Virus record (IMG/VR): IMGVR_UViG_3300027851_000043
Coordinates: 1-48,126 of that record
DNA from: a virus
Direction: 5' to 3' (one strand)
DNA: 48,126 bases
The notes under the pieces: generated by a model
Databases searched by the model: none
What the model was told of the DNA's origin: nothing
What the model saw: the letters and a program-made list of their open reading frames with translations, nothing else
In this document: positions 1-48,126 of the stretch, in pieces
Layout: each line of letters starts with the position of its first letter
How positions within the stretch are numbered: position 1 is the stretch's first letter
Program-made: the position numbers and the translations under genes

Positions 1-1
1 G

Positions 2-436
2 CTTGGGGCGGGGTTCCTTCGAGTCGAGGGGTCCAAGGGTCACCGGGGGGCGGCCAAGCCTCGGACGGTGCCGTTGAAACCTGCTCTGCGGGTGAAGTTG
101 GAGACGTGGTGTGAGGGGAGGGTGGGCCTGATGTTCCCGTTCTGGGACGGGACTCCCGAGGGTCGGAAGAAGGCCACGTCGAACCTGTCGGCACGCTTTG
201 CGGTGCTGTTCGACTATGCAGGGGTGAGCGATTTCACCGAGCACGATTTGAGGCATGAGGCAGCATGCCGCTGGTTTGAGCTTCGAGACGGACAGGGCCG
301 GTGGGCCCTGTCCGAGATCGAGATCTGCCGCGTGATGGGCTGGGCCTCGACGAAGATGGCGCTCAGATACGCGTCGATCCGCGGCGAGGACCTTGTCGAG
401 CGGATCAGTCAGTCGCTCGCGGCCAAAAGCCCTTGA
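2..436 (+). CDS. int: Tyrosine recombinase/integrase, 3' part (5' end outside window)
   Basis: The frame is open from the first bases of the window, so this is the C-terminal part of a longer protein. It reads a typical integrase strand (VEGSKGHRGAAKPRTVPL), then the catalytic HDLRH box and a C-terminal MGWASTKMALRYASI segment carrying the probable nucleophile Tyr. The residue that is usually His in the GHxS box is Trp here, which is tolerated in the family. It would catalyse site-specific integration and excision of the phage. It is the only supported + strand gene and converges on the minus-strand operon, overlapping the end of the next gene by about 32 bp. A GTG at 68 could be mistaken for the start, but integrase-like sequence continues upstream of it. 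Confidence 0.85.
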   Translation, partial: LGAGFLRVEGSKGHRGAAKPRTVPLKPALRVKLETWCEGRVGLMFPFWDGTPEGRKKATSNLSARFAVLFDYAGVSDFTEHDLRHEAACRWFELRDGQGRWALSEIEICRVMGWASTKMALRYASIRGEDLVERISQSLAAKSP

Positions 437-785
437 GCCGGTCGACGGTGGCGGCGTCCACGTGGATCGTGTTGACGCCACGCATCTGGGCCACCTCGGC
501 CAGCGACTGCAGGTTGTCGATGTAGCCTGCTCGCCCCCAGTCGGCGATGTCCAGGACGTTGTAGTTGCTGAAAAGGCTGTCCCGCTCCAGGTAGCGCATG
601 ACCCACTCTCGGTCGATGGTGTGGCCCATCTTCCGGTGGAACCACCCGAACAGGCCTGACCGGTGCCGGCGCAGCGTACGCTCGATGACCGGTGCACGCT
701 GGTTGCGGATGTGGTCGTTGCGCCAGGTGTTGTAGTTGGCGCAGGCCGCGAGGACGTCGTTGACGGGGAAGGCGGCGTAGCTCAT
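405..785 (-). CDS. Hypothetical protein, 126 aa
   Basis: No family recognised. The protein is rich in Arg, Trp and Tyr, with a basic middle (NQRAPVIERTLRRHRSG) and no membrane segment or signal peptide. The start codon overlaps the stop of the excisionase-like gene (ATGA), so it is probably translated with it. It is the last gene of the minus-strand series and ends inside the integrase gene on the other strand. A role near integration or excision is suggested only by position. Confidence 0.7.
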   Translation of the reverse strand: MSYAAFPVNDVLAACANYNTWRNDHIRNQRAPVIERTLRRHRSGLFGWFHRKMGHTIDREWVMRYLERDSLFSNYNVLDIADWGRAGYIDNLQSLAEVAQMRGVNTIHVDAATVDRLKGFWPRATD

Positions 786-1237
786 CCGCAGACACTCCAG
801 GAGCGCGGGCCGAAAGCGGGGGCCACCTCTGTAGGTTCCATCAGGGGCACCAGCTTCGGAGGACCCTTGAACTTGATCCTGTCACCACAGGCGAACCCGG
901 TGACGGCTTTGGCAATCTGCGGTTCCGTCCGGATCTTCCGGTTCGGGTCAATCGGTGGCTGAGCGACGGCGTTGCCCAGGGGGCCGACACGGCCAGGGCC
1001 GATCAGGGTGTCGTGGAGCTGCTGGGTGGGTGTCTTCATGGGTTCAGGCGGTTCCTCCATGTTGGCCCAGGCCCGGCTGTTCAGGAACTCCTCGAAGGGC
1101 TTGATGGGGAACACCCAGCCGGCGTCGCCGAAGCGTGTGGCCGGAACCTTGCGCTGACGCGCGAGGGTCTGCACGGTGGAGATGGAGCAGCCGAGGGCCT
1201 CGGCGGCTTCTTTCTCGGAGAGGGTGAGTTTGATCAT
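782..1237 (-). CDS. Excisionase-like helix-turn-helix protein
   Basis: Residues about 5 to 50 (LSEKEAAEALGCSISTVQ, then a basic stretch and a WVFPIKPFEEFL segment) match the winged-helix fold of the HTH_17/MerR-like excisionase family. The remaining 100 residues are Pro-rich with a basic end and are not recognised. Xis-type proteins bend DNA and steer the integrase towards excision, and the integrase gene lies next door. The start is the ATG overlapping the stop of the GIY-YIG gene, with the leader AGAAGGACCACCTTCC before it. It could instead be a transcriptional regulator. Confidence 0.65.
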   Translation of the reverse strand: MIKLTLSEKEAAEALGCSISTVQTLARQRKVPATRFGDAGWVFPIKPFEEFLNSRAWANMEEPPEPMKTPTQQLHDTLIGPGRVGPLGNAVAQPPIDPNRKIRTEPQIAKAVTGFACGDRIKFKGPPKLVPLMEPTEVAPAFGPRSWSVCG

Positions 1238-1740
1238 GGAAGGTGGTCCTTCTCTTTTTGTTGTTGTTTTTGTTTTCTGGCTCGGATCGCGGATAGCCTG
1301 CGGCCGATGTCACTGACACCCATCCGGTTCAGCGGGGGGTTCAGGGCTGCGATGGTCTCCCGTTCCCACCGGAGCCTTTCTGGCCCGTCTTCGATGTAGA
1401 TCGCTACGGCGCAGTCGAAATCCTTCCGCCCCAAACCATTCTCCGCCCTTGAGCGGTGCTCGGACACACGGCGAAGCACGCTTGTGCTCGTACCCACGTA
1501 GACGACATTCACACCCTTGATCAGTGCGTAACACCCCGGCAGGTTCCAGAGGGCGAAGGTCAGGCCTCCAGCGCTCCGTGCCCGCCCCTCAAGCGTAGCT
1601 AGGCAGCTTTCGGAGTTGAGCAGGGCCAACCGATCCGCCGTGAGGAGGACCTCGTTGTGTATGTGGGCTATCTCACGCAGTAGGTCCAGTCGCGTGTAAC
1701 CTCTGTAGACCCTAAGCATCTCTGCGTCTAGGTCGCTCAT
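1234..1740 (-). CDS. GIY-YIG nuclease, probable free-standing homing endonuclease
   Basis: Residues 69-137 hold a GIY-YIG domain: GCY (for GIY) at 69-71, YVG at 81-83, Arg90 in the R-x-x-x-H helix, a Glu-rich helix around 121-128 and the closing LNPPLN. The N-terminal 65 residues are unrecognised. The C-terminal tail (KQKQQQKEKDHLP) is encoded by the leader of the next gene, which is a duplicate of this gene's own leader. Such enzymes spread by cutting alleles that lack them; here the insertion seems to have kept the downstream ribosome site intact. Confidence 0.75.
   Translation of the reverse strand: MSDLDAEMLRVYRGYTRLDLLREIAHIHNEVLLTADRLALLNSESCLATLEGRARSAGGLTFALWNLPGCYALIKGVNVVYVGTSTSVLRRVSEHRSRAENGLGRKDFDCAVAIYIEDGPERLRWERETIAALNPPLNRMGVSDIGRRLSAIRARKQKQQQKEKDHLP
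1235..1264 (-). repeat. 30-bp direct repeat, copy 1 (leader and start codon of HTH gene)
   Basis: On the + strand it begins CATGGAAGGTGGTCC and ends in the T-rich stretch TTTTTGTTGT. It is identical to 1738-1767. It contains the start codon and ribosome-binding leader of the excisionase-like gene, and is also read through by the 3' end of the GIY-YIG gene. Confidence 0.9.
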
Positions 1741-1767
1741 GGAAGGTGGTCCTTCTCTTTTTGTTGT
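1738..1767 (-). repeat. 30-bp direct repeat, copy 2 (leader and start codon of GIY-YIG gene)
   Basis: Identical to 1235-1264, 503 bp away. The two copies bracket the GIY-YIG gene exactly, as expected if the gene arrived together with a duplication of the leader. Confidence 0.9.
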
Positions 1768-1769
1768 CG

Positions 1770-1791
1770 AAAAGCGGGGCCGAAGCCCCGC
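1770..1791 (-). terminator. Rho-independent terminator
   Basis: On the minus strand a perfect 7-bp stem GCGGGGC/GCCCCGC closes a stable TTCG loop and is followed by TTTT. It sits just after the HNH/AP2 gene and before the leader of the GIY-YIG gene, so it should separate the TAXI/HNH transcript from the GIY-YIG/HTH genes. Confidence 0.75.
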
Positions 1792-1795
1792 GCTG

Positions 1796-2275
1796 TCAGG
1801 TTACGGCGGGGAACGCAGCAGCCTCAGCCAACTTCCGGGCCGTAACGGCGTCGGAAATGTGCGCGTGGTACCCAAGGCTTACCTGACGGCCGCTCAGGGT
1901 GATGTGCGCCCTCCACCTGCCCGAGGCTCGGTGCCACGACACCCCGCGGAAACCGCTGGTGTTGTTGGCCGGGACCCCGCTGTTGATGGCGTTATCCGCC
2001 CGGGTCACCTCTCGAAGATTCTTCCAGCGGTTGTTGAGCGGGTTGCGGTCAGCGTGGTCGACTACACCGACGGGCGCTCTGCCGGTCATCAGGGCCACCG
2101 CAAGGTGTTGGGCGAGGTACTTCCTCCCACCCACGCCGATCAGCAGGTAACCTCCTGACACGTAGCCAGCCGGCTGACCCTTCAGCTCTGGTCGACGGGG
2201 TGGAGCAGTTTTCCACCAAAACGCACCGGTTTCTGGGCAATAGCCGAGGCAGTCCCGTAGGTGTTGGATGTCCAT
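1796..2275 (-). CDS. HNH endonuclease with AP2 DNA-binding domain
   Basis: The first ~35 residues (FWWKTAPPRRPELKGQPAGY) and the central VDHADRNPLNNRWKNLR block form the HNH core (His-Asn type). The second half, NNTSGFRGVSWHRASGRWRA followed by VSLGYHAHISDAVTARKLA, is an AP2-like beta-sheet domain. HNH-AP2 proteins are phage free-standing homing endonucleases. I place the start at the ATG at 2275, five bases after the TAXI gene; the frame stays open upstream to 2311. It is followed by the terminator at 1770-1791. Confidence 0.8.
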   Translation of the reverse strand: MDIQHLRDCLGYCPETGAFWWKTAPPRRPELKGQPAGYVSGGYLLIGVGGRKYLAQHLAVALMTGRAPVGVVDHADRNPLNNRWKNLREVTRADNAINSGVPANNTSGFRGVSWHRASGRWRAHITLSGRQVSLGYHAHISDAVTARKLAEAAAFPAVT

Positions 2276-2280
2276 GACGG

Positions 2281-3228
2281 TCAGCGCTTCGGAAGGTCCA
2301 GCCAAGTCCACTTGCCGCGGTTGGCGGCGTCCACGGCCTGCCAGGCAGGGTGCGTGCCGGTGGTTTCCTTGAGCTCGTCGACCTTGCCCAGCACGCAGCC
2401 GCGGAAGGAGGCAAGGGCGCCGACCATGCGCTCGGTCTTGTACTCGCGGGTCACCAGCAGCGCGTCGGTGGCCACGGTGGGCACGCCGGCGGCGTTCAGG
2501 TTGCTGTAGTTCAGGCGCGTGGTGCGGTACACACCCTTCAAGCGCTCCTGCACGGCCGGTGGGATGGCCAGCAGCTTGAAGTCCTTGCTCAAACCCTTCA
2601 CCAAAGGCAGCGGCTGACCCCCGACAACGACAGCGGCAGCCACCTCACCGGTGCTCAAGGCCTTGATCACGGCGTCGTTGCTGGGGTACTCGACCACGGT
2701 GAACGGGATCTCGGACTGCAGGCGGATGACCTTGGCCGTGACCGCGCTGCCGCCGGTGGCCGCCACACGCTGGTTGGCCAGGCCGGTGATGTCGTTGATC
2801 ACCACCTCGCTGCCGCCGACGCCCATGACGCCGCCCGTCTTCAGGCCGGAGCGGACCGGGGCGATGATGTGCACCTGCTCATTGTGCAGGGCAAGCAGGG
2901 TCTTCACGTTGCCCAGCTCCTCGGTGCGGGCGCGCAGCCACAACACATCGGACTGGACGAAGCCGGCGTTGACCTCATTGCCCACCAGCTTGTCCACGTT
3001 GTCCATGGAGCCGTTGGAGTTGACCTCCAGCAGCGGCAGGGCGTTGCCGCAGTGCTGGACCATCTCCTTGAACATGGCCGAGTAGGTCAGCTTGGCGCTG
3101 CCGGTGGCCACCTTCAGGGTTTGGGCGTGTGCGGGGGCGCACGACATGGCGACGAAGGCCATGGCGGCGATGAAGGCGGCGGTGAAGAAGCGCTCGATGT
3201 GCGCGCGGAATTGTGTGAGCTTTTGCAT
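2281..3228 (-). CDS. TAXI-family TRAP transporter solute receptor, secreted
   Basis: A 315-residue protein with a classical signal peptide: basic N-terminus, hydrophobic FFTAAFIAAMAFVAMSC and a predicted cut after AHA at residue 35. The mature part starts TLKVATGSAKLTYSAMF, the usual opening of TAXI periplasmic receptors, and the rest is a two-lobe binding-protein pattern. TAXI proteins deliver small organic acids to TRAP membrane permeases, but no DctQ/DctM-like permease gene lies nearby, so it would have to use a host permease or act alone. The start is the ATG at 3228 after the AACAACA leader; 36 in-frame codons upstream are not signal-like. A TAXI receptor is an uncommon phage cargo. Confidence 0.85.
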   Translation of the reverse strand: MQKLTQFRAHIERFFTAAFIAAMAFVAMSCAPAHAQTLKVATGSAKLTYSAMFKEMVQHCGNALPLLEVNSNGSMDNVDKLVGNEVNAGFVQSDVLWLRARTEELGNVKTLLALHNEQVHIIAPVRSGLKTGGVMGVGGSEVVINDITGLANQRVAATGGSAVTAKVIRLQSEIPFTVVEYPSNDAVIKALSTGEVAAAVVVGGQPLPLVKGLSKDFKLLAIPPAVQERLKGVYRTTRLNYSNLNAAGVPTVATDALLVTREYKTERMVGALASFRGCVLGKVDELKETTGTHPAWQAVDAANRGKWTWLDLPKR

Positions 3229-3256
3229 TGTTGTTCTCGTCACGGTTGGGGATGGG

Positions 3257-3562
3257 TTACTGGGCGCGCTGACGCTCACGGCACTCGAGCAGAGCCTGCG
3301 CTTCGTTGAGGTGGGCCAGGGCGTGGAGGGTCTCATCGTCCGGCGCCTTGGCGTGCAGCACGGTCAGGCGGTGGCGGAGCACAGCGAGCAGTTGCTCGTT
3401 GAGCAGCAGGTCGTTGCCCTCGCCGATCGGACCACCCTGGAAGTTCAGGTAGTGGACGCCGAACCCGGTTGAGACCTGGTACTCGCGGCCGTGCAGCGGG
3501 TTTTCGGGGTGATGCAGGGCGTTGACGTAGTGGATGCCCTTGTCGTGGGTGTAGATGCGCAT
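3257..3562 (-). CDS. Acb2/Tad1-like domain protein, putative cyclic-nucleotide sponge
   Basis: The central LNFQGGPIGEGNDLLLNE followed by LLAVLRHRL and a Leu/Ala-rich C-terminal helix matches the family pattern (I-x-FQ-x-GP-I-x-E-x-G-x-N ... E-x-LL-x-I-x-x-x-RL) of phage proteins annotated as Acb2/Tad1 hairpin domain. Members bind signalling nucleotides made by CBASS or Thoeris and so block abortive infection. The N-terminal 27 residues (MRIYTHDKGIHYV...) are an extension I do not recognise. The gene is cytoplasmic, between the TAXI gene and a small membrane protein, and its start overlaps the previous stop (TAATG). Assignment is by remembered pattern only. Confidence 0.62.
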   Translation of the reverse strand: MRIYTHDKGIHYVNALHHPENPLHGREYQVSTGFGVHYLNFQGGPIGEGNDLLLNEQLLAVLRHRLTVLHAKAPDDETLHALAHLNEAQALLECRERQRAQ

Positions 3563-3714
3563 TACTCGATCCTCAGAGACTTCATGGTGGAATCGTCCGG
3601 GCCGGCGGGAGCCTGCTCAGACACGGCGGAGGGGCGGGTCTCGCCCCCGGTCAGCACCACTGCTGCGCCCAGGGCGACCAGCAGCAGCACGGTTGCGACG
3701 ATGCGGTAGATCAT
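3562..3714 (-). CDS. Small membrane protein, 50 aa
   Basis: Begins MIYRIVATVLLLVALGAAVV, a single N-terminal membrane anchor or signal, followed by a 28-residue polar tail rich in Ser, Pro and Asp. The start overlaps the stop of the preceding gene (ATGA) and the stop overlaps the next start (TAATG), which supports real translation. Function unknown. Confidence 0.7.
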   Translation of the reverse strand: MIYRIVATVLLLVALGAAVVLTGGETRPSAVSEQAPAGPDDSTMKSLRIE

Positions 3715-4436
3715 GCGTACTCCTTGACGCGGACGGCCGGCACTTCGATCACGTCGGCGGGCTTGTGCTCGATGGCGATGTTCTCGCTGAGCAAGGTGGT
3801 TTCCAGGTCGGCGAATACCGTGTTGAGCGCGGTGTCGACCGACTCGACAGCCTCCTCGCTCATGATCCGGTCAAGCTCCTTGCTGGCGGCGCTGCCGGCG
3901 AGCTTCTGGGCCTTGAGGGCCGCCTGTGCAGCCTTCCAGCGGCGGGCGACCTTCTCGGTGACCTTGTCGTACTCGTCGGCCGCCTCCACAGCGCGCTGGT
4001 AGGCCCGCTTGCGGGCTTCGAGGACCTGATCGAGCTTCTCGAAGGTCTCGTACAGCTCGCGGTAGCCGACGTCGTCGTTGGCCTGCTTGAGCGCGATCGC
4101 ATGGTTCTCGACGTTGCGCACCTCGGCGGAGAAGGCCTTGATGGCCTGCAGGGAGGCCTCCAGCTCGCCGCGGCGCTTCTGCGAGATCAACTGCCGGGTC
4201 TCGATGGGGTTGGTGCGGGCCAACCCCTTGAAGCCCTGCAGTGCCACGGTGGCCATCCAGCGCGAGGCCAGCGGCGCACCGTGCACCAGCACCAGGCCAA
4301 CGACGCCGGCGATGACGAGGCCGACAAGGCCCTGCACCGCCAGGAAGATGACCGGGGCCAGCAGCGCCGCGGTGCCCAGACCCAGGAACCACTTGAGACC
4401 AGCCGCCAGGCGGGCCTGTTTCAGATCGGGAAGCAT
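3711..4436 (-). CDS. Membrane-anchored coiled-coil protein, 241 aa
   Basis: Residues about 12 to 55 contain two hydrophobic segments (WFLGLGTAALLAPVIFLA and LVGLVIAGVVGLVLV), and the remaining 180 residues are long charged helices with coiled-coil spacing (ELEASLQAIKAFSAEVRNVE, KLDQVLEARKRAYQRAVEAA). The layout faintly recalls PspA/IM30-like or toxic-anion resistance helpers, but no motif is decisive. It overlaps its neighbours on both sides and is probably co-translated with the 50-residue and 65-residue membrane proteins. Confidence 0.75.
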   Translation of the reverse strand: MLPDLKQARLAAGLKWFLGLGTAALLAPVIFLAVQGLVGLVIAGVVGLVLVHGAPLASRWMATVALQGFKGLARTNPIETRQLISQKRRGELEASLQAIKAFSAEVRNVENHAIALKQANDDVGYRELYETFEKLDQVLEARKRAYQRAVEAADEYDKVTEKVARRWKAAQAALKAQKLAGSAASKELDRIMSEEAVESVDTALNTVFADLETTLLSENIAIEHKPADVIEVPAVRVKEYA

Positions 4437-4618
4437 GTGGAGTAGTCCTTGAAGAATTTGTCGATGTTGTCCAGCAACAGGAGCGCCAGAATGAGCGAGA
4501 CAGCCGCGGCGAAGTAGACGAAGCCCTCAGGCTTTTTCTCTCTGTGGATCTCGATGGCAGCCCCGAGGCCGACGAAGAAGCTGATGAGCAGGCCCAGGAC
4601 GAAGATCGTGGGCATCAC
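4421..4618 (-). CDS. Small double-spanning membrane protein, 65 aa
   Basis: Two membrane segments (IFVLGLLISFFVGLGAAI and FVYFAAAVSLILALLLL) flank a short charged loop (EIHREKKPEG), with a short polar tail. The gene overlaps the next one by 16 nt and the previous one by 4 nt. Topology resembles a small holin, but no lysis gene lies nearby, so I make no such call. Confidence 0.72.
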   Translation of the reverse strand: MMPTIFVLGLLISFFVGLGAAIEIHREKKPEGFVYFAAAVSLILALLLLDNIDKFFKDYSTCFPI

Positions 4619-4917
4619 GACCCCGCTTTCGCGGCGCGCAGACCCTTGATCACGCGCTGCAGGCGCTCGATCTCGGCGTTGTTGGCGCTGAGGTCCCGCT
4701 CGACCTCGGCAAGGTCAAGGTCCGCTTGGGCCTGCTCCAGCTTGGACATGTAGGGTTGCCCGGAGAAGTAGTTGCGCTTGGATCGGGCCTGCGCCACGTG
4801 GATGTCGTTGCGCTGGGCGCGCAACGCTGCGTTCCAGTCCGTCAGGCGGTGGATCTCCTCCAGGTGCCCGGTGATCTCGTCGGTGTCCGGTTGGTCCGGA
4901 TTCTCGTTATTGCTCAA
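4615..4917 (-). CDS. Coiled-coil hypothetical protein, 100 aa (TTG start)
   Basis: Polar, acidic N-terminus followed by two helices (KLEQAQADLDLAEVERDLSA, AEIERLQRVIKGLRAAKAG) with heptad-like spacing. The start is TTG at 4917, preceded by AAGGAG at normal spacing; no ATG fits. It is the first gene after the SbcC gene and heads the membrane-protein set. Function unknown. Confidence 0.7.
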   Translation of the reverse strand: MSNNENPDQPDTDEITGHLEEIHRLTDWNAALRAQRNDIHVAQARSKRNYFSGQPYMSKLEQAQADLDLAEVERDLSANNAEIERLQRVIKGLRAAKAGS

Positions 4918-4934
4918 AGAAAGCTCCTTTGTGG

Positions 4935-7055
4935 TTACAGGGAAATGATGTGGTCGGCCACCGCCGAGCTCACGTCCTCGTGCGTCACCAGCAGGATCTG
5001 CTGGAAGCCGCTCGATGCGATGAAGCCCAGCAGGTTGCTGGTGCGAGCGTCATCCATGGCCGCGGCGGGCTCGTCCAGGATGAGGAAGGGTGCCGATGGC
5101 AGGAAGGTGCGGACCAGCGCCACACGGATGGCCAGGCCCAGCGCGTCCAGCGTGGACCCCGACAACGACGAGATCGGGTGACCGTCGACCTCGAACCCGT
5201 CGGCGCCCTTGGTCACCTTGGAGCGCTCGCCACGGATGTCGCTGAAGTAGCCGCTGACGGCCGACAGCACGATGTTCCAGAGCTTGTCGGCGATCATCGG
5301 GCGCACCTGTCGCACCCGCTTGAGCAGCGCGTTGTTGAACTCGACCTCGGTCAAGGAGGCACGCAACTTGAGCAGGCGGCTCTCGGCGTCGCTGGCCGCG
5401 GCCACGGCGCGCTCGTAGCTCGCCTTGGCGGCCTCCAGCCCCTGCTTGAGGGCCTGCAGGTGGGTCTGCGCCGCCGTACGGGCGTCTGCAGCGTCGTTGA
5501 CGGCCTGGCGGGCGGCCTGCAGCGCTTCGAGGGCGGCGGAAGCGTCAACCACCGATGCCACAGCCAGATCCTCCATCAGGGCGTCGAGATCGGCCTGGGC
5601 GTCCTTCAGCGCCTTCGAGGCGGCAGCGTGTGCCGCGCTGGCCGCGGCGGCATCGCGCTGCTGCTTGCGCATCGTGGCCACCTTGGAGCGCAGGGCGCTG
5701 ACATCCTGCAGAGCCTCGCCAACGGCGGGGCCGATCCAGCGCAGCTGCGGCGGCTGGGTGCAGCCCACCTGCTCCAGCAGATCCGGGAAGCGGGCAAGCC
5801 AGTCGTTGGGGGTTTTCGAGGCCTGCTGGATTTCCAGCATGTGGTTCAGTTGCTCCGTGTTGGATCCCACGACCGAGCATGTCAGGTGGGCCTCGGCCGC
5901 CATCTTCTCCTCGATCTGGGCACGGATACTCGCGTTCTTGGCTTCGACCTCGGGCACCCCGCTGAAGTCCTTGCCACAGAAGGAGCACAGGCCCTGCAGG
6001 AGCTGTTGTTCCAGCACGCGGATGTCGCCCGCCAACTTCGAGGCCTCGGTCTCGGCGTTGCGGATGATCTTGCGGGTCTCGGTGATCGAATTGGCCAGGC
6101 TGTCAGCAGTGCCGTCGACGAAGTCGTCAGATTTGACGAAGAGAAATTCAACCTGGCGGTACACGGTCTCGCGCCCCTCGGCCTTCTCAGCGTCAGCGGC
6201 CTGGGCTTCGACAGCGGCGATCTCCTCGTCGGTCGGTGCGCCCGCAACGGTGCCCACGGCCTTCAGCTCGTCGGCGGCTTTGTCGCGGCGACGCTCGGCG
6301 CGAGAGACGCGGTCGACGAGGTCCTGCCGGGCCTGGGCCTTCAGGCGCGCGGCGGAGTAGGTCTCGTTGGCGGCGTCGGCGTCGGTCTGGGCCTGCAGGT
6401 GGGCCACCTTGGCGTCCTGCCAGGCGGCGTCCGCTGCGGCGATGTCGGCGGACAGGGCCTTCTCGTTGACGGGGACGATGGCAGCCTTGGCCCGCTCCAA
6501 GTCTTCCTCGGCCGACTTGATCCCGGCCTCGATGTTGGCGGTGCTGCCAAGGGACAGCTCCTCCTGCATCAGCTCCAGCAGCTCGTCGATCTGCGAGAAC
6601 TCGGCAAGTCGCTCGATCAGCGCCGTGGTCTCCTTGGCGCCGGCCGACAGCGCGCCGCGGATCTCGTTCTGGTTGGACAGGGTCAGGCGCGCGGCGGCGC
6701 CGGCGTCCATCTTCAGCAGGCGGGCGATGAAGGCGGTGACCTCGTTCTGGCCGGTGACCGTGCCGCCGTCGTAGTTCACCTCGGCGCCGGACTTGCCCCG
6801 GCGCACGTTGTAGACCACCCCATCAACGGCAAGGTCCAGTTCGACCTTCAGGGTGTTGGTGGCCTCGCCCCAGGTCACGCAGTCCTCGAGGCTGTTGCGG
6901 ATGGCCTTGACGCCGAAGCAGGCGTAGGAGATGGCCTCCAGCAGCGTGGACTTGCCCTGCTCGTTGAGGGCGCGGATCACGGAGAGGCCAGCACCGAAGC
7001 TCACATCGAGCGAGCGGTGGCGGCGGAAATTGGTCAGCTTGATTCGTTGCAGCAT
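4935..7055 (-). CDS. SbcC/Rad50-like ATPase (phage gp46-type recombination protein)
   Basis: A 706-residue SMC-like ATPase. The Walker A is NEQGKST at 31-37 in a LTNFRRHRSLDVSF context. Two long Ala/Glu-rich coiled-coil arms meet at a zinc hook, CSFC at 357-360. The ABC signature SSLSGS starts at 629, Walker B FLILDEP at about 657 and a switch His in VTHED. With the SbcD-like nuclease at 8500-9600 it would process DNA ends and hairpins during recombination-dependent replication, as T4 gp46/gp47 do. It is much shorter than bacterial SbcC (about 1000 residues), as usual in phages. One exact copy of the 11-mer lies inside the signature motif codons. Confidence 0.92.
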   Translation of the reverse strand: MLQRIKLTNFRRHRSLDVSFGAGLSVIRALNEQGKSTLLEAISYACFGVKAIRNSLEDCVTWGEATNTLKVELDLAVDGVVYNVRRGKSGAEVNYDGGTVTGQNEVTAFIARLLKMDAGAAARLTLSNQNEIRGALSAGAKETTALIERLAEFSQIDELLELMQEELSLGSTANIEAGIKSAEEDLERAKAAIVPVNEKALSADIAAADAAWQDAKVAHLQAQTDADAANETYSAARLKAQARQDLVDRVSRAERRRDKAADELKAVGTVAGAPTDEEIAAVEAQAADAEKAEGRETVYRQVEFLFVKSDDFVDGTADSLANSITETRKIIRNAETEASKLAGDIRVLEQQLLQGLCSFCGKDFSGVPEVEAKNASIRAQIEEKMAAEAHLTCSVVGSNTEQLNHMLEIQQASKTPNDWLARFPDLLEQVGCTQPPQLRWIGPAVGEALQDVSALRSKVATMRKQQRDAAAASAAHAAASKALKDAQADLDALMEDLAVASVVDASAALEALQAARQAVNDAADARTAAQTHLQALKQGLEAAKASYERAVAAASDAESRLLKLRASLTEVEFNNALLKRVRQVRPMIADKLWNIVLSAVSGYFSDIRGERSKVTKGADGFEVDGHPISSLSGSTLDALGLAIRVALVRTFLPSAPFLILDEPAAAMDDARTSNLLGFIASSGFQQILLVTHEDVSSAVADHIISL

Positions 7056-7058
7056 GTC

Positions 7059-7247
7059 TTACCTTTTCTCGACCGAGCAGAGCACCCGGACGTTTTCGTT
7101 CTGGATGAAGCCCCGCTCCTCGCACTGCTTCACGATTTGCGGGTAGTGGCGGAGGTCCATGACAAGGGAGCTAACCCCAAGCCCGGCAAGGACGAACAGG
7201 GCCAGTACAAGGAGCCCCCCCAAGGATGTCGTCGCCGTCCATGTCAG
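7059..7247 (-). CDS. Small membrane protein, start uncertain
   Basis: From the ATG at 7160 only 33 residues follow (MDLRHYPQIVKQCEERGF...). The same frame is open upstream and encodes a clear membrane segment, LGGLLVLALFVLAGLGVSSLV, so the real protein is probably about 62 residues. The best-placed start is then a CTG at 7247 that overlaps the previous stop (CTGA) and has GAGGGA before it; a TTG at about 7223 is the alternative but lacks a ribosome site. Two Cys lie in the short C-terminal domain. Function unknown. Confidence 0.5.
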   Translation of the reverse strand: MTWTATTSLGGLLVLALFVLAGLGVSSLVMDLRHYPQIVKQCEERGFIQNENVRVLCSVEKR

Positions 7248-7429
7248 AGATCCCTCGCCAGCTCGAGACCGAGCATGGTCAGTGCGACGAAGCCATGGTC
7301 ACCGTGGGCGGTCACCACCTGACTGAGGGCTTCCATGGCCTGCTTGACTTTGGCCTGATCTTCAGCGGGCATCTCCGAGAGGATGCCCTTCATCATCAGA
7401 CGCTGCGTTTCGACTTCTGCGTTTTTCAT
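7244..7429 (-). CDS. Hypothetical protein, 61 aa
   Basis: Helical small protein starting MKNAEVETQRLMMKGILSEM. The central segment (EDQAKVKQAMEALSQVVTAH) is amphipathic and no catalytic motif is seen. It starts two bases after the thymidylate synthase stop and ends where the small membrane protein begins. Probably translated with thyA; function unknown. Confidence 0.7.
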   Translation of the reverse strand: MKNAEVETQRLMMKGILSEMPAEDQAKVKQAMEALSQVVTAHGDHGFVALTMLGLELARDL

Positions 7430-7431
7430 GT

Positions 7432-8259
7432 TCAGACGGCCACGGGGGCGGAGATGGGTGGGCGGGGGTCGTACGAGATCAGCTCGATGTCGTCGGCCGT
7501 GTAATCGAAGATGCTGTCGCGCTTGCGCAGGGCGAGGCCGGGGTAGGGGTTGCCCGTCCGGTCCAGCTGCGTTCGCACCTGCTGGAAGTGGTTGTTGTAG
7601 ATGTGGGTGTCGCCGCCCACCCACACGAACGAGCCGGGCTTCAGGCTGCACTGCTGCGCGATCATGCAGGTCAGCAGGGCGTAGCTGGCGATGTTGAAGG
7701 GCACGCCCAGGAACATGTCCGCGCTGCGCTGGTAGAGCTGGCAGGACAGGTGCCCGTCAGCCACGTAGAACTGGAACAGCGCGTGGCAAGGGCTCAGAGC
7801 CATGCGGGGGAGGTCGTCCACGTTCCATGCGCTGACCACCAGGCGGCGGCTGTCGGGGCAAACACGGATCGCTTGGATCACCTCACTGATCTGGTCGATC
7901 GGGCCATACTGGCCCGACCACGAGCGCCACTGCTGGCCGTAGATCGGGCCCAGGTCCCCGTCAGGCTTGGCCCACTCATCCCAGATGTGCACGCCGCGCG
8001 CCACGAGGTCGTTGTTGTTGGTGCTGCCAGAGAGGATCCACAGCAGCTCTTCGACAACGCCTTTGAACCAGACCTTCTTGGTGGTGATGAGGGGGAACCC
8101 GTGGGGCAGCCACCACTCCATGCGGGTGCCAAACAGGCTTCGGGTGCCGGTGCCCGTGCGGTCGCTTTTGTCGGCGCCGCGTTTGAGGACCTCTTCGAGC
8201 AGTTCTTCGTAGGCGAAGTCGTAGCCCCTGGTGGGCTCGATCACAATTTCTTTGGTCAT
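7432..8259 (-). CDS. thyA: Thymidylate synthase
   Basis: A 275-residue ThyA: converts dUMP and methylene-tetrahydrofolate to dTMP. RTGTGT at 34-39 binds phosphate, Cys158 in [11 protein letters not shown] is the nucleophile, RSAD at 178-181 and the HIYNNH block at 219-224 are the usual substrate-binding elements. Length fits the family. It supplies dTMP for phage DNA synthesis together with the dNMP kinase at 15545-16093. The start ATG overlaps the stop of the upstream 83-residue gene. Confidence 0.96.
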
Positions 8260-8507
8260 TTGTCGGTGTCCTTTCTGCTGGCTTTGAATGCTGAGACCCT
8301 CTCGCGGGCCGCGTTGAAAACGGTGAGGGCTTCGTCCTCGAGGCCGTACAGGGCGGTGAGCCGGGCCAGCTCCTCCAGAGCCCCCAGCGCCACCTCTTTC
8401 GGGCGGTTGGATGGCCGCTCAGAGTCGAAAACCCGCGCACTCTCGTAGCCGTCATCGCACTCAAGTTGGATCTTCACGTGCAGGTAGGTCAGCTTTGGAT
8501 CACTCAC
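8256..8507 (-). CDS. Hypothetical protein, 83 aa (GTG start)
   Basis: Starts at GTG 8507, overlapping the last codons of the SbcD-like gene, with AAGGGGCTGAGC upstream. The first half is beta-like ([19 protein letters not shown]), the second a charged helix ([20 protein letters not shown]). No family recognised. Lies between sbcD-like and thyA genes in the same overlap chain. Confidence 0.65.
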
Positions 8508-9600
8508 GCTCAGCCCCTTCGCGCAGGTCCTTGACGGCCTGCTGCTGCTCTGGAGTGAGGTACTCCATCAGCAGTTCGATGACGTTGACGGAGCGGATGT
8601 CCTCGATGGACTCGGCCACGCTGTCCAGGCCCTCGGCCTGCTCGACCTTGACCGCGTTGGTGACCACGAAGGACTGGGACTTGGCACGGAAGGCGGAGAT
8701 CGCCTTGATCGCTTCCGAGGACTCGGACAAGGTCGCCGTGCCTTCGACGCGGATGAAGCCACGGCCCTCCTCGACAACGTCTTTGAGCTCGCGCCAGTCG
8801 ACGCGGGCGAACCAACCCTCAGCGTCGTCTGGAGTCCACGTCGTGACGTAGCGGTGCTCGTTGGTGTCGTGGTCGATGATCAGGGCACGCTTGATGCCGT
8901 CGGCCTGCGCGTCGCCATGAGGCAAGCAGTCGGCCACCGATGTCGGGAACTGGTTGCCGATGATCAGGACGTTGCCAGCCATCAGCTCGCGGCCCTGGTG
9001 CTCGTGGCCCAGCACCAGCTTGGCGTGCTTGCGGATCGCCTTGGCCTGGTCCCGGGAGATGTTCAGCGAGTGGTCGCTGGCGCAGGCGAAGGTGTTGTCG
9101 TAGTTGCAGTGCAGGAACACCCACTTGGCCGACTCCGGCACGCGCGTCAGCTCCAGGTCGAAGATCTCCTGGTTGGTGACGTGCGGCAGGATGTAGATGT
9201 CGGGCTGGGAGACCAGAGCCTGTGGGCGCTTGATGAGCTGGAAGTTGATGTGTTGCATCGCCAGCAGCTCGCCGACGAAGACCACGGTGCCCAGCTTGGA
9301 GCTGTCCTTGGACAGGTCGTGGTTGCCCACGGCCCAGATGAGGTCGATGTCGTGGTGGTCCGTCAGGAAGTCCCGTGTGACCGAGTAGATCTTCAGGGCC
9401 TCGGCCAGCAGCGTGTCGTAGGTGTCCGTGAGGTCGCCGTTGACGATGATGCGGTTGCAGCCCTCACGCTTGGCCAGGTGCAGCAGCTTGCTGTACTGGT
9501 TGAGGGCGTATTCGCGCAAGGCTTCTGCGGTCGCCCAGGTGGTGCCGCCGGTGCGCTGCACCCCGAGATGGGTGTCATTGATGACCAGGGTCTTGTTCAT
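8500..9600 (-). CDS. SbcD/Mre11-like nuclease (phage gp47-type)
   Basis: A 366-residue metallophosphoesterase. Metal-binding motifs appear in order: DTHLG at 9-13, GDLTD at 55-59, GNHD at 92-95, HCNYD near 164-168 and GHEHQG at 198-203. It should be the nuclease partner of the SbcC-like ATPase at 4935-7055. The start is the ATG at 9600 directly before NKTLVINDTHLG; the longer open frame upstream is the shadow of the zinc-finger gene it overlaps. Unusually, four genes including thyA separate the two subunits. Confidence 0.92.
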   Translation of the reverse strand: MNKTLVINDTHLGVQRTGGTTWATAEALREYALNQYSKLLHLAKREGCNRIIVNGDLTDTYDTLLAEALKIYSVTRDFLTDHHDIDLIWAVGNHDLSKDSSKLGTVVFVGELLAMQHINFQLIKRPQALVSQPDIYILPHVTNQEIFDLELTRVPESAKWVFLHCNYDNTFACASDHSLNISRDQAKAIRKHAKLVLGHEHQGRELMAGNVLIIGNQFPTSVADCLPHGDAQADGIKRALIIDHDTNEHRYVTTWTPDDAEGWFARVDWRELKDVVEEGRGFIRVEGTATLSESSEAIKAISAFRAKSQSFVVTNAVKVEQAEGLDSVAESIEDIRSVNVIELLMEYLTPEQQQAVKDLREGAERE

Positions 9601-9829
9601 TTTTCCTTTTCCTGTCTGCGGCCTCAAGGGCTGCGATGCGGGCCTGTTCGCTGCGGGCGAACCGGTCCTGTTGGGCAAGTTTCTCGAGGGTTGGGCGACT
9701 GAGGCGACGCTTGGCCTGGCAGTCAGCGCACTGCCCCCTCCTCGTGCGGTACTTGGGGTCCACGATGTCGACAAACCCTGCGCAGGGTTTGTCGCACCGG
9801 CAGTACATGCAGAAGCGTCGCTCGCTCAA
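9575..9829 (-). CDS. Small zinc-ribbon protein, 84 aa (TTG start)
   Basis: CMYCRCDKPC and, 24 residues on, CADC form a likely zinc site; the C-terminal half is a basic helix (LEKLAQQDRFARSEQARIAA). The start is TTG at 9829, overlapping the stop of the nuclease gene (TTGA) with a strong GGAGGT six bases upstream. The C-terminus overlaps the start of the SbcD-like gene by 26 nt. Function unknown; nucleic-acid binding is plausible. Confidence 0.68.
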   Translation of the reverse strand: MSERRFCMYCRCDKPCAGFVDIVDPKYRTRRGQCADCQAKRRLSRPTLEKLAQQDRFARSEQARIAALEAADRKRKNEQDPGHQ

Positions 9830-10299
9830 GAGAACACCTCCGGGTAGATGTACTGGAGGGCGCCCATGGGCGTGTCGAAGAAGGGGTGGTCCTTCAGGTT
9901 CCACGAACCCTTGTCGCCGTTGTGCTCCATCCAGGCCGGCGTCAGAGCCCGCCACTGCCCCGTGGTCGAGTGCAGCACCAGCACCACACACTTGGCGCCA
10001 CATCGAGAGCGACGACGCAGTCGTGGAAGCTGGGGCACCTTGTCACGGGCAAGCCGGTACTCGTGCTGCGTTTCCTTGACCTCGATCAGGCCGCTCGTGG
10101 CGGCGCCTCGGAGGTCGATGCAGTGGTAGTCGAAGTCGGCTGCAGCAGCCTTGATCGTTCGGCCGGCGGCCTTGGAGTCAAGGAGGCGCTCGTACTCGCG
10201 GGTGGAGGACTCCCCCATCCAGGATTTGAGAGCAGCCTGCACACAGGTCTCGGCGACTTTGCCGCGGTCGGCAAAGCGGTTGACGGTCTTGAAGGGCAT
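9826..10299 (-). CDS. PD-(D/E)XK nuclease-like protein, possible Holliday junction resolvase
   Basis: Residues 55-75 read DFDYHCID ... TSGLIEVKETQHEYRL, the Asp and Glu-x-Lys arrangement of PD-(D/E)XK nucleases, close in style to RecU-like resolvases (EAKET). The next stretch (LARDKVPQLPRL) and a beta strand CVVLVLHS fit the fold. It would act on recombination intermediates alongside SbcCD and the helicase. The specific family cannot be fixed without a profile search; a VRR-type nuclease is the alternative. Confidence 0.6.
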   Translation of the reverse strand: MPFKTVNRFADRGKVAETCVQAALKSWMGESSTREYERLLDSKAAGRTIKAAAADFDYHCIDLRGAATSGLIEVKETQHEYRLARDKVPQLPRLRRRSRCGAKCVVLVLHSTTGQWRALTPAWMEHNGDKGSWNLKDHPFFDTPMGALQYIYPEVFS

Positions 10300-10300
10300 T

Positions 10301-10528
10301 TCACTTGCCCCCCGACAGCGTCGACATCAAAGACGCATGCTTGGCCCGGCGCAGGCACCCACAGCTGCGGGACTGGCCGGAGACCATCTTCGTGAGTGCC
10401 CGGGTTCCGACCGTGCCGCACTCGCAGCGGACCTTCCAGGCGTGCTGCTTGTGCTTGTCCAGCCCGGCATACTCGACCAGGGTCCAGCGGCCGAAGGTGT
10501 CGCCGGCTTTGCGTTCTGGTTGGGTCAT
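10301..10528 (-). CDS. Stand-alone zinc-finger domain related to homing-endonuclease N-termini
   Basis: A 75-residue protein with CECG ... SRSCGCLRRAKHAS. The same CxC..(about 20)..SCGCL finger forms the N-terminal domain of the two HNH-like genes at 10807-11415 and 38320-38967, but here no nuclease part follows. The start ATG overlaps the previous stop (TGATG). It may be a remnant of a degraded endonuclease or a free DNA-binding domain. Confidence 0.68.
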   Translation of the reverse strand: MTQPERKAGDTFGRWTLVEYAGLDKHKQHAWKVRCECGTVGTRALTKMVSGQSRSCGCLRRAKHASLMSTLSGGK

Positions 10529-10734
10529 CAGGCACCCCCGCGCAGGCGTTCTTTGACGCTGGGCGGGAGCACCGGCCGCAGCCCCCACGCGATGTGATCA
10601 TCGCGCCAGGGCCCGGTCGTGAGAATGCCGCCCGACGTGACGACCAGCAGGTCGACGTTCAGTGGCGGCGGGTTGGTGTGGGGATCGAAAAGGACCCAAT
10701 CCTTGTTGGTGGGTCGTGGCAGGGTGTCACCCAT
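10528..10734 (-). CDS. Hypothetical protein, 68 aa
   Basis: Starts MGDTLPRPTNKDWVLFDPHT; Pro-, Asp- and Trp-rich (FDPHTNPPPLNVDLLVVTSG, WRDDHIAWG), a single small beta-rich domain common in phage early regions as unknowns. It has a clear ribosome site (AAAGAGGTGCAGC) after an AACAACAACAA leader, which in turn follows a GC hairpin. Confidence 0.62.
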   Translation of the reverse strand: MGDTLPRPTNKDWVLFDPHTNPPPLNVDLLVVTSGGILTTGPWRDDHIAWGLRPVLPPSVKERLRGGA

Positions 10735-10772
10735 GCTGCACCTCTTTATTGTTGTTGTTATCGGATGCGCAA

Positions 10773-10792
10773 CCCCGGCTCGTTGGCCGGGG
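10773..10792 (-). terminator. GC-rich hairpin behind HNH-like gene (terminator-like, no T-run)
   Basis: CCCCGGC/GCCGGGG, a 7-bp perfect stem with a 6-base loop, 15 bases after the stop of the HNH-like gene. No T-tract follows on the minus strand, so it may be an RNA 3'-end stabiliser or a weak terminator. Confidence 0.45.
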
Positions 10793-10806
10793 TCTGGATT
10801 ATGCAC

Positions 10807-11415
10807 TCATTTGTGTGAGTACCTGCTTGGTTTTGTCAGGGCCTCCTCCATTGTCATTCCAAGGGTTGTGACTCGGTACTTCAGGGCTGAGGCCTTTCTT
10901 TTGTGCCTCTCGGCCCACTCCGCTACGGTTAGTGTTTCCCCGAAAGCCCCGTACTTCCTGGTGGTCCTCCGGTTGCGAGCCTGCTCTTCCGGGGTGGACC
11001 ACTTCACGTTACCGGGCTCATAGCCTTTCTCGTTGTCCACTCGGTCCAGGCTGAGTCTCTCGCCGGGGGCGTCGCCCACGTCGGCCTTGAAGGCTTCAAA
11101 GCTGTCCGCCCACCTCGAGCACACCCGAATACCTCTGCCGCCGTAGTCCGGGTAGTGTTTGTCGTTGGGATTTCCGCAGCGGTCCTTCATGGCCGCCCAG
11201 ACCCTGTACAGCTTTGTCTGGCTTGCCCCGTGGGTGGTGGACCGTGCCGACAGACGTTCTGCCCTCAAGCACCCGCAGGATTTGGACCTTCCGGCGTTGA
11301 TGGTGTACGCGTCCACCACCCGCTCAACCCCGCAGGCGCAGACGCACCTCCAGGTCTTTGGGAGTTTCTCCGCTAGGGTCCACCGCCCGACAACGTCACC
11401 AACCACGTGCTTCAT
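10807..11415 (-). CDS. HNH-type homing-endonuclease-like protein with zinc finger
   Basis: A 202-residue protein in three parts: N-terminal zinc finger (CVCACG ... SKSCGCL), a central nuclease-like segment with DRCGNPNDKHYPDYGGRGI, then LSLDRVDNEKGYEPGNVKW and EQARNRR, and a C-terminal helix-turn-helix-like tail (LTVAEWAERHKRKASALKYR). The central pattern is a widespread phage endonuclease type. The gene begins one base after the DNA polymerase stop, a favoured location for free-standing homing endonucleases. The start is the ATG at 11415; the open frame further upstream lies inside the polymerase gene. Confidence 0.75.
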   Translation of the reverse strand: MKHVVGDVVGRWTLAEKLPKTWRCVCACGVERVVDAYTINAGRSKSCGCLRAERLSARSTTHGASQTKLYRVWAAMKDRCGNPNDKHYPDYGGRGIRVCSRWADSFEAFKADVGDAPGERLSLDRVDNEKGYEPGNVKWSTPEEQARNRRTTRKYGAFGETLTVAEWAERHKRKASALKYRVTTLGMTMEEALTKPSRYSHK

Positions 11416-11416
11416 T

Positions 11417-14400
11417 TCACTCCTTGAGGGCCTCCGCAATGGCCTCGTTGATTCGACTCTCGTCGGGAACTGCCCCGACCTCGATCTGCTGGCCAAAGTT
11501 CGCGCCCAGCGAGATCTCGGAGACGATCGGGATCGTCATGCCGCCGTAGGGTTGGACCATGCAGGCGTGGGCCTCGCAGATCACCTTGTAGGCGTCGTCC
11601 TTGTGCACACTGAAGACGACTTCATCGTGCACCGGGAAGTAGAACCGGGCGTTGTACTTGCCGCGGAAGATCCCGCGGGCCCACATCTCGGCGATGGCCA
11701 GCTTGGTCTGTTCCCCTGCGCTAGATTGTATCGCAAAGTTTGGGCCCTGGCGACCGGCTTTGGCCGCCTCCCATTTGTCGTCAGACAAGATGGCTGCGCG
11801 AAGATGGCGGCGAGCGCCCATCAAGGTGGTGGCGTAGCCCAGCTTCTCGACCTGCGCGCGGACCTCGTCCTTCCACGAGTTGATCCGGGGGAAGGCTTTG
11901 TCCTTGGCGTCGAGGAAGGCCTGTGCGGTCTCCTCGTCGGTCAGCAACTCCTGTGCGATCTTCGGGGCCATCGCGTCGTACTGCGAGGCGAAGTTCACGG
12001 TCTTGGCGTCGCCGCGCAGGTCCTTGGCCTTCTTGGCCACGACCTTGTCTGCCGACTCGCGCATCGCCAGGAACTCGTCGTAGTCGACCGGCGTGTCCCA
12101 CAGGTAGATCGACGCGGCCACCGCGGTCAAGCTGTGCGGGTCCTTCAGGTCGTCACCGACGTAGCAGGCGGTCAGGTTCTCGTCGCCGGACTGGAACGCC
12201 ATGGAGCGCAGCTCCTGCCCGGAGAAGTCCATCGACACCACCACGGCGTCCTTGCAGTGCGGCCGGATCACCTCGCGGAACTCCACGCCCTCGCCCCGCT
12301 TGGGCATCTGCTGGGCGTTGGGGTTGCTCGATGAGTGCCGGCGCGTCACCGTGCCGCACTGGTTCATGCTGGGGTGGATCCGGCCATCACGCCAGTGCCC
12401 GATCGCCTTGTAGGTCTTGTAGAACAGCGACCGGCGGGTCTGCACGGTCTTGATCGTCTCGTAGGCCTTGAGCACCGACTTCTGCTCGTCGTCAAGTTCG
12501 TCCTTGGCCAGCGCCCAGCGCACGGCGTCATCGTCGGTTGAGGCCTTGGAGATCAGGGCGTCCAGCTCCTCGTCGGTGACGGGGTGCACCTTGATCTTCC
12601 GGCCCTTGGAGTTCAGACCCTCGGCCACCTCGGTCAGCGAGAACAGGTCCAGCTTCAGGTCTTTGGCGCCGCGCAGCTTGCGGAACCCGTCGGCCATGGC
12701 CTCATTGGTCTCGCGCTGCTTCTCGGTCATCTTGTTGAAGATGCGCGGGCGCAGTTTCAGGACCCGGTAGAACAGGTTCTGCATCTGCTTCGGGCTGCCG
12801 AAGTTGATCTTGGGTTCGCCGGTGAAGTTCTGCTTGACCAGTGCGGCCAGGCCGGCGACATCGTTGCGCTCGACCATGCTGGCCAGCAGCTCGGCCATTG
12901 AGGAGTCCGGGAACTGCGCACGGATGTCCACGGCCATCGCGTCCAGCTTGCGCTTCTTGGTGGTGAACTGCACCTCGTCGGTGTCCAGCAGCAGGGCGCA
13001 GGCCTCTTTGACGACTGCGGGGGTGATCTCGACGATGTCGGGGCACCGGGTGCCTTCCCAGCCCTGGGCCATCAGGTACTCGCGCAGCACCTTCCAGGCT
13101 GCCTCGTACTTGGCGTCGTCCTTGGCCTCCATATCGCGCAGCTTGGACAGGCTGATGGGCACACCCTGCACGAAGGCAAGGCTGGTCTGGTACTCCGGCA
13201 AGGTCTCCACCCGGTGGTACACGTCCAGCGTGTTCTCGATCTCCATCACCAGCGTGTAGTAGGTGTGCAGCGCCGCGGTGCAGATCGTGTCGTCACAGCC
13301 GTAGTCGAAGACTTCGGCGGCGGTCAACTCGTTCATGCGGTACTCGCGGGACTCCCACTCCTGCATGACAGGCATCTCGACGACGATCTCCCGCTCCACC
13401 TCGTTGATGCTGTCCCAGGCCGTGCCCATGACAGCGGGGACGATCTCCTTTTTGTAGGACTTCTTGACCTTGCCGCCCCTGAGGCTGCCGACCGGGCCGT
13501 GCTTGGTGACGGTCTCCTCGTAGGTCTGCTGCTCATAGCCCAGGTGCAGCTTGGAGCGCTCCTTGAGGCCGTTGGGGTGGTTCTCGTCGGTGTAGGAGGC
13601 GCCGATCTTCGTGTCCACGGCGTTGGGCACCATGCCCGACCACCCGTTGTCCTTCCAGATCTCACCCCAGGTGCGGTACAGCACCGAGAACTCGAATTGG
13701 CGGTTCTGGATCACGATCTCTTGCGTCTGCGGGATGCGCTCGCACATCTGGCGGCACTGGTCCACCGTGATGTTGTCGCTGTCCTTGTGGTCCACCGTCA
13801 TGTAGATGGTGTGCTGGCAGTTGTCACCGAACGTCAGGCCCATGCCTGTGAGCTCGTGGCCGAGCACATCCAGGCGGTCTCGGTCGCTCTCGGTGGCGGC
13901 CTTGAGCTGCTCGGACCACTCAGCGGACTCGTCGCTCTCCGACGTTTCGATGTCCAGCGCGGTGAACGGGCTGGACTTCACGGCGTTGGTGAAGCGGCCC
14001 AGCACCTCGGTGTAGTTCTTGGCCGTGACCAGCGTCTTGGTGCCGTAGAAGCGGCGCAGCTCGTCCACCCGCAGGTCAGGGTCCAGCTCGGACCACTGGG
14101 CCACCATGCCGGGGCGGAGCGTCAGCGGGTTCTTGACCGTGTTCACGCGGTCTAGGAAGAAGCTGGCGCAGCGCCAGCTCGTGTACACCCCGGGCATGTC
14201 GTTGAGCACGATCTGCAGCGCGGGGAAGTCGGCGACGTCTTCCTTCAGGCGGGGCAGCTGGTCGTTCTCGATCAGCTCGATGAAGGCGTCCAGGCCCTCG
14301 AGGCCGAAGGCGGCCACGAGCTGGGTGAACTTGGCATCCCCGAAACCCTTGGCGCCGGGGATCTTGTCGGAGACGTCCCCGACAAGGGCTTTGTACAGGG

Positions 14401-14938
14401 TGATGTACTGGTGCGGGAACGGGCCAAACGGATTCTCGTTGAGCTTTCCGTTGGCCCACACGTCCGTGTTCTCGTCCACCAGCCGGGCCAAGTCACCGTC
14501 AGCGGTGACGATGGTGTTGCGCTCTTTGCGCAGGTGTTTGGCGAGGTAGGCGATGACGTCATCGGCCTCCATCTTGTCCTGCTGGATGACCGTGATGCCC
14601 AGGTGGTAGGCCATCTCGGTGACCTTGGCGCGGGCCAGGTTCAACTGCTCGCTGACCTCGGGAGCCTTGTCGCGGCCCGCCTTGTAGGTCGGCAGGAAGG
14701 TGCGGCGCAGCAGCTTGGCGTTGGCGCCGTCCCAGACCAGCAACACCTTGCGGGGCGGCAGGTCGAAGTCCTTCAGGGTGAAAGCGAGCTTCTCCATGAA
14801 GCCGTCCACCCCGTACTGCGCGCTGTTGACCTGGACGGTCTTTCCGTTCTCGTCCAGCACCACGCGCCCGTGGTCGTGGTCAACCCCGCGCAGCAGCGCC
14901 TGGTTGAGCCATGAGTTTGCGTCGACGATGAGTCTCAT
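11417..14938 (-). CDS. polA: Family A DNA polymerase with N-terminal 5' nuclease (FEN) domain
   Basis: A 1173-residue replicative polymerase. The 5' nuclease occupies about 1-310: Asp6, Asp70, EADD 124-127, TADGD 145-149 and the VSDKIPG helix-hairpin at 189-195. A 3'-5' exonuclease follows (DIE at 329-331; the second motif reads NRQFEF with Glu where Asp is usual). Polymerase motif A is DFSGQELR from 904, motif B runs R975..K979..F983..Y987 (YD rather than YG), motif C is VHDE at 1103-1106. The FEN-polymerase fusion is usual in bacteria but less so in phages, where the nuclease is often separate. The start ATG overlaps the upstream stop, after GGAGGACGC. Confidence 0.95.
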   Translation of the reverse strand: MRLIVDANSWLNQALLRGVDHDHGRVVLDENGKTVQVNSAQYGVDGFMEKLAFTLKDFDLPPRKVLLVWDGANAKLLRRTFLPTYKAGRDKAPEVSEQLNLARAKVTEMAYHLGITVIQQDKMEADDVIAYLAKHLRKERNTIVTADGDLARLVDENTDVWANGKLNENPFGPFPHQYITLYKALVGDVSDKIPGAKGFGDAKFTQLVAAFGLEGLDAFIELIENDQLPRLKEDVADFPALQIVLNDMPGVYTSWRCASFFLDRVNTVKNPLTLRPGMVAQWSELDPDLRVDELRRFYGTKTLVTAKNYTEVLGRFTNAVKSSPFTALDIETSESDESAEWSEQLKAATESDRDRLDVLGHELTGMGLTFGDNCQHTIYMTVDHKDSDNITVDQCRQMCERIPQTQEIVIQNRQFEFSVLYRTWGEIWKDNGWSGMVPNAVDTKIGASYTDENHPNGLKERSKLHLGYEQQTYEETVTKHGPVGSLRGGKVKKSYKKEIVPAVMGTAWDSINEVEREIVVEMPVMQEWESREYRMNELTAAEVFDYGCDDTICTAALHTYYTLVMEIENTLDVYHRVETLPEYQTSLAFVQGVPISLSKLRDMEAKDDAKYEAAWKVLREYLMAQGWEGTRCPDIVEITPAVVKEACALLLDTDEVQFTTKKRKLDAMAVDIRAQFPDSSMAELLASMVERNDVAGLAALVKQNFTGEPKINFGSPKQMQNLFYRVLKLRPRIFNKMTEKQRETNEAMADGFRKLRGAKDLKLDLFSLTEVAEGLNSKGRKIKVHPVTDEELDALISKASTDDDAVRWALAKDELDDEQKSVLKAYETIKTVQTRRSLFYKTYKAIGHWRDGRIHPSMNQCGTVTRRHSSSNPNAQQMPKRGEGVEFREVIRPHCKDAVVVSMDFSGQELRSMAFQSGDENLTACYVGDDLKDPHSLTAVAASIYLWDTPVDYDEFLAMRESADKVVAKKAKDLRGDAKTVNFASQYDAMAPKIAQELLTDEETAQAFLDAKDKAFPRINSWKDEVRAQVEKLGYATTLMGARRHLRAAILSDDKWEAAKAGRQGPNFAIQSSAGEQTKLAIAEMWARGIFRGKYNARFYFPVHDEVVFSVHKDDAYKVICEAHACMVQPYGGMTIPIVSEISLGANFGQQIEVGAVPDESRINEAIAEALKE

Positions 14939-15303
14939 GCGTCCTCCGCTTCGTTTTGTTGTTGTTCTTCTGCGGGCTTTCCTGCAAAGAAAACCCTCCG
15001 GCCGCGGATGGCCGGCAGTGTGCGGGGGTCCAGCCAATCGGGCCAGACGCTCGGTGCGGGGGCCTCGAGGTAGAAGTGGTTCGAGAGCTGGTAGGTGTCG
15101 ACACCCCCAGCCTTGAGCTTCACGACCTCGCCCTGTCGCTCGGCCTCCGACAGGAAGCCGAAGACGAAGTTCTGTGTCAGGCCTGAGGATGAGACAGCCG
15201 CGATGAGACCCTTGCGGGTCTTGGGTGTGCGCAGCAAGCTGCGCAACACCGCTTCACCTCGGGCGGTCACCTGCCTGTTCGACAAGGTCGCCTGCCCCCT
15301 CAT
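14935..15303 (-). CDS. Hypothetical protein, 122 aa, winged-helix-like
   Basis: The N-terminal 70 residues (TARGEAVLRSLLRTPKTRKG, VFGFLSEAERQGEVVKL) have the spacing of a small winged-helix domain. The C-terminal tail, AEEQQQNEAEDA, is encoded by the AACAACAA-type leader of the polymerase gene. It may be a regulator of the block or a replisome accessory protein; nothing decides. Confidence 0.6.
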   Translation of the reverse strand: MRGQATLSNRQVTARGEAVLRSLLRTPKTRKGLIAAVSSSGLTQNFVFGFLSEAERQGEVVKLKAGGVDTYQLSNHFYLEAPAPSVWPDWLDPRTLPAIRGRRVFFAGKPAEEQQQNEAEDA

Positions 15304-15545
15304 CGCCGGGCCTTTTCCAACAGCGTCTGGCAGTCGACGCAGCGAACCTTGCCCATGGCAAGTCGTGCGGGCGGGATGTCCACCTCGCAGTCCACGCAGG
15401 TGGTCGTCGGCCAGCTTCCGTCCGGGTTCTGCACCTGCTCCGGGCGGGCCTTGCGGCGCTGCTCTGCAATGGCAGATTCGGTCAGTTCCTGGGTCAGGTT
15501 GGTGGCCCGGTCCAGCACGTCTGGGGTGAACTCTTTGCGTTCCAT
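15300..15545 (-). CDS. TraR/DksA-type C4 zinc-finger protein, 81 aa
   Basis: A helical N-terminus (EFTPDVLDRATNLTQELTES) precedes a C4 finger: CVDCEVDIPPARLAMGKVRC followed by VDC. This is the TraR/DksA short-form layout. TraR binds RNA polymerase in the secondary channel and retunes promoters. The start is ATG 15545 (TGATG overlap with the dNMP kinase stop); a GTG one codon earlier is possible. Confidence 0.78.
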   Translation of the reverse strand: MERKEFTPDVLDRATNLTQELTESAIAEQRRKARPEQVQNPDGSWPTTTCVDCEVDIPPARLAMGKVRCVDCQTLLEKARR

Positions 15546-16093
15546 CACACCCCCGAGTGCAGGTGGTCGAGCAGGATGCTGCAGCGGTTGTTGAGCAACC
15601 CCAGCGACCCGTCGTTGTAGATGGTGTAGTTCACAAGGTGTTCGCTGATGCCCGCCTCGCTGGCGTGGCCAGGGACCCCGATGCTGTCGGCGTCGTTGTC
15701 GGGGCGCACGATGCGCAGCACGATGCCGCCGGCGTTGCGCACGGCGATGGCCTCGTTGTCGAAGCGGCAGTCCGCAATGACCGTCAGGGGTTGACCCAGA
15801 CGCTGCCAGCGGCCCAGCAGTCGGCGAGCCCAGAAGTCGTCTCCGAAGATGTTGCGCACACCTTCGGTGCCCATGAGCTGCAGAGCCTTGCGCCGGGTCA
15901 TACCCAGCGTGTCGGAGTGCCGCTCCTTGGTCTCGACGTTGTGGTACAGCTCGACGTCTTCGTCGGCCAGGTGCGCCACGACCACCTTCAGGGGGTCTGC
16001 AAACGACTCGCGGCGGTAGCCCGCGGCGATGAATGCTTTGGCGGCTTCGTCTTTACCGGCGTGCAGCCGGCCCGTGATCGCAATCAGGTTCAT
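15545..16093 (-). CDS. Deoxynucleoside monophosphate kinase
   Basis: A 182-residue P-loop kinase of the T4 gp1 type: ITGRLHAGKDEAAKAF at 5-20 (variant Walker A), the base-binding RRESFADPLK region and VIADCRFDNEA near 107. It phosphorylates dNMPs to dNDPs and so pairs with thymidylate synthase and the MazG-like enzyme. One exact copy of the 11-mer lies in codons for RPDN. It overlaps the DUF7220-like gene by 41 nt. Confidence 0.85.
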   Translation of the reverse strand: MNLIAITGRLHAGKDEAAKAFIAAGYRRESFADPLKVVVAHLADEDVELYHNVETKERHSDTLGMTRRKALQLMGTEGVRNIFGDDFWARRLLGRWQRLGQPLTVIADCRFDNEAIAVRNAGGIVLRIVRPDNDADSIGVPGHASEAGISEHLVNYTIYNDGSLGLLNNRCSILLDHLHSGV

Positions 16094-16325
16094 GACTTCG
16101 CTTCTTGTTGTTTTTGTTGTCGAGTCGGTTGAAGAGGCGCCTCCAGAGGTAGGAGCGCGCGATGCTCACTGCGGTGAACAGCAGGGTGATGTTGAGGTTT
16201 TCGATGAAGCTGGTTTCGATCTCCCACACTGGTTGGACGATGCACTCCCAGACAAGCAGGGAGAGGAGGAATCCGCTGCCCGTGTTGGCCAGCTGCTCGA
16301 TCAGGGATCTGGTGCGGGTCTGCAT
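16053..16325 (-). CDS. DUF7220-like small membrane protein, 90 aa
   Basis: Pattern SLIEQLANTGSGFLLSLLVW then a second hydrophobic part ending FTAVSIARSYLWRRLFNRL, the hallmark of a widespread phage membrane family (DUF7220). Two membrane segments; basic C-terminus. The last 20 residues (NKNNKKRSHEPDCDHGP) come from reading through the leader and start of the dNMP kinase gene. Function unknown. Confidence 0.72.
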   Translation of the reverse strand: MQTRTRSLIEQLANTGSGFLLSLLVWECIVQPVWEIETSFIENLNITLLFTAVSIARSYLWRRLFNRLDNKNNKKRSHEPDCDHGPAARR

Positions 16326-17278
16326 CAGGAGGCCCTCTCATACTCCAACAGGAGTTCCTCGAGCCTGCTGCGGATCTTCGGCGTGAGGTTGTGGTCTGGG
16401 TGGGTCCATGGGCATGCAAACTCCTGCACGAACTGCCTACCACCCATCAGGTACGGCACCATGACGGAGTACAGGTCGGAGACCGTCCCATCAAGGTCGA
16501 CCACCTCGCGGCAGCCGGCGATCGCGGCGATGAGGTCCGGGCTTGCCGGCACCGGCGTATTCACCCTGCGGGTCCTGCGAGGCATCTCCGTGAGGGTGAC
16601 GGCGCTCAACTCCAACTTGGGGATCACGCCCAGCTGCTCAGCGTGCACGACGTGTGAGGCCGCCCACATCGCAGCTTCCAGCCCGGTGGCCGCAGCCGCC
16701 TGAGCCACAAAGTGGCCGGTCTGCCTGGCCTGCACCTCCACGTGCTCCCAGCGGGCGTCCAGGGCCCTGGCGTTGGCGTAGATGAAGCGCCCCCGGAAGT
16801 TCGAGAACATCCCGTTGGGCGTGACCTTGAACCTGAGGCCGTCGTGCTCGAGGCACAGGTTCTCAAGCTCGGCGATCTGCAGAGGCTTGCCCAGCATGTT
16901 GCTCATCACCGCAAGCAGGTTCGCCGCCGGCACCCACCAATTTCCCGCCGACTGCGGGGCTAGCCACCCCCTCCACTTGGAGCTCAGTAGGTTCGCCAGC
17001 TGGCGGTCCGGGCGGGGTGTCGAGTGCAGGGGGCGATCCGTCATCGCCTCGTAGGCGGCCACGGCGTCCTCGAACGGGCGCCGCGCCATAGGCGCCAACC
17101 ATTTGGCTGCCCGGACGCGCGGCGTGTGAGAGAACATCGAGTGACCCGGCAGGGTGACCGATGCGCTGGAGGCCGTAGCCTCCAGCACCGCCCGACGAGC
17201 GCCGCTGAGGATGATCTCCTGCTGCAGTGCGGCCAGTGCCAGCTGCGCCGAGCGGGCGTCAGGAACCAGCAGCGGCAT
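16325..17278 (-). CDS. Hypothetical protein, 317 aa
   Basis: Starts MPLLVPDARSAQLALAALQQ. Ala- and Leu-rich helices in the first half, aromatic-rich middle (WRGWLAPQSAGNWWVPA), then mixed alpha/beta. No catalytic motif recognised and no membrane segment. It begins within the 3' end of the MazG-like gene (20-nt overlap). Position among nucleotide-metabolism genes hints at DNA metabolism; nothing more can be said. Confidence 0.65.
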   Translation of the reverse strand: MPLLVPDARSAQLALAALQQEIILSGARRAVLEATASSASVTLPGHSMFSHTPRVRAAKWLAPMARRPFEDAVAAYEAMTDRPLHSTPRPDRQLANLLSSKWRGWLAPQSAGNWWVPAANLLAVMSNMLGKPLQIAELENLCLEHDGLRFKVTPNGMFSNFRGRFIYANARALDARWEHVEVQARQTGHFVAQAAAATGLEAAMWAASHVVHAEQLGVIPKLELSAVTLTEMPRRTRRVNTPVPASPDLIAAIAGCREVVDLDGTVSDLYSVMVPYLMGGRQFVQEFACPWTHPDHNLTPKIRSRLEELLLEYERAS

Positions 17279-17903
17279 CTTCCAGCACCACGCGCTCGGC
17301 GGCGACGTCGCGGTTGACGGCGTGCTCGGCGTTGAACTTCTTGCCTTTGTAGCGCTTGAGCAGCTTGGCGATGTTGGCACGGATCAGCACCGTCTCGAGG
17401 TTGTCCGGGCTGCCGAAGCGCAGGCAGCTGACCTGAATGGCCGCCCGCAGCGCAGCCCCGGCGTGCAGGGTGATGTCGGTGGCCGTACCTTCGGGCTGCT
17501 TGCCGTAGCCGACCCAGCGCTTGGCGATGTCCTGCAGTTGGTTCAGGGCGAAGTCCAGGGTCTCCTGTGCGGTGTGGCCGAGGCTGTACTCGACAGAGGG
17601 GTGCCCGCGGTAGGCCTCCGCCTCCTGCACCGTGCCGTCGAGCCACTCACAGTCCTGCAGCACCTGGTCAAGGGCCACGTAATAGAACATCAGGTCGCCA
17701 CCTTCTTCCACGCCGTTGACGTGGTCGGTGGCCTTGAGCAGCTCGTAGCACTCGGTGGTGAGGCCCAGCACGGCGTGCGTGAAGTCCTTGCTGAGGTCGC
17801 CGCTGCGGTTGAAGAGGCCGCGGACGAAACCTCCGTAGCCCTCGTTGTCGAGGATGTTCTGGACTTCGGCGTCCATCGGTTCTTTGGTGAGTTCTTGGGT
17901 CAT
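17259..17903 (-). CDS. MazG-like nucleotide pyrophosphohydrolase
   Basis: HAVLGLTTECYELLKA with a later EEGGDLMFYYVALDQVL gives the ExxE ... ExxD metal site of all-alpha NTP pyrophosphohydrolases (residues about 45-82). The C-terminal NIAKLLKRYKGKKF ... NRDVAAERVVLE is the usual ending of phage MazG-like proteins. The enzyme would hydrolyse unwanted NTPs, or lower (p)ppGpp signalling as proposed for other phage MazG. A near-match of the 11-mer lies in its SPDN codons. Confidence 0.8.
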   Translation of the reverse strand: MTQELTKEPMDAEVQNILDNEGYGGFVRGLFNRSGDLSKDFTHAVLGLTTECYELLKATDHVNGVEEGGDLMFYYVALDQVLQDCEWLDGTVQEAEAYRGHPSVEYSLGHTAQETLDFALNQLQDIAKRWVGYGKQPEGTATDITLHAGAALRAAIQVSCLRFGSPDNLETVLIRANIAKLLKRYKGKKFNAEHAVNRDVAAERVVLEDAAAGS

Positions 17904-17906
17904 ATC

Positions 17907-18620
17907 TCAGCTCTTGTTGTAGAGGGTTTGGGCGGTGTGGCGGAGGTCGGGGTCGATCTCCATGTCGTCGTTGTTGAGCATCCAGCGCCAGTAGCTGCGC
18001 GGGACTTCTTCAACGGGCTGCCCCTTGTGCTTCCCGAACGGCATGGTCGGGATCCAGAAGGGTCGGTTGGACTCCAGGGCCAGCTGGCCAAGGGTCATGC
18101 CGGTGCGTGCACAGATGTGGTACACCAGGTGGTAGGCAGTCATCACGTCGGCCATCACGCGGTGGGCGCCCTTGGAGCGGGGCAGGTCCAGCGCGTAGAT
18201 GCACGTCGAGAGCTGGTGGTTGGTCATGTTCGGGTACAAACGCTTGACCCAGCGAAGGGTGTCAAGCTCTTGCAGGAAGCCCGGCATGTACGGCTGCAGG
18301 AAGCGGCGGTCGAACCCGATGCGGTGCCCGATGAGCACGATCGGTCCCTCGATCAGCTTCCCGTAGCAGGTCTCGTCCTGCTCGCTGAAGAACTGCTCGA
18401 TGGTCGGGGAATTGGCCACGTCCTGCGGCTCGATGCCGTGCACGCCCTGGGCGGCCGGGTCGAACATGCGCTCGGGGTCGATCAGGGATTCGACCTCTTC
18501 GAGGATGTTGAACTCCTCGTCGATCTCGATCCAGCCGACCTCGCAGACCTTGTCCTCGGCCGTGGTGCCGGTGGTCTCGGTGTCCGCGATGAAGAAGCGG
18601 GTGCCGGCCGGCAGCGTCAT
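17907..18620 (-). CDS. DEDDh 3'-5' exonuclease (DnaQ/RNase T-like)
   Basis: DTET at 13-16 is exo motif I, the IVLIGHRIGFDRRF segment is motif II and HRVMADVMTAYHL holds the motif III His and Asp. A C-terminal FGKHKGQPVEEVP matches the small DUF3820-like domain often attached to phage exonucleases. It could proofread for, or act beside, the polymerase, whose own exo II motif has a conservative change. 237 residues, typical length. Confidence 0.85.
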   Translation of the reverse strand: MTLPAGTRFFIADTETTGTTAEDKVCEVGWIEIDEEFNILEEVESLIDPERMFDPAAQGVHGIEPQDVANSPTIEQFFSEQDETCYGKLIEGPIVLIGHRIGFDRRFLQPYMPGFLQELDTLRWVKRLYPNMTNHQLSTCIYALDLPRSKGAHRVMADVMTAYHLVYHICARTGMTLGQLALESNRPFWIPTMPFGKHKGQPVEEVPRSYWRWMLNNDDMEIDPDLRHTAQTLYNKS

Positions 18621-18793
18621 TCCAGCTCCCCGTACTCGGCCACGATGTCGTCGATCACGTCGTACACGTCCCGGCCTTCATCGTAGTCGGCGCGCACGGA
18701 ATCCATGTCCTTGAAATCGACGCCTGTGCGGTCCAGCACGTTGACCTGCAGGACCCCGAACCAGGAGTCGAAGTCGGTATCGTCATTCGTCAT
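18617..18793 (-). CDS. Acidic hypothetical protein, 58 aa
   Basis: Starts MTNDDTDFDSWFGVLQVNVL and ends with an acidic helix (VYDVIDDIVAEYGELE). Strongly acidic overall; small proteins of this look are common in phages but unassigned. The stop overlaps the exonuclease start (ATGA). It is the first gene after the terminator at 18815-18841, with GGAGAACAAC before its ATG. Confidence 0.7.
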   Translation of the reverse strand: MTNDDTDFDSWFGVLQVNVLDRTGVDFKDMDSVRADYDEGRDVYDVIDDIVAEYGELE

Positions 18794-18814
18794 TGTTGTT
18801 CTCCAGGGGGTTTG

Positions 18815-18841
18815 GAAAAGGAGCCCCTCGTGAGGGCTCCT
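18815..18841 (-). terminator. Rho-independent terminator after SSB-like gene
   Basis: A near-perfect stem AGGAGCCC/GGGCTCCT with an inner CTC/GAG pair, followed on the minus strand by TTTTCC. It lies 18 bases after the stop of the ssDNA-binding-like gene and should end or attenuate that highly placed transcript. It is close to symmetrical, so it may work on the other strand too. Confidence 0.8.
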
Positions 18842-18859
18842 TTGTTGGTCACTGGCCGA

Positions 18860-19723
18860 TCAGATCTTGCTCGGCAGGGTGGCGCTGATGCGCAGCTTGG
18901 TCCAGGTGTTGTTGCCCTTCTCGGCATCCTCGCGGATGAAGTAGAAGGTGAACGGGTCCTCCGGCAGGGTGAAGCCCGGCAGCTTCATGGACACGGCCTT
19001 GGCCGTGGCTTCCAGCGAGCTCTGGTACTTCTTGAAGGCCGGGATGCTGGAGGACGACAGCGTGATCTGCACGATCTCGTGGAAGTCCTCTTCCTCCTCG
19101 CAGCCCAGCACAGCGACCTGGGTGTCCAGGAACTCGCGGCGACCGGCCTTCTCGAAGTCCTCTTCTTCCTGCAGGTACTTGATGTACTCGGCGACGGACT
19201 TGCCCACGTACTCGCGCTGCTCCTCGCCGATCACCGAGTCGATGGTCACGCCGTCCTTGGAGTAGGCGACGAAGTTCGTCGACTCCTTGGACTGCTCGCC
19301 GGGCGACACCTCGTAGTGGCGGTCCCAGGCCAGCAAGCGCACTTTGACCCAGCGGCCCAGCTTGAGCTTGTCGCCGTTCATTTCCTTGATCACGCCGTCT
19401 TTGGCCTTGAACACGCGGTGCGTGCCGAAGCTGAAGTCAGCGGCGCCTTCCATCTCCTCGACCTCCTTCTTGAAGGCCTTGGCGCGGGCGATCGAGTCGT
19501 CCACTGCGCCCACGGCGGTGGTGGCGGCTTTGGCGATGGCCGTCGTGGTCTCGACCTTGGCCGCGGCAGCGTCGACCTTCACCTCGGCCGCGGGGGCCTC
19601 AGCAGGGGCAGCGGCCACGGTAACCTCGGCAGCGGCGGGCGCGGTGGCCACGGCGTTGTCGGGGTCAGCCTCGAAGGCGGTAGCGGCGTTGGTGGTAGCA
19701 GAGTTGGGCTTCTTGAGTGCCAT
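18860..19723 (-). CDS. Putative single-stranded DNA-binding protein, 287 aa
   Basis: The first ~75 residues are a low-complexity Ala/Val/Thr/Pro segment (AAAPAEAPAAEVKVDAAAAK), followed by about 200 residues of mixed beta structure and a conserved-looking KLKLGRWVKVRLLAWDRHYE. Proteins of this size directly behind the phage primase-helicase and closed by a strong terminator are usually abundant ssDNA-binding proteins; the role is inferred from that context, not from a motif. No acidic C-terminal tail of the usual kind is present. One 11-mer copy lies in DPDN near the N-terminus. Confidence 0.5.
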   Translation of the reverse strand: MALKKPNSATTNAATAFEADPDNAVATAPAAAEVTVAAAPAEAPAAEVKVDAAAAKVETTTAIAKAATTAVGAVDDSIARAKAFKKEVEEMEGAADFSFGTHRVFKAKDGVIKEMNGDKLKLGRWVKVRLLAWDRHYEVSPGEQSKESTNFVAYSKDGVTIDSVIGEEQREYVGKSVAEYIKYLQEEEDFEKAGRREFLDTQVAVLGCEEEEDFHEIVQITLSSSSIPAFKKYQSSLEATAKAVSMKLPGFTLPEDPFTFYFIREDAEKGNNTWTKLRISATLPSKI

Positions 19724-19755
19724 GGTTGTGTTTCCTTTGCAGTTTCAGGTTTGGT

Positions 19756-22644
19756 TTACTTCGTTCCGGCTTTGGTGCGGAACATCTCGACACCTTCCGC
19801 GGACAACTTTTCCAAGTTGAAGCGGAAGACTCGTGCCTGGCCAGAACTCCGGAGAGGGCTGGACATGCACAGCTTGTCCATGGTCGGGGGGAACTTCCCC
19901 ATGGCGGCCATGAACGCATCCGCCGATGCGTAGTAGGGGGTGAACCCCTTGCGTTTGCACCAGGCGAAATACTTGACGAACGTCTCGCGCATCAGGACCT
20001 CGATGTACCCGTCCATGACGATGTACTCGACGCCTTCCCGCAGGGCGTATTCGCTGTCCTCACCCTCGGAACGAGAGATCAGGGACAGGTCGTTGAACAT
20101 CTTGGCGGCCTCGGTCATGGCCGGCGCGGAGATGTCTTGCTTGTGGTCGTACAGGGCCTGCTTCAGGCGGTCGATGTGGGCGGACATCTGCCCGTCTTTG
20201 AACACCATCAGCAGCGTGCGGTCCAGGAAGTTCAGGCCTTCCAGCACCACGGCAAGGTTGAACACCTGCCGGTCGTGCACGCCGCGGTCGAACGATGCCC
20301 TGAGGTCCGCGATCAGCGGGTCAAGGGCCTCGCGGCGGCTCTGCTCTGTCTCGCGGAAGGACATGGCCAGCAGCGCGCGGCCCAGCGATGCCATCCGCTC
20401 ACGCTCGGCCGTGGTCCGGTTGAACGCCGCGGTGTGCTGCACCGAGTCGTTGGAGTTGAACCCCACGGCAACCGAGCGCTGCTGGATGGCGGTCTGCATC
20501 TCCTGCGACTCGGCCAGGAACGCGATGGGCGTCGAGTAGGCGTAGTCGGTGATGTCGCGGAACGAGGCGTTGGCGTTGCCCTTGCTCATGCCTCCCGAGG
20601 ACCCCGTGCCTTGGTTGTAGGCCAGGCGGAAGGCCTGCAGCAGCAGGTCGGTGCGGGAGATCCCCATCTCGACGGGCTTGTACTCGTCAAGCACCAGCGG
20701 GATCGACGCGGACCCGGTGAACGCCGCCTTCAGCGAGAAGTTCGTCGACGCTGCCGGGGCACAGGACTTCATGACCACCTCGGACTTGAGGTAGAACAGC
20801 TGGGCCATCAGGGCCGCCGTCTGGGTCTTGCCGCAGCCCGCTGGCCCATTGGGGTGGAGCAGGGGGAATTGGCGGTAGGCCGCGTGGTAGAACTGGCGGT
20901 GGAAGCACGAGACGAACCACCCCAGCATCTGGGCCACGATGGTCGGGCTGTTGATCGTGAACAGCGCGCCCAGCCACTCGCGGACATCAGGCGTGTCCTC
21001 GATGGGCTTGGCGTTGTGCACGTCGGCACGGAACACTGGGCCAGTGGAGACCACCGGTTGGAACGTGTACTGGGCCTCCGAGTTCTCGGTGATGACGACG
21101 TCGGGGTGGACCCACACAACATCACGCACAGACCGGTCCGGGACCAGCGGATTCTGGACAACGTCCAGGCCTTCACGATTCAGGGCGTACACGACGCGTC
21201 CTCCTTTTTTGGCAGCGCGGGACAGCATGAGCTGCACCACACCGGCCTGGGTGTCGGAACCAGAGAACGTCCCACCGTAGTCGGCACACAGGGCCGACAG
21301 GTTGGAGCGGGACGTGAACGATTTGCCGGGGATGGTCCGGCGGCCGGCGGGCACGTTGTCGCAGTACACGTCGGCCTCCAGGCCGATCACGGTGCCGCTG
21401 TCGATGTCCATCAGCTGGGTGGGCCTGACGAATGCAATGTTGCTCAGCGTGCGGGCACCCTCGGCGGTGCGCTTGTGGATGCCCGACTTCGTGATCATCA
21501 GACCCTCCATCAGGGACGCTGCAGCCGCAGTGATCTCTGCCGCAACGTCCTCGGGGATGTCCTCCTCCTCGTCGCCGTCGGGGACGTGCCCGACGCCGGC
21601 GTAGGAGGCCATGCCGTCAAGGTCCCCCGAGGGTGTGTCGACGTCCAGCAGGGACCGGATGGCGCCCTTGGAGTAGCCGTAGCAGGGGTTGTCGTGGGTG
21701 TACTCCCACATCCGCCGCAGCTCCTCCTTACGCTTGCGGGGTGAGCCGTAGCGCGAGGAGTCCCCGGTGTAGTTCTTGCACAGGTCCCGTGCGGACTCGA
21801 CAAGCTGGTCGGCCGTCTTGCCTAGGGCGTTGGCGGTGATGGCCAGCTGCATCGCCACCTTGTGGAAGCCGACGTTCGGGGCCAGGCCCTCACCCCTCAT
21901 GAGCTTCTGCAAGGTGGGTGGGAACTCGCCTTTGAACTTGGCCAGCAGGGCCTCGTCGGCGTTGCCCTTTGCCCGGCGCTTGACCGCGTCTCCCACCTTC
22001 TGCTCGGCCTTGATGAACATGGCCGCCAGCGAGGTGTTGAGCTCCGGCAGATCCCGCATGGGCTCCGGCGTCTGCACGGAGGTCAGCTCGTCGTAGAGCT
22101 CCGGCGTCATGGCCAGCGCATCCTCGACCAGCAGGGGCACCTTGAACTTGCCGTTGCTGCGCTGGACGTTGGGGGTGCGCCACATGCGGCCCTTGCGGCC
22201 CGTGTAGACCCGCATGTCCAGCGTGTCCACCACCAGCTCCATGGCCATTTCCCGGTAGATGTACGGCAACGCCGTGACACCCGCCTTGGGGATCCTGGGC
22301 ATGAAGACCGGCATCGGAACTTCGATGTGGAACCCTCGGCCGCCGGTCGCGTAGAGCCTCAGGGACTTCAGGTTGACCCCGAGGTCCTGCAGCTTCTTGA
22401 GCATGAGGCCGAAGTTTTCAATGGCCTCCGACACATCCTCCGCGTCGAAGTCCATGTAGAAGGGGCCGGAGTAACGCATCTTGGCGTAGTCCTCCCTGCC
22501 CCAGGTGTCGTCGGGAACTGAGTCCGCGTCGAGCACTGTGACGAACGCCGGTTGGCGTTCTTGGATGATGCGGCTGCGGTGCTCGGAGAGCCCCTCCAGC
22601 CAGGCGTCATCACCGCCTGTCAGCTGGTACCAAATGAAGGCCAT
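19756..22644 (-). CDS. Primase-helicase fusion (AEP-type primase plus AAA/SF3-like helicase)
   Basis: A 962-residue protein. N-terminal primase: MDFD at 64-67 and GGRGFHIEVP at 101-110 are the metal and nucleotide motifs of archaeo-eukaryotic primases. The C-terminal motor has GPAGCGKT at 600-607 and a Walker B LVLDEYKP about 50 residues later, like DUF927/SF3 helicases. The two halves would prime and unwind at the fork. The linker (about 340-400) is acidic. Start ATG at 22644 has GAGGG upstream. Confidence 0.88.
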   Translation of the reverse strand: MAFIWYQLTGGDDAWLEGLSEHRSRIIQERQPAFVTVLDADSVPDDTWGREDYAKMRYSGPFYMDFDAEDVSEAIENFGLMLKKLQDLGVNLKSLRLYATGGRGFHIEVPMPVFMPRIPKAGVTALPYIYREMAMELVVDTLDMRVYTGRKGRMWRTPNVQRSNGKFKVPLLVEDALAMTPELYDELTSVQTPEPMRDLPELNTSLAAMFIKAEQKVGDAVKRRAKGNADEALLAKFKGEFPPTLQKLMRGEGLAPNVGFHKVAMQLAITANALGKTADQLVESARDLCKNYTGDSSRYGSPRKRKEELRRMWEYTHDNPCYGYSKGAIRSLLDVDTPSGDLDGMASYAGVGHVPDGDEEEDIPEDVAAEITAAAASLMEGLMITKSGIHKRTAEGARTLSNIAFVRPTQLMDIDSGTVIGLEADVYCDNVPAGRRTIPGKSFTSRSNLSALCADYGGTFSGSDTQAGVVQLMLSRAAKKGGRVVYALNREGLDVVQNPLVPDRSVRDVVWVHPDVVITENSEAQYTFQPVVSTGPVFRADVHNAKPIEDTPDVREWLGALFTINSPTIVAQMLGWFVSCFHRQFYHAAYRQFPLLHPNGPAGCGKTQTAALMAQLFYLKSEVVMKSCAPAASTNFSLKAAFTGSASIPLVLDEYKPVEMGISRTDLLLQAFRLAYNQGTGSSGGMSKGNANASFRDITDYAYSTPIAFLAESQEMQTAIQQRSVAVGFNSNDSVQHTAAFNRTTAERERMASLGRALLAMSFRETEQSRREALDPLIADLRASFDRGVHDRQVFNLAVVLEGLNFLDRTLLMVFKDGQMSAHIDRLKQALYDHKQDISAPAMTEAAKMFNDLSLISRSEGEDSEYALREGVEYIVMDGYIEVLMRETFVKYFAWCKRKGFTPYYASADAFMAAMGKFPPTMDKLCMSSPLRSSGQARVFRFNLEKLSAEGVEMFRTKAGTK

Positions 22645-22653
22645 TTATGACCC

Positions 22654-22758
22654 TCAGATGGTGCAGCTGGCGTGCGAGAAGAAACCTGCCGCGGCAGGTT
22701 GTTGGTGCGTCCAGGGTTCCTGCGCGGTCAGGCCGCCCAGGTTTTGAGTATTTTCCAT
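22654..22758 (-). CDS. Possible small protein, 34 aa
   Basis: An open frame MENTQNLGGLTAQEPWTHQQ ending in CTI fills the gap before the primase gene. Upstream AAGAAGTGGGCAAG is only a weak ribosome site. It may instead be a leader peptide for the primase gene. Confidence 0.35.
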   Translation of the reverse strand: MENTQNLGGLTAQEPWTHQQPAAAGFFSHASCTI

Positions 22759-22798
22759 CTTGCCCACTTCTTGTTTTTCTTCTAGGGCAGGTGAGAGG

Positions 22799-23302
22799 TC
22801 AGTACCGGATCTTCGCGTCCGGAAACCTCTCCCTGAATTTGTTCAGGGTGACGCAGTAGGTGTGCCCCTCGGTCTGGGAATGCTCCCGACTTCGAGTTTT
22901 GACCAGCACAGCAAACTGAGGCACGAATTGTATGCCTTTGGGGGTCGGCTTGCCCTTCCACTTGAGCTCAAAAGATTGTGGAACGTGCAGATAGACCTCG
23001 CGCCCGCCGACCTGCGCGGGCACAAGGCCGATCGAAACCAGCCCCTTGTTCGGGATCTCCAGCTCAAGCTGGGGACCCCTGATGCGATCCATGGTCAGGT
23101 CCCCGAAGCGCCACAGCTCGATGTCCTCGGGTTGCCCGTTTCGCAACGTGTACACAGCCATGTACCGGTTCGGAAACCCCACCTCCATGGAGCGGCTGCC
23201 GTAGGACTCATAGTCCACCTGGGACACCCTCGGCATCGTGTCGATGAGCGCTCGCAGGCTCTGGGCATCGTCCAGGAACCTCCCCTCTTTTCTATTCTCC
23301 AT
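22799..23302 (-). CDS. Hypothetical protein, 167 aa
   Basis: Starts MENRKEGRFLDDAQSLRALI, inside the last codons of the helicase gene. Beta-rich (MAVYTLRNGQPEDIELWRFG, LELEIPNKGLVSIGLVPAQV), no membrane segment, no recognised motif. Sits between helicase and primase-helicase, so a replication accessory role is possible. Confidence 0.62.
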   Translation of the reverse strand: MENRKEGRFLDDAQSLRALIDTMPRVSQVDYESYGSRSMEVGFPNRYMAVYTLRNGQPEDIELWRFGDLTMDRIRGPQLELEIPNKGLVSIGLVPAQVGGREVYLHVPQSFELKWKGKPTPKGIQFVPQFAVLVKTRSREHSQTEGHTYCVTLNKFRERFPDAKIRY

Positions 23303-24701
23303 TGACCAACTCCTTCAGACTTTTATGGCTACGTTGGACCTTGCCAGCAAGCTCGTCGTTTTCGAGGAGGTCTCTGAACATTCCGACCTGAACTGTGGAT
23401 TTCGCCACAGCCACCCGGACGTTGACCGGGAACTTCTGGCCATCCCGGTCAAGTCGTTTGACGACCTGCTCGAATGGCGTTGGCGTTGTCGGGGCCTCCA
23501 CAAACAGCATGTTATGGCACACGGCTTGGAGCCCGTCCACCCCGAAACCCGCGCTGCTGGGCTGCAGCTGGATCACACGGCAGGACGGGTCCTCGATGAA
23601 GGCTCTCAGGGCTTCCTGTCGGCCCGCCGGGGTCGTCTCACCGTAAATCGCCACCGCACCGTACTTGGCCAGCATCCTGAGCAGGTACCGGTTGGTGCGT
23701 TGGAAATTGGCCACGACAACGAGTTTGCTGTCCCCCAGCTCCTCCAGAGTCTCCTCGATCAGGTCGAGCACCGCCGGGCGCCTGTCGGGATCCTCATCGA
23801 ACTCCCCCCAGTTCACCACCACCTGCTGCAGGGCAGACCGCACCGCAGAGGCGGAGATGGCGTCCACGGCCTCCCGACCCTCGAACTCCACCAAGCGCTC
23901 GTCTGCAATCCGCTTGTACAACTTCAGGTGAGCAGGGTCCAATTCATAGTGGATCGGAGTGTAGATGACCGGGGGCAGAAAATTGGCCACCTCTCGGATC
24001 AGGATCCGCGAAGTGTTGATCTGCATGTTCTGTGCCAGCAGGTCAAGGTTCGCGTAGGTTTTGGGGTTGTCGTAGTCGTCAAACTCCGCCACGTGCAGCT
24101 TGTTGAACTGGCGTTGGTTCCGGTACACGTGAGGCGCCACGAGCCGGATGTAGGCGTAGGCATCCGTCGGCTTGTTGATCGGCGTGCCCGTCAGCAGGGC
24201 CAGGGGCCGGGCCTCGAACATGGTCCGCACGGCTTTGTGGTTGTCGGTCTCAATGTTCTTGATGGCCGTGGCCTCGTCGCACAGCCCACCCACGGGTCGA
24301 TCGGCCCAGGCCGCTTCTAGGCGGTCGAAGTCGTTCTTGAACATCGCATAGGTGGACACGGTGAACAGGCTGTCCAGGGGCAGGGTGTGGCGCTTCTTGG
24401 GTGGCCCGTAGTACACGGTGCACTCGAGGTAGCGCCCGGTCCTGAGGTCGATGATGCTGCTGAGCCAGCGCTGCCACTGGTACAGCAGGATAGGCGGGAC
24501 CAGCACGGCCCACTGGCTGGCCTCGCCCCGCAGGTGCCAGTACAGGGCCCACACGGTAGAGCCAGCAGTCTTGCCGGCGCCGGGCTCCCAGTAGAAGCCC
24601 ACGCGCGGCTCAGGCGCCAGGATGTTGACCTCGTCAGCTTGGTACTGGCGCAGGTCGAACGGGAGCAGGTAGCGCTCCCGCACGATGTCGTACGGTGTCA
24701 T
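23292..24701 (-). CDS. SNF2-type DEAD-box-like helicase
   Basis: A 469-residue SF2 helicase: Q-like RQYQADEV, Walker A WEPGAGKT at 38-45, DEAT at 142-145, LLTGTPINKP (motif III), and the second RecA lobe with NFQRTNRYLLRML and QLQPSSAGFGVDGLQ, ending RLDRDGQ. It resembles T4 UvsW-type and phage SNF2-like motors that remodel recombination and replication intermediates. One 11-mer copy lies in codons for EAPTTPTP, a different frame from most others. Confidence 0.88.
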   Translation of the reverse strand: MTPYDIVRERYLLPFDLRQYQADEVNILAPEPRVGFYWEPGAGKTAGSTVWALYWHLRGEASQWAVLVPPILLYQWQRWLSSIIDLRTGRYLECTVYYGPPKKRHTLPLDSLFTVSTYAMFKNDFDRLEAAWADRPVGGLCDEATAIKNIETDNHKAVRTMFEARPLALLTGTPINKPTDAYAYIRLVAPHVYRNQRQFNKLHVAEFDDYDNPKTYANLDLLAQNMQINTSRILIREVANFLPPVIYTPIHYELDPAHLKLYKRIADERLVEFEGREAVDAISASAVRSALQQVVVNWGEFDEDPDRRPAVLDLIEETLEELGDSKLVVVANFQRTNRYLLRMLAKYGAVAIYGETTPAGRQEALRAFIEDPSCRVIQLQPSSAGFGVDGLQAVCHNMLFVEAPTTPTPFEQVVKRLDRDGQKFPVNVRVAVAKSTVQVGMFRDLLENDELAGKVQRSHKSLKELVNGE

Positions 24702-24759
24702 GGGATCTCCTTGCGAGCGTCATGGGTGCGCTCCGGGTTTTGCGTCAGGAGTGGGAGGG

Positions 24760-25197
24760 TCAGCGGATCTTGGCGATCAGTGCTCGGGCCTCCGCTGTGG
24801 AAGTCACCGGTGCGTCGTGCACCGGGTCGTAGGGCTCACGGAACAGATAGGAGCGCTGGCGCATCATCTCCAGCCAACCGTAGGCGCCGTAGACGGCGGA
24901 CAACGGCATCCGGGCGACCAGCACGAGGGGAAGATTGCTCATCAGACCCACGAACTGGGGGGCGGGTAGCCTCAGCAGGGGTGTAATGGTGTCCTCCTCC
25001 GGGAGGCCGGCAAGGACCACTTCCCCTGTGCGCACGTTGGTCTGCAACGTGCGCCGGACATACACCCCGAAGTTCGGGTCTCTGGGCAGCCCTTGCTCGT
25101 ATGGGTGGGAGAGATAGGCCAGGTTCCAGGCCTCGGGGGAGTCGGCGGCGAATCCGACGACTCCAAAGGTTGTGGGTGGTGATGGTGCGTATCTCAA
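24760..25197 (-). CDS. Hypothetical protein, 145 aa (TTG start)
   Basis: Starts at TTG 25197, overlapping the upstream stop (TTGA) with GGAAGG before it. Mixed alpha/beta, with LPAPQFVGLMSNLPLVLVAR in the middle and an aromatic stretch (YGAYGWLEMMRQRSYLFREP). No known motif or signal peptide. Confidence 0.62.
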   Translation of the reverse strand: MRYAPSPPTTFGVVGFAADSPEAWNLAYLSHPYEQGLPRDPNFGVYVRRTLQTNVRTGEVVLAGLPEEDTITPLLRLPAPQFVGLMSNLPLVLVARMPLSAVYGAYGWLEMMRQRSYLFREPYDPVHDAPVTSTAEARALIAKIR

Positions 25198-25385
25198 TTG
25201 CCTTCCTTTGGTTTGTGCGGAGCCCGCGGCTCGCAGAGCACGTACTTGAAATAGTCCGCCCCCTTGAGGCGGACCAGGTCTTCCTTGGCCTTGTAGCACT
25301 GCTGCTCGGTCTGGTACCCGACCTCGCGGTAATGGCCGCAGAGGCCCCACGCAGCAGTGCAGATGGCAAGTGTCCAGGCGATCAT
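25194..25385 (-). CDS. Small exported-type protein, 63 aa
   Basis: The N-terminus MIAWTLAICTAAWGLCG is a signal-like hydrophobic stretch; the rest has paired Cys in EQQCYKAKEDLV and YFKYVLCEPR. The pattern fits small Cys-containing periplasmic or membrane-tethered phage proteins. The 58-residue gene at 25609-25785 has the same plan, so the two may be distant relatives. Confidence 0.6.
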   Translation of the reverse strand: MIAWTLAICTAAWGLCGHYREVGYQTEQQCYKAKEDLVRLKGADYFKYVLCEPRAPHKPKEGN

Positions 25386-25606
25386 TTTGATTTCTCCAGC
25401 GTGGCCCCATCCTTGCCGCGCCATTCGTCGCACAGGCCCATGCCCCCGTTGGGGAGCATGAACCCGTGCCAGTCACACCAGGGGACGGGGCCGTGAATAC
25501 TGCGGTCCGAGCGCATCCGTTTGGACCTGCACGTGCCGCAGCGGGGCGTGTCGGGGTCGAAGTTGGCGGCCTTCTTCGACCGCCTGATCGAGCTGACAGA
25601 GGGCAT
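25382..25606 (-). CDS. Zinc-binding small protein, 74 aa
   Basis: Basic N-terminus (SSIRRSKKAANF), then PRCGTCRSKRM, a WCDWHGF motif and GLCDEWRGKDG: four Cys and one His in the order of a small phage zinc-binding family. Start ATG at 25606. Function unknown. Confidence 0.65.
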   Translation of the reverse strand: MPSVSSIRRSKKAANFDPDTPRCGTCRSKRMRSDRSIHGPVPWCDWHGFMLPNGGMGLCDEWRGKDGATLEKSK

Positions 25607-25608
25607 GG

Positions 25609-25785
25609 TCAACGCTTGTGGACGACTTGGATGCACCGGGTCTGCAGCCTGCTGAAGAAGTCCGTGTCCTTGATGACCTGGGTGACGCGCTGACACTCCG
25701 TCGCGTCGGCCAAGTTCGGCACGATCGTCAGGGAGCCACTGCGGTCGTAGTTCAGGGCGATCACCAACATCCAGCTCGTGATCAT
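25609..25785 (-). CDS. Small protein with hydrophobic N-terminus, 58 aa
   Basis: Starts MITSWMLVIALNYDRSGSLT; two Cys in ATECQRVTQVIKD and LQTRCIQVVHK. It overlaps the ligase stop by 4 nt (ATGA) and ends just before the next gene. It resembles the 63-residue gene nearby in layout (hydrophobic start, two Cys). Confidence 0.62.
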   Translation of the reverse strand: MITSWMLVIALNYDRSGSLTIVPNLADATECQRVTQVIKDTDFFSRLQTRCIQVVHKR

Positions 25786-27143
25786 GCCGCCACCGCCGCC
25801 TCGAACTGGGCCAGCACGCGCTCGAGGGTGTCGGCCTCGACCTTGTCACGGCGCAGCTCGATCGCGCGGGGGTGGTACAGGCTGTACAGCTCGTTCGTGT
25901 CGCAAGGTGGCGAGACCTCGTTGGCGCGCACGGCCATGATCATGCCCAGCACGCTGTCGCGGTTCTCGTGCAGGTACTGCTCCATGTCGCGCTTGAAGCC
26001 TGCGGCGGAGACCTCGAGCTTGTCGTCGGCGGAGCGCAGGACCACCGACCCGAAGGTGTGTTCGGTACGGGTGCCCGGCGTGCCCGGCTTGAAACCCACG
26101 ATCTTGAGGTCCACGTCGACTTCGAGCTTGAGCTTGACCTGGTCCTTGCTGTCGCCGTCCTTCCAGATGGCCTGCGGGTGCTTGACCACGGTGCCCTCCA
26201 GGCCGCGCGCCAGGACCTTCTTGTAGTGGGCCATCGCCTCGGCGTAGCTGTAGACGATCTCGTTCTCGATGATCTGCACCTGCGGATCGTTGACCTCCTG
26301 CACGAACCCGATGAGCTGGTTGAAGCGGCTGACGTAGGGCTGGGTGTACTTACCCTTGACGACTGCGGAGACCAGCGGGATGCAGTCCCACACGTCGAAC
26401 ATGACGGTGACGTTGTCGGGGAGCTCCTTCTCGCCGACGAGCAGGCTGTTGAGGATGCCGTTGGCCTCGGAGCGGCGCATGACCTCGACGCAGTGGTTTT
26501 CGTACAGGGTCAACTCACCGTGGTACTGGAACCCCGGTTGCAGCTTGCCCAGCTTGCCCTCCAGCGCGCCGAGGGCCCCCTTGTAGAAGGTGTTGCCCTG
26601 GCGGCTGGAGACGGTGACGTTGCAGTCCTCGTCCACGTCGACACGAGCAAACATGCCGTTGGCCTTGAGCTGGCTGATCATGCCCTGGCTCCAGTCCCAG
26701 CCTTTCATCGAACTGTCCTTGGGCAAGCTGCAGCGCATGTACGGGAAGTCGGGAATCAGGCCTGGGAACGCGGCGTTGACCGTGCCCGCGCCGATGCCGC
26801 AGCGCAGGTCCTTGTTGATCACACGGCGCAGCAGCTCGGCCGACTTCGGCGTCAGCTCCCGCATGTGGAACCCGATGGCCTGGTGGGCGGCGTCGCCGGA
26901 CAGCCGGCGGGTCTTCAGATTGTCGAGCAGCTCCCATTCCGGGGCCCCCCACTGGTCACTGCCGAACGCGGTGTCGGGCAGCTTCAGGTTGGCCACGTAG
27001 TAGGTCACGGTCGGGTCCAGTGCCGCCTTGAGAACCCACTGCTCGTCCTTGTCCATCGTGGCCACGAGGGCCTGTTTGTCTTTCTTGGCACTGGTTGCGG
27101 CGATGGCGTCCAGTTTGTCCAGCATGTTGTCAGTGAAGCCCAT
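25782..27143 (-). CDS. ATP-dependent DNA ligase
   Basis: A 453-residue nucleotidyltransferase ligase that seals nicks after replication and recombination. The adenylated Lys should be Lys160 in SQLKANGMFARV; the usual KxDG reads KANG, with Asn at the Asp position. Motif IV is LEGTVVKHP and motif V is QVKLKLEVDVDLKIVGF. The N-terminal 150 residues are the DNA-binding domain of phage T4-like ligases. One exact 11-mer is in the codons of ELPDNV. Confidence 0.88.
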   Translation of the reverse strand: MGFTDNMLDKLDAIAATSAKKDKQALVATMDKDEQWVLKAALDPTVTYYVANLKLPDTAFGSDQWGAPEWELLDNLKTRRLSGDAAHQAIGFHMRELTPKSAELLRRVINKDLRCGIGAGTVNAAFPGLIPDFPYMRCSLPKDSSMKGWDWSQGMISQLKANGMFARVDVDEDCNVTVSSRQGNTFYKGALGALEGKLGKLQPGFQYHGELTLYENHCVEVMRRSEANGILNSLLVGEKELPDNVTVMFDVWDCIPLVSAVVKGKYTQPYVSRFNQLIGFVQEVNDPQVQIIENEIVYSYAEAMAHYKKVLARGLEGTVVKHPQAIWKDGDSKDQVKLKLEVDVDLKIVGFKPGTPGTRTEHTFGSVVLRSADDKLEVSAAGFKRDMEQYLHENRDSVLGMIMAVRANEVSPPCDTNELYSLYHPRAIELRRDKVEADTLERVLAQFEAAVAA

Positions 27144-27459
27144 TTTGGTATCTCTCGGTGATGTGTTGAATGAAGTCGTCCAGATTCAGGTTCTCGGACG
27201 TTCTCGGGGTTGCGGGGATGGTCTCGAGGTATTCCTCGATGTCGCCCACCAGAATCTCGGCCTGGATAGCCGCGTTGTCCCTGGTGGTCCAGAAGCTGCG
27301 CCACAGGCGCTTGGTGGTTCCGATGTGCTCGACGGCGTAGAGCAGCACCGGTCCGCCGTAGTCGGCGTACCCGGCGTTGATCACGATCAGGCCCCTCGTG
27401 CTGAGGAACCCGTCGCAGTCGAATTGCGGTGGCCGACTGAGCCAGGGGAGGGAGGCCAT
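27130..27459 (-). CDS. Hypothetical protein, 109 aa
   Basis: Starts MASLPWLSRPPQFDCDGFLS; beta-rich first half, then an acidic helical end (EEYLETIPATPRTSENLNLD). It overlaps the ligase gene by 14 nt. No family recognised. Confidence 0.6.
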   Translation of the reverse strand: MASLPWLSRPPQFDCDGFLSTRGLIVINAGYADYGGPVLLYAVEHIGTTKRLWRSFWTTRDNAAIQAEILVGDIEEYLETIPATPRTSENLNLDDFIQHITERYQNGLH

Positions 27460-27740
27460 TACTCGAACTGCACCTCCCCTTTCTCGGTCAACTGGGCTTT
27501 GCGCCCCGTCGGACGGAACAGGTTGCGGGGGCCGCCGACGCCGAGGTCCCGCAGCGTATCGCGGTCCAGCTTGCTGGCGACGTCCATGTCCAGCCCGTGG
27601 CTCTGGACGAGGTGGCCGACATAGTTCGGCCCGTCCTGGTAGGCGATGTACATGACGGCCGAGTCGACCTGGAAGGTCTCATTGCGAACACGAATTTCCC
27701 AACGGCCCGACTTGAAGCGGGCTCTAACGAAAACTGGCAA
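27459..27740 (-). CDS. Hypothetical protein, 93 aa (TTG start)
   Basis: Read from TTG 27740, with AGGAG eight bases upstream: PVFVRARFKSGRWEIRVRNE then VDSAVMYIAYQDG. It ends exactly at the next start. Beta-rich single domain, unknown. The much longer frame upstream is the complement of the neighbouring gene and is not used. Confidence 0.6.
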   Translation of the reverse strand: MPVFVRARFKSGRWEIRVRNETFQVDSAVMYIAYQDGPNYVGHLVQSHGLDMDVASKLDRDTLRDLGVGGPRNLFRPTGRKAQLTEKGEVQFE

Positions 27741-27772
27741 AGGTCTATCTCCTGTTGTGGTGCTCGGTGGGG

Positions 27773-28834
27773 TTAGAAGCCGGGGTAGCACTGGACTTCG
27801 TCGAGCGTGATCACGCCCTCGAAGTCGAAGACGATGTACATGCGGTCGCCGTCGACCAACAGGGCTGGGCCTTCCAGCTCGGCGTAGAGCCAGTTGGCCA
27901 CCGCCTGACGCAGCTCCAGCTCGTACTTGGCCTTCTGGCGCAGGGCCTCCTGCCGGGCAATCGCCAGCTGGGTCTCGTCGAGGGTTGTCTCGGCAAGGTC
28001 CTTGACCGCCTGCTCGCAGCGGGTCACTGCCGCTCGGAGAACGGAGACGTCGAGGTCTTCGTCCTCCCACTCGATGTCCCAGCAGGGCAGCTTCAGGATG
28101 TCGCAGTCAAGGTCTTCGGAGACCTCTTTGCCGTTGCGGTCCCCTGGCTCCGTGGAGCTCAGGTATCCGCCGTCGCCGAACCAGTAGGCGCTGTGTTCGA
28201 GCAGGCCCATCTCTCGTACCTGCATGCGGTCCAGCGCCTCGTAATACTCACAACGCAGCGAGAAGATCTTCGGGGCGCCATACCCGCCCCGGACGTCGCA
28301 GCCGCCATGCACACTGACGATGAGGTGGCTGGGCTCGTAGTCGTCGTCGAGAAACAGCTCGACGTACTGCAGCACCTGGCTGAGGTCGCAGGTGTCGGGG
28401 TTGTTGTAGGTGTTGACAACCTTAGGATTGCGCTGCGATTCGCCGGTGTCATGCAGGTGGTCGGCGAAGGCCTCCTGGATGTGCAGCCATGACCAGTTGT
28501 CGTTGGCTTCCTCTGCCACAAACTGGTCCATGCGGGACTGCAATTCGGCGTCGAACTGCAGGCAGCTGTTCATCCAGTGGTAGAGGCTGACGGTGGCCAT
28601 CAGGGACGGGCGACCGAAACGCTGTTCCTTCTTCGGGTCGCGCCAGGTCGACCACTCGTAGCGGCAGGCCGGCTGGGCGTCGAAGTCGACGAACTGGTTG
28701 CGTTCCCAGTGCCGGCCGTACGCGCCACCGCTGTCGAGGAAGTGGGTGCCCGTGTTCTCCTTGAGCATCTCGACCACGATCTGCTTCGTGGTGACGCCGG
28801 TGTAGTCCCGGGTGGCGGTGGGGGTTTCTTCCAT
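27773..28834 (-). CDS. Conserved-type phage protein, 353 aa, function unknown
   Basis: N-terminal MLKENTGTHFLDSGGAYGRH WERN motif is typical of a family found in many large phages and plasmids without known role. The middle is acidic and aromatic (WSWLHIQEAFADHLHD), the end has charged helices. Soluble; no known catalytic motif. It follows the hairpin leader at 28873-28889. Confidence 0.7.
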   Translation of the reverse strand: MEETPTATRDYTGVTTKQIVVEMLKENTGTHFLDSGGAYGRHWERNQFVDFDAQPACRYEWSTWRDPKKEQRFGRPSLMATVSLYHWMNSCLQFDAELQSRMDQFVAEEANDNWSWLHIQEAFADHLHDTGESQRNPKVVNTYNNPDTCDLSQVLQYVELFLDDDYEPSHLIVSVHGGCDVRGGYGAPKIFSLRCEYYEALDRMQVREMGLLEHSAYWFGDGGYLSSTEPGDRNGKEVSEDLDCDILKLPCWDIEWEDEDLDVSVLRAAVTRCEQAVKDLAETTLDETQLAIARQEALRQKAKYELELRQAVANWLYAELEGPALLVDGDRMYIVFDFEGVITLDEVQCYPGF

Positions 28835-28872
28835 ATTGGACTCCTGAAAAAGTTGACGAAGGTCGTCGAGGT

Positions 28873-28889
28873 GCCGGGCTATACCCGGC
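28873..28889 (-). promoter_or_regulatory. 5'-UTR stem-loop
   Basis: GCCGGG/CCCGGC stem with 5-base loop, about 40 bases upstream of the 353-residue gene start, before an AGGAGTCC ribosome site. It belongs to the same leader arrangement as the AATGC hairpins but has a different loop. Confidence 0.5.
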
Positions 28890-28903
28890 GGGTGGGGTGC
28901 ACG

Positions 28904-29389
28904 TCAAGCGCAGCGCATCAGGTACTCGGTGCCGTCGAAGTCGACGGATGTGTAGTCCTGCTTGAGCTCCTCGGCAGCGGCGTCCCAGTCGATGTGGCTG
29001 AGGGGCCAGTTGGCGTTGCGGTCGATGGCGCCGATGTCGTAGGCCAGCTCCTCGGCGAACTCGGCAAACTTGTCGGCGCGGATCAACTGCTCGCCATGCC
29101 GCCAATCCGCGGAGTAGGGTGAAGCCTCCTCAGCAAGGTCTCGCAGGGCGAGGTACTCGTCCACCTCGTCCCAGTACAGGTGGGCTGGGCCTGTGTCGTT
29201 GACCCAGTGGAGCCAGTCCTCGAACTTGGCCGGCACCTCGTCGGACTTGTCGTCCGGCACTTTCTCGCTGTCGACCCACTCCTCGTACTCCGTGTCGTGG
29301 GCGTCGGTGAGCTCGCTCTCGAGCTCCTCCATGCGCTCGATCACGTCGCGGCTGTCGATGTACGCATCACCTCTCAAATCACCTGCCAT
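28904..29389 (-). CDS. ArdA-like acidic protein, possible antirestriction
   Basis: A 161-residue, strongly acidic protein. The C-terminal EFAEELAYDIGAIDRNANWP then IDWDAAAEELKQDYTSVDFD matches the closing part of ArdA-type antirestriction proteins (FAEEL ... IDW..AAREL..DY). The N-terminal half (DSRDVIERMEELESELTDAH) is a coiled helix. ArdA mimics DNA and blocks type I restriction enzymes. Only the C-terminal resemblance supports the call, so a generic DNA-mimic reading is as safe. Confidence 0.5.
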   Translation of the reverse strand: MAGDLRGDAYIDSRDVIERMEELESELTDAHDTEYEEWVDSEKVPDDKSDEVPAKFEDWLHWVNDTGPAHLYWDEVDEYLALRDLAEEASPYSADWRHGEQLIRADKFAEFAEELAYDIGAIDRNANWPLSHIDWDAAAEELKQDYTSVDFDGTEYLMRCA

Positions 29390-29407
29390 GTTGGCCTCCT
29401 GGTTGTT

Positions 29408-29422
29408 GCCTCAATTCGAGGC
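29408..29422 (-). promoter_or_regulatory. 5'-UTR stem-loop overlapping a stop codon
   Basis: GCCTC-aattc-GAGGC on the + strand; the stem covers the last codons and stop of the 408-residue gene and precedes the leader region of the 161-residue gene on the other side. It may act as a 3' stabiliser. Confidence 0.35.
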
Positions 29423-30637
29423 GGGTTGGGTTTGTGCCTTCTTCAGGCGCTCGACCACAGGGTCGAAGAACTCGTCCTTCAAGGACTCCTCGGCGTGCTC
29501 TTGCCCGATGAAGCCCCAGCAGCTGTCGTAGTCGCCGCTGGCAATCCACTCGGGCTCCTCGCCCTCATCGGGCTCCTTGGCCAGGGTGAAGACCTGGGTG
29601 ACACAGCCGTAGACATCACCGCTGCACCACTTGCTGTACTCCTCGAGCACGCCAGCGGCGTAGTGCACCGCGGCGGTGTGCACATCCATCGGGCGATCGG
29701 CGTAGTGCTGATCGACGTAGTCGCGGGCCTGTTTGTAGGCCTCGGGTTGACCGTCGACCACGACGCCGGCGTTGTCGGGGAAGAAGGCCACGTTGCGACC
29801 ATCGGCTTCGACGATCCAGCCGTTGGGGCCGAGGTAGGTCTCTTTGCCGCGCTTGACGACCACGCCCTTGTGGCAGCCCTTGCCGATGTTCTCGATGGCG
29901 CCCTTGTCGGCCACCCACACACCGTCAGGCAGGTCATTGATGTCGCCGTCCCAGGTCGTGGTCGAGTAGCGGGTCTCGTAGTTGCCGCCGGAGGACGCAA
30001 CAGGCACCACGTAGGGCCCGGCGATCTGCTGCCAGTGTTCGGAGTACAAAGCCTCGGCGTGCTTGGCCATCTGGTCGCTGAAGTAGCCCCGGTAGTCAGC
30101 GAGGTCCTCGCGAATCTGCTTCTCGTACCGGCCCCGCAGGTACGTCAGGAGCTGGCGGCTGGGTTCACCGCTCTCCAGCTTCTCTAGGTGGTCCCCCTCG
30201 CTCAGGTTGAGGCCACCCCACTTCTCAAGGTGCAGCAGGAGGTCCGTGAGCTGTTCGCCATCAAGTTCGTCCCACAACCGGTCTGCGGCGTGCTCGCACA
30301 GGTCTTTGGTGACCCCCTTGATGGTGACCGACTGATCAAGGTCAATCTCGCCGTACCCATCCAACCCCAGCGCGCTGTAGAACTCGCTGTCGTTATCGGT
30401 GATGGTTCTGTCGCACGCCGAGTAGGGCGTCTTCGTGTACAGGTCGCCCTGGCAGTCGTAGTCCTTGAGGGGGTTGATCCCAGGGCAGTCGTCGTGCACG
30501 AGGTAGGCCACGACCAGTTTGTCGCCGACACGCTCGATGAGCACATCGTCCTCGTTGTACGGCTCAAACTCCAGCTCGAGGTCACCGTGCTCGGTAACCA
30601 GGGTCAGTTGGGTGCGGCGGCGCAGTTTGTTGGTCAT
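29411..30637 (-). CDS. Hypothetical protein, 408 aa
   Basis: Soluble, acidic protein starting MTNKLRRRTQLTLVTEHGDL. The N-terminal domain is beta-rich, the centre is helical (LADYRGYFSDQMAKHAEALY), a glycine-rich stretch follows (VVPVASSGGNYETRYS), and the end holds DYDSCWGFIGQEHAEESLKD, seen in other phage unknowns. One exact 11-mer is in FFPDNAG codons. The nine upstream in-frame codons are inside the leader hairpin and not used. Confidence 0.66.
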   Translation of the reverse strand: MTNKLRRRTQLTLVTEHGDLELEFEPYNEDDVLIERVGDKLVVAYLVHDDCPGINPLKDYDCQGDLYTKTPYSACDRTITDNDSEFYSALGLDGYGEIDLDQSVTIKGVTKDLCEHAADRLWDELDGEQLTDLLLHLEKWGGLNLSEGDHLEKLESGEPSRQLLTYLRGRYEKQIREDLADYRGYFSDQMAKHAEALYSEHWQQIAGPYVVPVASSGGNYETRYSTTTWDGDINDLPDGVWVADKGAIENIGKGCHKGVVVKRGKETYLGPNGWIVEADGRNVAFFPDNAGVVVDGQPEAYKQARDYVDQHYADRPMDVHTAAVHYAAGVLEEYSKWCSGDVYGCVTQVFTLAKEPDEGEEPEWIASGDYDSCWGFIGQEHAEESLKDEFFDPVVERLKKAQTQPASN

Positions 30638-30657
30638 GTTGGACTCCTTGAAGTTGT

Positions 30658-30672
30658 GCCCCAATGCGGGGC
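30658..30672 (-). promoter_or_regulatory. 5'-UTR stem-loop (AATGC loop family)
   Basis: GCCCC-AATGC-GGGGC on the + strand (GCATT loop in the RNA), about 20 bases upstream of the AAGGAGTCCAAC ribosome site of the 408-residue gene. Confidence 0.75.
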
Positions 30673-30682
30673 GGGGTTGAGG

Positions 30683-32083
30683 TCAGCCGACGGCCCGGTC
30701 AAGTCGGTAGCCGCGGGGTGTTCCTTCGCTGTTCTCGAACAACGAACGGCGCACACACTCGACAGTGCGCTTGACCAACGCCACCACGGGGCCAGGCACC
30801 ACGCTCTGGCCGAGCAGGATGTGCTTGTCGGTGTTGGACAGGCCCGCCACCAGCTTCGGGTCCACACCCTTGATGCGGGCATGCTCGTCGCCACTGAAGA
30901 GTCGCAGGAGGTTGGCGTTGTCGGAGTGTTGGAGCATGGGGTCCGTAGAACCGCCCTTCCAGTAACCCCGACGCAGGGTCGGAACGCGGGTCGAGTTCAG
31001 GTCGACGATCTGCATCTGGAAACCCTTGCCGGCTTCCTTGTCGCGCACCGCCTTGTCCTTGAGGTAGTTGAACTCGCCCCACGTGTGGTTGTTGTGCTGG
31101 TCGAGGATCTGGGCCACGGTGCGCACCGGGCGCACAGCCGGCGCCAGGTTGGTCAGGTCCATCTCGGTGCCGGCCGGCACCCCGACCATGAACCAGCGGA
31201 CGCGCTTCTCCATGGCGCCGAAGTCGCTGGCGTCCAGCTGCACCTCGTGGGTGTCGTAGCCCATGTCGCGGGTCTGCGACCGGATGATGCTTGCCGAGGC
31301 GCTGGAGGCGTACTCGGGCACGTTCTCGAGCAGGAACATGCCGGGCTGCAGCCGGTGCATGAAGGTCAGGAACGAGTGGGCAAGGTGGCCGACCTCAGGG
31401 TGGTCCTCCATGATCTCGATCCCGTTCTTGGACTTGCCTGCGCGGCTCGCGCCGGAGCAGGGGATGCCGGCCACGAGGAAGTCAGCCTTGGGCAGACTGG
31501 CCATGAGGTCGTCGTCCTGGATGGCCTCCTGCATCGGCGCGGAGATGATGACCGTGTCCTTGGTCAACACCGGGTTCGCGCCACGGGCATGCTCCACGAG
31601 GTCGTCGTCGATCTCGTTGACCAGCACCGTGTGCGCCTGCACCCCAGCCTGCAGGATGCCGGCGTGGGCGCTGTGGTCGAGGATGCCGCCGCCGAACGCC
31701 AGGCCCGCCACGGCCACCGTGGTGGCCAGCGCCTGCTTCAGGCGCCCCACCCGTGCGGTGGCCAGCTCAGCCGATGCCAGCTTGGAGATCTCGATGCGGC
31801 CGGGCTTCATCACCACCTTGACGACCTTGCAGTGGGCAAGGTGTCCCAGCGTGCCGTCGCTGTTGATGTCGATGACAGGGGTGAAGCCCTCGCCCTTGGC
31901 CTTGCGCGAGATCGTGAACTGACCCTGGGTCACCGGCTTGGCCGTGAGGATCAGCTTGCGGCCCTCGAACGTGGCGTCGTAGCCATGGCCGGGCAGGAAC
32001 CCGTTGTCGGCCAGCGACTGGCTCTGGAAGTAGAGGCGTGCGTTGCCCCGGTGGCTACCCACCATCTTGATCTGGTACTTCAT
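30683..32083 (-). CDS. DNA (cytosine-5) methyltransferase
   Basis: 466 residues. SAM-binding motif I is LAFGGGILDHS at about 128-138, the catalytic PC motif is GIPCSGAS at 206-213 (PPCQ in most family members), ENV at 253-255 is motif VI and GQSVVPGPV near 435 is motif IX/X. The first 120 residues form a beta-rich domain with RLYFQSQSLADNGFLPGHGY seen in other phage C5 enzymes. It could protect phage DNA from host restriction. The non-standard motif IV could mark low or altered activity. Confidence 0.85.
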   Translation of the reverse strand: MKYQIKMVGSHRGNARLYFQSQSLADNGFLPGHGYDATFEGRKLILTAKPVTQGQFTISRKAKGEGFTPVIDINSDGTLGHLAHCKVVKVVMKPGRIEISKLASAELATARVGRLKQALATTVAVAGLAFGGGILDHSAHAGILQAGVQAHTVLVNEIDDDLVEHARGANPVLTKDTVIISAPMQEAIQDDDLMASLPKADFLVAGIPCSGASRAGKSKNGIEIMEDHPEVGHLAHSFLTFMHRLQPGMFLLENVPEYASSASASIIRSQTRDMGYDTHEVQLDASDFGAMEKRVRWFMVGVPAGTEMDLTNLAPAVRPVRTVAQILDQHNNHTWGEFNYLKDKAVRDKEAGKGFQMQIVDLNSTRVPTLRRGYWKGGSTDPMLQHSDNANLLRLFSGDEHARIKGVDPKLVAGLSNTDKHILLGQSVVPGPVVALVKRTVECVRRSLFENSEGTPRGYRLDRAVG

Positions 32084-32100
32084 GTTGAACTCCGAAAGGT

Positions 32101-32113
32101 GCCCAATGCGGGC
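32101..32113 (-). promoter_or_regulatory. 5'-UTR stem-loop (AATGC loop family)
   Basis: GCCC-AATGC-GGGC, immediately upstream of the CGGAGTTCAAC ribosome site of the methyltransferase gene. Confidence 0.75.
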
Positions 32114-32120
32114 GGGTTGG

Positions 32121-32471
32121 TCAGGATGCCGGCCGGTACTTGCAGAGGAGGTTCCAGAACTCCTCCGTGAGGCGCTGCTTGTTCTCGCTATCAGCCACGG
32201 CCAAGGCCCGGCCGATGTGTGTGTCGAAGGCGCCAGCGTAGTCCTCGACCCTGTTGACGATGCGCCTCACCTCGTCGTAAGAGAGGCTGCACATGGGCAG
32301 GGTGTGGTGGTCCACGCGCGGGGTGCCGATCATCTGGACGTTGTGCACGTTGATGGCCAGCAGGTCTCCCATGTCATCTGGGCAGTTCTCGTGGGTGATC
32401 GCCGGCGGCCCGTGCGGGGAAGCGTCGTCGTACTCGACGAAAAAGCTGATACGTGCGGTTTTGATGGTCAT
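32121..32471 (-). CDS. Hypothetical protein, 116 aa
   Basis: Starts MTIKTARISFFVEYDDASPH; beta strands followed by two helices (YDEVRRIVNRVEDYAGAFDT). An in-frame TTG five codons upstream is less well placed. No family recognised. It follows the DUF5983-like gene by four bases. Confidence 0.62.
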   Translation of the reverse strand: MTIKTARISFFVEYDDASPHGPPAITHENCPDDMGDLLAINVHNVQMIGTPRVDHHTLPMCSLSYDEVRRIVNRVEDYAGAFDTHIGRALAVADSENKQRLTEEFWNLLCKYRPAS

Positions 32472-32475
32472 GGCG

Positions 32476-32769
32476 TCACCATTCAAAAGTGGGGAGGGCT
32501 TCGATCGGGTTGGCGTCGCAGTCCAGCCTCACGAAGTCGCAACCGTAGTTGTGGGCAAACCGCAGCACGGCGGCCAGCTCGGGGTGCTCATCCTCGAGCA
32601 GGCCAGTGTCCTGCCCGGCGATGAACACCCACCCATAACCCATCCAAGGGGTGTACACCACCTCGGGGTACAGCTTGGCGTTCTGGTGGTCTGGCAGACC
32701 CCCCAGTGCATCGGCCGTGTGCTTCGGGATGTGGGCGGTGCTGATGGTCAGCATCTTGTCGATTTGCAT
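32476..32769 (-). CDS. DUF5983-like protein, 97 aa
   Basis: LTISTAHIPKHTADAL at the N-terminus, YGWVFIAG in the middle, HPELAAVLRFAHNYGCDFVR and a closing LPTFEW follow the DUF5983 plan found on phages and plasmids. Function is unknown; small soluble protein. Confidence 0.72.
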   Translation of the reverse strand: MQIDKMLTISTAHIPKHTADALGGLPDHQNAKLYPEVVYTPWMGYGWVFIAGQDTGLLEDEHPELAAVLRFAHNYGCDFVRLDCDANPIEALPTFEW

Positions 32770-32770
32770 G

Positions 32771-32980
32771 TCAGGACTCCTTCGCAGGTTCAAAAGTCAC
32801 GCGGCGGTTGCGGAAGTCCTCGAGGAACCTCTCGTGCATCTCCAGGGTCTCCTCCTTGCCCCGCATGGTTTCGACGCTGCCCCCGTACCTGATCGAGGCG
32901 TGGGCCTCTTTCACGTCTTGCACCAACTGCTGGTGCTCCTCGAGCAGATCAATCAGATCGCCTACGGTTTCGATGTGCAT
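32771..32980 (-). CDS. Hypothetical coiled-coil protein, 69 aa
   Basis: Begins MHIETVGDLIDLLEEHQQLV and continues as one charged helix with a short Gly break. The start is the ATG at 32980 just after the previous gene; upstream in-frame codons overlap that gene. Confidence 0.62.
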   Translation of the reverse strand: MHIETVGDLIDLLEEHQQLVQDVKEAHASIRYGGSVETMRGKEETLEMHERFLEDFRNRRVTFEPAKES

Positions 32981-32981
32981 G

Positions 32982-33536
32982 TCAGCTCCCCACCCGCCAG
33001 TCGGGCAACACGTCATAGGTCAGCACGCCGTCGATGTCGGGGCAGTCAAGGTTGCCCGCTCCGGGCACGCACGGACTGCACAACTGGTAGGTGCCCGCCA
33101 CCGGAGACTTGAAGATCCAGAAGTTCAGGGCGCCGCCCAGCCACGACGTGCGGTAGAAGGTGTCCTGGTACCTGCCCTCGATGATGGGCTCCTCGATGCA
33201 GAGGTCCTCAGTCTCGCGCTCCACCGCACACCTGACGAAGTCATCGCGGTCGTTGTAGCCCAGGGCTTTGTAGCCAGACTCGATCCGGTCTTCGAGGATC
33301 CGCTCGTACTCGGGATCGCTCGTGATGTGGTAGTCGACCTCGATGAGGCCGTCGTGCACCTGCTCCTCGATCACGTCTGCGCGGCGTTCTGTGTCGGACA
33401 CGAGCTGATCGACGGCCAGGCGGAGACTGAGGTCCGTGCCGTGAACGTACATCAGTTCGTGGACCAAATCGGGGTCCAACGAGTCCGCCCGGATGTAGCC
33501 GTAGCGGATACCTGTTTCGGGGTCAATGTTGGTCAT
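32982..33536 (-). CDS. Hypothetical protein, 184 aa
   Basis: Starts MTNIDPETGIRYGYIRADSL, a start seen in other phage early proteins, then acidic helices and a Cys-containing end (YQLCSPCVPGAGNLDC). The two Cys pairs could bind metal. It is joined by ATGA to the next gene. Confidence 0.65.
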   Translation of the reverse strand: MTNIDPETGIRYGYIRADSLDPDLVHELMYVHGTDLSLRLAVDQLVSDTERRADVIEEQVHDGLIEVDYHITSDPEYERILEDRIESGYKALGYNDRDDFVRCAVERETEDLCIEEPIIEGRYQDTFYRTSWLGGALNFWIFKSPVAGTYQLCSPCVPGAGNLDCPDIDGVLTYDVLPDWRVGS

Positions 33537-33964
33537 TGGTTAACTCCAAAGAGTGGTTCGGCAGGGGCGGTTGCAAACTGCACTGGGTCCAGAAAGTGGG
33601 CTGCCTTCCAGTACAGGCGGTTGGCATCCCGCCGAAAGGCGCAGCGGCTGATCTCACCCAGACGCTCGTCCATGGCAAGGCTGATGAGCGTGGTTCGGCG
33701 CTGCCTCAGGAACGGCAGGGCCTTCTCAAAGCGCTCGCGCATGACGTTGTCGGGGATGCGGTCTAGGGTGTCCTCGTTGAAGCGGATCTCCCCGGGCACC
33801 CCCAACTCCCGGGACACGCAGGAACCCTGGTTTGTCTCGAAGTACACGAGGCGCTTGGGCTTTCCCGCGCTCTCGTTGATCTCGATGATCCCGATGTGCT
33901 CGACGTTCATGTGGCGGTAGTTCGGGTCCAACCACCCGCCGTGCAGGTAGAAGTGGTAGCTCAT
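33533..33964 (-). CDS. Hypothetical protein, 143 aa
   Basis: Starts MSYHFYLHGGWLDPNYRHMN; mixed alpha/beta, a helix RERFEKALPFLRQRRTTLIS and a polar tail. One exact 11-mer copy lies in RIPDNV codons. No known motif. Confidence 0.62.
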   Translation of the reverse strand: MSYHFYLHGGWLDPNYRHMNVEHIGIIEINESAGKPKRLVYFETNQGSCVSRELGVPGEIRFNEDTLDRIPDNVMRERFEKALPFLRQRRTTLISLAMDERLGEISRCAFRRDANRLYWKAAHFLDPVQFATAPAEPLFGVNQ

Positions 33965-34413
33965 CGGTCACCCCCGCGGTGTCGGCGCTCGTCGCCGCCG
34001 GTGAGTGGCGCGGCGCATGCGAGCATTGCGGTACGGCAGGCGTTCCACCCGTCACAGTACCTCTGTTCTGACAGCCTCTGCTCGGAGCTTTCGTACCAGC
34101 CTTCAGGCTCAATACTGTCCGGCACCTGCCGCGGCGGAAGGGAACTCAACACCTTCTCGACATGCTTGTCGATCCGCGCGGCGATGCGGTCTAGCAGCCG
34201 CTCGTTGTTGGTGCTGTGCCCGCAGTCGCTCATGACCATCGCAGCCAGGTCGTAACTGGTGCAGGACGGGTCGCAGTGGTCGGGCGCTGCGGGCTTCCCA
34301 AACATTGCCGCGGTGCCGTAGTCCTTGAGCACTCGCGTCAGCCACTCCTCATGGCCCCGAGGGCACTCGTCGAAGTACCACATCTGCAGTGGGGGCAGTT
34401 CCGATGCAGGCAT
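33961..34413 (-). CDS. Hypothetical protein, 150 aa
   Basis: Starts MPASELPPLQMWYFDECPRG, then HCDPSCTSYDLAAMVMSD and a C-terminal helix with RYCDGWNACRTAMLACAAPL, a pattern common in phage unknowns. Several Cys/His could bind zinc. The start is the internal ATG at 34413; the codons before it overlap the next gene's end. Confidence 0.6.
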   Translation of the reverse strand: MPASELPPLQMWYFDECPRGHEEWLTRVLKDYGTAAMFGKPAAPDHCDPSCTSYDLAAMVMSDCGHSTNNERLLDRIAARIDKHVEKVLSSLPPRQVPDSIEPEGWYESSEQRLSEQRYCDGWNACRTAMLACAAPLTGGDERRHRGGDR

Positions 34414-34414
34414 G

Positions 34415-34627
34415 TCAGTCTCCAAACTCAACGGGGGTGGGCAGCGGCAGCTCGGTCAGCTGAGCCTTGAGGGTGGCAAGTCGGGCTTGCAGGTAGGCGT
34501 CCTGCGCTTCGGCGGCCTTGACCAGTGAGCGGGCATGCTCGGTCTTGGCGGACTGCTCGATGATGGCGCGCTGCACCTCGTAGATCTGGTCGTGGATCAC
34601 AGCTTGGATGGTTGGCTTGCGGAACAC
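34415..34627 (-). CDS. Coiled-coil small protein, 70 aa
   Basis: One long heptad helix (IHDQIYEVQRAIIEQSAKTE, AQDAYLQARLATLKAQLTE) with a short Pro-containing tail. Likely an oligomer; function unknown. It overlaps the next gene by 31 nt. Confidence 0.62.
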   Translation of the reverse strand: MFRKPTIQAVIHDQIYEVQRAIIEQSAKTEHARSLVKAAEAQDAYLQARLATLKAQLTELPLPTPVEFGD

Positions 34628-34803
34628 GTGCTCTCCTTGATTTCGTACTGGGCTTTGGCGTGGGACCAGACCCAGACAACCCGCCGGCGGCCCATCTGGC
34701 GCACGTCCTCGGCGATGTCGCTGGAGTCGGTCTTGAGGAAGCAGAGGGTCCCCCTGCTGTTGCGGATCTGGTAGGTCCGGTCGTATTGCTGGCGCCAGGT
34801 CAT
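34597..34803 (-). CDS. Hypothetical protein, 68 aa
   Basis: Starts MTWRQQYDRTYQIRNSRGTL. Basic middle (RQMGRRRVVWVWSHAKAQYE) and a Ser-rich end. Single small domain, unknown role; it overlaps both neighbours. Confidence 0.6.
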   Translation of the reverse strand: MTWRQQYDRTYQIRNSRGTLCFLKTDSSDIAEDVRQMGRRRVVWVWSHAKAQYEIKESTCSASQPSKL

Positions 34804-35039
34804 GACGTCACCATCTTCATGGTCGAGCCTGGCCCTGCGGCCACCACGAAGGCGTCGACAGTCTTGTCGTTGCGGTCGATCCGCCCAGGGCGCACAACAC
34901 CCTCGACCTCGTAGTAGTCCATGCCCCCGTAGCTGTAGGGCACGACGTTGAGGGTGGTGATCGGGACGCCGCCGTTGTCGTGATCGGCCATGTGGTCGTA
35001 GACGTTGACGCGGTCAGCCTTGCGGTACTTGCGGTCCAT
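34800..35039 (-). CDS. Hypothetical protein, 79 aa
   Basis: Starts MDRKYRKADRVNVYDHMADH; contains a beta-rich YYEVEGVVRPGRIDRNDKTV segment. The start ATG shares its bases with the previous stop. Function unknown. Confidence 0.6.
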   Translation of the reverse strand: MDRKYRKADRVNVYDHMADHDNGGVPITTLNVVPYSYGGMDYYEVEGVVRPGRIDRNDKTVDAFVVAAGPGSTMKMVTS

Positions 35040-35374
35040 CAGGAAAGCTCCCGTCCGTTGTCGAGCTGGAGCCAGACCCATGGCCAGTAGTCCCCGGGGG
35101 TGCCCTCGATCTGACCGACCTCGGCCAACCACTCGCTCCTGGGGTATGACGGGTGTTCGTCCCCGTGCTTGTCCTCCAGCTCCTCGGAGGTCAACTCAAG
35201 GTCGTGGTCGAAGTCCCAAGTGACCAGGATGCTGTTGGCCTTCTCCAGCAGGGCCTCCTCCAGCTCCCAGGCTTTGGCACCCACACGCTCCACCTCGGCG
35301 CGGGTGTACACCACCACGGCACAGCCGCGGCTGCGCAGGTCGGTGATGAAGTCGTGATCAGCTTTGGTCAGCAT
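35039..35374 (-). CDS. Hypothetical protein, 111 aa
   Basis: Starts MLTKADHDFITDLRSRGCAV; the RGCAVVVYTRAEVERVGAKA stretch and acidic helices followed by GDYWPWVWLQLDNGR are typical of a phage early-protein family without known role. No catalytic motif seen. Confidence 0.62.
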   Translation of the reverse strand: MLTKADHDFITDLRSRGCAVVVYTRAEVERVGAKAWELEEALLEKANSILVTWDFDHDLELTSEELEDKHGDEHPSYPRSEWLAEVGQIEGTPGDYWPWVWLQLDNGRELS

Positions 35375-35543
35375 TTGCTTTCTCCTTTGGGAGCCCGCCG
35401 ACGATGAGGGCGAGCACGGGTTTGGGGGGTTTCTCGACACCCATCACGAGGTCGATGGCGGCGACGTGGTCCATGGGCTCGCCCAGATCCCAGCGGGCGA
35501 GCTTGCCGTCGACGCGGGCGAAGACGTCGGTGGTCAGCGCCAT
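35358..35543 (-). CDS. Hypothetical protein, 61 aa
   Basis: Starts MALTTDVFARVDGKLARWDL; contains a hydrophobic AAIDLVMGVEKPPKPVLALI segment that is too polar for a clear membrane span. Overlaps both neighbours (17 and 10 nt). Confidence 0.55.
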   Translation of the reverse strand: MALTTDVFARVDGKLARWDLGEPMDHVAAIDLVMGVEKPPKPVLALIVGGLPKEKANADQS

Positions 35544-35854
35544 ACTTCACCGCACCATTTGGTGGCCAGGGCGTAGACCTCGTCGATGAATTGCCCGACC
35601 CCGTGCTCGGTCGGGTCGATCTCCGCCTTCGGGAAGACCTTGGCGAGCGCGTCCAGCATGATCTGGTTCGCATCGCAGTAGTCGTGCAGGTAGTTGACGT
35701 GCTTGGCATCACCGGCGATCTTTCGGTTCTTGCGCATGGCCAGCTCGAACTCGGCGGGGTACAGGTGCTCGTCCAGCTCCTTGATAAAGTGCGTCGTCGC
35801 GAGGAGGAGGGCGCGCGACCGCTTGTGGGGCACGCACAGGTCATCGAGGTTCAT
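35534..35854 (-). CDS. Hypothetical protein, 106 aa
   Basis: Starts MNLDDLCVPHKRSRALLLAT. Mostly helical, with HVNYLHDYCDANQIMLDALA in the middle and a C-terminal FIDEVYALATKWCGEVW. No motif recognised. Confidence 0.6.
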   Translation of the reverse strand: MNLDDLCVPHKRSRALLLATTHFIKELDEHLYPAEFELAMRKNRKIAGDAKHVNYLHDYCDANQIMLDALAKVFPKAEIDPTEHGVGQFIDEVYALATKWCGEVWR

Positions 35855-36090
35855 TTGAGGATTCCTTCCTTGGTCAGGAGAGCCTTGAGCTGCGCCAGCG
35901 GGTAACGCGGCAGCTTTGAGCCCGTGAGGTAGTTGGGGGTGAGCGCCGCGTGGGCCTTGCCGCCCACGTATCGGTGCATGTTCTCGGGCACGTTCAGGGC
36001 CCGGCAGGCTTCGGCGATCGTGTACATCGGGGCGCGGCGAGTGCGCTCGCAATCGCCGACGGGGCGGGTCTTCAGGTCGTACTGGCGCAC
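35851..36090 (-). CDS. Hypothetical protein, 79 aa (GTG start), HTH-like
   Basis: Read from GTG 36090 with GGGAGG upstream. The segment APMYTIAEACRALNVPENMH fits a helix-turn-helix, and a basic patch follows (PRYPLAQLKALLTKEGIL). It could be a small DNA-binding protein. The start overlaps the end of the DUF7447-like gene. Confidence 0.58.
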   Translation of the reverse strand: MRQYDLKTRPVGDCERTRRAPMYTIAEACRALNVPENMHRYVGGKAHAALTPNYLTGSKLPRYPLAQLKALLTKEGILK

Positions 36091-36410
36091 TCGTCCTCCC
36101 GCTCCTTCTCCTTGAGAAACGCCACCAGCGCACCCTTGGCTTGGGCAAAGCGCTCGTACTGCCGGTACGAGCCCACGGTGGAGATGTCGCCGTGCTCCAG
36201 ATCCTGGCGTCGGACCGTGTAGCGGGTCGTGTCGTCCGGCTTGCTGTTGGCCGTGATGAAATAGATGCCGTGGAAGGTGCGCACACCGATCGTTGGCAGC
36301 ATCTCGCCGAAGAAGGCAAGGGTGTCGGGATCGAACCAGTGGCGGAACTCGCCGGGCCGGTACAGGCGCTTGATCTCCGCCATCGAGATCTCTGGGTATC
36401 CGAGGAACAT
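36072..36410 (-). CDS. DUF7447-like protein, 112 aa
   Basis: Pattern LAFFGEMLPTIGVRTFHGIY, then ITANSKPDDTTRYTVRRQD and ISTVGSYRQYERFAQAKGAL follows the phage DUF7447 family. Function unknown. It has a leader hairpin at 36429-36443 and AGGAGTCC before the ATG. Confidence 0.62.
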   Translation of the reverse strand: MFLGYPEISMAEIKRLYRPGEFRHWFDPDTLAFFGEMLPTIGVRTFHGIYFITANSKPDDTTRYTVRRQDLEHGDISTVGSYRQYERFAQAKGALVAFLKEKEREDECASTT

Positions 36411-36428
36411 GTTGGACTCCTAGAAAGT

Positions 36429-36443
36429 GCCCCAATGCGGGGC
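36429..36443 (-). promoter_or_regulatory. 5'-UTR stem-loop (AATGC loop family)
   Basis: GCCCC-AATGC-GGGGC between the 269-residue gene (upstream) and the DUF7447-like gene. Confidence 0.75.
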
Positions 36444-36449
36444 GGTTGC

Positions 36450-37259
36450 TTAAACGGGCTCGGCCAAGTACAGGGCGTCGAGCTTCTCCCGCAGGGAGGT
36501 CAGGCCACCCGGACATCGGATGAGGTTGCCGCCGACGCTCAGTACGATCTCGTCCACGGCGTGCTTGACGAAATCGGTCATCACGATCACGGCCTCGCTG
36601 TTGGCGGCCAGACCCTTGAGGCGTGGGCCGCTGTAGTGGTCGCTCGCCACGAACTGGAGCTTGAACTCCTTGCGGTACTCCCGGTGGAGCATCCCGGCCT
36701 GTTTGTCGAGCAGGCCGACGATCGTCACCTGCTTCAAAGGCCCAGCCGGCTCGCGGAACAGGGCCGGGGGAAGTTTTTCCAGTGCCGCCGAGGCCTGGGT
36801 AGCCAGAACCTGCTCCAGCTCGTCTGACAGGCGCTTTTCCAGGTGGGCCCGGAACGCCTCCACGATCTGGTCAATGACGCGGTCGACGACCGGTCCGAGG
36901 TCGATGTCGGGGCGCGCGGGCGGAGCAGCCTTCTGCTCGACAACCTTGGGCGGAGTTTCGGGCGAGGGTGCCGGCGTTGTCGGGGTCGGCTTTGTCGTGA
37001 CCTTCGCTGCACCCAACCCTGTGGAGGTCAAGCGGTACGACTTGGCTCGTGCCCCGTTGAATGCCATCGCTTCGGCCTGCTTCCTGCTCTCCATTTGGCT
37101 GAGCGCCGCGGACACGTCTCGTACCGTCGTGTTGTGGTCCTTCACCCTCGCCATGTAGCCCGTGAATATCTCCTTCGCGTCGGCCCAGGCCGGGTACTTC
37201 TCCAGCAGCACGGCCCGGATCACACCGGACCTCGAGTTCGGGTTCCTGGGGGGTGCCAT
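36450..37259 (-). CDS. Winged-helix protein with DUF2325-like C-terminus, 269 aa
   Basis: The N-terminal 80 residues (SGVIRAVLLEKYPAWADAKE, VRDVSAALSQMESRKQAEAM) look like a winged helix-turn-helix. A Thr/Pro linker follows and then a helical part. The end, KQVTIVGLLDKQAGMLHREY ... AVIVMTDFVKHAV, has the VxIVG and TD-x-V-x-H pattern of DUF2325-type domains. It may be a DNA-binding regulator. One 11-mer copy lies in the linker codons for TPTTP, not PDN. Confidence 0.6.
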   Translation of the reverse strand: MAPPRNPNSRSGVIRAVLLEKYPAWADAKEIFTGYMARVKDHNTTVRDVSAALSQMESRKQAEAMAFNGARAKSYRLTSTGLGAAKVTTKPTPTTPAPSPETPPKVVEQKAAPPARPDIDLGPVVDRVIDQIVEAFRAHLEKRLSDELEQVLATQASAALEKLPPALFREPAGPLKQVTIVGLLDKQAGMLHREYRKEFKLQFVASDHYSGPRLKGLAANSEAVIVMTDFVKHAVDEIVLSVGGNLIRCPGGLTSLREKLDALYLAEPV

Positions 37260-37642
37260 CAGACCTCCACGATGGGTGTCAAGGACCGGACGATCGAGTT
37301 GACGAACAGGCCCTCTCCGTTGCCCTCGAGGTGTTCGAGTTCGCCTTCCGTCATCCCGGCCATGTCCCGCATCTGGTCGCGGTATTCGCCCAGCGCCGCC
37401 TGGCGGTCATCGGCCTTGATCACCAGCGTCGTGTCCTCGTCGTCCCCGCAGATGCGGCCGGAGATGGCGTAGAAGTAGTAGCCGTGTTCCTGCCCGGCCG
37501 ACTGCAGGAACTGCTCGGCTTCGATCAGTGCGTCCTGATCGGACTGGCGCAGGTCCTCGGCGTCGGCGATCTCCACCCACGCCTCCAGCGCCGAGGCCAG
37601 GGTGGCAATGAGGTCTATGGCTTTGTCCCAGGTCGGTGTCAT
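37259..37642 (-). CDS. Hypothetical protein, 127 aa
   Basis: Starts MTPTWDKAIDLIATLASALE. Helical and acidic with a beta hairpin (YYFYAISGRICGDDEDTTLV). The start overlaps the stop of the next small gene (ATGA). No family recognised. Confidence 0.6.
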   Translation of the reverse strand: MTPTWDKAIDLIATLASALEAWVEIADAEDLRQSDQDALIEAEQFLQSAGQEHGYYFYAISGRICGDDEDTTLVIKADDRQAALGEYRDQMRDMAGMTEGELEHLEGNGEGLFVNSIVRSLTPIVEV

Positions 37643-37863
37643 TGTTGAATCTCCGAAAAGTCGCACAGCTCCGAGTGCCGGCCGGACAGCAGGCACAGGG
37701 TGACGTACGGGTTGGTCTCCTCCCCCAGCGCCACGAGGGCGCCGAAGTAGAAGGCGTGGACGAGGGCCGCGCCACCCTTGGTGGTTGGCCTCTTACCGTT
37801 GGCGGCAAGGAAGGAGGCGCAGCGCTTCTTGAGTGAAGGCAGTTGTGCCTGCAGGGGTGTCAT
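37639..37863 (-). CDS. Hypothetical protein, 74 aa
   Basis: Starts MTPLQAQLPSLKKRCASFLA; basic helix then an alanine-rich, hydrophobic GAALVHAFYFGALVALGEET and TLCLLSGRHSELCDF. Possibly membrane-associated; function unknown. Confidence 0.58.
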   Translation of the reverse strand: MTPLQAQLPSLKKRCASFLAANGKRPTTKGGAALVHAFYFGALVALGEETNPYVTLCLLSGRHSELCDFSEIQQ

Positions 37864-38318
37864 CGCAGCACCTCCACCACCCAGGGCTCGTGGGCCAGTT
37901 CGAGGACCTGCACCGTCTTGTGGTGATGCAGGTTCGCGAGATCCTGCAGCTTGCGCGCCGCGTTGGGCACCCACGGCTGCCCCACCTCGCAGAGCATGTG
38001 GAAGCGGCAGATGCTGTCGTTGTCGGGGGCGTACTCGTAGAACAGCACCGGTTCGTCGACACCACTGACCCGGCCAAGGTAGACGCGGACGTGGTTCTCG
38101 ACGGGTGTGTAGACCTTGGCCCATGCAGCGTCGTCAACGCGGGTCGTGATCTCCTCGTCGGTAAGCCAGTCGGGCACCTCCAGGTCGAAGGGGGTGCCGT
38201 CGTAGCCGTATTCGGCAAGCCGGGCGTCGCGGTCGGCCTCGACCCAGAACCAGTCCGAGCCACCCACGAGCCCGTCGGTTCGTACCGGGCTCAGGTCAAT
38301 GCAGTAGATGCGTACCAT
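37860..38318 (-). CDS. Hypothetical protein, 152 aa
   Basis: Starts MVRIYCIDLSPVRTDGLVGG. Acidic, beta-rich (DYGYDGTPF-type segments), an exact 11-mer in YAPDND codons. It follows the HNH-like gene directly. No motif recognised. Confidence 0.6.
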   Translation of the reverse strand: MVRIYCIDLSPVRTDGLVGGSDWFWVEADRDARLAEYGYDGTPFDLEVPDWLTDEEITTRVDDAAWAKVYTPVENHVRVYLGRVSGVDEPVLFYEYAPDNDSICRFHMLCEVGQPWVPNAARKLQDLANLHHHKTVQVLELAHEPWVVEVLR

Positions 38319-38319
38319 G

Positions 38320-38967
38320 TCAATACTCCTTTTCAAAGATGTCGAATCGTCCTTCCGACGCTCGGACCATGTCACCCCATCGGTACCACCGGGCCTTCAC
38401 GTTGGCGTACTTAAGGCCGTACTTTTCGCAGGCATCCGGAAGGCTCGAAACCCCGCCCGGCGTCGACACCCAAATGGTCCTGGACGTGTTGCGAGCCTGG
38501 CGGCTCCGGGTAGCCCACACGCAGTTACCGGGCCCGTAGGGCCTCGTGTTGTCCACCCTTTCCAGGGTGTGCTCAACTGACGGGGCCGGCCCCATCTCCC
38601 GCAGGAACTCCGAGAACTCTCTCCACACGTCAGGGGGCGCAAACGTGTGGTACCTCTGGTAGCCCTTGTGTTTGGGGTTGGTGCAGCGCTGCCACATCCC
38701 GGCCCAAACCTGAAACTCCCTTGTTCCGCTGGCGCCGTGAGTCTGAAACCGGGCCTTGGATTGCTCCCTCTGCAGGCAGCCGCAGGACGACGTAGCCCCG
38801 CTTTTCAGGTTGCTTCCGGCGACCACCTTTTCTGCCCCGCAGTCGCAGACGCATTGCCACTTGGTGGCCTTGCCTTTTCCTGCGTCGGCTAGGCTCCTCA
38901 CGGTCAGTCTCCCGTACCGGTGACCGGTTTTGTCATCGAAGTTCCGTGCCCGTTTGTGCTCAGTCAT
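38320..38967 (-). CDS. HNH-type homing-endonuclease-like protein with zinc finger
   Basis: A 215-residue relative of the 10807-11415 gene: N-terminal finger CVCDCG ... SSCGCL, then AGMWQRCTNPKHKGYQRY, HTLERVDNTRPYGPGNCVW and RQARNTSR, and a C-terminal DACEKYGLKYANVKARW DNA-binding tail. The DxxDN/GPGN spacing is the same as in the other copy. Like that gene it is inserted in the overlap chain without breaking neighbours, consistent with a free-standing homing endonuclease. AAAGGAGCGC precedes its ATG. Confidence 0.75.
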   Translation of the reverse strand: MTEHKRARNFDDKTGHRYGRLTVRSLADAGKGKATKWQCVCDCGAEKVVAGSNLKSGATSSCGCLQREQSKARFQTHGASGTREFQVWAGMWQRCTNPKHKGYQRYHTFAPPDVWREFSEFLREMGPAPSVEHTLERVDNTRPYGPGNCVWATRSRQARNTSRTIWVSTPGGVSSLPDACEKYGLKYANVKARWYRWGDMVRASEGRFDIFEKEY

Positions 38968-39018
38968 GTGCGCTCCTTTTGGCCCATACTGGCTACAAAT
39001 TCTGAAAGTTACAATCGG

Positions 39019-39225
39019 TCATTTGTCGTTCTCCAGTGGGTACATGCGGCGCAGCTGCGCCACGGAAAGCTGCGCCATGGCCTCGGACTCCTCGAGTCCG
39101 TGGCGCAGGGCGTGGTAGTAGTCGGACCTCGGTCCGTGGATGCAGGCGCCTCCACCTTTGCGGTGCGGGAACCAGTAGCCCCCGCACCAGCAGGGGCGTG
39201 GGCGCTGCCAACGCAGCAGCGCCAT
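39019..39225 (-). CDS. Small protein with zinc-like motif, 68 aa
   Basis: Reads from ATG 39225: ALLRWQRPRPCWCGGYWFPH, RKGGGACIHGPRSDYYHALR. CWC ... H ... C ... H could bind zinc, and YWFPHRKG is frequent in phage unknowns. The longer frame upstream is a shadow of the next gene. Confidence 0.6.
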   Translation of the reverse strand: MALLRWQRPRPCWCGGYWFPHRKGGGACIHGPRSDYYHALRHGLEESEAMAQLSVAQLRRMYPLENDK

Positions 39226-39232
39226 GTGCCGA

Positions 39233-39568
39233 TCAGTCGGCGGCCGGCTTGGGTGCTGCGGCCAGATCGGACATGCGCTGCTTGATGGCGGCTGCCAGGC
39301 GGCGCAGGGTGCCCAGCTGTGCGTTCTCAACGCCCAGCTGCATGGCGGCCAGGCGGCGGCGCTCGATCTTGGCCAGCTTCTTCTCGCGCTTGACAGCATC
39401 CACACCCTTGTTCCAGGCGTGGATCTCCTCGGCAGGCGCCGTCACCATCTTCGGGTGGGGTTTGCGCTCTTTGGGCGTGCGCTTGAGCAGCGTGGGGAAG
39501 GCGGCCAGCGGCGCGCGGGCGCCGGCAGCGATCATGCTCAACAGGGCGAGGTAGCGGGAAGACTTCAT
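39233..39568 (-). CDS. Hypothetical basic helical protein, 111 aa
   Basis: Starts MKSSRYLALLSMIAAGARAP, then long basic helices (AVKREKKLAKIERRRLAAMQ). The first 25 residues are mildly hydrophobic. It has a leader hairpin (39590-39602). DNA or RNA binding is possible. Confidence 0.6.
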   Translation of the reverse strand: MKSSRYLALLSMIAAGARAPLAAFPTLLKRTPKERKPHPKMVTAPAEEIHAWNKGVDAVKREKKLAKIERRRLAAMQLGVENAQLGTLRRLAAAIKQRMSDLAAAPKPAAD

Positions 39569-39589
39569 GGGTTGGACTCCAGTTGAAAT

Positions 39590-39602
39590 GCCCAATGCGG
39601 GC
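39590..39602 (-). promoter_or_regulatory. 5'-UTR stem-loop (AATGC loop family)
   Basis: GCCC-AATGC-GGGC between the cupin-like gene (upstream) and the basic 111-residue gene. Confidence 0.75.
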
Positions 39603-39613
39603 GGGGTTGAAAA

Positions 39614-40189
39614 TCAGTTGGCGGCCTTCTGGAACATCCAGGGCTGCGGCTTGAAGGTGGGGACGGTGTTGACCTTGTCGGGGAACCCGTTCAACGGCTC
39701 CAGCACGAGGGAATGGTCTTTGCGCGGTGGCCCTTCGATGAAGAGGACCACGGCGTCACGGCTGAACCGGATCGAGTGGATGTCCTTGTCCAGCATGGAG
39801 TAGGCTTGCCCGGCCACGTGGCAGCTGGTCTGCGTCTCGTAGAACGAGAACTTGCTGAGCAGCTGCTGCTTGTACGTGCCAAGTCCACCGTCCACTGGTG
39901 TGACTTCCCACACCGTCCACGGGTTCGCCGCGTTGGTCAGGCTCTGGGTCTGCTTGTAGATCGTGTTCCACACCTGGCCACGCAGCACCAGGCACGCGAA
40001 GTCGAAGCGGTGGCTGTGGGGGTTGATGAACTCCTCGGTGTAGCGCGAGGCAGTGAACATCCGCAGCTTGCCCTTGGGAAGCAGCGTGGACGCGAGGCCT
40101 GGCAGAACGTAGTTCTCCAGGTGGGTGGACGGATCCGCCATCTGACTGACGACGCCCATGATCTGGTCACACTCGACCGGCTTGAGCAT
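39614..40189 (-). CDS. Cupin-like protein, 191 aa
   Basis: INPHSHRFDFACLVLRGQV near residue 58 has the HxH and LRG features of cupin motif 1; a later SIRFSRDAVVLFIEGPP could be the second motif without the His. Length fits a single cupin. The likely role is a small-molecule binding protein or an oxygenase; phages carry cupin-like unknowns. The start follows a leader hairpin (40211-40223). Confidence 0.5.
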   Translation of the reverse strand: MLKPVECDQIMGVVSQMADPSTHLENYVLPGLASTLLPKGKLRMFTASRYTEEFINPHSHRFDFACLVLRGQVWNTIYKQTQSLTNAANPWTVWEVTPVDGGLGTYKQQLLSKFSFYETQTSCHVAGQAYSMLDKDIHSIRFSRDAVVLFIEGPPRKDHSLVLEPLNGFPDKVNTVPTFKPQPWMFQKAAN

Positions 40190-40210
40190 GTTGGACTCCA
40201 GTTGAAATAT

Positions 40211-40223
40211 CCCCAATGCGGGG
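40211..40223 (-). promoter_or_regulatory. 5'-UTR stem-loop (AATGC loop family)
   Basis: CCCC-AATGC-GGGG upstream of the cupin-like gene; the stem lacks the outer G/C of its relatives. Confidence 0.75.
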
Positions 40224-40270
40224 GAAGCAAAAGTGTAACGTCCGTGAGCAGGCGCTACCCCGAAAGTAGG

Positions 40271-40286
40271 TCCCCCTTTTGGGGGA
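40271..40286 (-). terminator. Hairpin after 77-residue gene (weak terminator candidate)
   Basis: TCCCCC-tttt-GGGGGA, a 6-bp stem with four-base loop directly behind the stop at 40289. The following minus-strand bases (CCTACTTT) are only modestly T-rich. Confidence 0.4.
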
Positions 40287-40288
40287 TG

Positions 40289-40522
40289 TCAGCCCTTGAG
40301 GGCTATGAGCGCGCTGGCCAAGGCCCCGATGTCTCCGTCGAGATCGACTTCGGCAAGCATGCAGTCGGCATAGCTGTTGGGCGTGGTCAGTACCCTCACG
40401 TAGTGCCGCGTGGCCCTGATGCGGTCCCTGGCCTCGTACAGCATGTCGTACGCCTGCTGCAGGTCGTCGATCACCGCGGCCTTGAGGTCCGCGGCCAGTT
40501 TCTCGGTGTTGGTCGTGGTCAT
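40289..40522 (-). CDS. Hypothetical protein, 77 aa
   Basis: Starts MTTTNTEKLAADLKAAVIDD; helical with an acidic loop (MLAEVDLDGDIGALASALI). Its ATG overlaps the stop of a 13-codon upstream frame (40519-40560), and the only Shine-Dalgarno-like GGGAGG lies within a perfect 9-bp hairpin (40529-40552). Function unknown. Confidence 0.55.
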   Translation of the reverse strand: MTTTNTEKLAADLKAAVIDDLQQAYDMLYEARDRIRATRHYVRVLTTPNSYADCMLAEVDLDGDIGALASALIALKG

Positions 40523-40560
40523 GGTGCTGGAGGCCGCCCGTGAGCGGCCTCCCTCAACAT
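40519..40560 (-). other. Possible leader peptide (13 aa) with internal hairpin
   Basis: ATG at 40560 overlaps the preceding stop (TGATG), reads MLREAAHGRPPAP and stops overlapping the next start. The hairpin GGAGGCCGC/GCGGCCTCC lies within it. This layout suits translational coupling of the 77-residue gene to its upstream neighbour, but is unproven. Confidence 0.35.
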
Positions 40561-40913
40561 CAGGCGGCGGCGGGGGTCTGCTGGTCTTCAGCGGCCTTCA
40601 CCGGCGCCTTGCGGGCGGCCTTGGGCTTGGCCGGCAAGTGGCCGGGGTTCTCGGCCAGGAAGCGCTCGTCCAGGTGCTTGACCAGTGCGGCGATGCCGTC
40701 CTTGTGTGCGGCGATCTCGGCCTGCAACTGCAGAGGCTTGTTCTGGATCTTGGAGAGGGTGTCCACCAAGGTTTCCGCATCGCTGATCAGGCCGTAGATC
40801 TGGGCGCTGGTCAGGGTCTTGATGTCGGTGCCGTTGACGTAGGTCGTGACGGAATTTTCCTTTGCGTCGGTGGAGACGGTGGTGACGGTGCGGATGGTGA
40901 TGATCTTGGTCAT
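40560..40913 (-). CDS. Hypothetical protein, 117 aa, basic Ala/Lys tail
   Basis: I place the start at ATG 40913 after the CGGAGTTCAACACC leader: MTKIITIRTVTTVSTDAKEN, then a helical part and a C-terminal AKPKAARKAPVKAAEDQQ tail like a nucleoid-type basic tail. Uniquely, the upstream reading frame runs through the leader hairpin into this gene with no stop, so a 324-residue fusion with the 41534 gene is also open. Function unknown. Confidence 0.55.
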   Translation of the reverse strand: MTKIITIRTVTTVSTDAKENSVTTYVNGTDIKTLTSAQIYGLISDAETLVDTLSKIQNKPLQLQAEIAAHKDGIAALVKHLDERFLAENPGHLPAKPKAARKAPVKAAEDQQTPAAA

Positions 40914-41534
40914 GGTGTTGAACTCCGAAGTGGTGCCAATGTCGGCGGGTTTGGGTTGGTTGCTCTTGGGGAGCTGTTGAAAGTCCGGCATGCTGGAAGA
41001 CATGCGGCCTGTGGTGGTTGCGGTTTTGAACCCGTCCGACAGGGCGGCCTCGACCTTGTCGAGGAAGAACTGAGCGCGGGCCGCGTGACCTGCGATCTCG
41101 CCCTGGAGTTGGTACGAGTCGGCAGACACGGCCAGCGCCCGCATCTCAAGGTCCGAGAGGTCGGCGGTGACCGCTTTCCACGCCGGCTCCGGATCGTGGA
41201 CCTTGACCTTGACGTTGTCGGGGTCGTAGTCGTCTTCGCGGCTGTAGAAGTCCTTGTACCGGTCGTCGATGTGGCGCCTGTTGGCGTCGTCCAGAACCTG
41301 GTTGATTTCCCAGGTCTGGGCCAGGTAGTAGCGCAGCAGCTCACGCTCGTCCCCGGACTCGTGGTAGGGGATATGCCCCGCCAATCTGAGGAGCTTGGTG
41401 TGGGTCAGGATCAGGCTGTAGGCCACGCCCGCGGACTTGAGGTTGATGAAGCTGCTGTAAAACTTCCCCTCGTTCTCCAGACACATCGCCAGCTCCGTGA
41501 GCTCGGTGTTGGTGAGGTTGCGTTTGGGCTTCAT
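40914..41534 (-). CDS. Hypothetical protein, about 207 aa, open into the next gene
   Basis: Starts MKPKRNLTNTELTELAMCLE, helical, with DYDPDNVKVKVHDP in the middle (exact 11-mer) and a polar end (MPDFQQLPKSNQPKP). Relatives of the leader element end their upstream gene before the hairpin, so a stop seems to have been lost here and the frame continues through the next start to 40560. Either a fused 324-residue protein or two proteins by internal initiation. Confidence 0.55.
40935..40946 (-). promoter_or_regulatory. Divergent 5'-UTR stem-loop, translated in frame
   Basis: GCC-AATGTC-GGC with the same flanks as the other leader hairpins, but the stem is shorter and it lies inside an open reading frame. 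Confidence 0.55.
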
Positions 41535-41569
41535 CCGCTGCCTCCCGGGTGGTTGCGTTCATCTCTCAC
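41531..41569 (-). other. Possible leader peptide (12 aa, GTG start)
   Basis: AAAGGAG precedes GTG 41569; the frame reads VRDERNHPGGSG and its stop overlaps the ATG of the following gene (ATGA). It may help load ribosomes on that gene; small and unproven. Confidence 0.3.
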
Positions 41570-41600
41570 GTTGGTTCTCCTTTCGGTTGGTGGTTGGAAA

Positions 41601-41909
41601 TCAGACCCAGAACGTCTGGCCGCAGAAGCACTGCCATTCGTCGAGCTGGGCTTTGTTGTCTGTGTCGGTCGGCTCAGTGGACTGGGCATCCCAAACGATG
41701 CCAAGTTTGAACAGGCCCGTGCCTCCGCAGTGGGGGCAGTACATGACGGGCTTCGGGGGCGCCTGGCTCTGCAGGTGCGCCTTGACCATCAGCTCATAGA
41801 GCTTGGCGGCCTCCTGTGTTCGGTACGGGCGCCACTCATCGCAGTACCCCCGGCCCACCGCCGCCAGCATCTCGGGAGAGGCCTGCATCGGAAGTCTTGC
41901 GGTGATCAC
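41601..41909 (-). CDS. Zinc-ribbon protein, 102 aa
   Basis: CPHCGGTGLFKLGIVW and, further on, QCFCGQTFW form a four-Cys zinc ribbon. The N-terminal part is helical (AAKLYELMVKAHLQSQAPP). Unknown function, probably nucleic-acid binding. Confidence 0.6.
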   Translation of the reverse strand: MITARLPMQASPEMLAAVGRGYCDEWRPYRTQEAAKLYELMVKAHLQSQAPPKPVMYCPHCGGTGLFKLGIVWDAQSTEPTDTDNKAQLDEWQCFCGQTFWV

Positions 41910-42124
41910 GTCGGGCCTCCGAGTTCGTCGGGGAAGTTGTACTCCGTGTCGAACATTGCGACGTTGCCCAGCACCTTGGTGCCGCAGTCGTTGTAGTCAC
42001 CCTCGCTGATCTTCTCGATGATCTGCTCACGCTGCCCCTCCGTGCTCAGGGCCTCGTCGACCTCGACCTCGACGTAGTAGCGGGTCCACTCGGGAACGTC
42101 ATAGCTCATGCTGATGGTCTTCAT
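41906..42124 (-). CDS. Hypothetical protein, 72 aa
   Basis: Reads from ATG 42124: KTISMSYDVPEWTRYYVEVE, then an acidic helix (GQREQIIEKISEGDYNDCGT) and an aromatic end. The start overlap with the previous gene (gap 1 nt) supports it; the longer frame upstream is a shadow. Confidence 0.6.
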   Translation of the reverse strand: MKTISMSYDVPEWTRYYVEVEVDEALSTEGQREQIIEKISEGDYNDCGTKVLGNVAMFDTEYNFPDELGGPT

Positions 42125-42125
42125 T

Positions 42126-42653
42126 TCACCCTCCTGTGAGACGGCGCAGGACTTCGTCGTAGCCCATGCCGCTGATGAGTTCGTCAATCTCTTCGCGCTT
42201 CGCTTCCTCGGCCTCCTCGGCAAGTCGTTGCAGGCGCACCTGCTCCTCGTGGGCAGCCTTGGCCTTGGCCCACAGACTCTCCCATCTCTGGTCGCTGCTC
42301 GGCTCCAGCATGTACCAGTTGCCCTGGCCAAGGTCTAGGCGGCCGGAGGTGCCGAACGACTTGAGGCCTTGGCGTTCGTTCAGGGAGATGACGAGGGCGC
42401 TGAGGTGCAGCCTCGCGTTGGGCCTGAAGCAGCGCTCGGTCAGCAACCGGCGGTTCTCCTCCACGCCCTCGAGGTACAGCATCACGCGCTTCTGGCCCTC
42501 GGGGGTCTGGCGGAAGTAGTGTCCCTCGTAGTCCGACATGACTACGTGCCTGCGGACACGCAGCTCATGCTCGTTGATGAAGGCGTCGAGGTCGTCCACC
42601 TCGTGGATCTGGACGTGGCCGAAGTGGGGCAGGCCCCGGATGATCACTCGCAT
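42126..42653 (-). CDS. Hypothetical protein, 175 aa
   Basis: Starts MRVIIRGLPHFGHVQIHEVD. Basic central part (RFDR-type), then a Glu/Ala/Arg-rich coiled-coil (EEQVRLQRLAEEAEEAKREE). No catalytic motif. It overlaps the next gene by 10 nt. Confidence 0.6.
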   Translation of the reverse strand: MRVIIRGLPHFGHVQIHEVDDLDAFINEHELRVRRHVVMSDYEGHYFRQTPEGQKRVMLYLEGVEENRRLLTERCFRPNARLHLSALVISLNERQGLKSFGTSGRLDLGQGNWYMLEPSSDQRWESLWAKAKAAHEEQVRLQRLAEEAEEAKREEIDELISGMGYDEVLRRLTGG

Positions 42654-42916
42654 GGCGCGTCTCCTTTGGCGATCTCCACAAGACTCCGCCAATAGTGACT
42701 GGCGTGCTCGTTGTCGGGGTGCGAAGGTCGCCCTGAATCTCCGAGCGAGTCGATGTAGACAAGCAGTTCGCGCTCGGCACGTTCTGCCCGGGATTGGGCC
42801 TGGCCTTCGGCCACCGTGCTGATCAGCCCCTTCGAGGCTCTGTACCGGATGACCCGGGAAGTCGCCATCACCGAGGCGAGGCGATAGATCTCCATCTGTT
42901 GGTTGGTGGTCAGCAT
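42644..42916 (-). CDS. Hypothetical helical protein, 90 aa
   Basis: Starts MLTTNQQMEIYRLASVMATS; basic helix RYRASKG, then AERAERELLVYIDSLGDSG and an exact 11-mer in SHPDNE codons. Unknown function. Confidence 0.58.
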   Translation of the reverse strand: MLTTNQQMEIYRLASVMATSRVIRYRASKGLISTVAEGQAQSRAERAERELLVYIDSLGDSGRPSHPDNEHASHYWRSLVEIAKGDAPCE

Positions 42917-42917
42917 G

Positions 42918-43007
42918 TCAGCTCCTCATGACGATCCAGAAAAGCGCCACCATCGCCAGGGGCCCGACGATGTACTGGCCGATGGCCTCGATAGTTGCAA
43001 TGTCCAT
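42918..43007 (-). CDS. Single-pass membrane peptide, 29 aa
   Basis: Reads MDIATIEAIGQYIVGPLAMV followed by ALFWIVMRS: one clear membrane segment in 29 codons. GGAGCG precedes the ATG. It fits tightly between two genes and resembles small inner-membrane peptides of phages. Function unknown. Confidence 0.5.
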   Translation of the reverse strand: MDIATIEAIGQYIVGPLAMVALFWIVMRS

Positions 43008-43008
43008 G

Positions 43009-43254
43009 TCAGCGCTCCGGGTTAATGTCTTCGTGCTGGCCCTCGATCAGCAGCAGGCACAGGTAGTCCTCGGGTTCGTGGTGCTCGTGGAACTCGTCCA
43101 CGTCCTCGTGGTCGCACTCGATCACCTCCTCGCGCGCCAGGTGCAGCGCCTCGACCGGGTCCTTGGCCTCGACGCTGGTCATGAAGGTGTCCGACCCGTA
43201 GGAGTCGGCCATGTAGTCCGGCCGCAGCAGCAGCACGGTGTAGGTTTTGCTCAT
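43009..43254 (-). CDS. Phage early protein, 81 aa, function unknown
   Basis: Starts MSKTYTVLLLRPDYMADSYG; acidic middle (ECDHEDVDEFHEHHEPEDY) and a closing LCLLLIEGQHEDINPE. This alternation (YTVLLLRPDY ... IEGxHEDINP) recurs in phage and plasmid unknowns. Soluble. Confidence 0.65.
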   Translation of the reverse strand: MSKTYTVLLLRPDYMADSYGSDTFMTSVEAKDPVEALHLAREEVIECDHEDVDEFHEHHEPEDYLCLLLIEGQHEDINPER

Positions 43255-43265
43255 GTTGGTTCCTT

Positions 43266-43508
43266 TCAGCCCACCCGGGCTTCGATTCGCAGAGAGATCG
43301 GAGCCTCTTGGCTCCACGGCCAGCGCATGGCGCCGGAGATGGCAAGGTCCCGGCGCAGCGCCGCGAGCTGCGCCTCTCGCTCGATGAACTGGGTCAGGGC
43401 CCGGCCGATGACTTCTTGGGGGTGCGACATCGGACCCTCCCCGCTGTAGACGATGTCCATCAGGTTGGCGAAGTCGTTGTCGGGGCGAAGTTCGGCGGTG
43501 GTGGTCAC
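43266..43508 (-). CDS. Hypothetical protein, 80 aa
   Basis: Starts MTTTAELRPDNDFANLMDIV (exact 11-mer in RPDND codons), then helix EVIGRALTQFIEREAQLAAL and a basic-aromatic end. No family recognised. Confidence 0.58.
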   Translation of the reverse strand: MTTTAELRPDNDFANLMDIVYSGEGPMSHPQEVIGRALTQFIEREAQLAALRRDLAISGAMRWPWSQEAPISLRIEARVG

Positions 43509-43714
43509 GTTCTTTCTCCTTCATCAGCATCAATCAGCCGGACGCACCAGCCGCACCCGCTGCAGATGACGAACGATTCGTCGTCGAAATCGAGATCCCC
43601 GTAGGGTCCATCGGTCACCTCGTGGTCACCGTCTTCGGTGAAGGTCACGTCCGCCAGCTGGCGAATCACAACCTGGAAGCTGCGGTGGCCGCAGCATGGG
43701 CATTTGGTGCTCAT
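43505..43714 (-). CDS. Zinc-ribbon protein, 69 aa
   Basis: Reads MSTKCPCCGHRSFQVVIRQL at the start and ICSGCGWCVRLIDADE at the end: two CxxC-type pairs framing a beta domain with an acidic middle. Probably a small zinc-binding protein. Confidence 0.62.
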   Translation of the reverse strand: MSTKCPCCGHRSFQVVIRQLADVTFTEDGDHEVTDGPYGDLDFDDESFVICSGCGWCVRLIDADEGERT

Positions 43715-43848
43715 TTCAGGACCTCCACGAGGCCTGACAAAGCAGACAGCGCCAGACACGAGATGGCAAGCATGTCCCCCACCCTGTCGCTCAGTCGGGG
43801 CGACACGTAGATCGCCGTCATCAACAGGAAGAGTTGGGTGGTGCTCAC
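43711..43848 (-). CDS. Small membrane protein, 45 aa (GTG start)
   Basis: Starts at GTG 43848 after AAAGGAACGGAC; reads STTQLFLLMTAIYVSPRLSD then MLAISCLALSALSGLVEVL, two short hydrophobic segments. Overlaps both neighbours by 4 nt. Confidence 0.5.
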   Translation of the reverse strand: MSTTQLFLLMTAIYVSPRLSDRVGDMLAISCLALSALSGLVEVLK

Positions 43849-44114
43849 GTCCGTTCCTTTCTGACCCCTCCACGGGGTCCAATGCTCAACACGTAGTCGG
43901 GGTACTCGCCCAACCGGTCCCGCGGATCAGGCCGCGCGGCGACGCTGACCTTGTCGTTGTCGGGGATGTGGATGCTGGCGTCGTGGCAGGTGTCGTCAAA
44001 GCGCAGCACGTCCTCGGTGTAGAGGCGGTACGAGTTCACCGCATCCGCAATCGAGTCGTGGGCCTCGGCGTCTTCCAGCGTGTCGCCACCGATGCAGAGG
44101 AAGCACTTGGTCAC
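43845..44114 (-). CDS. Hypothetical protein, 89 aa
   Basis: Starts MTKCFLCIGGDTLEDAEAHD; acidic, with HIPDNDKVSVAARPDP (exact 11-mer) and a basic end (GPRGGVRKERT). Function unknown. Confidence 0.58.
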   Translation of the reverse strand: MTKCFLCIGGDTLEDAEAHDSIADAVNSYRLYTEDVLRFDDTCHDASIHIPDNDKVSVAARPDPRDRLGEYPDYVLSIGPRGGVRKERT

Positions 44115-44467
44115 GATGCCTCCTCGGCCTGGGCCTCAGCGATCCACTTGTCCAGCAGCTCGTGGCGCACCTGCTGGCGCCAACCAAGGTCCAGCTTCTC
44201 AACCTTGGACCAGTGGTCGACCACCCCGCGCTCCAGCGCCAGAAGCCCGGGGTAGAGGGCGAGATGCGTGCACCCGGTCACCTTCTCCAAGCGTTCCAGT
44301 TCGGTGTTGATGGCGCTGTCGAGGCGTTCGTAGTGGCGCAGCGCCTCCCTGCTCGCGTCAAAGGTCATGGCCCCGCTGTTGGCGTTGCAGATGCTGCCCA
44401 TGAACGTGTTCGGGGCCCGCTGGGGAAGCCGGGCCTTGACCAGCTTCAGGTATTCGCTGTATTTCAC
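44111..44467 (-). CDS. Tandem paralogue A, 118 aa
   Basis: Starts MKYSEYLKLVKARLPQRAPN and ends RHELLDKWIAEAQAEEAS. The first 12 residues and the last 20 match the next gene almost exactly while the centre differs. The centre is helical with an NTELERLEKVTG region. Function unknown. Confidence 0.62.
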   Translation of the reverse strand: MKYSEYLKLVKARLPQRAPNTFMGSICNANSGAMTFDASREALRHYERLDSAINTELERLEKVTGCTHLALYPGLLALERGVVDHWSKVEKLDLGWRQQVRHELLDKWIAEAQAEEAS

Positions 44468-44847
44468 GATTGCTCCTCCAGTTCAGCTTCAGCGATCCAC
44501 TTGTCCAGCAGTTCGTGGCGCACCACCTGGTTCCACTCCCGGTGGTAGTGCAGCTCCAACCCGGGGGTCTGGTGCATCAGGACAGCCGCCAACTGCGCGG
44601 GGTACATGGCGTGCACCGGCGCTGTCACCGGCAGCTTCTCGCGCAGCAAGCGCAGCTCCAGGTCGATCGCACAGTTGACCCGGTGGTAGTGCTTGGCCCC
44701 GTCAACGCCGGTGACGAAATACCGCACATCCCCGTTGGCGTAGCAGATCGGGTGGGACTTGCGGTTCGGAGCAAACACACAATCGCCTAGCTCATCCGGC
44801 GCAACGGTGTGGGCCTTGACCAGCTTCAGGTATTCGCTGTATTTCAC
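44464..44847 (-). CDS. Tandem paralogue B, 127 aa
   Basis: Starts MKYSEYLKLVKAHTVAPDEL and ends RHELLDKWIAEAELEEQS, so ends are shared with the neighbouring gene; the centre carries YANGDVRYFVTGVDGAKHYH. A tandem duplication with conserved ends and diverged core suggests two related binding specificities. Function unknown. Confidence 0.62.
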   Translation of the reverse strand: MKYSEYLKLVKAHTVAPDELGDCVFAPNRKSHPICYANGDVRYFVTGVDGAKHYHRVNCAIDLELRLLREKLPVTAPVHAMYPAQLAAVLMHQTPGLELHYHREWNQVVRHELLDKWIAEAELEEQS

Positions 44848-44850
44848 GAT

Positions 44851-45054
44851 TCACTCCTTGGTGATCTCGAAACCGCTGAGGTCGGACTCCAGCACCTCGC
44901 ACCAACAGACCGCGGGGTCTTCGCCGACGAGGGAGAACTGGAACCAGGTGCGGCGGTCACCGGGGTAGTGCCGGGTGCCCATGTAGATCAGGCGCTCGGA
45001 TTGCCCGATCCAGTTGCAGCGCAGGCCGGGGGTGAGTTCTTGGCGTGTGAGCAT
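44851..45054 (-). CDS. Hypothetical protein, 67 aa
   Basis: Reads from ATG 45054: LTRQELTPGLRCNWIGQSER, then a beta hairpin (RTWFQFSLVGEDPAVCWC). Small, soluble, unknown. Confidence 0.55.
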   Translation of the reverse strand: MLTRQELTPGLRCNWIGQSERLIYMGTRHYPGDRRTWFQFSLVGEDPAVCWCEVLESDLSGFEITKE

Positions 45055-45062
45055 GGTTGACC

Positions 45063-45350
45063 TCAGCAAATGGGTTTGTCGATGAGCTTGCCGTCGGCGC
45101 CCACCCAAGCCTGCTTGGGCAGGGCAAGGTTGCACAGCTGGCGCACGTGGGCGTCACCTTTGGCCGTGGTGTGGTAGATGCCCGAGAGGGGGTTGGCCTC
45201 CTCCGGGTGAATCAGGCCCGAGTCGCGCAGCTCTTCGAGGGCTTCCCTGACGGCGGGCGCGTTGAAGCCCGGGTGCTTGCGAGGCGAGACGTGGCAGTGG
45301 AGCAGCACCTCGATGTGGTTCGGGGTGGGGAGGTGGGTGATCTTGGCCAT
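45063..45350 (-). CDS. Winged-helix-like protein, 95 aa
   Basis: Helix PAVREALEELRDSGLIHPEE then YHTTAKGDAHVRQL fits a small winged helix-turn-helix wing region; HCHVSPRKHPGF is basic. Could be an early regulator. It lies next to the putative origin region. Confidence 0.55.
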   Translation of the reverse strand: MAKITHLPTPNHIEVLLHCHVSPRKHPGFNAPAVREALEELRDSGLIHPEEANPLSGIYHTTAKGDAHVRQLCNLALPKQAWVGADGKLIDKPIC

Positions 45351-45353
45351 GGT

Positions 45354-45950
45354 TCACTCCCCCACAAAGTCGATGGGCAGGCCGTGGCCGGCAGGGGTGC
45401 GCGGGGCATCGTGCACCGGCTCAACCTTGATCACCGGCAGGCACTGCGCCAGACCCAGGGCCATGAGCCCGGTGCGGAAGTCGTCGCGGTACTCGAACCA
45501 GTCCTCGATGCGGGGCAGGCGGACCTTGTCGTGGAGACCGGCGGGGTCAAGGCCGAGCTTGGCGAGGGTTCGCACAGTCTTGGCCACCGGACCCATTTCG
45601 ATTCGAGCCGGGGTTTGCTGGTCGTGCGGCAGAAAGGATTCGATCTCGACTTGCAGGCGCCCGGAGTGCCCCCGGAGCAGGGTGACGCGGTGGCGGGCGT
45701 AGGGCGGGTGCTTGGCACCCAGGTCGAGGACCGCCACGGTGGTGTGGCCGCGGGGCGTGTCGGCCCCCGTGTAGGGGGTGAGGGCGTGGGTTTCGACCCG
45801 CTCGATGACGGCGGGTGAGACCGGGTCCTTGGGGAGGGCGGCGCGGACGGCGGTGTTCAGCCCGGTGAGGAAGGCCTCGACGTTGTCGGGGGAGCGGGGG
45901 TCAAGGGCGCAGGGGAGCGTGGCCACGGGCGTGGCAAGGGTGCGGTGCAT
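45354..45950 (-). CDS. Hypothetical protein, 198 aa
   Basis: Starts MHRTLATPVATLPCALDPRS with an exact 11-mer in SPDNV codons. Mixed alpha/beta; a basic stretch (YARHRVTLLRGHSGRLQVEI) in the middle. It is the first gene behind the putative origin and has a leader hairpin (45969-45983). Confidence 0.6.
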   Translation of the reverse strand: MHRTLATPVATLPCALDPRSPDNVEAFLTGLNTAVRAALPKDPVSPAVIERVETHALTPYTGADTPRGHTTVAVLDLGAKHPPYARHRVTLLRGHSGRLQVEIESFLPHDQQTPARIEMGPVAKTVRTLAKLGLDPAGLHDKVRLPRIEDWFEYRDDFRTGLMALGLAQCLPVIKVEPVHDAPRTPAGHGLPIDFVGE

Positions 45951-45968
45951 GTTGAACTCCTAAAGGGC

Positions 45969-45983
45969 GGCCCAATGCGGGCC
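45969..45983 (-). promoter_or_regulatory. 5'-UTR stem-loop (AATGC loop family)
   Basis: GGCCC-AATGC-GGGCC, upstream of the 198-residue gene, directly next to a DnaA box. Confidence 0.75.
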
Positions 45984-45992
45984 TGTGGATAA
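45984..45992 (-). promoter_or_regulatory. DnaA box
   Basis: TGTGGATAA on the + strand, so the minus strand reads TTATCCACA, the E. coli consensus. Confidence 0.8.
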
Positions 45993-46019
45993 CTTGTTTC
46001 GGCGAGACAAGGTCCCCGG

Positions 46020-46251
46020 TTGGGTACCTTCGGACAAAACAGGTTTCGGCGTTGATCTTACAGGTAAAAAATTTTCAGACCCTAGCGGTACCCAACTTTT
46101 GCCCAAGGAAGGTCTGAAAAATTCAAAGTTCATTTCATATTGTGAAACGAGAAAAAGAGGTCGATTTTTCCAGCTTTGGGTACCGTAAGGGTCGAGAAAA
46201 AAAGTCCCCTGAGATCAAGGCGAAATGGAGATCTGTCCGAAGGTACCCAAG
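46020..46251. repeat. Imperfect inverted repeat bounded by GGTACC
   Basis: Left arm 46020-46096 and right arm 46177-46251 match as reverse complements over about 75 bp with mismatches. Each arm starts TTGGGTACC and ends with GGTACCCAA, giving four GGTACC sites. The 80-bp centre contains the palindromic TTTCATATTGTGAAA (46134-46148) and is AT-rich. It could be a cruciform-forming origin element or an operator array. Confidence 0.8.
46134..46148. promoter_or_regulatory. Dyad TTTCATATTGTGAAA
   Basis: TTTC/GAAA arms at the centre of the inverted repeat. A copy with two changes, TTTCATATCGCGAAA, lies at 46754-46768; together they suggest a binding site for a phage initiator or repressor. Confidence 0.5.
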
Positions 46252-46394
46252 CACTTGAACTGCATGGTTCAGACGTGAACTGAGCAGTAATGTCGCTTGC
46301 AAGCAACAGATTCAGGCTTGGGTGGTTAGTGCCCACTCACGTACGGGGGTTTTGACGTTGTCGGGGCACGCTGACGTTGTCGAGGTTGCGTTTG

Positions 46395-46425
46395 TGTGGA
46401 CAACCTGTGCACAACCTGTGGATAA
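46395..46425 (-). repeat. Three 11-bp iterons (DnaA-box type)
   Basis: TGTGGACAACC, TGTGCACAACC and TGTGGATAAGT at 11-base spacing, one helical turn apart. The last contains a perfect DnaA box (46417-46425). Confidence 0.75.
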
Positions 46426-46426
46426 G

Positions 46427-46681
46427 TCAAAGGAGGCGGCCGAACAGGGCCATTTCGGCACGCTGCATGCGGCGCAGCTTGGGCGGGACGGTGGGCTGCG
46501 GGACGGGGTCAACCCAGAAGTCCTTGACCAGGGTGTTGCCCGCGCCGTTGGTCTCGTACACCCGACCCTTGACCTTGGCAGCGGTGGCCAGGCAACGGGT
46601 CAGGTTGTGGCTCAGGCGCCCGTGCCGGGTGAAGACCGGGTGTGGGTCGTTGACGTTGTCTGGCTTTAGGATGTAGAACAC
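46427..46681 (-). CDS. Hypothetical protein, 84 aa (GTG start)
   Basis: Reads from GTG 46681 after GGAGGCCAAA: FYILKPDNVNDPHPVFTRHG, then basic (RLSHNLTRCLATAAKVKGR) and a Pro/Val end. A longer frame reaches 46759 but runs through the leader hairpin. A near-match of the 11-mer lies in KPDNV codons. Basic; a DNA-binding role near the origin is possible. Confidence 0.6.
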   Translation of the reverse strand: MFYILKPDNVNDPHPVFTRHGRLSHNLTRCLATAAKVKGRVYETNGAGNTLVKDFWVDPVPQPTVPPKLRRMQRAEMALFGRLL

Positions 46682-46699
46682 TTTGGCCTCCAGTTTCTG

Positions 46700-46712
46700 G
46701 CCCAATGCGGGC
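46700..46712 (-). promoter_or_regulatory. 5'-UTR stem-loop (AATGC loop family)
   Basis: GCCC-AATGC-GGGC upstream of the 84-residue gene. Confidence 0.75.
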
Positions 46713-46753
46713 GCTGGTTTGGGTGGGGGATCTGTTACAAAACCACCCCAAAA

Positions 46754-46768
46754 TTTCATATCGCGAAA
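46754..46768. promoter_or_regulatory. Dyad TTTCATATCGCGAAA
   Basis: Second copy of the TTTC-N7-GAAA element (13 of 15 bases as at 46134-46148), in an AT-rich intergenic stretch between CACCCC and GGGGTG arms. Confidence 0.5.
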
Positions 46769-46792
46769 AAATTTCAGGGGTGTAGTTACCCG

Positions 46793-46806
46793 ACCGACCG
46801 GTCGGT
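46793..46806. promoter_or_regulatory. TetR-type operator-like palindrome
   Basis: ACCGACCGGTCGGT is a perfect 14-bp palindrome, the form used by several TetR-family repressors. It sits between the genes at 46427 and 46825 near a possible promoter; no TetR gene is in the window. Confidence 0.45.
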
Positions 46807-46824
46807 TAATTCAAGATGTAACCG

Positions 46825-47031
46825 TCAGGCGGGCACAGCCTGCGCACTGGCCCAGCGGTCGCTGATGTTCTGGGCGCTGGCCATGGCATCGCCGCGGTCG
46901 TCGGTGTGGTACCCGTCGCCGAACAGTGCCGGGTTCTGGCGCTGATCGGGCGTCATGACGACGTACTCACCCCACTCGGCGTCGCGGTACACCGTGGCGT
47001 GCCCGACCTGGGCGATCTTGCGTTTGGACAT
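46825..47031 (-). CDS. Hypothetical protein, 68 aa
   Basis: Starts MSKRKIAQVGHATVYRDAEW with GGAGGCCAAACC upstream. Beta-rich then Ala-rich tail (MASAQNISDRWASAQAVPA). Most upstream gene of the minus-strand series in this window; unknown. Confidence 0.62.
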   Translation of the reverse strand: MSKRKIAQVGHATVYRDAEWGEYVVMTPDQRQNPALFGDGYHTDDRGDAMASAQNISDRWASAQAVPA

Positions 47032-47108
47032 GGTTTGGCCTCCAGTTATGGATGTGGGTTCAGTTACAAATTCAACTCAGGGCTGCCCCCGTTTTTGAGC
47101 CCCGACAA

Positions 47109-47163
47109 CGGCTATGCCAATTTGCTATAGCACCGACAACGTCAGAGCACATCGGCATAGCCG
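47109..47163. repeat. 10-bp perfect inverted repeat
   Basis: CGGCTATGCC and, about 34 bases on, GGCATAGCCG; the loop carries a variant of the 11-mer. Confidence 0.6.
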
Positions 47164-47175
47164 TCATCAGAGCCC

Positions 47176-47198
47176 CCCCGACAACGTCGTTGTCAGGG
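47176..47198. repeat. Palindrome of two 11-mers
   Basis: CCCCGACAACG-T-CGTTGTCAGGG, perfect except one base. A similar GACAACGTC/GACGTTGTC pair is at 47379-47399, and CCCCGACA-a-TGTCGGGG at 48056-48072. Confidence 0.75.
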
Positions 47199-47263
47199 AC
47201 AGGGTCGATGTCATCGTTCAAGGGCAGGGACAGGCATTGGCCACGCCGTCTGCGACGACGCAC

Positions 47264-47300
47264 CAGACCTGAGCGCACTACGGGAATGCGCTCAGGTCTG
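47264..47300. repeat. Hairpin with 14-bp perfect stem
   Basis: CAGACCTGAGCGCA and TGCGCTCAGGTCTG with a nine-base loop; no T-run on either side, so not a typical terminator. Confidence 0.75.
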
Positions 47301-47316
47301 CCCAGCACGCTGGGCA
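47301..47316. repeat. Hairpin GCCCAGC/GCTGGGC
   Basis: Seven-base stem with a two-base centre, abutting the 14-bp hairpin. Confidence 0.6.
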
Positions 47317-48126
47317 ATGGGGAAGGTTTGGACGGTGTTGTGTGCTGTAGCCCTGACAAGGGCATGGCCACCGGCCATGACAACGTCGGTGACGTTGTCG
47401 GGGTGCCTGATCGAAACCAGGTCATGGCGTGTTACTCCCACGCTTGCAGATTCGTCCCCCGTGACCGACCCTAGGGGGACCGTTGACGCATCGGTCATGC
47501 GCTGGCACTTTGGCGTCAGAGCCCTTTGAGCTGCCGGCAGGAAGTGACCCTGCCCGGATTGCCCAGGCCCCATACGAGGTGCCACCACATCACTGTTTCA
47601 CGCTTTGCCGGTCTGCTGTCCGCTGTCGAATATCCCGACGCGCTCCCAGACCCCACCGGGCGCAGCTGTACCTGATCGTCGAAGATCGGGCAGGGAACTG
47701 GGCGCGGTTGGGGTGACAACGTGAGCGCCTGGCGCTGCATCGGCGCACCTGGCCATCGCCCCGTTACAGGGTCTGGCTACGGTGCCCGGTGTGCTGGCGT
47801 TGCTCGCTGGCGTTGTCGGGGTATGGGCTACGCGGCGGGCCAGTCCTTGGCATGGGGGACGGGCTCGGCGTTACTTGGGTGACGTGGCCCACCGCTTAGG
47901 TGCGGTGGTCACTGATAGGGGGTATCTGACGCGGGCGCCGCGGTTGTCGGGGGCGCGGGTTTCGACCGTGGCCGGGCGCCGCGTCTGGCGCGGGCCGTGG
48001 CATGGGCGAAACCGGCCAGCCATGGCGCACCTAGGGGCGCGGCATGGGGGCAAGCCCCCGACAATGTCGGGGCGGTTATCGCGTCAGATTGTCAAGGATC
48101 GGGCGGAGGGGGCAACCTTGACCGGG

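Follow-up and report, generated by a model that had tools for sequence, protein, structure and literature searches.

Many accessory genes in a group of phages are preceded by a repeated leader element—a short hairpin with clear RNA covariation, a loop that differs from phage to phage, and a site that is kept by orthologous genes. The comparative evidence shows that an RNA-type structure is under selection. The analysis started from an entire IMG/VR virus record (48,126 bases, 64% GC; hereafter, the window), for which no near-identical phage was found in the phage collection that we searched with it. From 1 to 27.7 kb, the minus strand holds a block of replication and nucleotide genes (SbcC, thymidylate synthase, SbcD, DNA polymerase, primase, helicase, and ligase), and from 27.7 to 47.5 kb it carries a long run of accessory genes, mostly of no assigned function, that includes a C5-cytosine methylase. 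The record is probably a fragment, because no virion genes were seen in its 48,126 bases and relatives of 71–86 kb have further genes. All sequences of the group come from uncultivated phages, and some of the records are fragments.

Scanning the window, we found seven exact copies of CCCAATGCGGG on the plus strand, which the minus-strand genes would carry as CCCGCATTGGG in their RNA (the RNA loop being GCAUU, and AATGC its plus-strand complement). This exact 11-mer is expected by composition only ~0.06 times in a window of this GC content, and across the whole window neither an 11-mer of the CCCAATGCGGG type on the opposite strand nor a reversed control pattern occurred even once. These are the seven minus-strand hairpins listed by the initial annotation, and all were present with the stems it described. 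Three have the form GCCC-GCATT-GGGC: at 46700..46712, 8 nt before the GGAG of a gene starting at 46681 (84 aa; E 0.034 in the covariance model described below); at 39590..39602, in the leader of a gene starting at 39568 (111 aa; E 0.0014); and at 32101..32113, in the leader of the C5-cytosine methylase gene starting at 32083 (E 3e-5). Two are GCCCC-GCATT-GGGGC, at 36429..36443 before a gene starting at 36410 (112 aa, DUF7447; E 3e-9) and at 30658..30672 before a gene starting at 30637 (408 aa; E 1e-8). The others are GGCCC-GCATT-GGGCC at 45969..45983 (gene starting at 45950, 198 aa; E 6e-7) and CCCC-GCATT-GGGG at 40211..40223 (gene starting at 40189, 191 aa; E 0.64), the latter being thermodynamically the weakest, with a pair probability of ~0.28 in context. 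Each stands 7–11 nt upstream of a ribosome site of the GGAGTYCAAC type, with GGAG(T/G)(C/T)CAA and a start codon downstream.

Further hairpins on the same strand extend this set. Of the two divergent relatives proposed initially, the one at 40935..40946 (GCC-GACATT-GGC, in the leader of a gene starting at 40913, 117 aa) is a genuine member, matching the model at E 1.2e-4. The other, GCCGGG-TATAG-CCCGGC at 28873..28889, exists as a hairpin but lies too far upstream; the family member in that leader is instead GACG-ACCTT-CGTC at 28855..28867, adjoining the ribosome site of a gene starting at 28834 (353 aa, phrog_11344), whose orthologous leaders in four other phages have a hairpin too. This leader therefore has two hairpins, and tandem pairs are also frequent in one relative (G003) and its near-duplicate (G007). 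The ribosome site itself, here GGAGTCCAAT at 28835..28844 (minus strand) adjoining the start codon, is near-constant across the family. An additional hairpin that had escaped the initial annotation, GCCTC-GAATT-GAGGC at 29408..29422, occupies the leader of a gene starting at 29389 (161 aa; E 1.2e-7). The described placement between an upstream stop and a ribosome site holds at most sites, but the hairpins at 45969 and 46700 sit in long non-coding stretches. Similarly, the claim that stems vary by paired changes needed the relatives to bear it out: within the window only the outer pair or two vary and, with an inner CCC/GGG shared by all seven hairpins, there is little covariation, whereas covariation drawn from the relatives is strong.

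A polymerase search returned a single record (G001, 71 kb), co-linear with the window, and a primase alignment yielded eleven IMG/VR records, G001 included. Seven of the eleven carry the element, in effect representing six distinct phages (55–70% identity) in addition to the window: G001, G002, G003 (with G007), G008, G009, and G010. Their hairpins occupy the equivalent place with other stems and loops—ACCTT, GCTTT, and GCCTT in G001; GCTTT and GATTT in G002; GACT, GATT, and AACT in G003; GCTTT and ACCTT in G008; GATTT and GATTTT in G009; and GATT in G010—and there are ~7–13 sites per phage, before different genes. As in the window, the replication block of the relatives is free of the element, and its description as a post-transcriptional element common to accessory genes fits the anatomy in all element-bearing records. 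Both the hairpins and the GGAGTYCAAC site in this role are absent from the remaining four records (G004, G005, G006, and G011) and from a 23-kb Variovorax stretch (L200), and two distant cultured primase relatives, Pseudomonas phage PMBT3 and the first 45 kb of Vibrio phage SHOU24, gave a chance-level model match only. In the primase tree, the root and several inner forks of which lack resolution, a single well-supported clade unites the Variovorax sequence with G004, G005, and G006; this sister-clade primase, in a contig of Variovorax paradoxus ISL-3, is the sole lead to a host and hints at hosts of the Comamonadaceae type. A tyrosine integrase, a small Cys-rich protein family, and a 167-aa protein were found in all element-bearing genomes and in no element-free relative, a co-occurrence that may reflect a single clade-level evolutionary event. 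A wider IMG/VR scan for CCCGCATTGGG...GGAG gave mostly chance matches, and unrelated contigs (e.g., L018) with the same hairpin before one virion-like gene, and with no other such hairpin leaders, were set aside.

Evidence for selected structure comes from leaders picked without regard to it. We selected start sites by GGAGTYC only and summed over the seven distinct element-bearing genomes (the window, G001, G002, G003, G008, G009, and G010, with the near-duplicate G007 omitted), scoring a hairpin where at least 4 Watson-Crick pairs enclosed a loop of 4–6 nt at 3–14 nt before GGAG; this definition was set after the family had been seen, and the tests anchored on the ribosome site choose their sites without it. 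Hairpins preceded 69 of 100 GGAGTYC starts, compared with ~8 in shuffled leaders, and 100 of 613 other GGAG starts, compared with ~70 in shuffled leaders, in the same seven genomes. We then aligned 49 leaders of the accessory region from four phages, mostly chosen by ribosome site (a few have related ribosome sites). In this alignment, 82.0% of cells were paired vs 56.6% after shuffling, and the covariation score was 0.479 vs 0.129±0.023, dropping to at most 0.151 once the partners were slid. RNAalifold independently gave the middle three pairs, each of which shows changes on both sides. A covariance model built from 28 members, with G003 and G010 outside the training set, matched 77 sites with a cutoff of E<=1, and 59 (28 being its own training sequences) with the stricter cutoff of E<=0.01. 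All sites were on the early-gene strand and were distributed over all seven element-bearing genomes, including the untrained G003 and G010; none fell in G004–G006 or G011, and 613 kb of control DNA gave chance-level matches only (best E 0.15). Sites within one phage may share descent. Compensatory changes are seen whether sites, phages, or orthologous genes are compared, and they go beyond relatedness and composition, as expected of a structured cis-regulatory RNA. The proposal that structure is kept is thus well borne out, and the outcome that would have counted against it—relatives with the loop but without compensatory changes—is not what we found.

Over 68 elements, the consensus reads AACCC, stem, loop, stem, an A-first spacer rich in pyrimidines and U, and GGAG. 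The stem is GC-rich, spans 4–6 bp, and is closed by a C-G pair (C in 63/68), while the pyrimidine-rich loop of 4–6 nt begins with G or A in 67/68 and ends with U in 66/68. An A directly follows the stem in 54 of the 68, ahead of a mixed run rich in pyrimidines and U, and the distance from stem to GGAG is 7–8 nt in 46. Predictions give the hairpin a good fold, with a mean pair probability of 0.89. About half of the elements lie 2–40 nt, and often 2–15 nt, after the stop of the upstream frame, and elements mark the gene that opens a block of overlapping genes: gaps of at least 25 nt were found at 54 of 62 hairpin junctions and at 72 of 247 other junctions, as delimited by a simple and crude gene caller. 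This association with spaced junctions is partly trivial, because a hairpin needs room.

Comparison of orthologous genes indicated that the element goes with the phage group rather than with the gene, and that the loop goes with the individual phage. Ten orthologous gene groups have the element in two or more phages, despite divergence of their proteins, mostly to 37–63% identity. Five phages have it at the phrog_11344 gene, each with a stem and a loop that differ from those of the other four, and three have it at the methylase gene, with three stems and three loops. Overall, orthologue pairs shared an identical loop in only 2 of 27 cases (and an identical stem in 4 of 27), whereas pairs from the same phage did so in 104 of 312. 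Because phrog_11344 homologues outside the phage group lack the element (none of 13 loci), we attribute it to the group and not to the gene. A further fragment (L205), which resembles G003, has the element at its phrog_11344 homologue. Copying of the element could explain some of the loop uniformity seen within a phage.

A factor that reads the loop and acts on initiation would account for the needed stem, for the loop kept in each phage, and for the position tied to the ribosome site; the likeliest explanation, to which we give an even chance, is that the element is an RNA operator for such a factor, setting the translation of scattered accessory blocks together. Here, the hairpin would act in cis in the leader of the gene that opens a block, where a gap interrupts a presumably polycistronic accessory transcript, and an RNA-binding factor, either phage-encoded or host-specific, would recognize on it the phage's own loop. 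With the hairpin at the upstream boundary of the 30S footprint, initiation at the adjoining gene would be altered; the effect could spread through coupled, overlapping genes to the rest of the block, and scattered accessory blocks would be controlled together. We infer the trans-acting factor, translation as the step concerned, and a direction that may be repression or activation. A more tentative extension is that the loops form a private code, in which each phage would use one loop at its accessory leaders, read by a fast-evolving RNA-binding factor, such that co-resident relatives would not cross-regulate one another; we consider this possible, if somewhat doubtful. Binding sites are a better reading of the hairpins than the suggested processing sites, given that the stem has just 4–6 bp and that each phage keeps its loop and not its stem. 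A search for RegB homologues gave no match, as did its control search.

One rival explanation would dispense with a loop-reading factor. The hairpin might simply shield the mRNA, through stability or exonuclease block, or separate the translation of neighboring genes, with no partner at all; its good predicted fold, its frequent position shortly after an upstream stop, and its marking of spaced junctions all fit such a structural element. However, pure structure needs no loop that each phage maintains but that differs from one phage to the next, and predicted accessibility of the ribosome site was unchanged with the hairpin forbidden (0.345 vs 0.352, p 0.24), a result that also led us to reject passive opening of the site; we regard this explanation as rather improbable. 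It is unlikely that the element works at the level of transcription, as boxB-like antitermination or as a hairpin-stabilized pause site as RNA polymerase enters the block. The boxB of lambda nut sites (~15 nt, with a 5 bp stem and a phage-specific 5 nt loop) is similar in form, and the hairpin, 7–8 nt spacer, and pyrimidine-G step resemble pause sites, but the loops here are pyrimidine-rich and not purine-rich and GNRA-like, there are many copies per operon, and each is tied tightly to a ribosome site, the element adjoining the ribosome sites of many genes. Likewise, the 68 elements show neither a boxA-like motif (CGCTCTT-like sequences in 4/68 vs 5.7 in shuffles) nor any other common upstream sequence. 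The element was also rejected as an intrinsic terminator, since no U tract directly follows the stem; on the gene strand, only the element at 28855–28867 was called terminator-like. A role in stability or pausing is possible.

Readings at the level of DNA fare worse still. Promoters of the N4 virion polymerase are also short hairpins before early genes, with a conserved loop and freely variable paired stem bases (PMC4496689), and the extended start-associated repeats of cluster K mycobacteriophages, a possible model for a DNA-binding site, likewise precede non-structural gene starts (PMC3203893). Compensatory stem changes and tight ribosome-site spacing indicate RNA, however, and the N4 promoter is extruded DNA read by a giant polymerase of ~3,500 residues, none of which is encoded in the element-bearing sequence examined: the largest frame in these records, which may be incomplete, has ~2,092 codons, and none exceeds ~2,100. 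We therefore think a DNA element very improbable. Least credible of all is chance, or functionless copying of a mobile repeat. The copies are numerous and homogeneous in loop, but they stay paired even though their stems differ, the element is retained at orthologous genes despite protein divergence, and pairing already exceeds the shuffled and slid controls.

Searches against Rfam 15 gave no matches at the gathering score and, when permissive, unrelated weak matches only; no description of this element was found in the literature searched, which lay mostly outside subscription journals. Most known phage translational operators are autoregulatory and occur as single sites, and the start-associated elements that do recur have been described as DNA motifs with no role assigned. 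Closest to the present element are the start-associated sequences of cluster K and, in T4-type phages, the gp43 operator hairpins, which occur singly. Like the hairpins here, the cluster K sequences occur in many copies just upstream of starts, around the ribosome site of non-structural genes (PMC3203893, PMC12699233), with an inverted repeat adjoining the ribosome site, a consensus that varies by phage group, and almost all copies in one direction. Their extended form, however, consists of 17-bp imperfect repeats with a variable spacer and arms without RNA covariation (PMC3203893, PMC12699233), for which the authors favored DNA binding, judging the inverted repeats not to be RNA hairpins (PMC3203893); the element described here instead has covarying arms of 4–6 bp and a kept loop, differs in sequence, and occurs in unrelated phages, and it lacks the 13-bp GGGATAGGAGCCC box of cluster K starts, the site here being GGAGTYCAAC. 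The gp43 (DNA polymerase) operator of T4 and RB69 likewise places a hairpin upstream of the ribosome site, where a phage protein recognizes conserved bases of a loop that varies between phages (PMC3014915), and the element shares this placement, with a loop largely uniform in each phage. Unlike gp43, which has one autoregulatory site, element-bearing phages have many sites before different genes and no convincing family member before the polymerase gene.

For the missing factor of the proposed loop-reading operator, Com of phage Mu offers a possible model, being a small zinc-finger protein that activates translation by acting on the leader RNA of the accessory gene mom, its single target (PMC6483171). 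No Com homologue was found in the seven element-bearing records, and no binding factor was identified. Small proteins conserved in the clade are encoded in the window at 22799–23302, 10301–10528, and 46427–46681. Among the proteins co-occurring with the element, the small Cys-rich family resembles an HNH-associated module, and two candidate factor families, A8 (84 aa; structure model pLDDT 83.5) and A9 (Cys-rich; pLDDT 74.5), had no informative PDB match.

What appears to be new here are repeated, phage-specific leader operators of putative function. The element represents a natural experiment on RNA–protein co-evolution, and its loop, stem, and spacing provide a concrete target for understanding how phages co-ordinate many unknown accessory genes, as well as a handle on finding the missing factor.

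In the leaders of G003 (L162, positions 1-16700) and its near-duplicate G007 (L178), both related to this phage by primase, the hairpins often occur as tandem pairs about 6-8 nt apart, with variable loops in the upstream member. In unrelated IMG/VR contigs (L018, L022, L045, L053, and similar), TAGAACCCGCATTGGGCTTCTA, identical in loop and inner stem to the seven GCATT hairpins of the window, lies immediately upstream of AAGGAG, apparently at a single locus only, and is followed by a gene encoding a virion-like protein of roughly 270 aa.

A second dispersed repeat, GACAACGTC, frequently seen as CCCCGACAACGTC or its complement, is present in 14 copies in the window versus 0.3 expected; many fall within the non-coding end (46300-47400), and the others are scattered. 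Related records G001, G002, and G008, which bear the hairpins, contain 15-20 copies, and G004-G006, which lack them, contain 7-12. The repeat is possibly an operator or replication repeat.

A gene family and a single gene are found in all hairpin-bearing relatives and in none of those without hairpins. The first encodes small Cys-rich proteins (window, minus strand, 10301-10528, 11215-11496, and 38320-38967) that form one family (CxCGT...SRSCGC; at most three copies per phage) and align with part of an HNH endonuclease family. The second encodes a tyrosine integrase, whose gene end (window 68-436, cut by the record end) lies on the plus strand, opposite to the hairpin-bearing genes.

For the hairpin-lacking sister clade in the primase tree, a 59% identical primase on a 194-kb bacterial assembly contig of Variovorax paradoxus ISL-3 (NZ_JAGGNU010000056.1, L200) provides a lead to the host. 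For the hairpin-bearing group, conservation of the integrase gene suggests that these phages are temperate.

Follow-up and report, generated by a model that had tools for sequence, protein, structure and literature searches.

Dispersed copies of an 11-base word, probable repressor operators, across the early arm and in the control region of a family of temperate phages

The window, by which we mean the whole stretch of DNA analysed, is an IMG/VR virus record in full, 48,126 bases long and classed as 'linear'. All of the called genes (80 of 80) lie on the minus strand, so that the gene-free end at 47032..48126 is upstream of a leftward arm. This arm holds SbcC, SbcD, thymidylate synthase, PolI, primase, helicase and ligase together with many small genes, the first of which is g80 (46825..47031, minus strand; 68 aa, phrog_7884, function unknown). 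No structural genes were recognised among the window proteins scanned and the window contains no tRNAs. GenBank phages with similar DNA gave short matches only, mostly to thymidylate synthase.

The initial annotation had described 47032..48126 as free of genes, and the gene caller indeed leaves it empty. The reading of this region as a decayed gene, raised at the same time, was rejected because no conserved reading frame was found: ORFs of at least 40 aa within it had no tblastn match in relatives (E <= 0.01). It is not the only long gene-free stretch, as had been supposed, since 1238..2280 (about 1 kb) and 45951..46426 (0.5 kb) are likewise empty. The DNA of the region is matched in relatives over only three stretches, which hold palindromic elements built from the 11-mer described below. 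An Rfam scan matched no family. Sigma-70 promoters and intrinsic terminators are not enriched within the region; promoters are not enriched near the sites either, and no sigma-70-like one was found there, a point against the operator reading favoured below.

Four exact copies of an 11-mer, CGTTGTCGGGG, had been reported and are present at 47100, 47176, 47393 and 47811. The first (47100..47110, plus strand) reads CCCCGACAACG and is followed by a site with one mismatch, CACCGACAACGTCA, at 47131..47141 on the same strand. The palindromic pairings claimed for the word also exist. A convergent pair, CCCCGACAACGTCGTTGTCAGGG, occupies 47176..47198, with an exact plus-strand site at 47176 and a minus-strand site with one mismatch at 47188, and falls within a 56-bp stretch that is 80% identical in the relative G006. 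A second convergent pair (47375..47403) is built around GACAACGTC-GGT-GACGTTGTC, with a weak plus-strand site at 47375 and an exact minus-strand site at 47393; its palindromic part, GACAACGTC-GGT-GACGTTGTCGGGG, spans 47379-47403. This pair is kept in a prophage of a metagenome-assembled genome (MAG; 62 bp, 79%) and in G007 (25 bp, 92%). Further along are an exact site at 47811..47821 and one with a single mismatch at 47942..47952, both on the minus strand, and the palindromic variant CCCCGACAATGTCGGGG at 48056..48072, to which CCCCGACACTGTCGGGG of the MAG prophage is similar. The next gap leftward carries two in-line minus-strand sites at 46356..46385, exact at 46356 and with one mismatch at 46375.

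Two hairpins had been noted here and both were recovered; like the words and the palindromes, they far exceed what chance would give. The perfect 14-bp stem (47264-47277 with 47287-47300; 9-nt loop, 47264..47300) is the longest perfect stem with a loop of 3-15 in the whole window, and mononucleotide-shuffling the region 200 times gave stems of 11 bp at most. It contains neither the word nor a T-run. The second, at 47099..47173, is a long imperfect hairpin in a leftward leader transcript (minus strand) with 28-nt arms that are 79% complementary; the stretch that holds it, 47090-47200, folds with z = -9.7. Two more perfect stems, of 11 bp with 4-nt loops, lie at 9769-9794 and 289-314 of the window (CGACAAACCCTGCGCAGGGTTTGTCG; CGGACAGGGCCGGTGGGCCCTGTCCG), in gaps between called genes. 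Separately, TTTCAYATTRTGAAA dyads are common to window 46137-46155 and the control region of the relative G001 (L007) and resemble a host regulator box.

The word extends far beyond the gene-free end. The window has 20 exact copies, against 0.08 expected from dinucleotide shuffles, and 15 of the 20 are inside called genes, all in the early arm: 2619 and 5157 on the plus strand, and 15694, 19654, 23484, 26411, 29770, 33745, 36975, 38018, 41213, 42709, 43475, 43955 and 45881 on the minus strand. Eight long, diverged relatives have 10-30 exact copies each. The reversed word, used as a control, occurs 0 times in the virus records and seven times in the whole 3.3-Mb MAG genome. In the eight genomes for which both arms are in hand, the early arms hold 123 exact words in 339 kb and the late arms five in 260 kb. 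Synonymous codon shuffles of nine genomes predict 11.7 words in early genes, where 82 are observed, and PDN, the tripeptide that the word encodes, is over-represented too (13 in the window against 1.5 expected), from which it follows that the DNA is what is selected. Alignment of the copies gives an extended site of about CCCCGACAACGTCA..G.C...G, the same in genic and intergenic copies. A profile of this site has 29-62 hits per early arm at the middle threshold, and its consensus is closely alike in nine of nine genomes. The word is thus a real, selected DNA element of the whole family, over-represented in the early arm and forming a cluster where early and late arms meet. A literature search for it returned unrelated papers only. 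Another repeated element, CCCAATGCGGG, occurs seven times in the window (30660, 32102, 36431, 39591, 40212, 45971 and 46701), in one direction throughout; each copy is a few bases from GTTGGACTCC or a variant and at or just upstream of a leftward gene start, and G001 carries the analogous GTTGGACTCCAAA. This element looks like a start-associated sequence.

A search with PolI led to G001, a 71-kb phage with a PolI 63% identical to that of the window and the same 11-mer 18 times (reversed control, 0). Its map runs from a leftward early arm through a gene-poor, word-filled stretch (about 14.0-18.5 kb) into a rightward arm that opens with a helix-turn-helix (HTH) protein, soon followed by a terminase homologue, and it probably depicts what the window has lost. 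Across the relatives the words are most crowded where the leftward replication arm gives way to the rightward structural arm. The earlier suggestion that the gene-free end is a control centre, or the target of a factor that reads the 11-mer, is supported by this word cluster between early and late arms in the corresponding region of the relatives. We regard 47032..48126, which has no called gene or conserved reading frame, as best explained by being the left part of the early/late, that is lysis/lysogeny, control region of a temperate phage, across which the end of the record cuts.

Further members were found by scanning for the paired word and for the terminase; those found by the paired word are biased towards having the word, those found by PolI or terminase are not. 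Among new terminase hits (>5 kb upstream, >= 46% identity) the word is present in L049, L050, L054, L080 and L097 and absent from L051 and L053. Backbone proteins are common to nearly all members, and one member, G012, has the backbone and no word. Metagenomes, one IMG genome record and one MAG were the only sources in which this family of 71-86-kb phages was found. Isolated phages with similar gene order and genome size are Pseudomonas PMBT3, Vibrio SHOU24, Achromobacter JWF and Xylophilus Lumi; PMBT3, JWF and Lumi, where inspected, have a leftward replication arm and a rightward structural arm as in the family. Among the hits listed for this group, TerL is 25-31% and portal 32-34% identical, and the word has 0 copies in PMBT3 and in those stretches of JWF and Lumi that were inspected.

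The paired word matched one bacterial genome, a proteobacterial MAG, on a contig of 1.7 Mb. The family prophage there adjoins a host gene that by eye reads as lon, and its integrase lies beside tRNA-Cys. Direct repeats of 48 bp, 92% identical, are found at 681444-681491 and 759861-759908, the 3' end of tRNA-Cys being copied at the far side. At least one family member is therefore an integrated prophage. The MAG genome has 33 words, 20 in the prophage and 13 outside it.

Exact intergenic words favour the sense of early transcription (42:18). Genic words are also biased in this sense (71:12), but late-gene background hits are biased alike (50:7), so the genic bias is discounted and was dropped as evidence for stoperators. 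Sites in the control region have mixed direction (78:50). Convergent pairs, with varying spacing, occur in the control regions of ten of 11 members, five of which, with the MAG, were fetched through such a pair; among the five members not so fetched (G000, G001, G014, G015 and G016), four have one. Of intergenic neighbour spacings between 12 and 60 bp, 67% fall at multiples of 12 +/- 1 against 25% expected, a figure that comes from 27 partly non-independent pairs, the period being the best among the ten tried. The site has a 6-bp periodicity of its own. Neighbouring sites in the family's control regions tend to be spaced by multiples of 6 or 12 bp, and in G003 (L017) nine overlapping profile hits at 6-bp steps (2441-2489) make up a tandem hexamer array of the GTCAAC type that ends in an exact word.

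What might read the word? At the right edge of the control region, relatives encode a protein with two HTH units, transcribed away from the early arm; this position lies beyond the end of the window record. An AlphaFold model of the MAG protein (mean pLDDT 81, pTM 0.39) consists of two three-helix units plus a long helix; Foldseek returned nothing for it at E <= 0.001. A Peptidase_S24 domain of the LexA/CI type is fused to it in G014, G015 and G016, all of which bear the word, so that in these members an HTH plus S24 protein sits next to the sites as in CI/LexA-type systems; the domain is absent from the protein in G001, G003, G004, G008 and the MAG. When proteins restricted to word-bearing members were sought with profiles, four families emerged, and only the two-HTH one resembles a DNA-binding regulator. 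Position and domains make this protein, in some members HTH-HTH-S24, the natural repressor candidate and the best candidate reader. Against it, the recognition helices differ strongly among phages with a common site and vary more than the site does, and G012, which lacks the word, encodes a similar protein at the corresponding position; a host or backbone protein is a real alternative. HNH-like genes beside the integrase, judged by eye, were rejected as repressor candidates.

Our analysis favours, with some confidence, the idea that the words are dispersed repressor operators of a temperate phage, with the early promoter or promoters shut by paired sites and the early arm blocked by single ones. 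A sequence-specific phage repressor would read the word as its operator. In the prophage, its binding to the paired sites of the control region would close the early promoter(s). Single sites spread over the early arm of roughly 48 kb, those in genes included, may act as extra, stoperator-like blocks to initiation or elongation. Occupancy of this kind would silence the replication genes, and induction, in some members by S24 cleavage, would release the early arm. We also entertain, as a possible but doubtful extension, an operator code held invariant across phages that otherwise share only about 50% protein identity and read by a factor other than the variable CI-like protein, in which genic sites would cost protein sequence (the Pro-Asp-Asn excess) and spacings at multiples of about 6 or 12 bp would suggest an unusual cooperative reader.

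Alternatively, the word may act in RNA, CCCCGACAACG(U)CA in early transcripts being a signal for antitermination, for attenuation or for pairing with an RNA that the phage makes from its control region, where inverted words form tall hairpins. In keeping with such a role are the very stable folding of 47090-47200, the stable hairpins that convergent pairs form in relatives and the intergenic sense bias, whereas both directions are common in the control region, hairpin loop and spacing are not conserved, no Rfam family was matched and about one site per kb exceeds what antitermination needs. We consider an RNA signal unlikely.

We think it similarly improbable that a host protein or a conserved phage replication protein reads the word, with repression or DNA handling independent of the variable CI-like protein. 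The constancy of the site beside divergent candidate repressors would fit such a reader, as would the near-universal presence in members of backbone proteins, among them g20 beside PolI, by eye a putative winged-helix protein. Against it, G012 has the backbone without the word, the MAG chromosome outside the prophage is not clearly enriched (13 words against seven for the reversed control) and among 399 genomes from the order only that of the MAG carries the paired word. A host-wide word of the Chi or KOPS kind was rejected on the last two grounds.

Replication-origin iterons, or a partition or packaging site, could account for a repeat cluster in a gene-poor boundary region, and the initial annotation had offered partition, packaging or termination as functions. 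We hold iterons and partition or packaging sites to be very unlikely, and find termination unsupported as well, since the word is scattered over some 40-50 kb of early genes, within genes as well as between them, and nearly missing from the structural arm; moreover, the family can integrate into the chromosome, and no partition genes were seen among those window and MAG prophage proteins, a part of the total, that were scanned with Pfam and PHROGs. An artefact of codon usage or of a common tripeptide, suggested by the Pro-Asp-Asn frame of most genic copies and by the 0.3-3 copies per genome that codon shuffles alone yield, is already refuted by the seven-fold excess over those shuffles, the excess of PDN itself, the clustering in non-coding DNA and the near absence from late genes of the same genomes.

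Dispersed repressor operators, the reading we prefer, are documented in a few phages, namely L5 and its relatives, P1 and SP-beta, and the present family resembles them in that one site recurs many times across the genome of a temperate phage. The repressor of mycobacteriophage L5 and cluster A uses operators and stoperators (PMC9283540, PMC6550527). As in L5, a short asymmetric site recurs across the genome of an integrating phage, the early arm would be under repression and the candidate reader has two DNA-binding units. L5 sites are 13 bp long, strictly oriented and placed at promoters and in short intergenic gaps (PMC9283540, PMC6550527), whereas the present site is about 23 bp, often lies in genes and has mixed direction in the control region; the candidate reader is HTH-HTH with a coiled coil or S24, and the hosts differ, ours being a proteobacterial MAG. 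Pfam and PHROGs scans of chosen proteins named no L5-like repressor. We do not claim membership of the L5 type because no such repressor was identified and the orientation data are mixed. C1 of P1, a temperate phage of a proteobacterium, has an asymmetric 17-bp operator at 22 dispersed places (PMC8546580), a likeness in site and in host. P1 is, however, a plasmid prophage, whereas the present family integrates at a tRNA gene, the words are unrelated and no C1 homologue was seen in the family. In Bacillus SP-beta the repeated element SPBRE, scattered over the prophage, is the binding site of the master repressor MrpR (PMC10516654); SPBRE is described as intergenic, the fold of MrpR is that of a tyrosine recombinase and the word is again unrelated. 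By analogy, the word system would best be explained as a functional counterpart of the L5 stoperators, the P1 C1 operators or the SPBRE sites of SP-beta.

With this family, the documented cases of dispersed operators would gain one where the sites lie within coding sequence, and to a degree that alters protein composition. Immunity groups would also be predictable from sequence: members that share the word should cross-immunise, and G006 and G012, with changed and no words respectively, should not. G006 is possibly a hetero-immune relative. In this genome (L033) a perfect palindrome, TCCCCACGTGGGGA, occurs at eight dispersed places within 6142-13245, and beside it stands a changed word, CCCCGTCAACGTC, with eight copies of the 11-base core.
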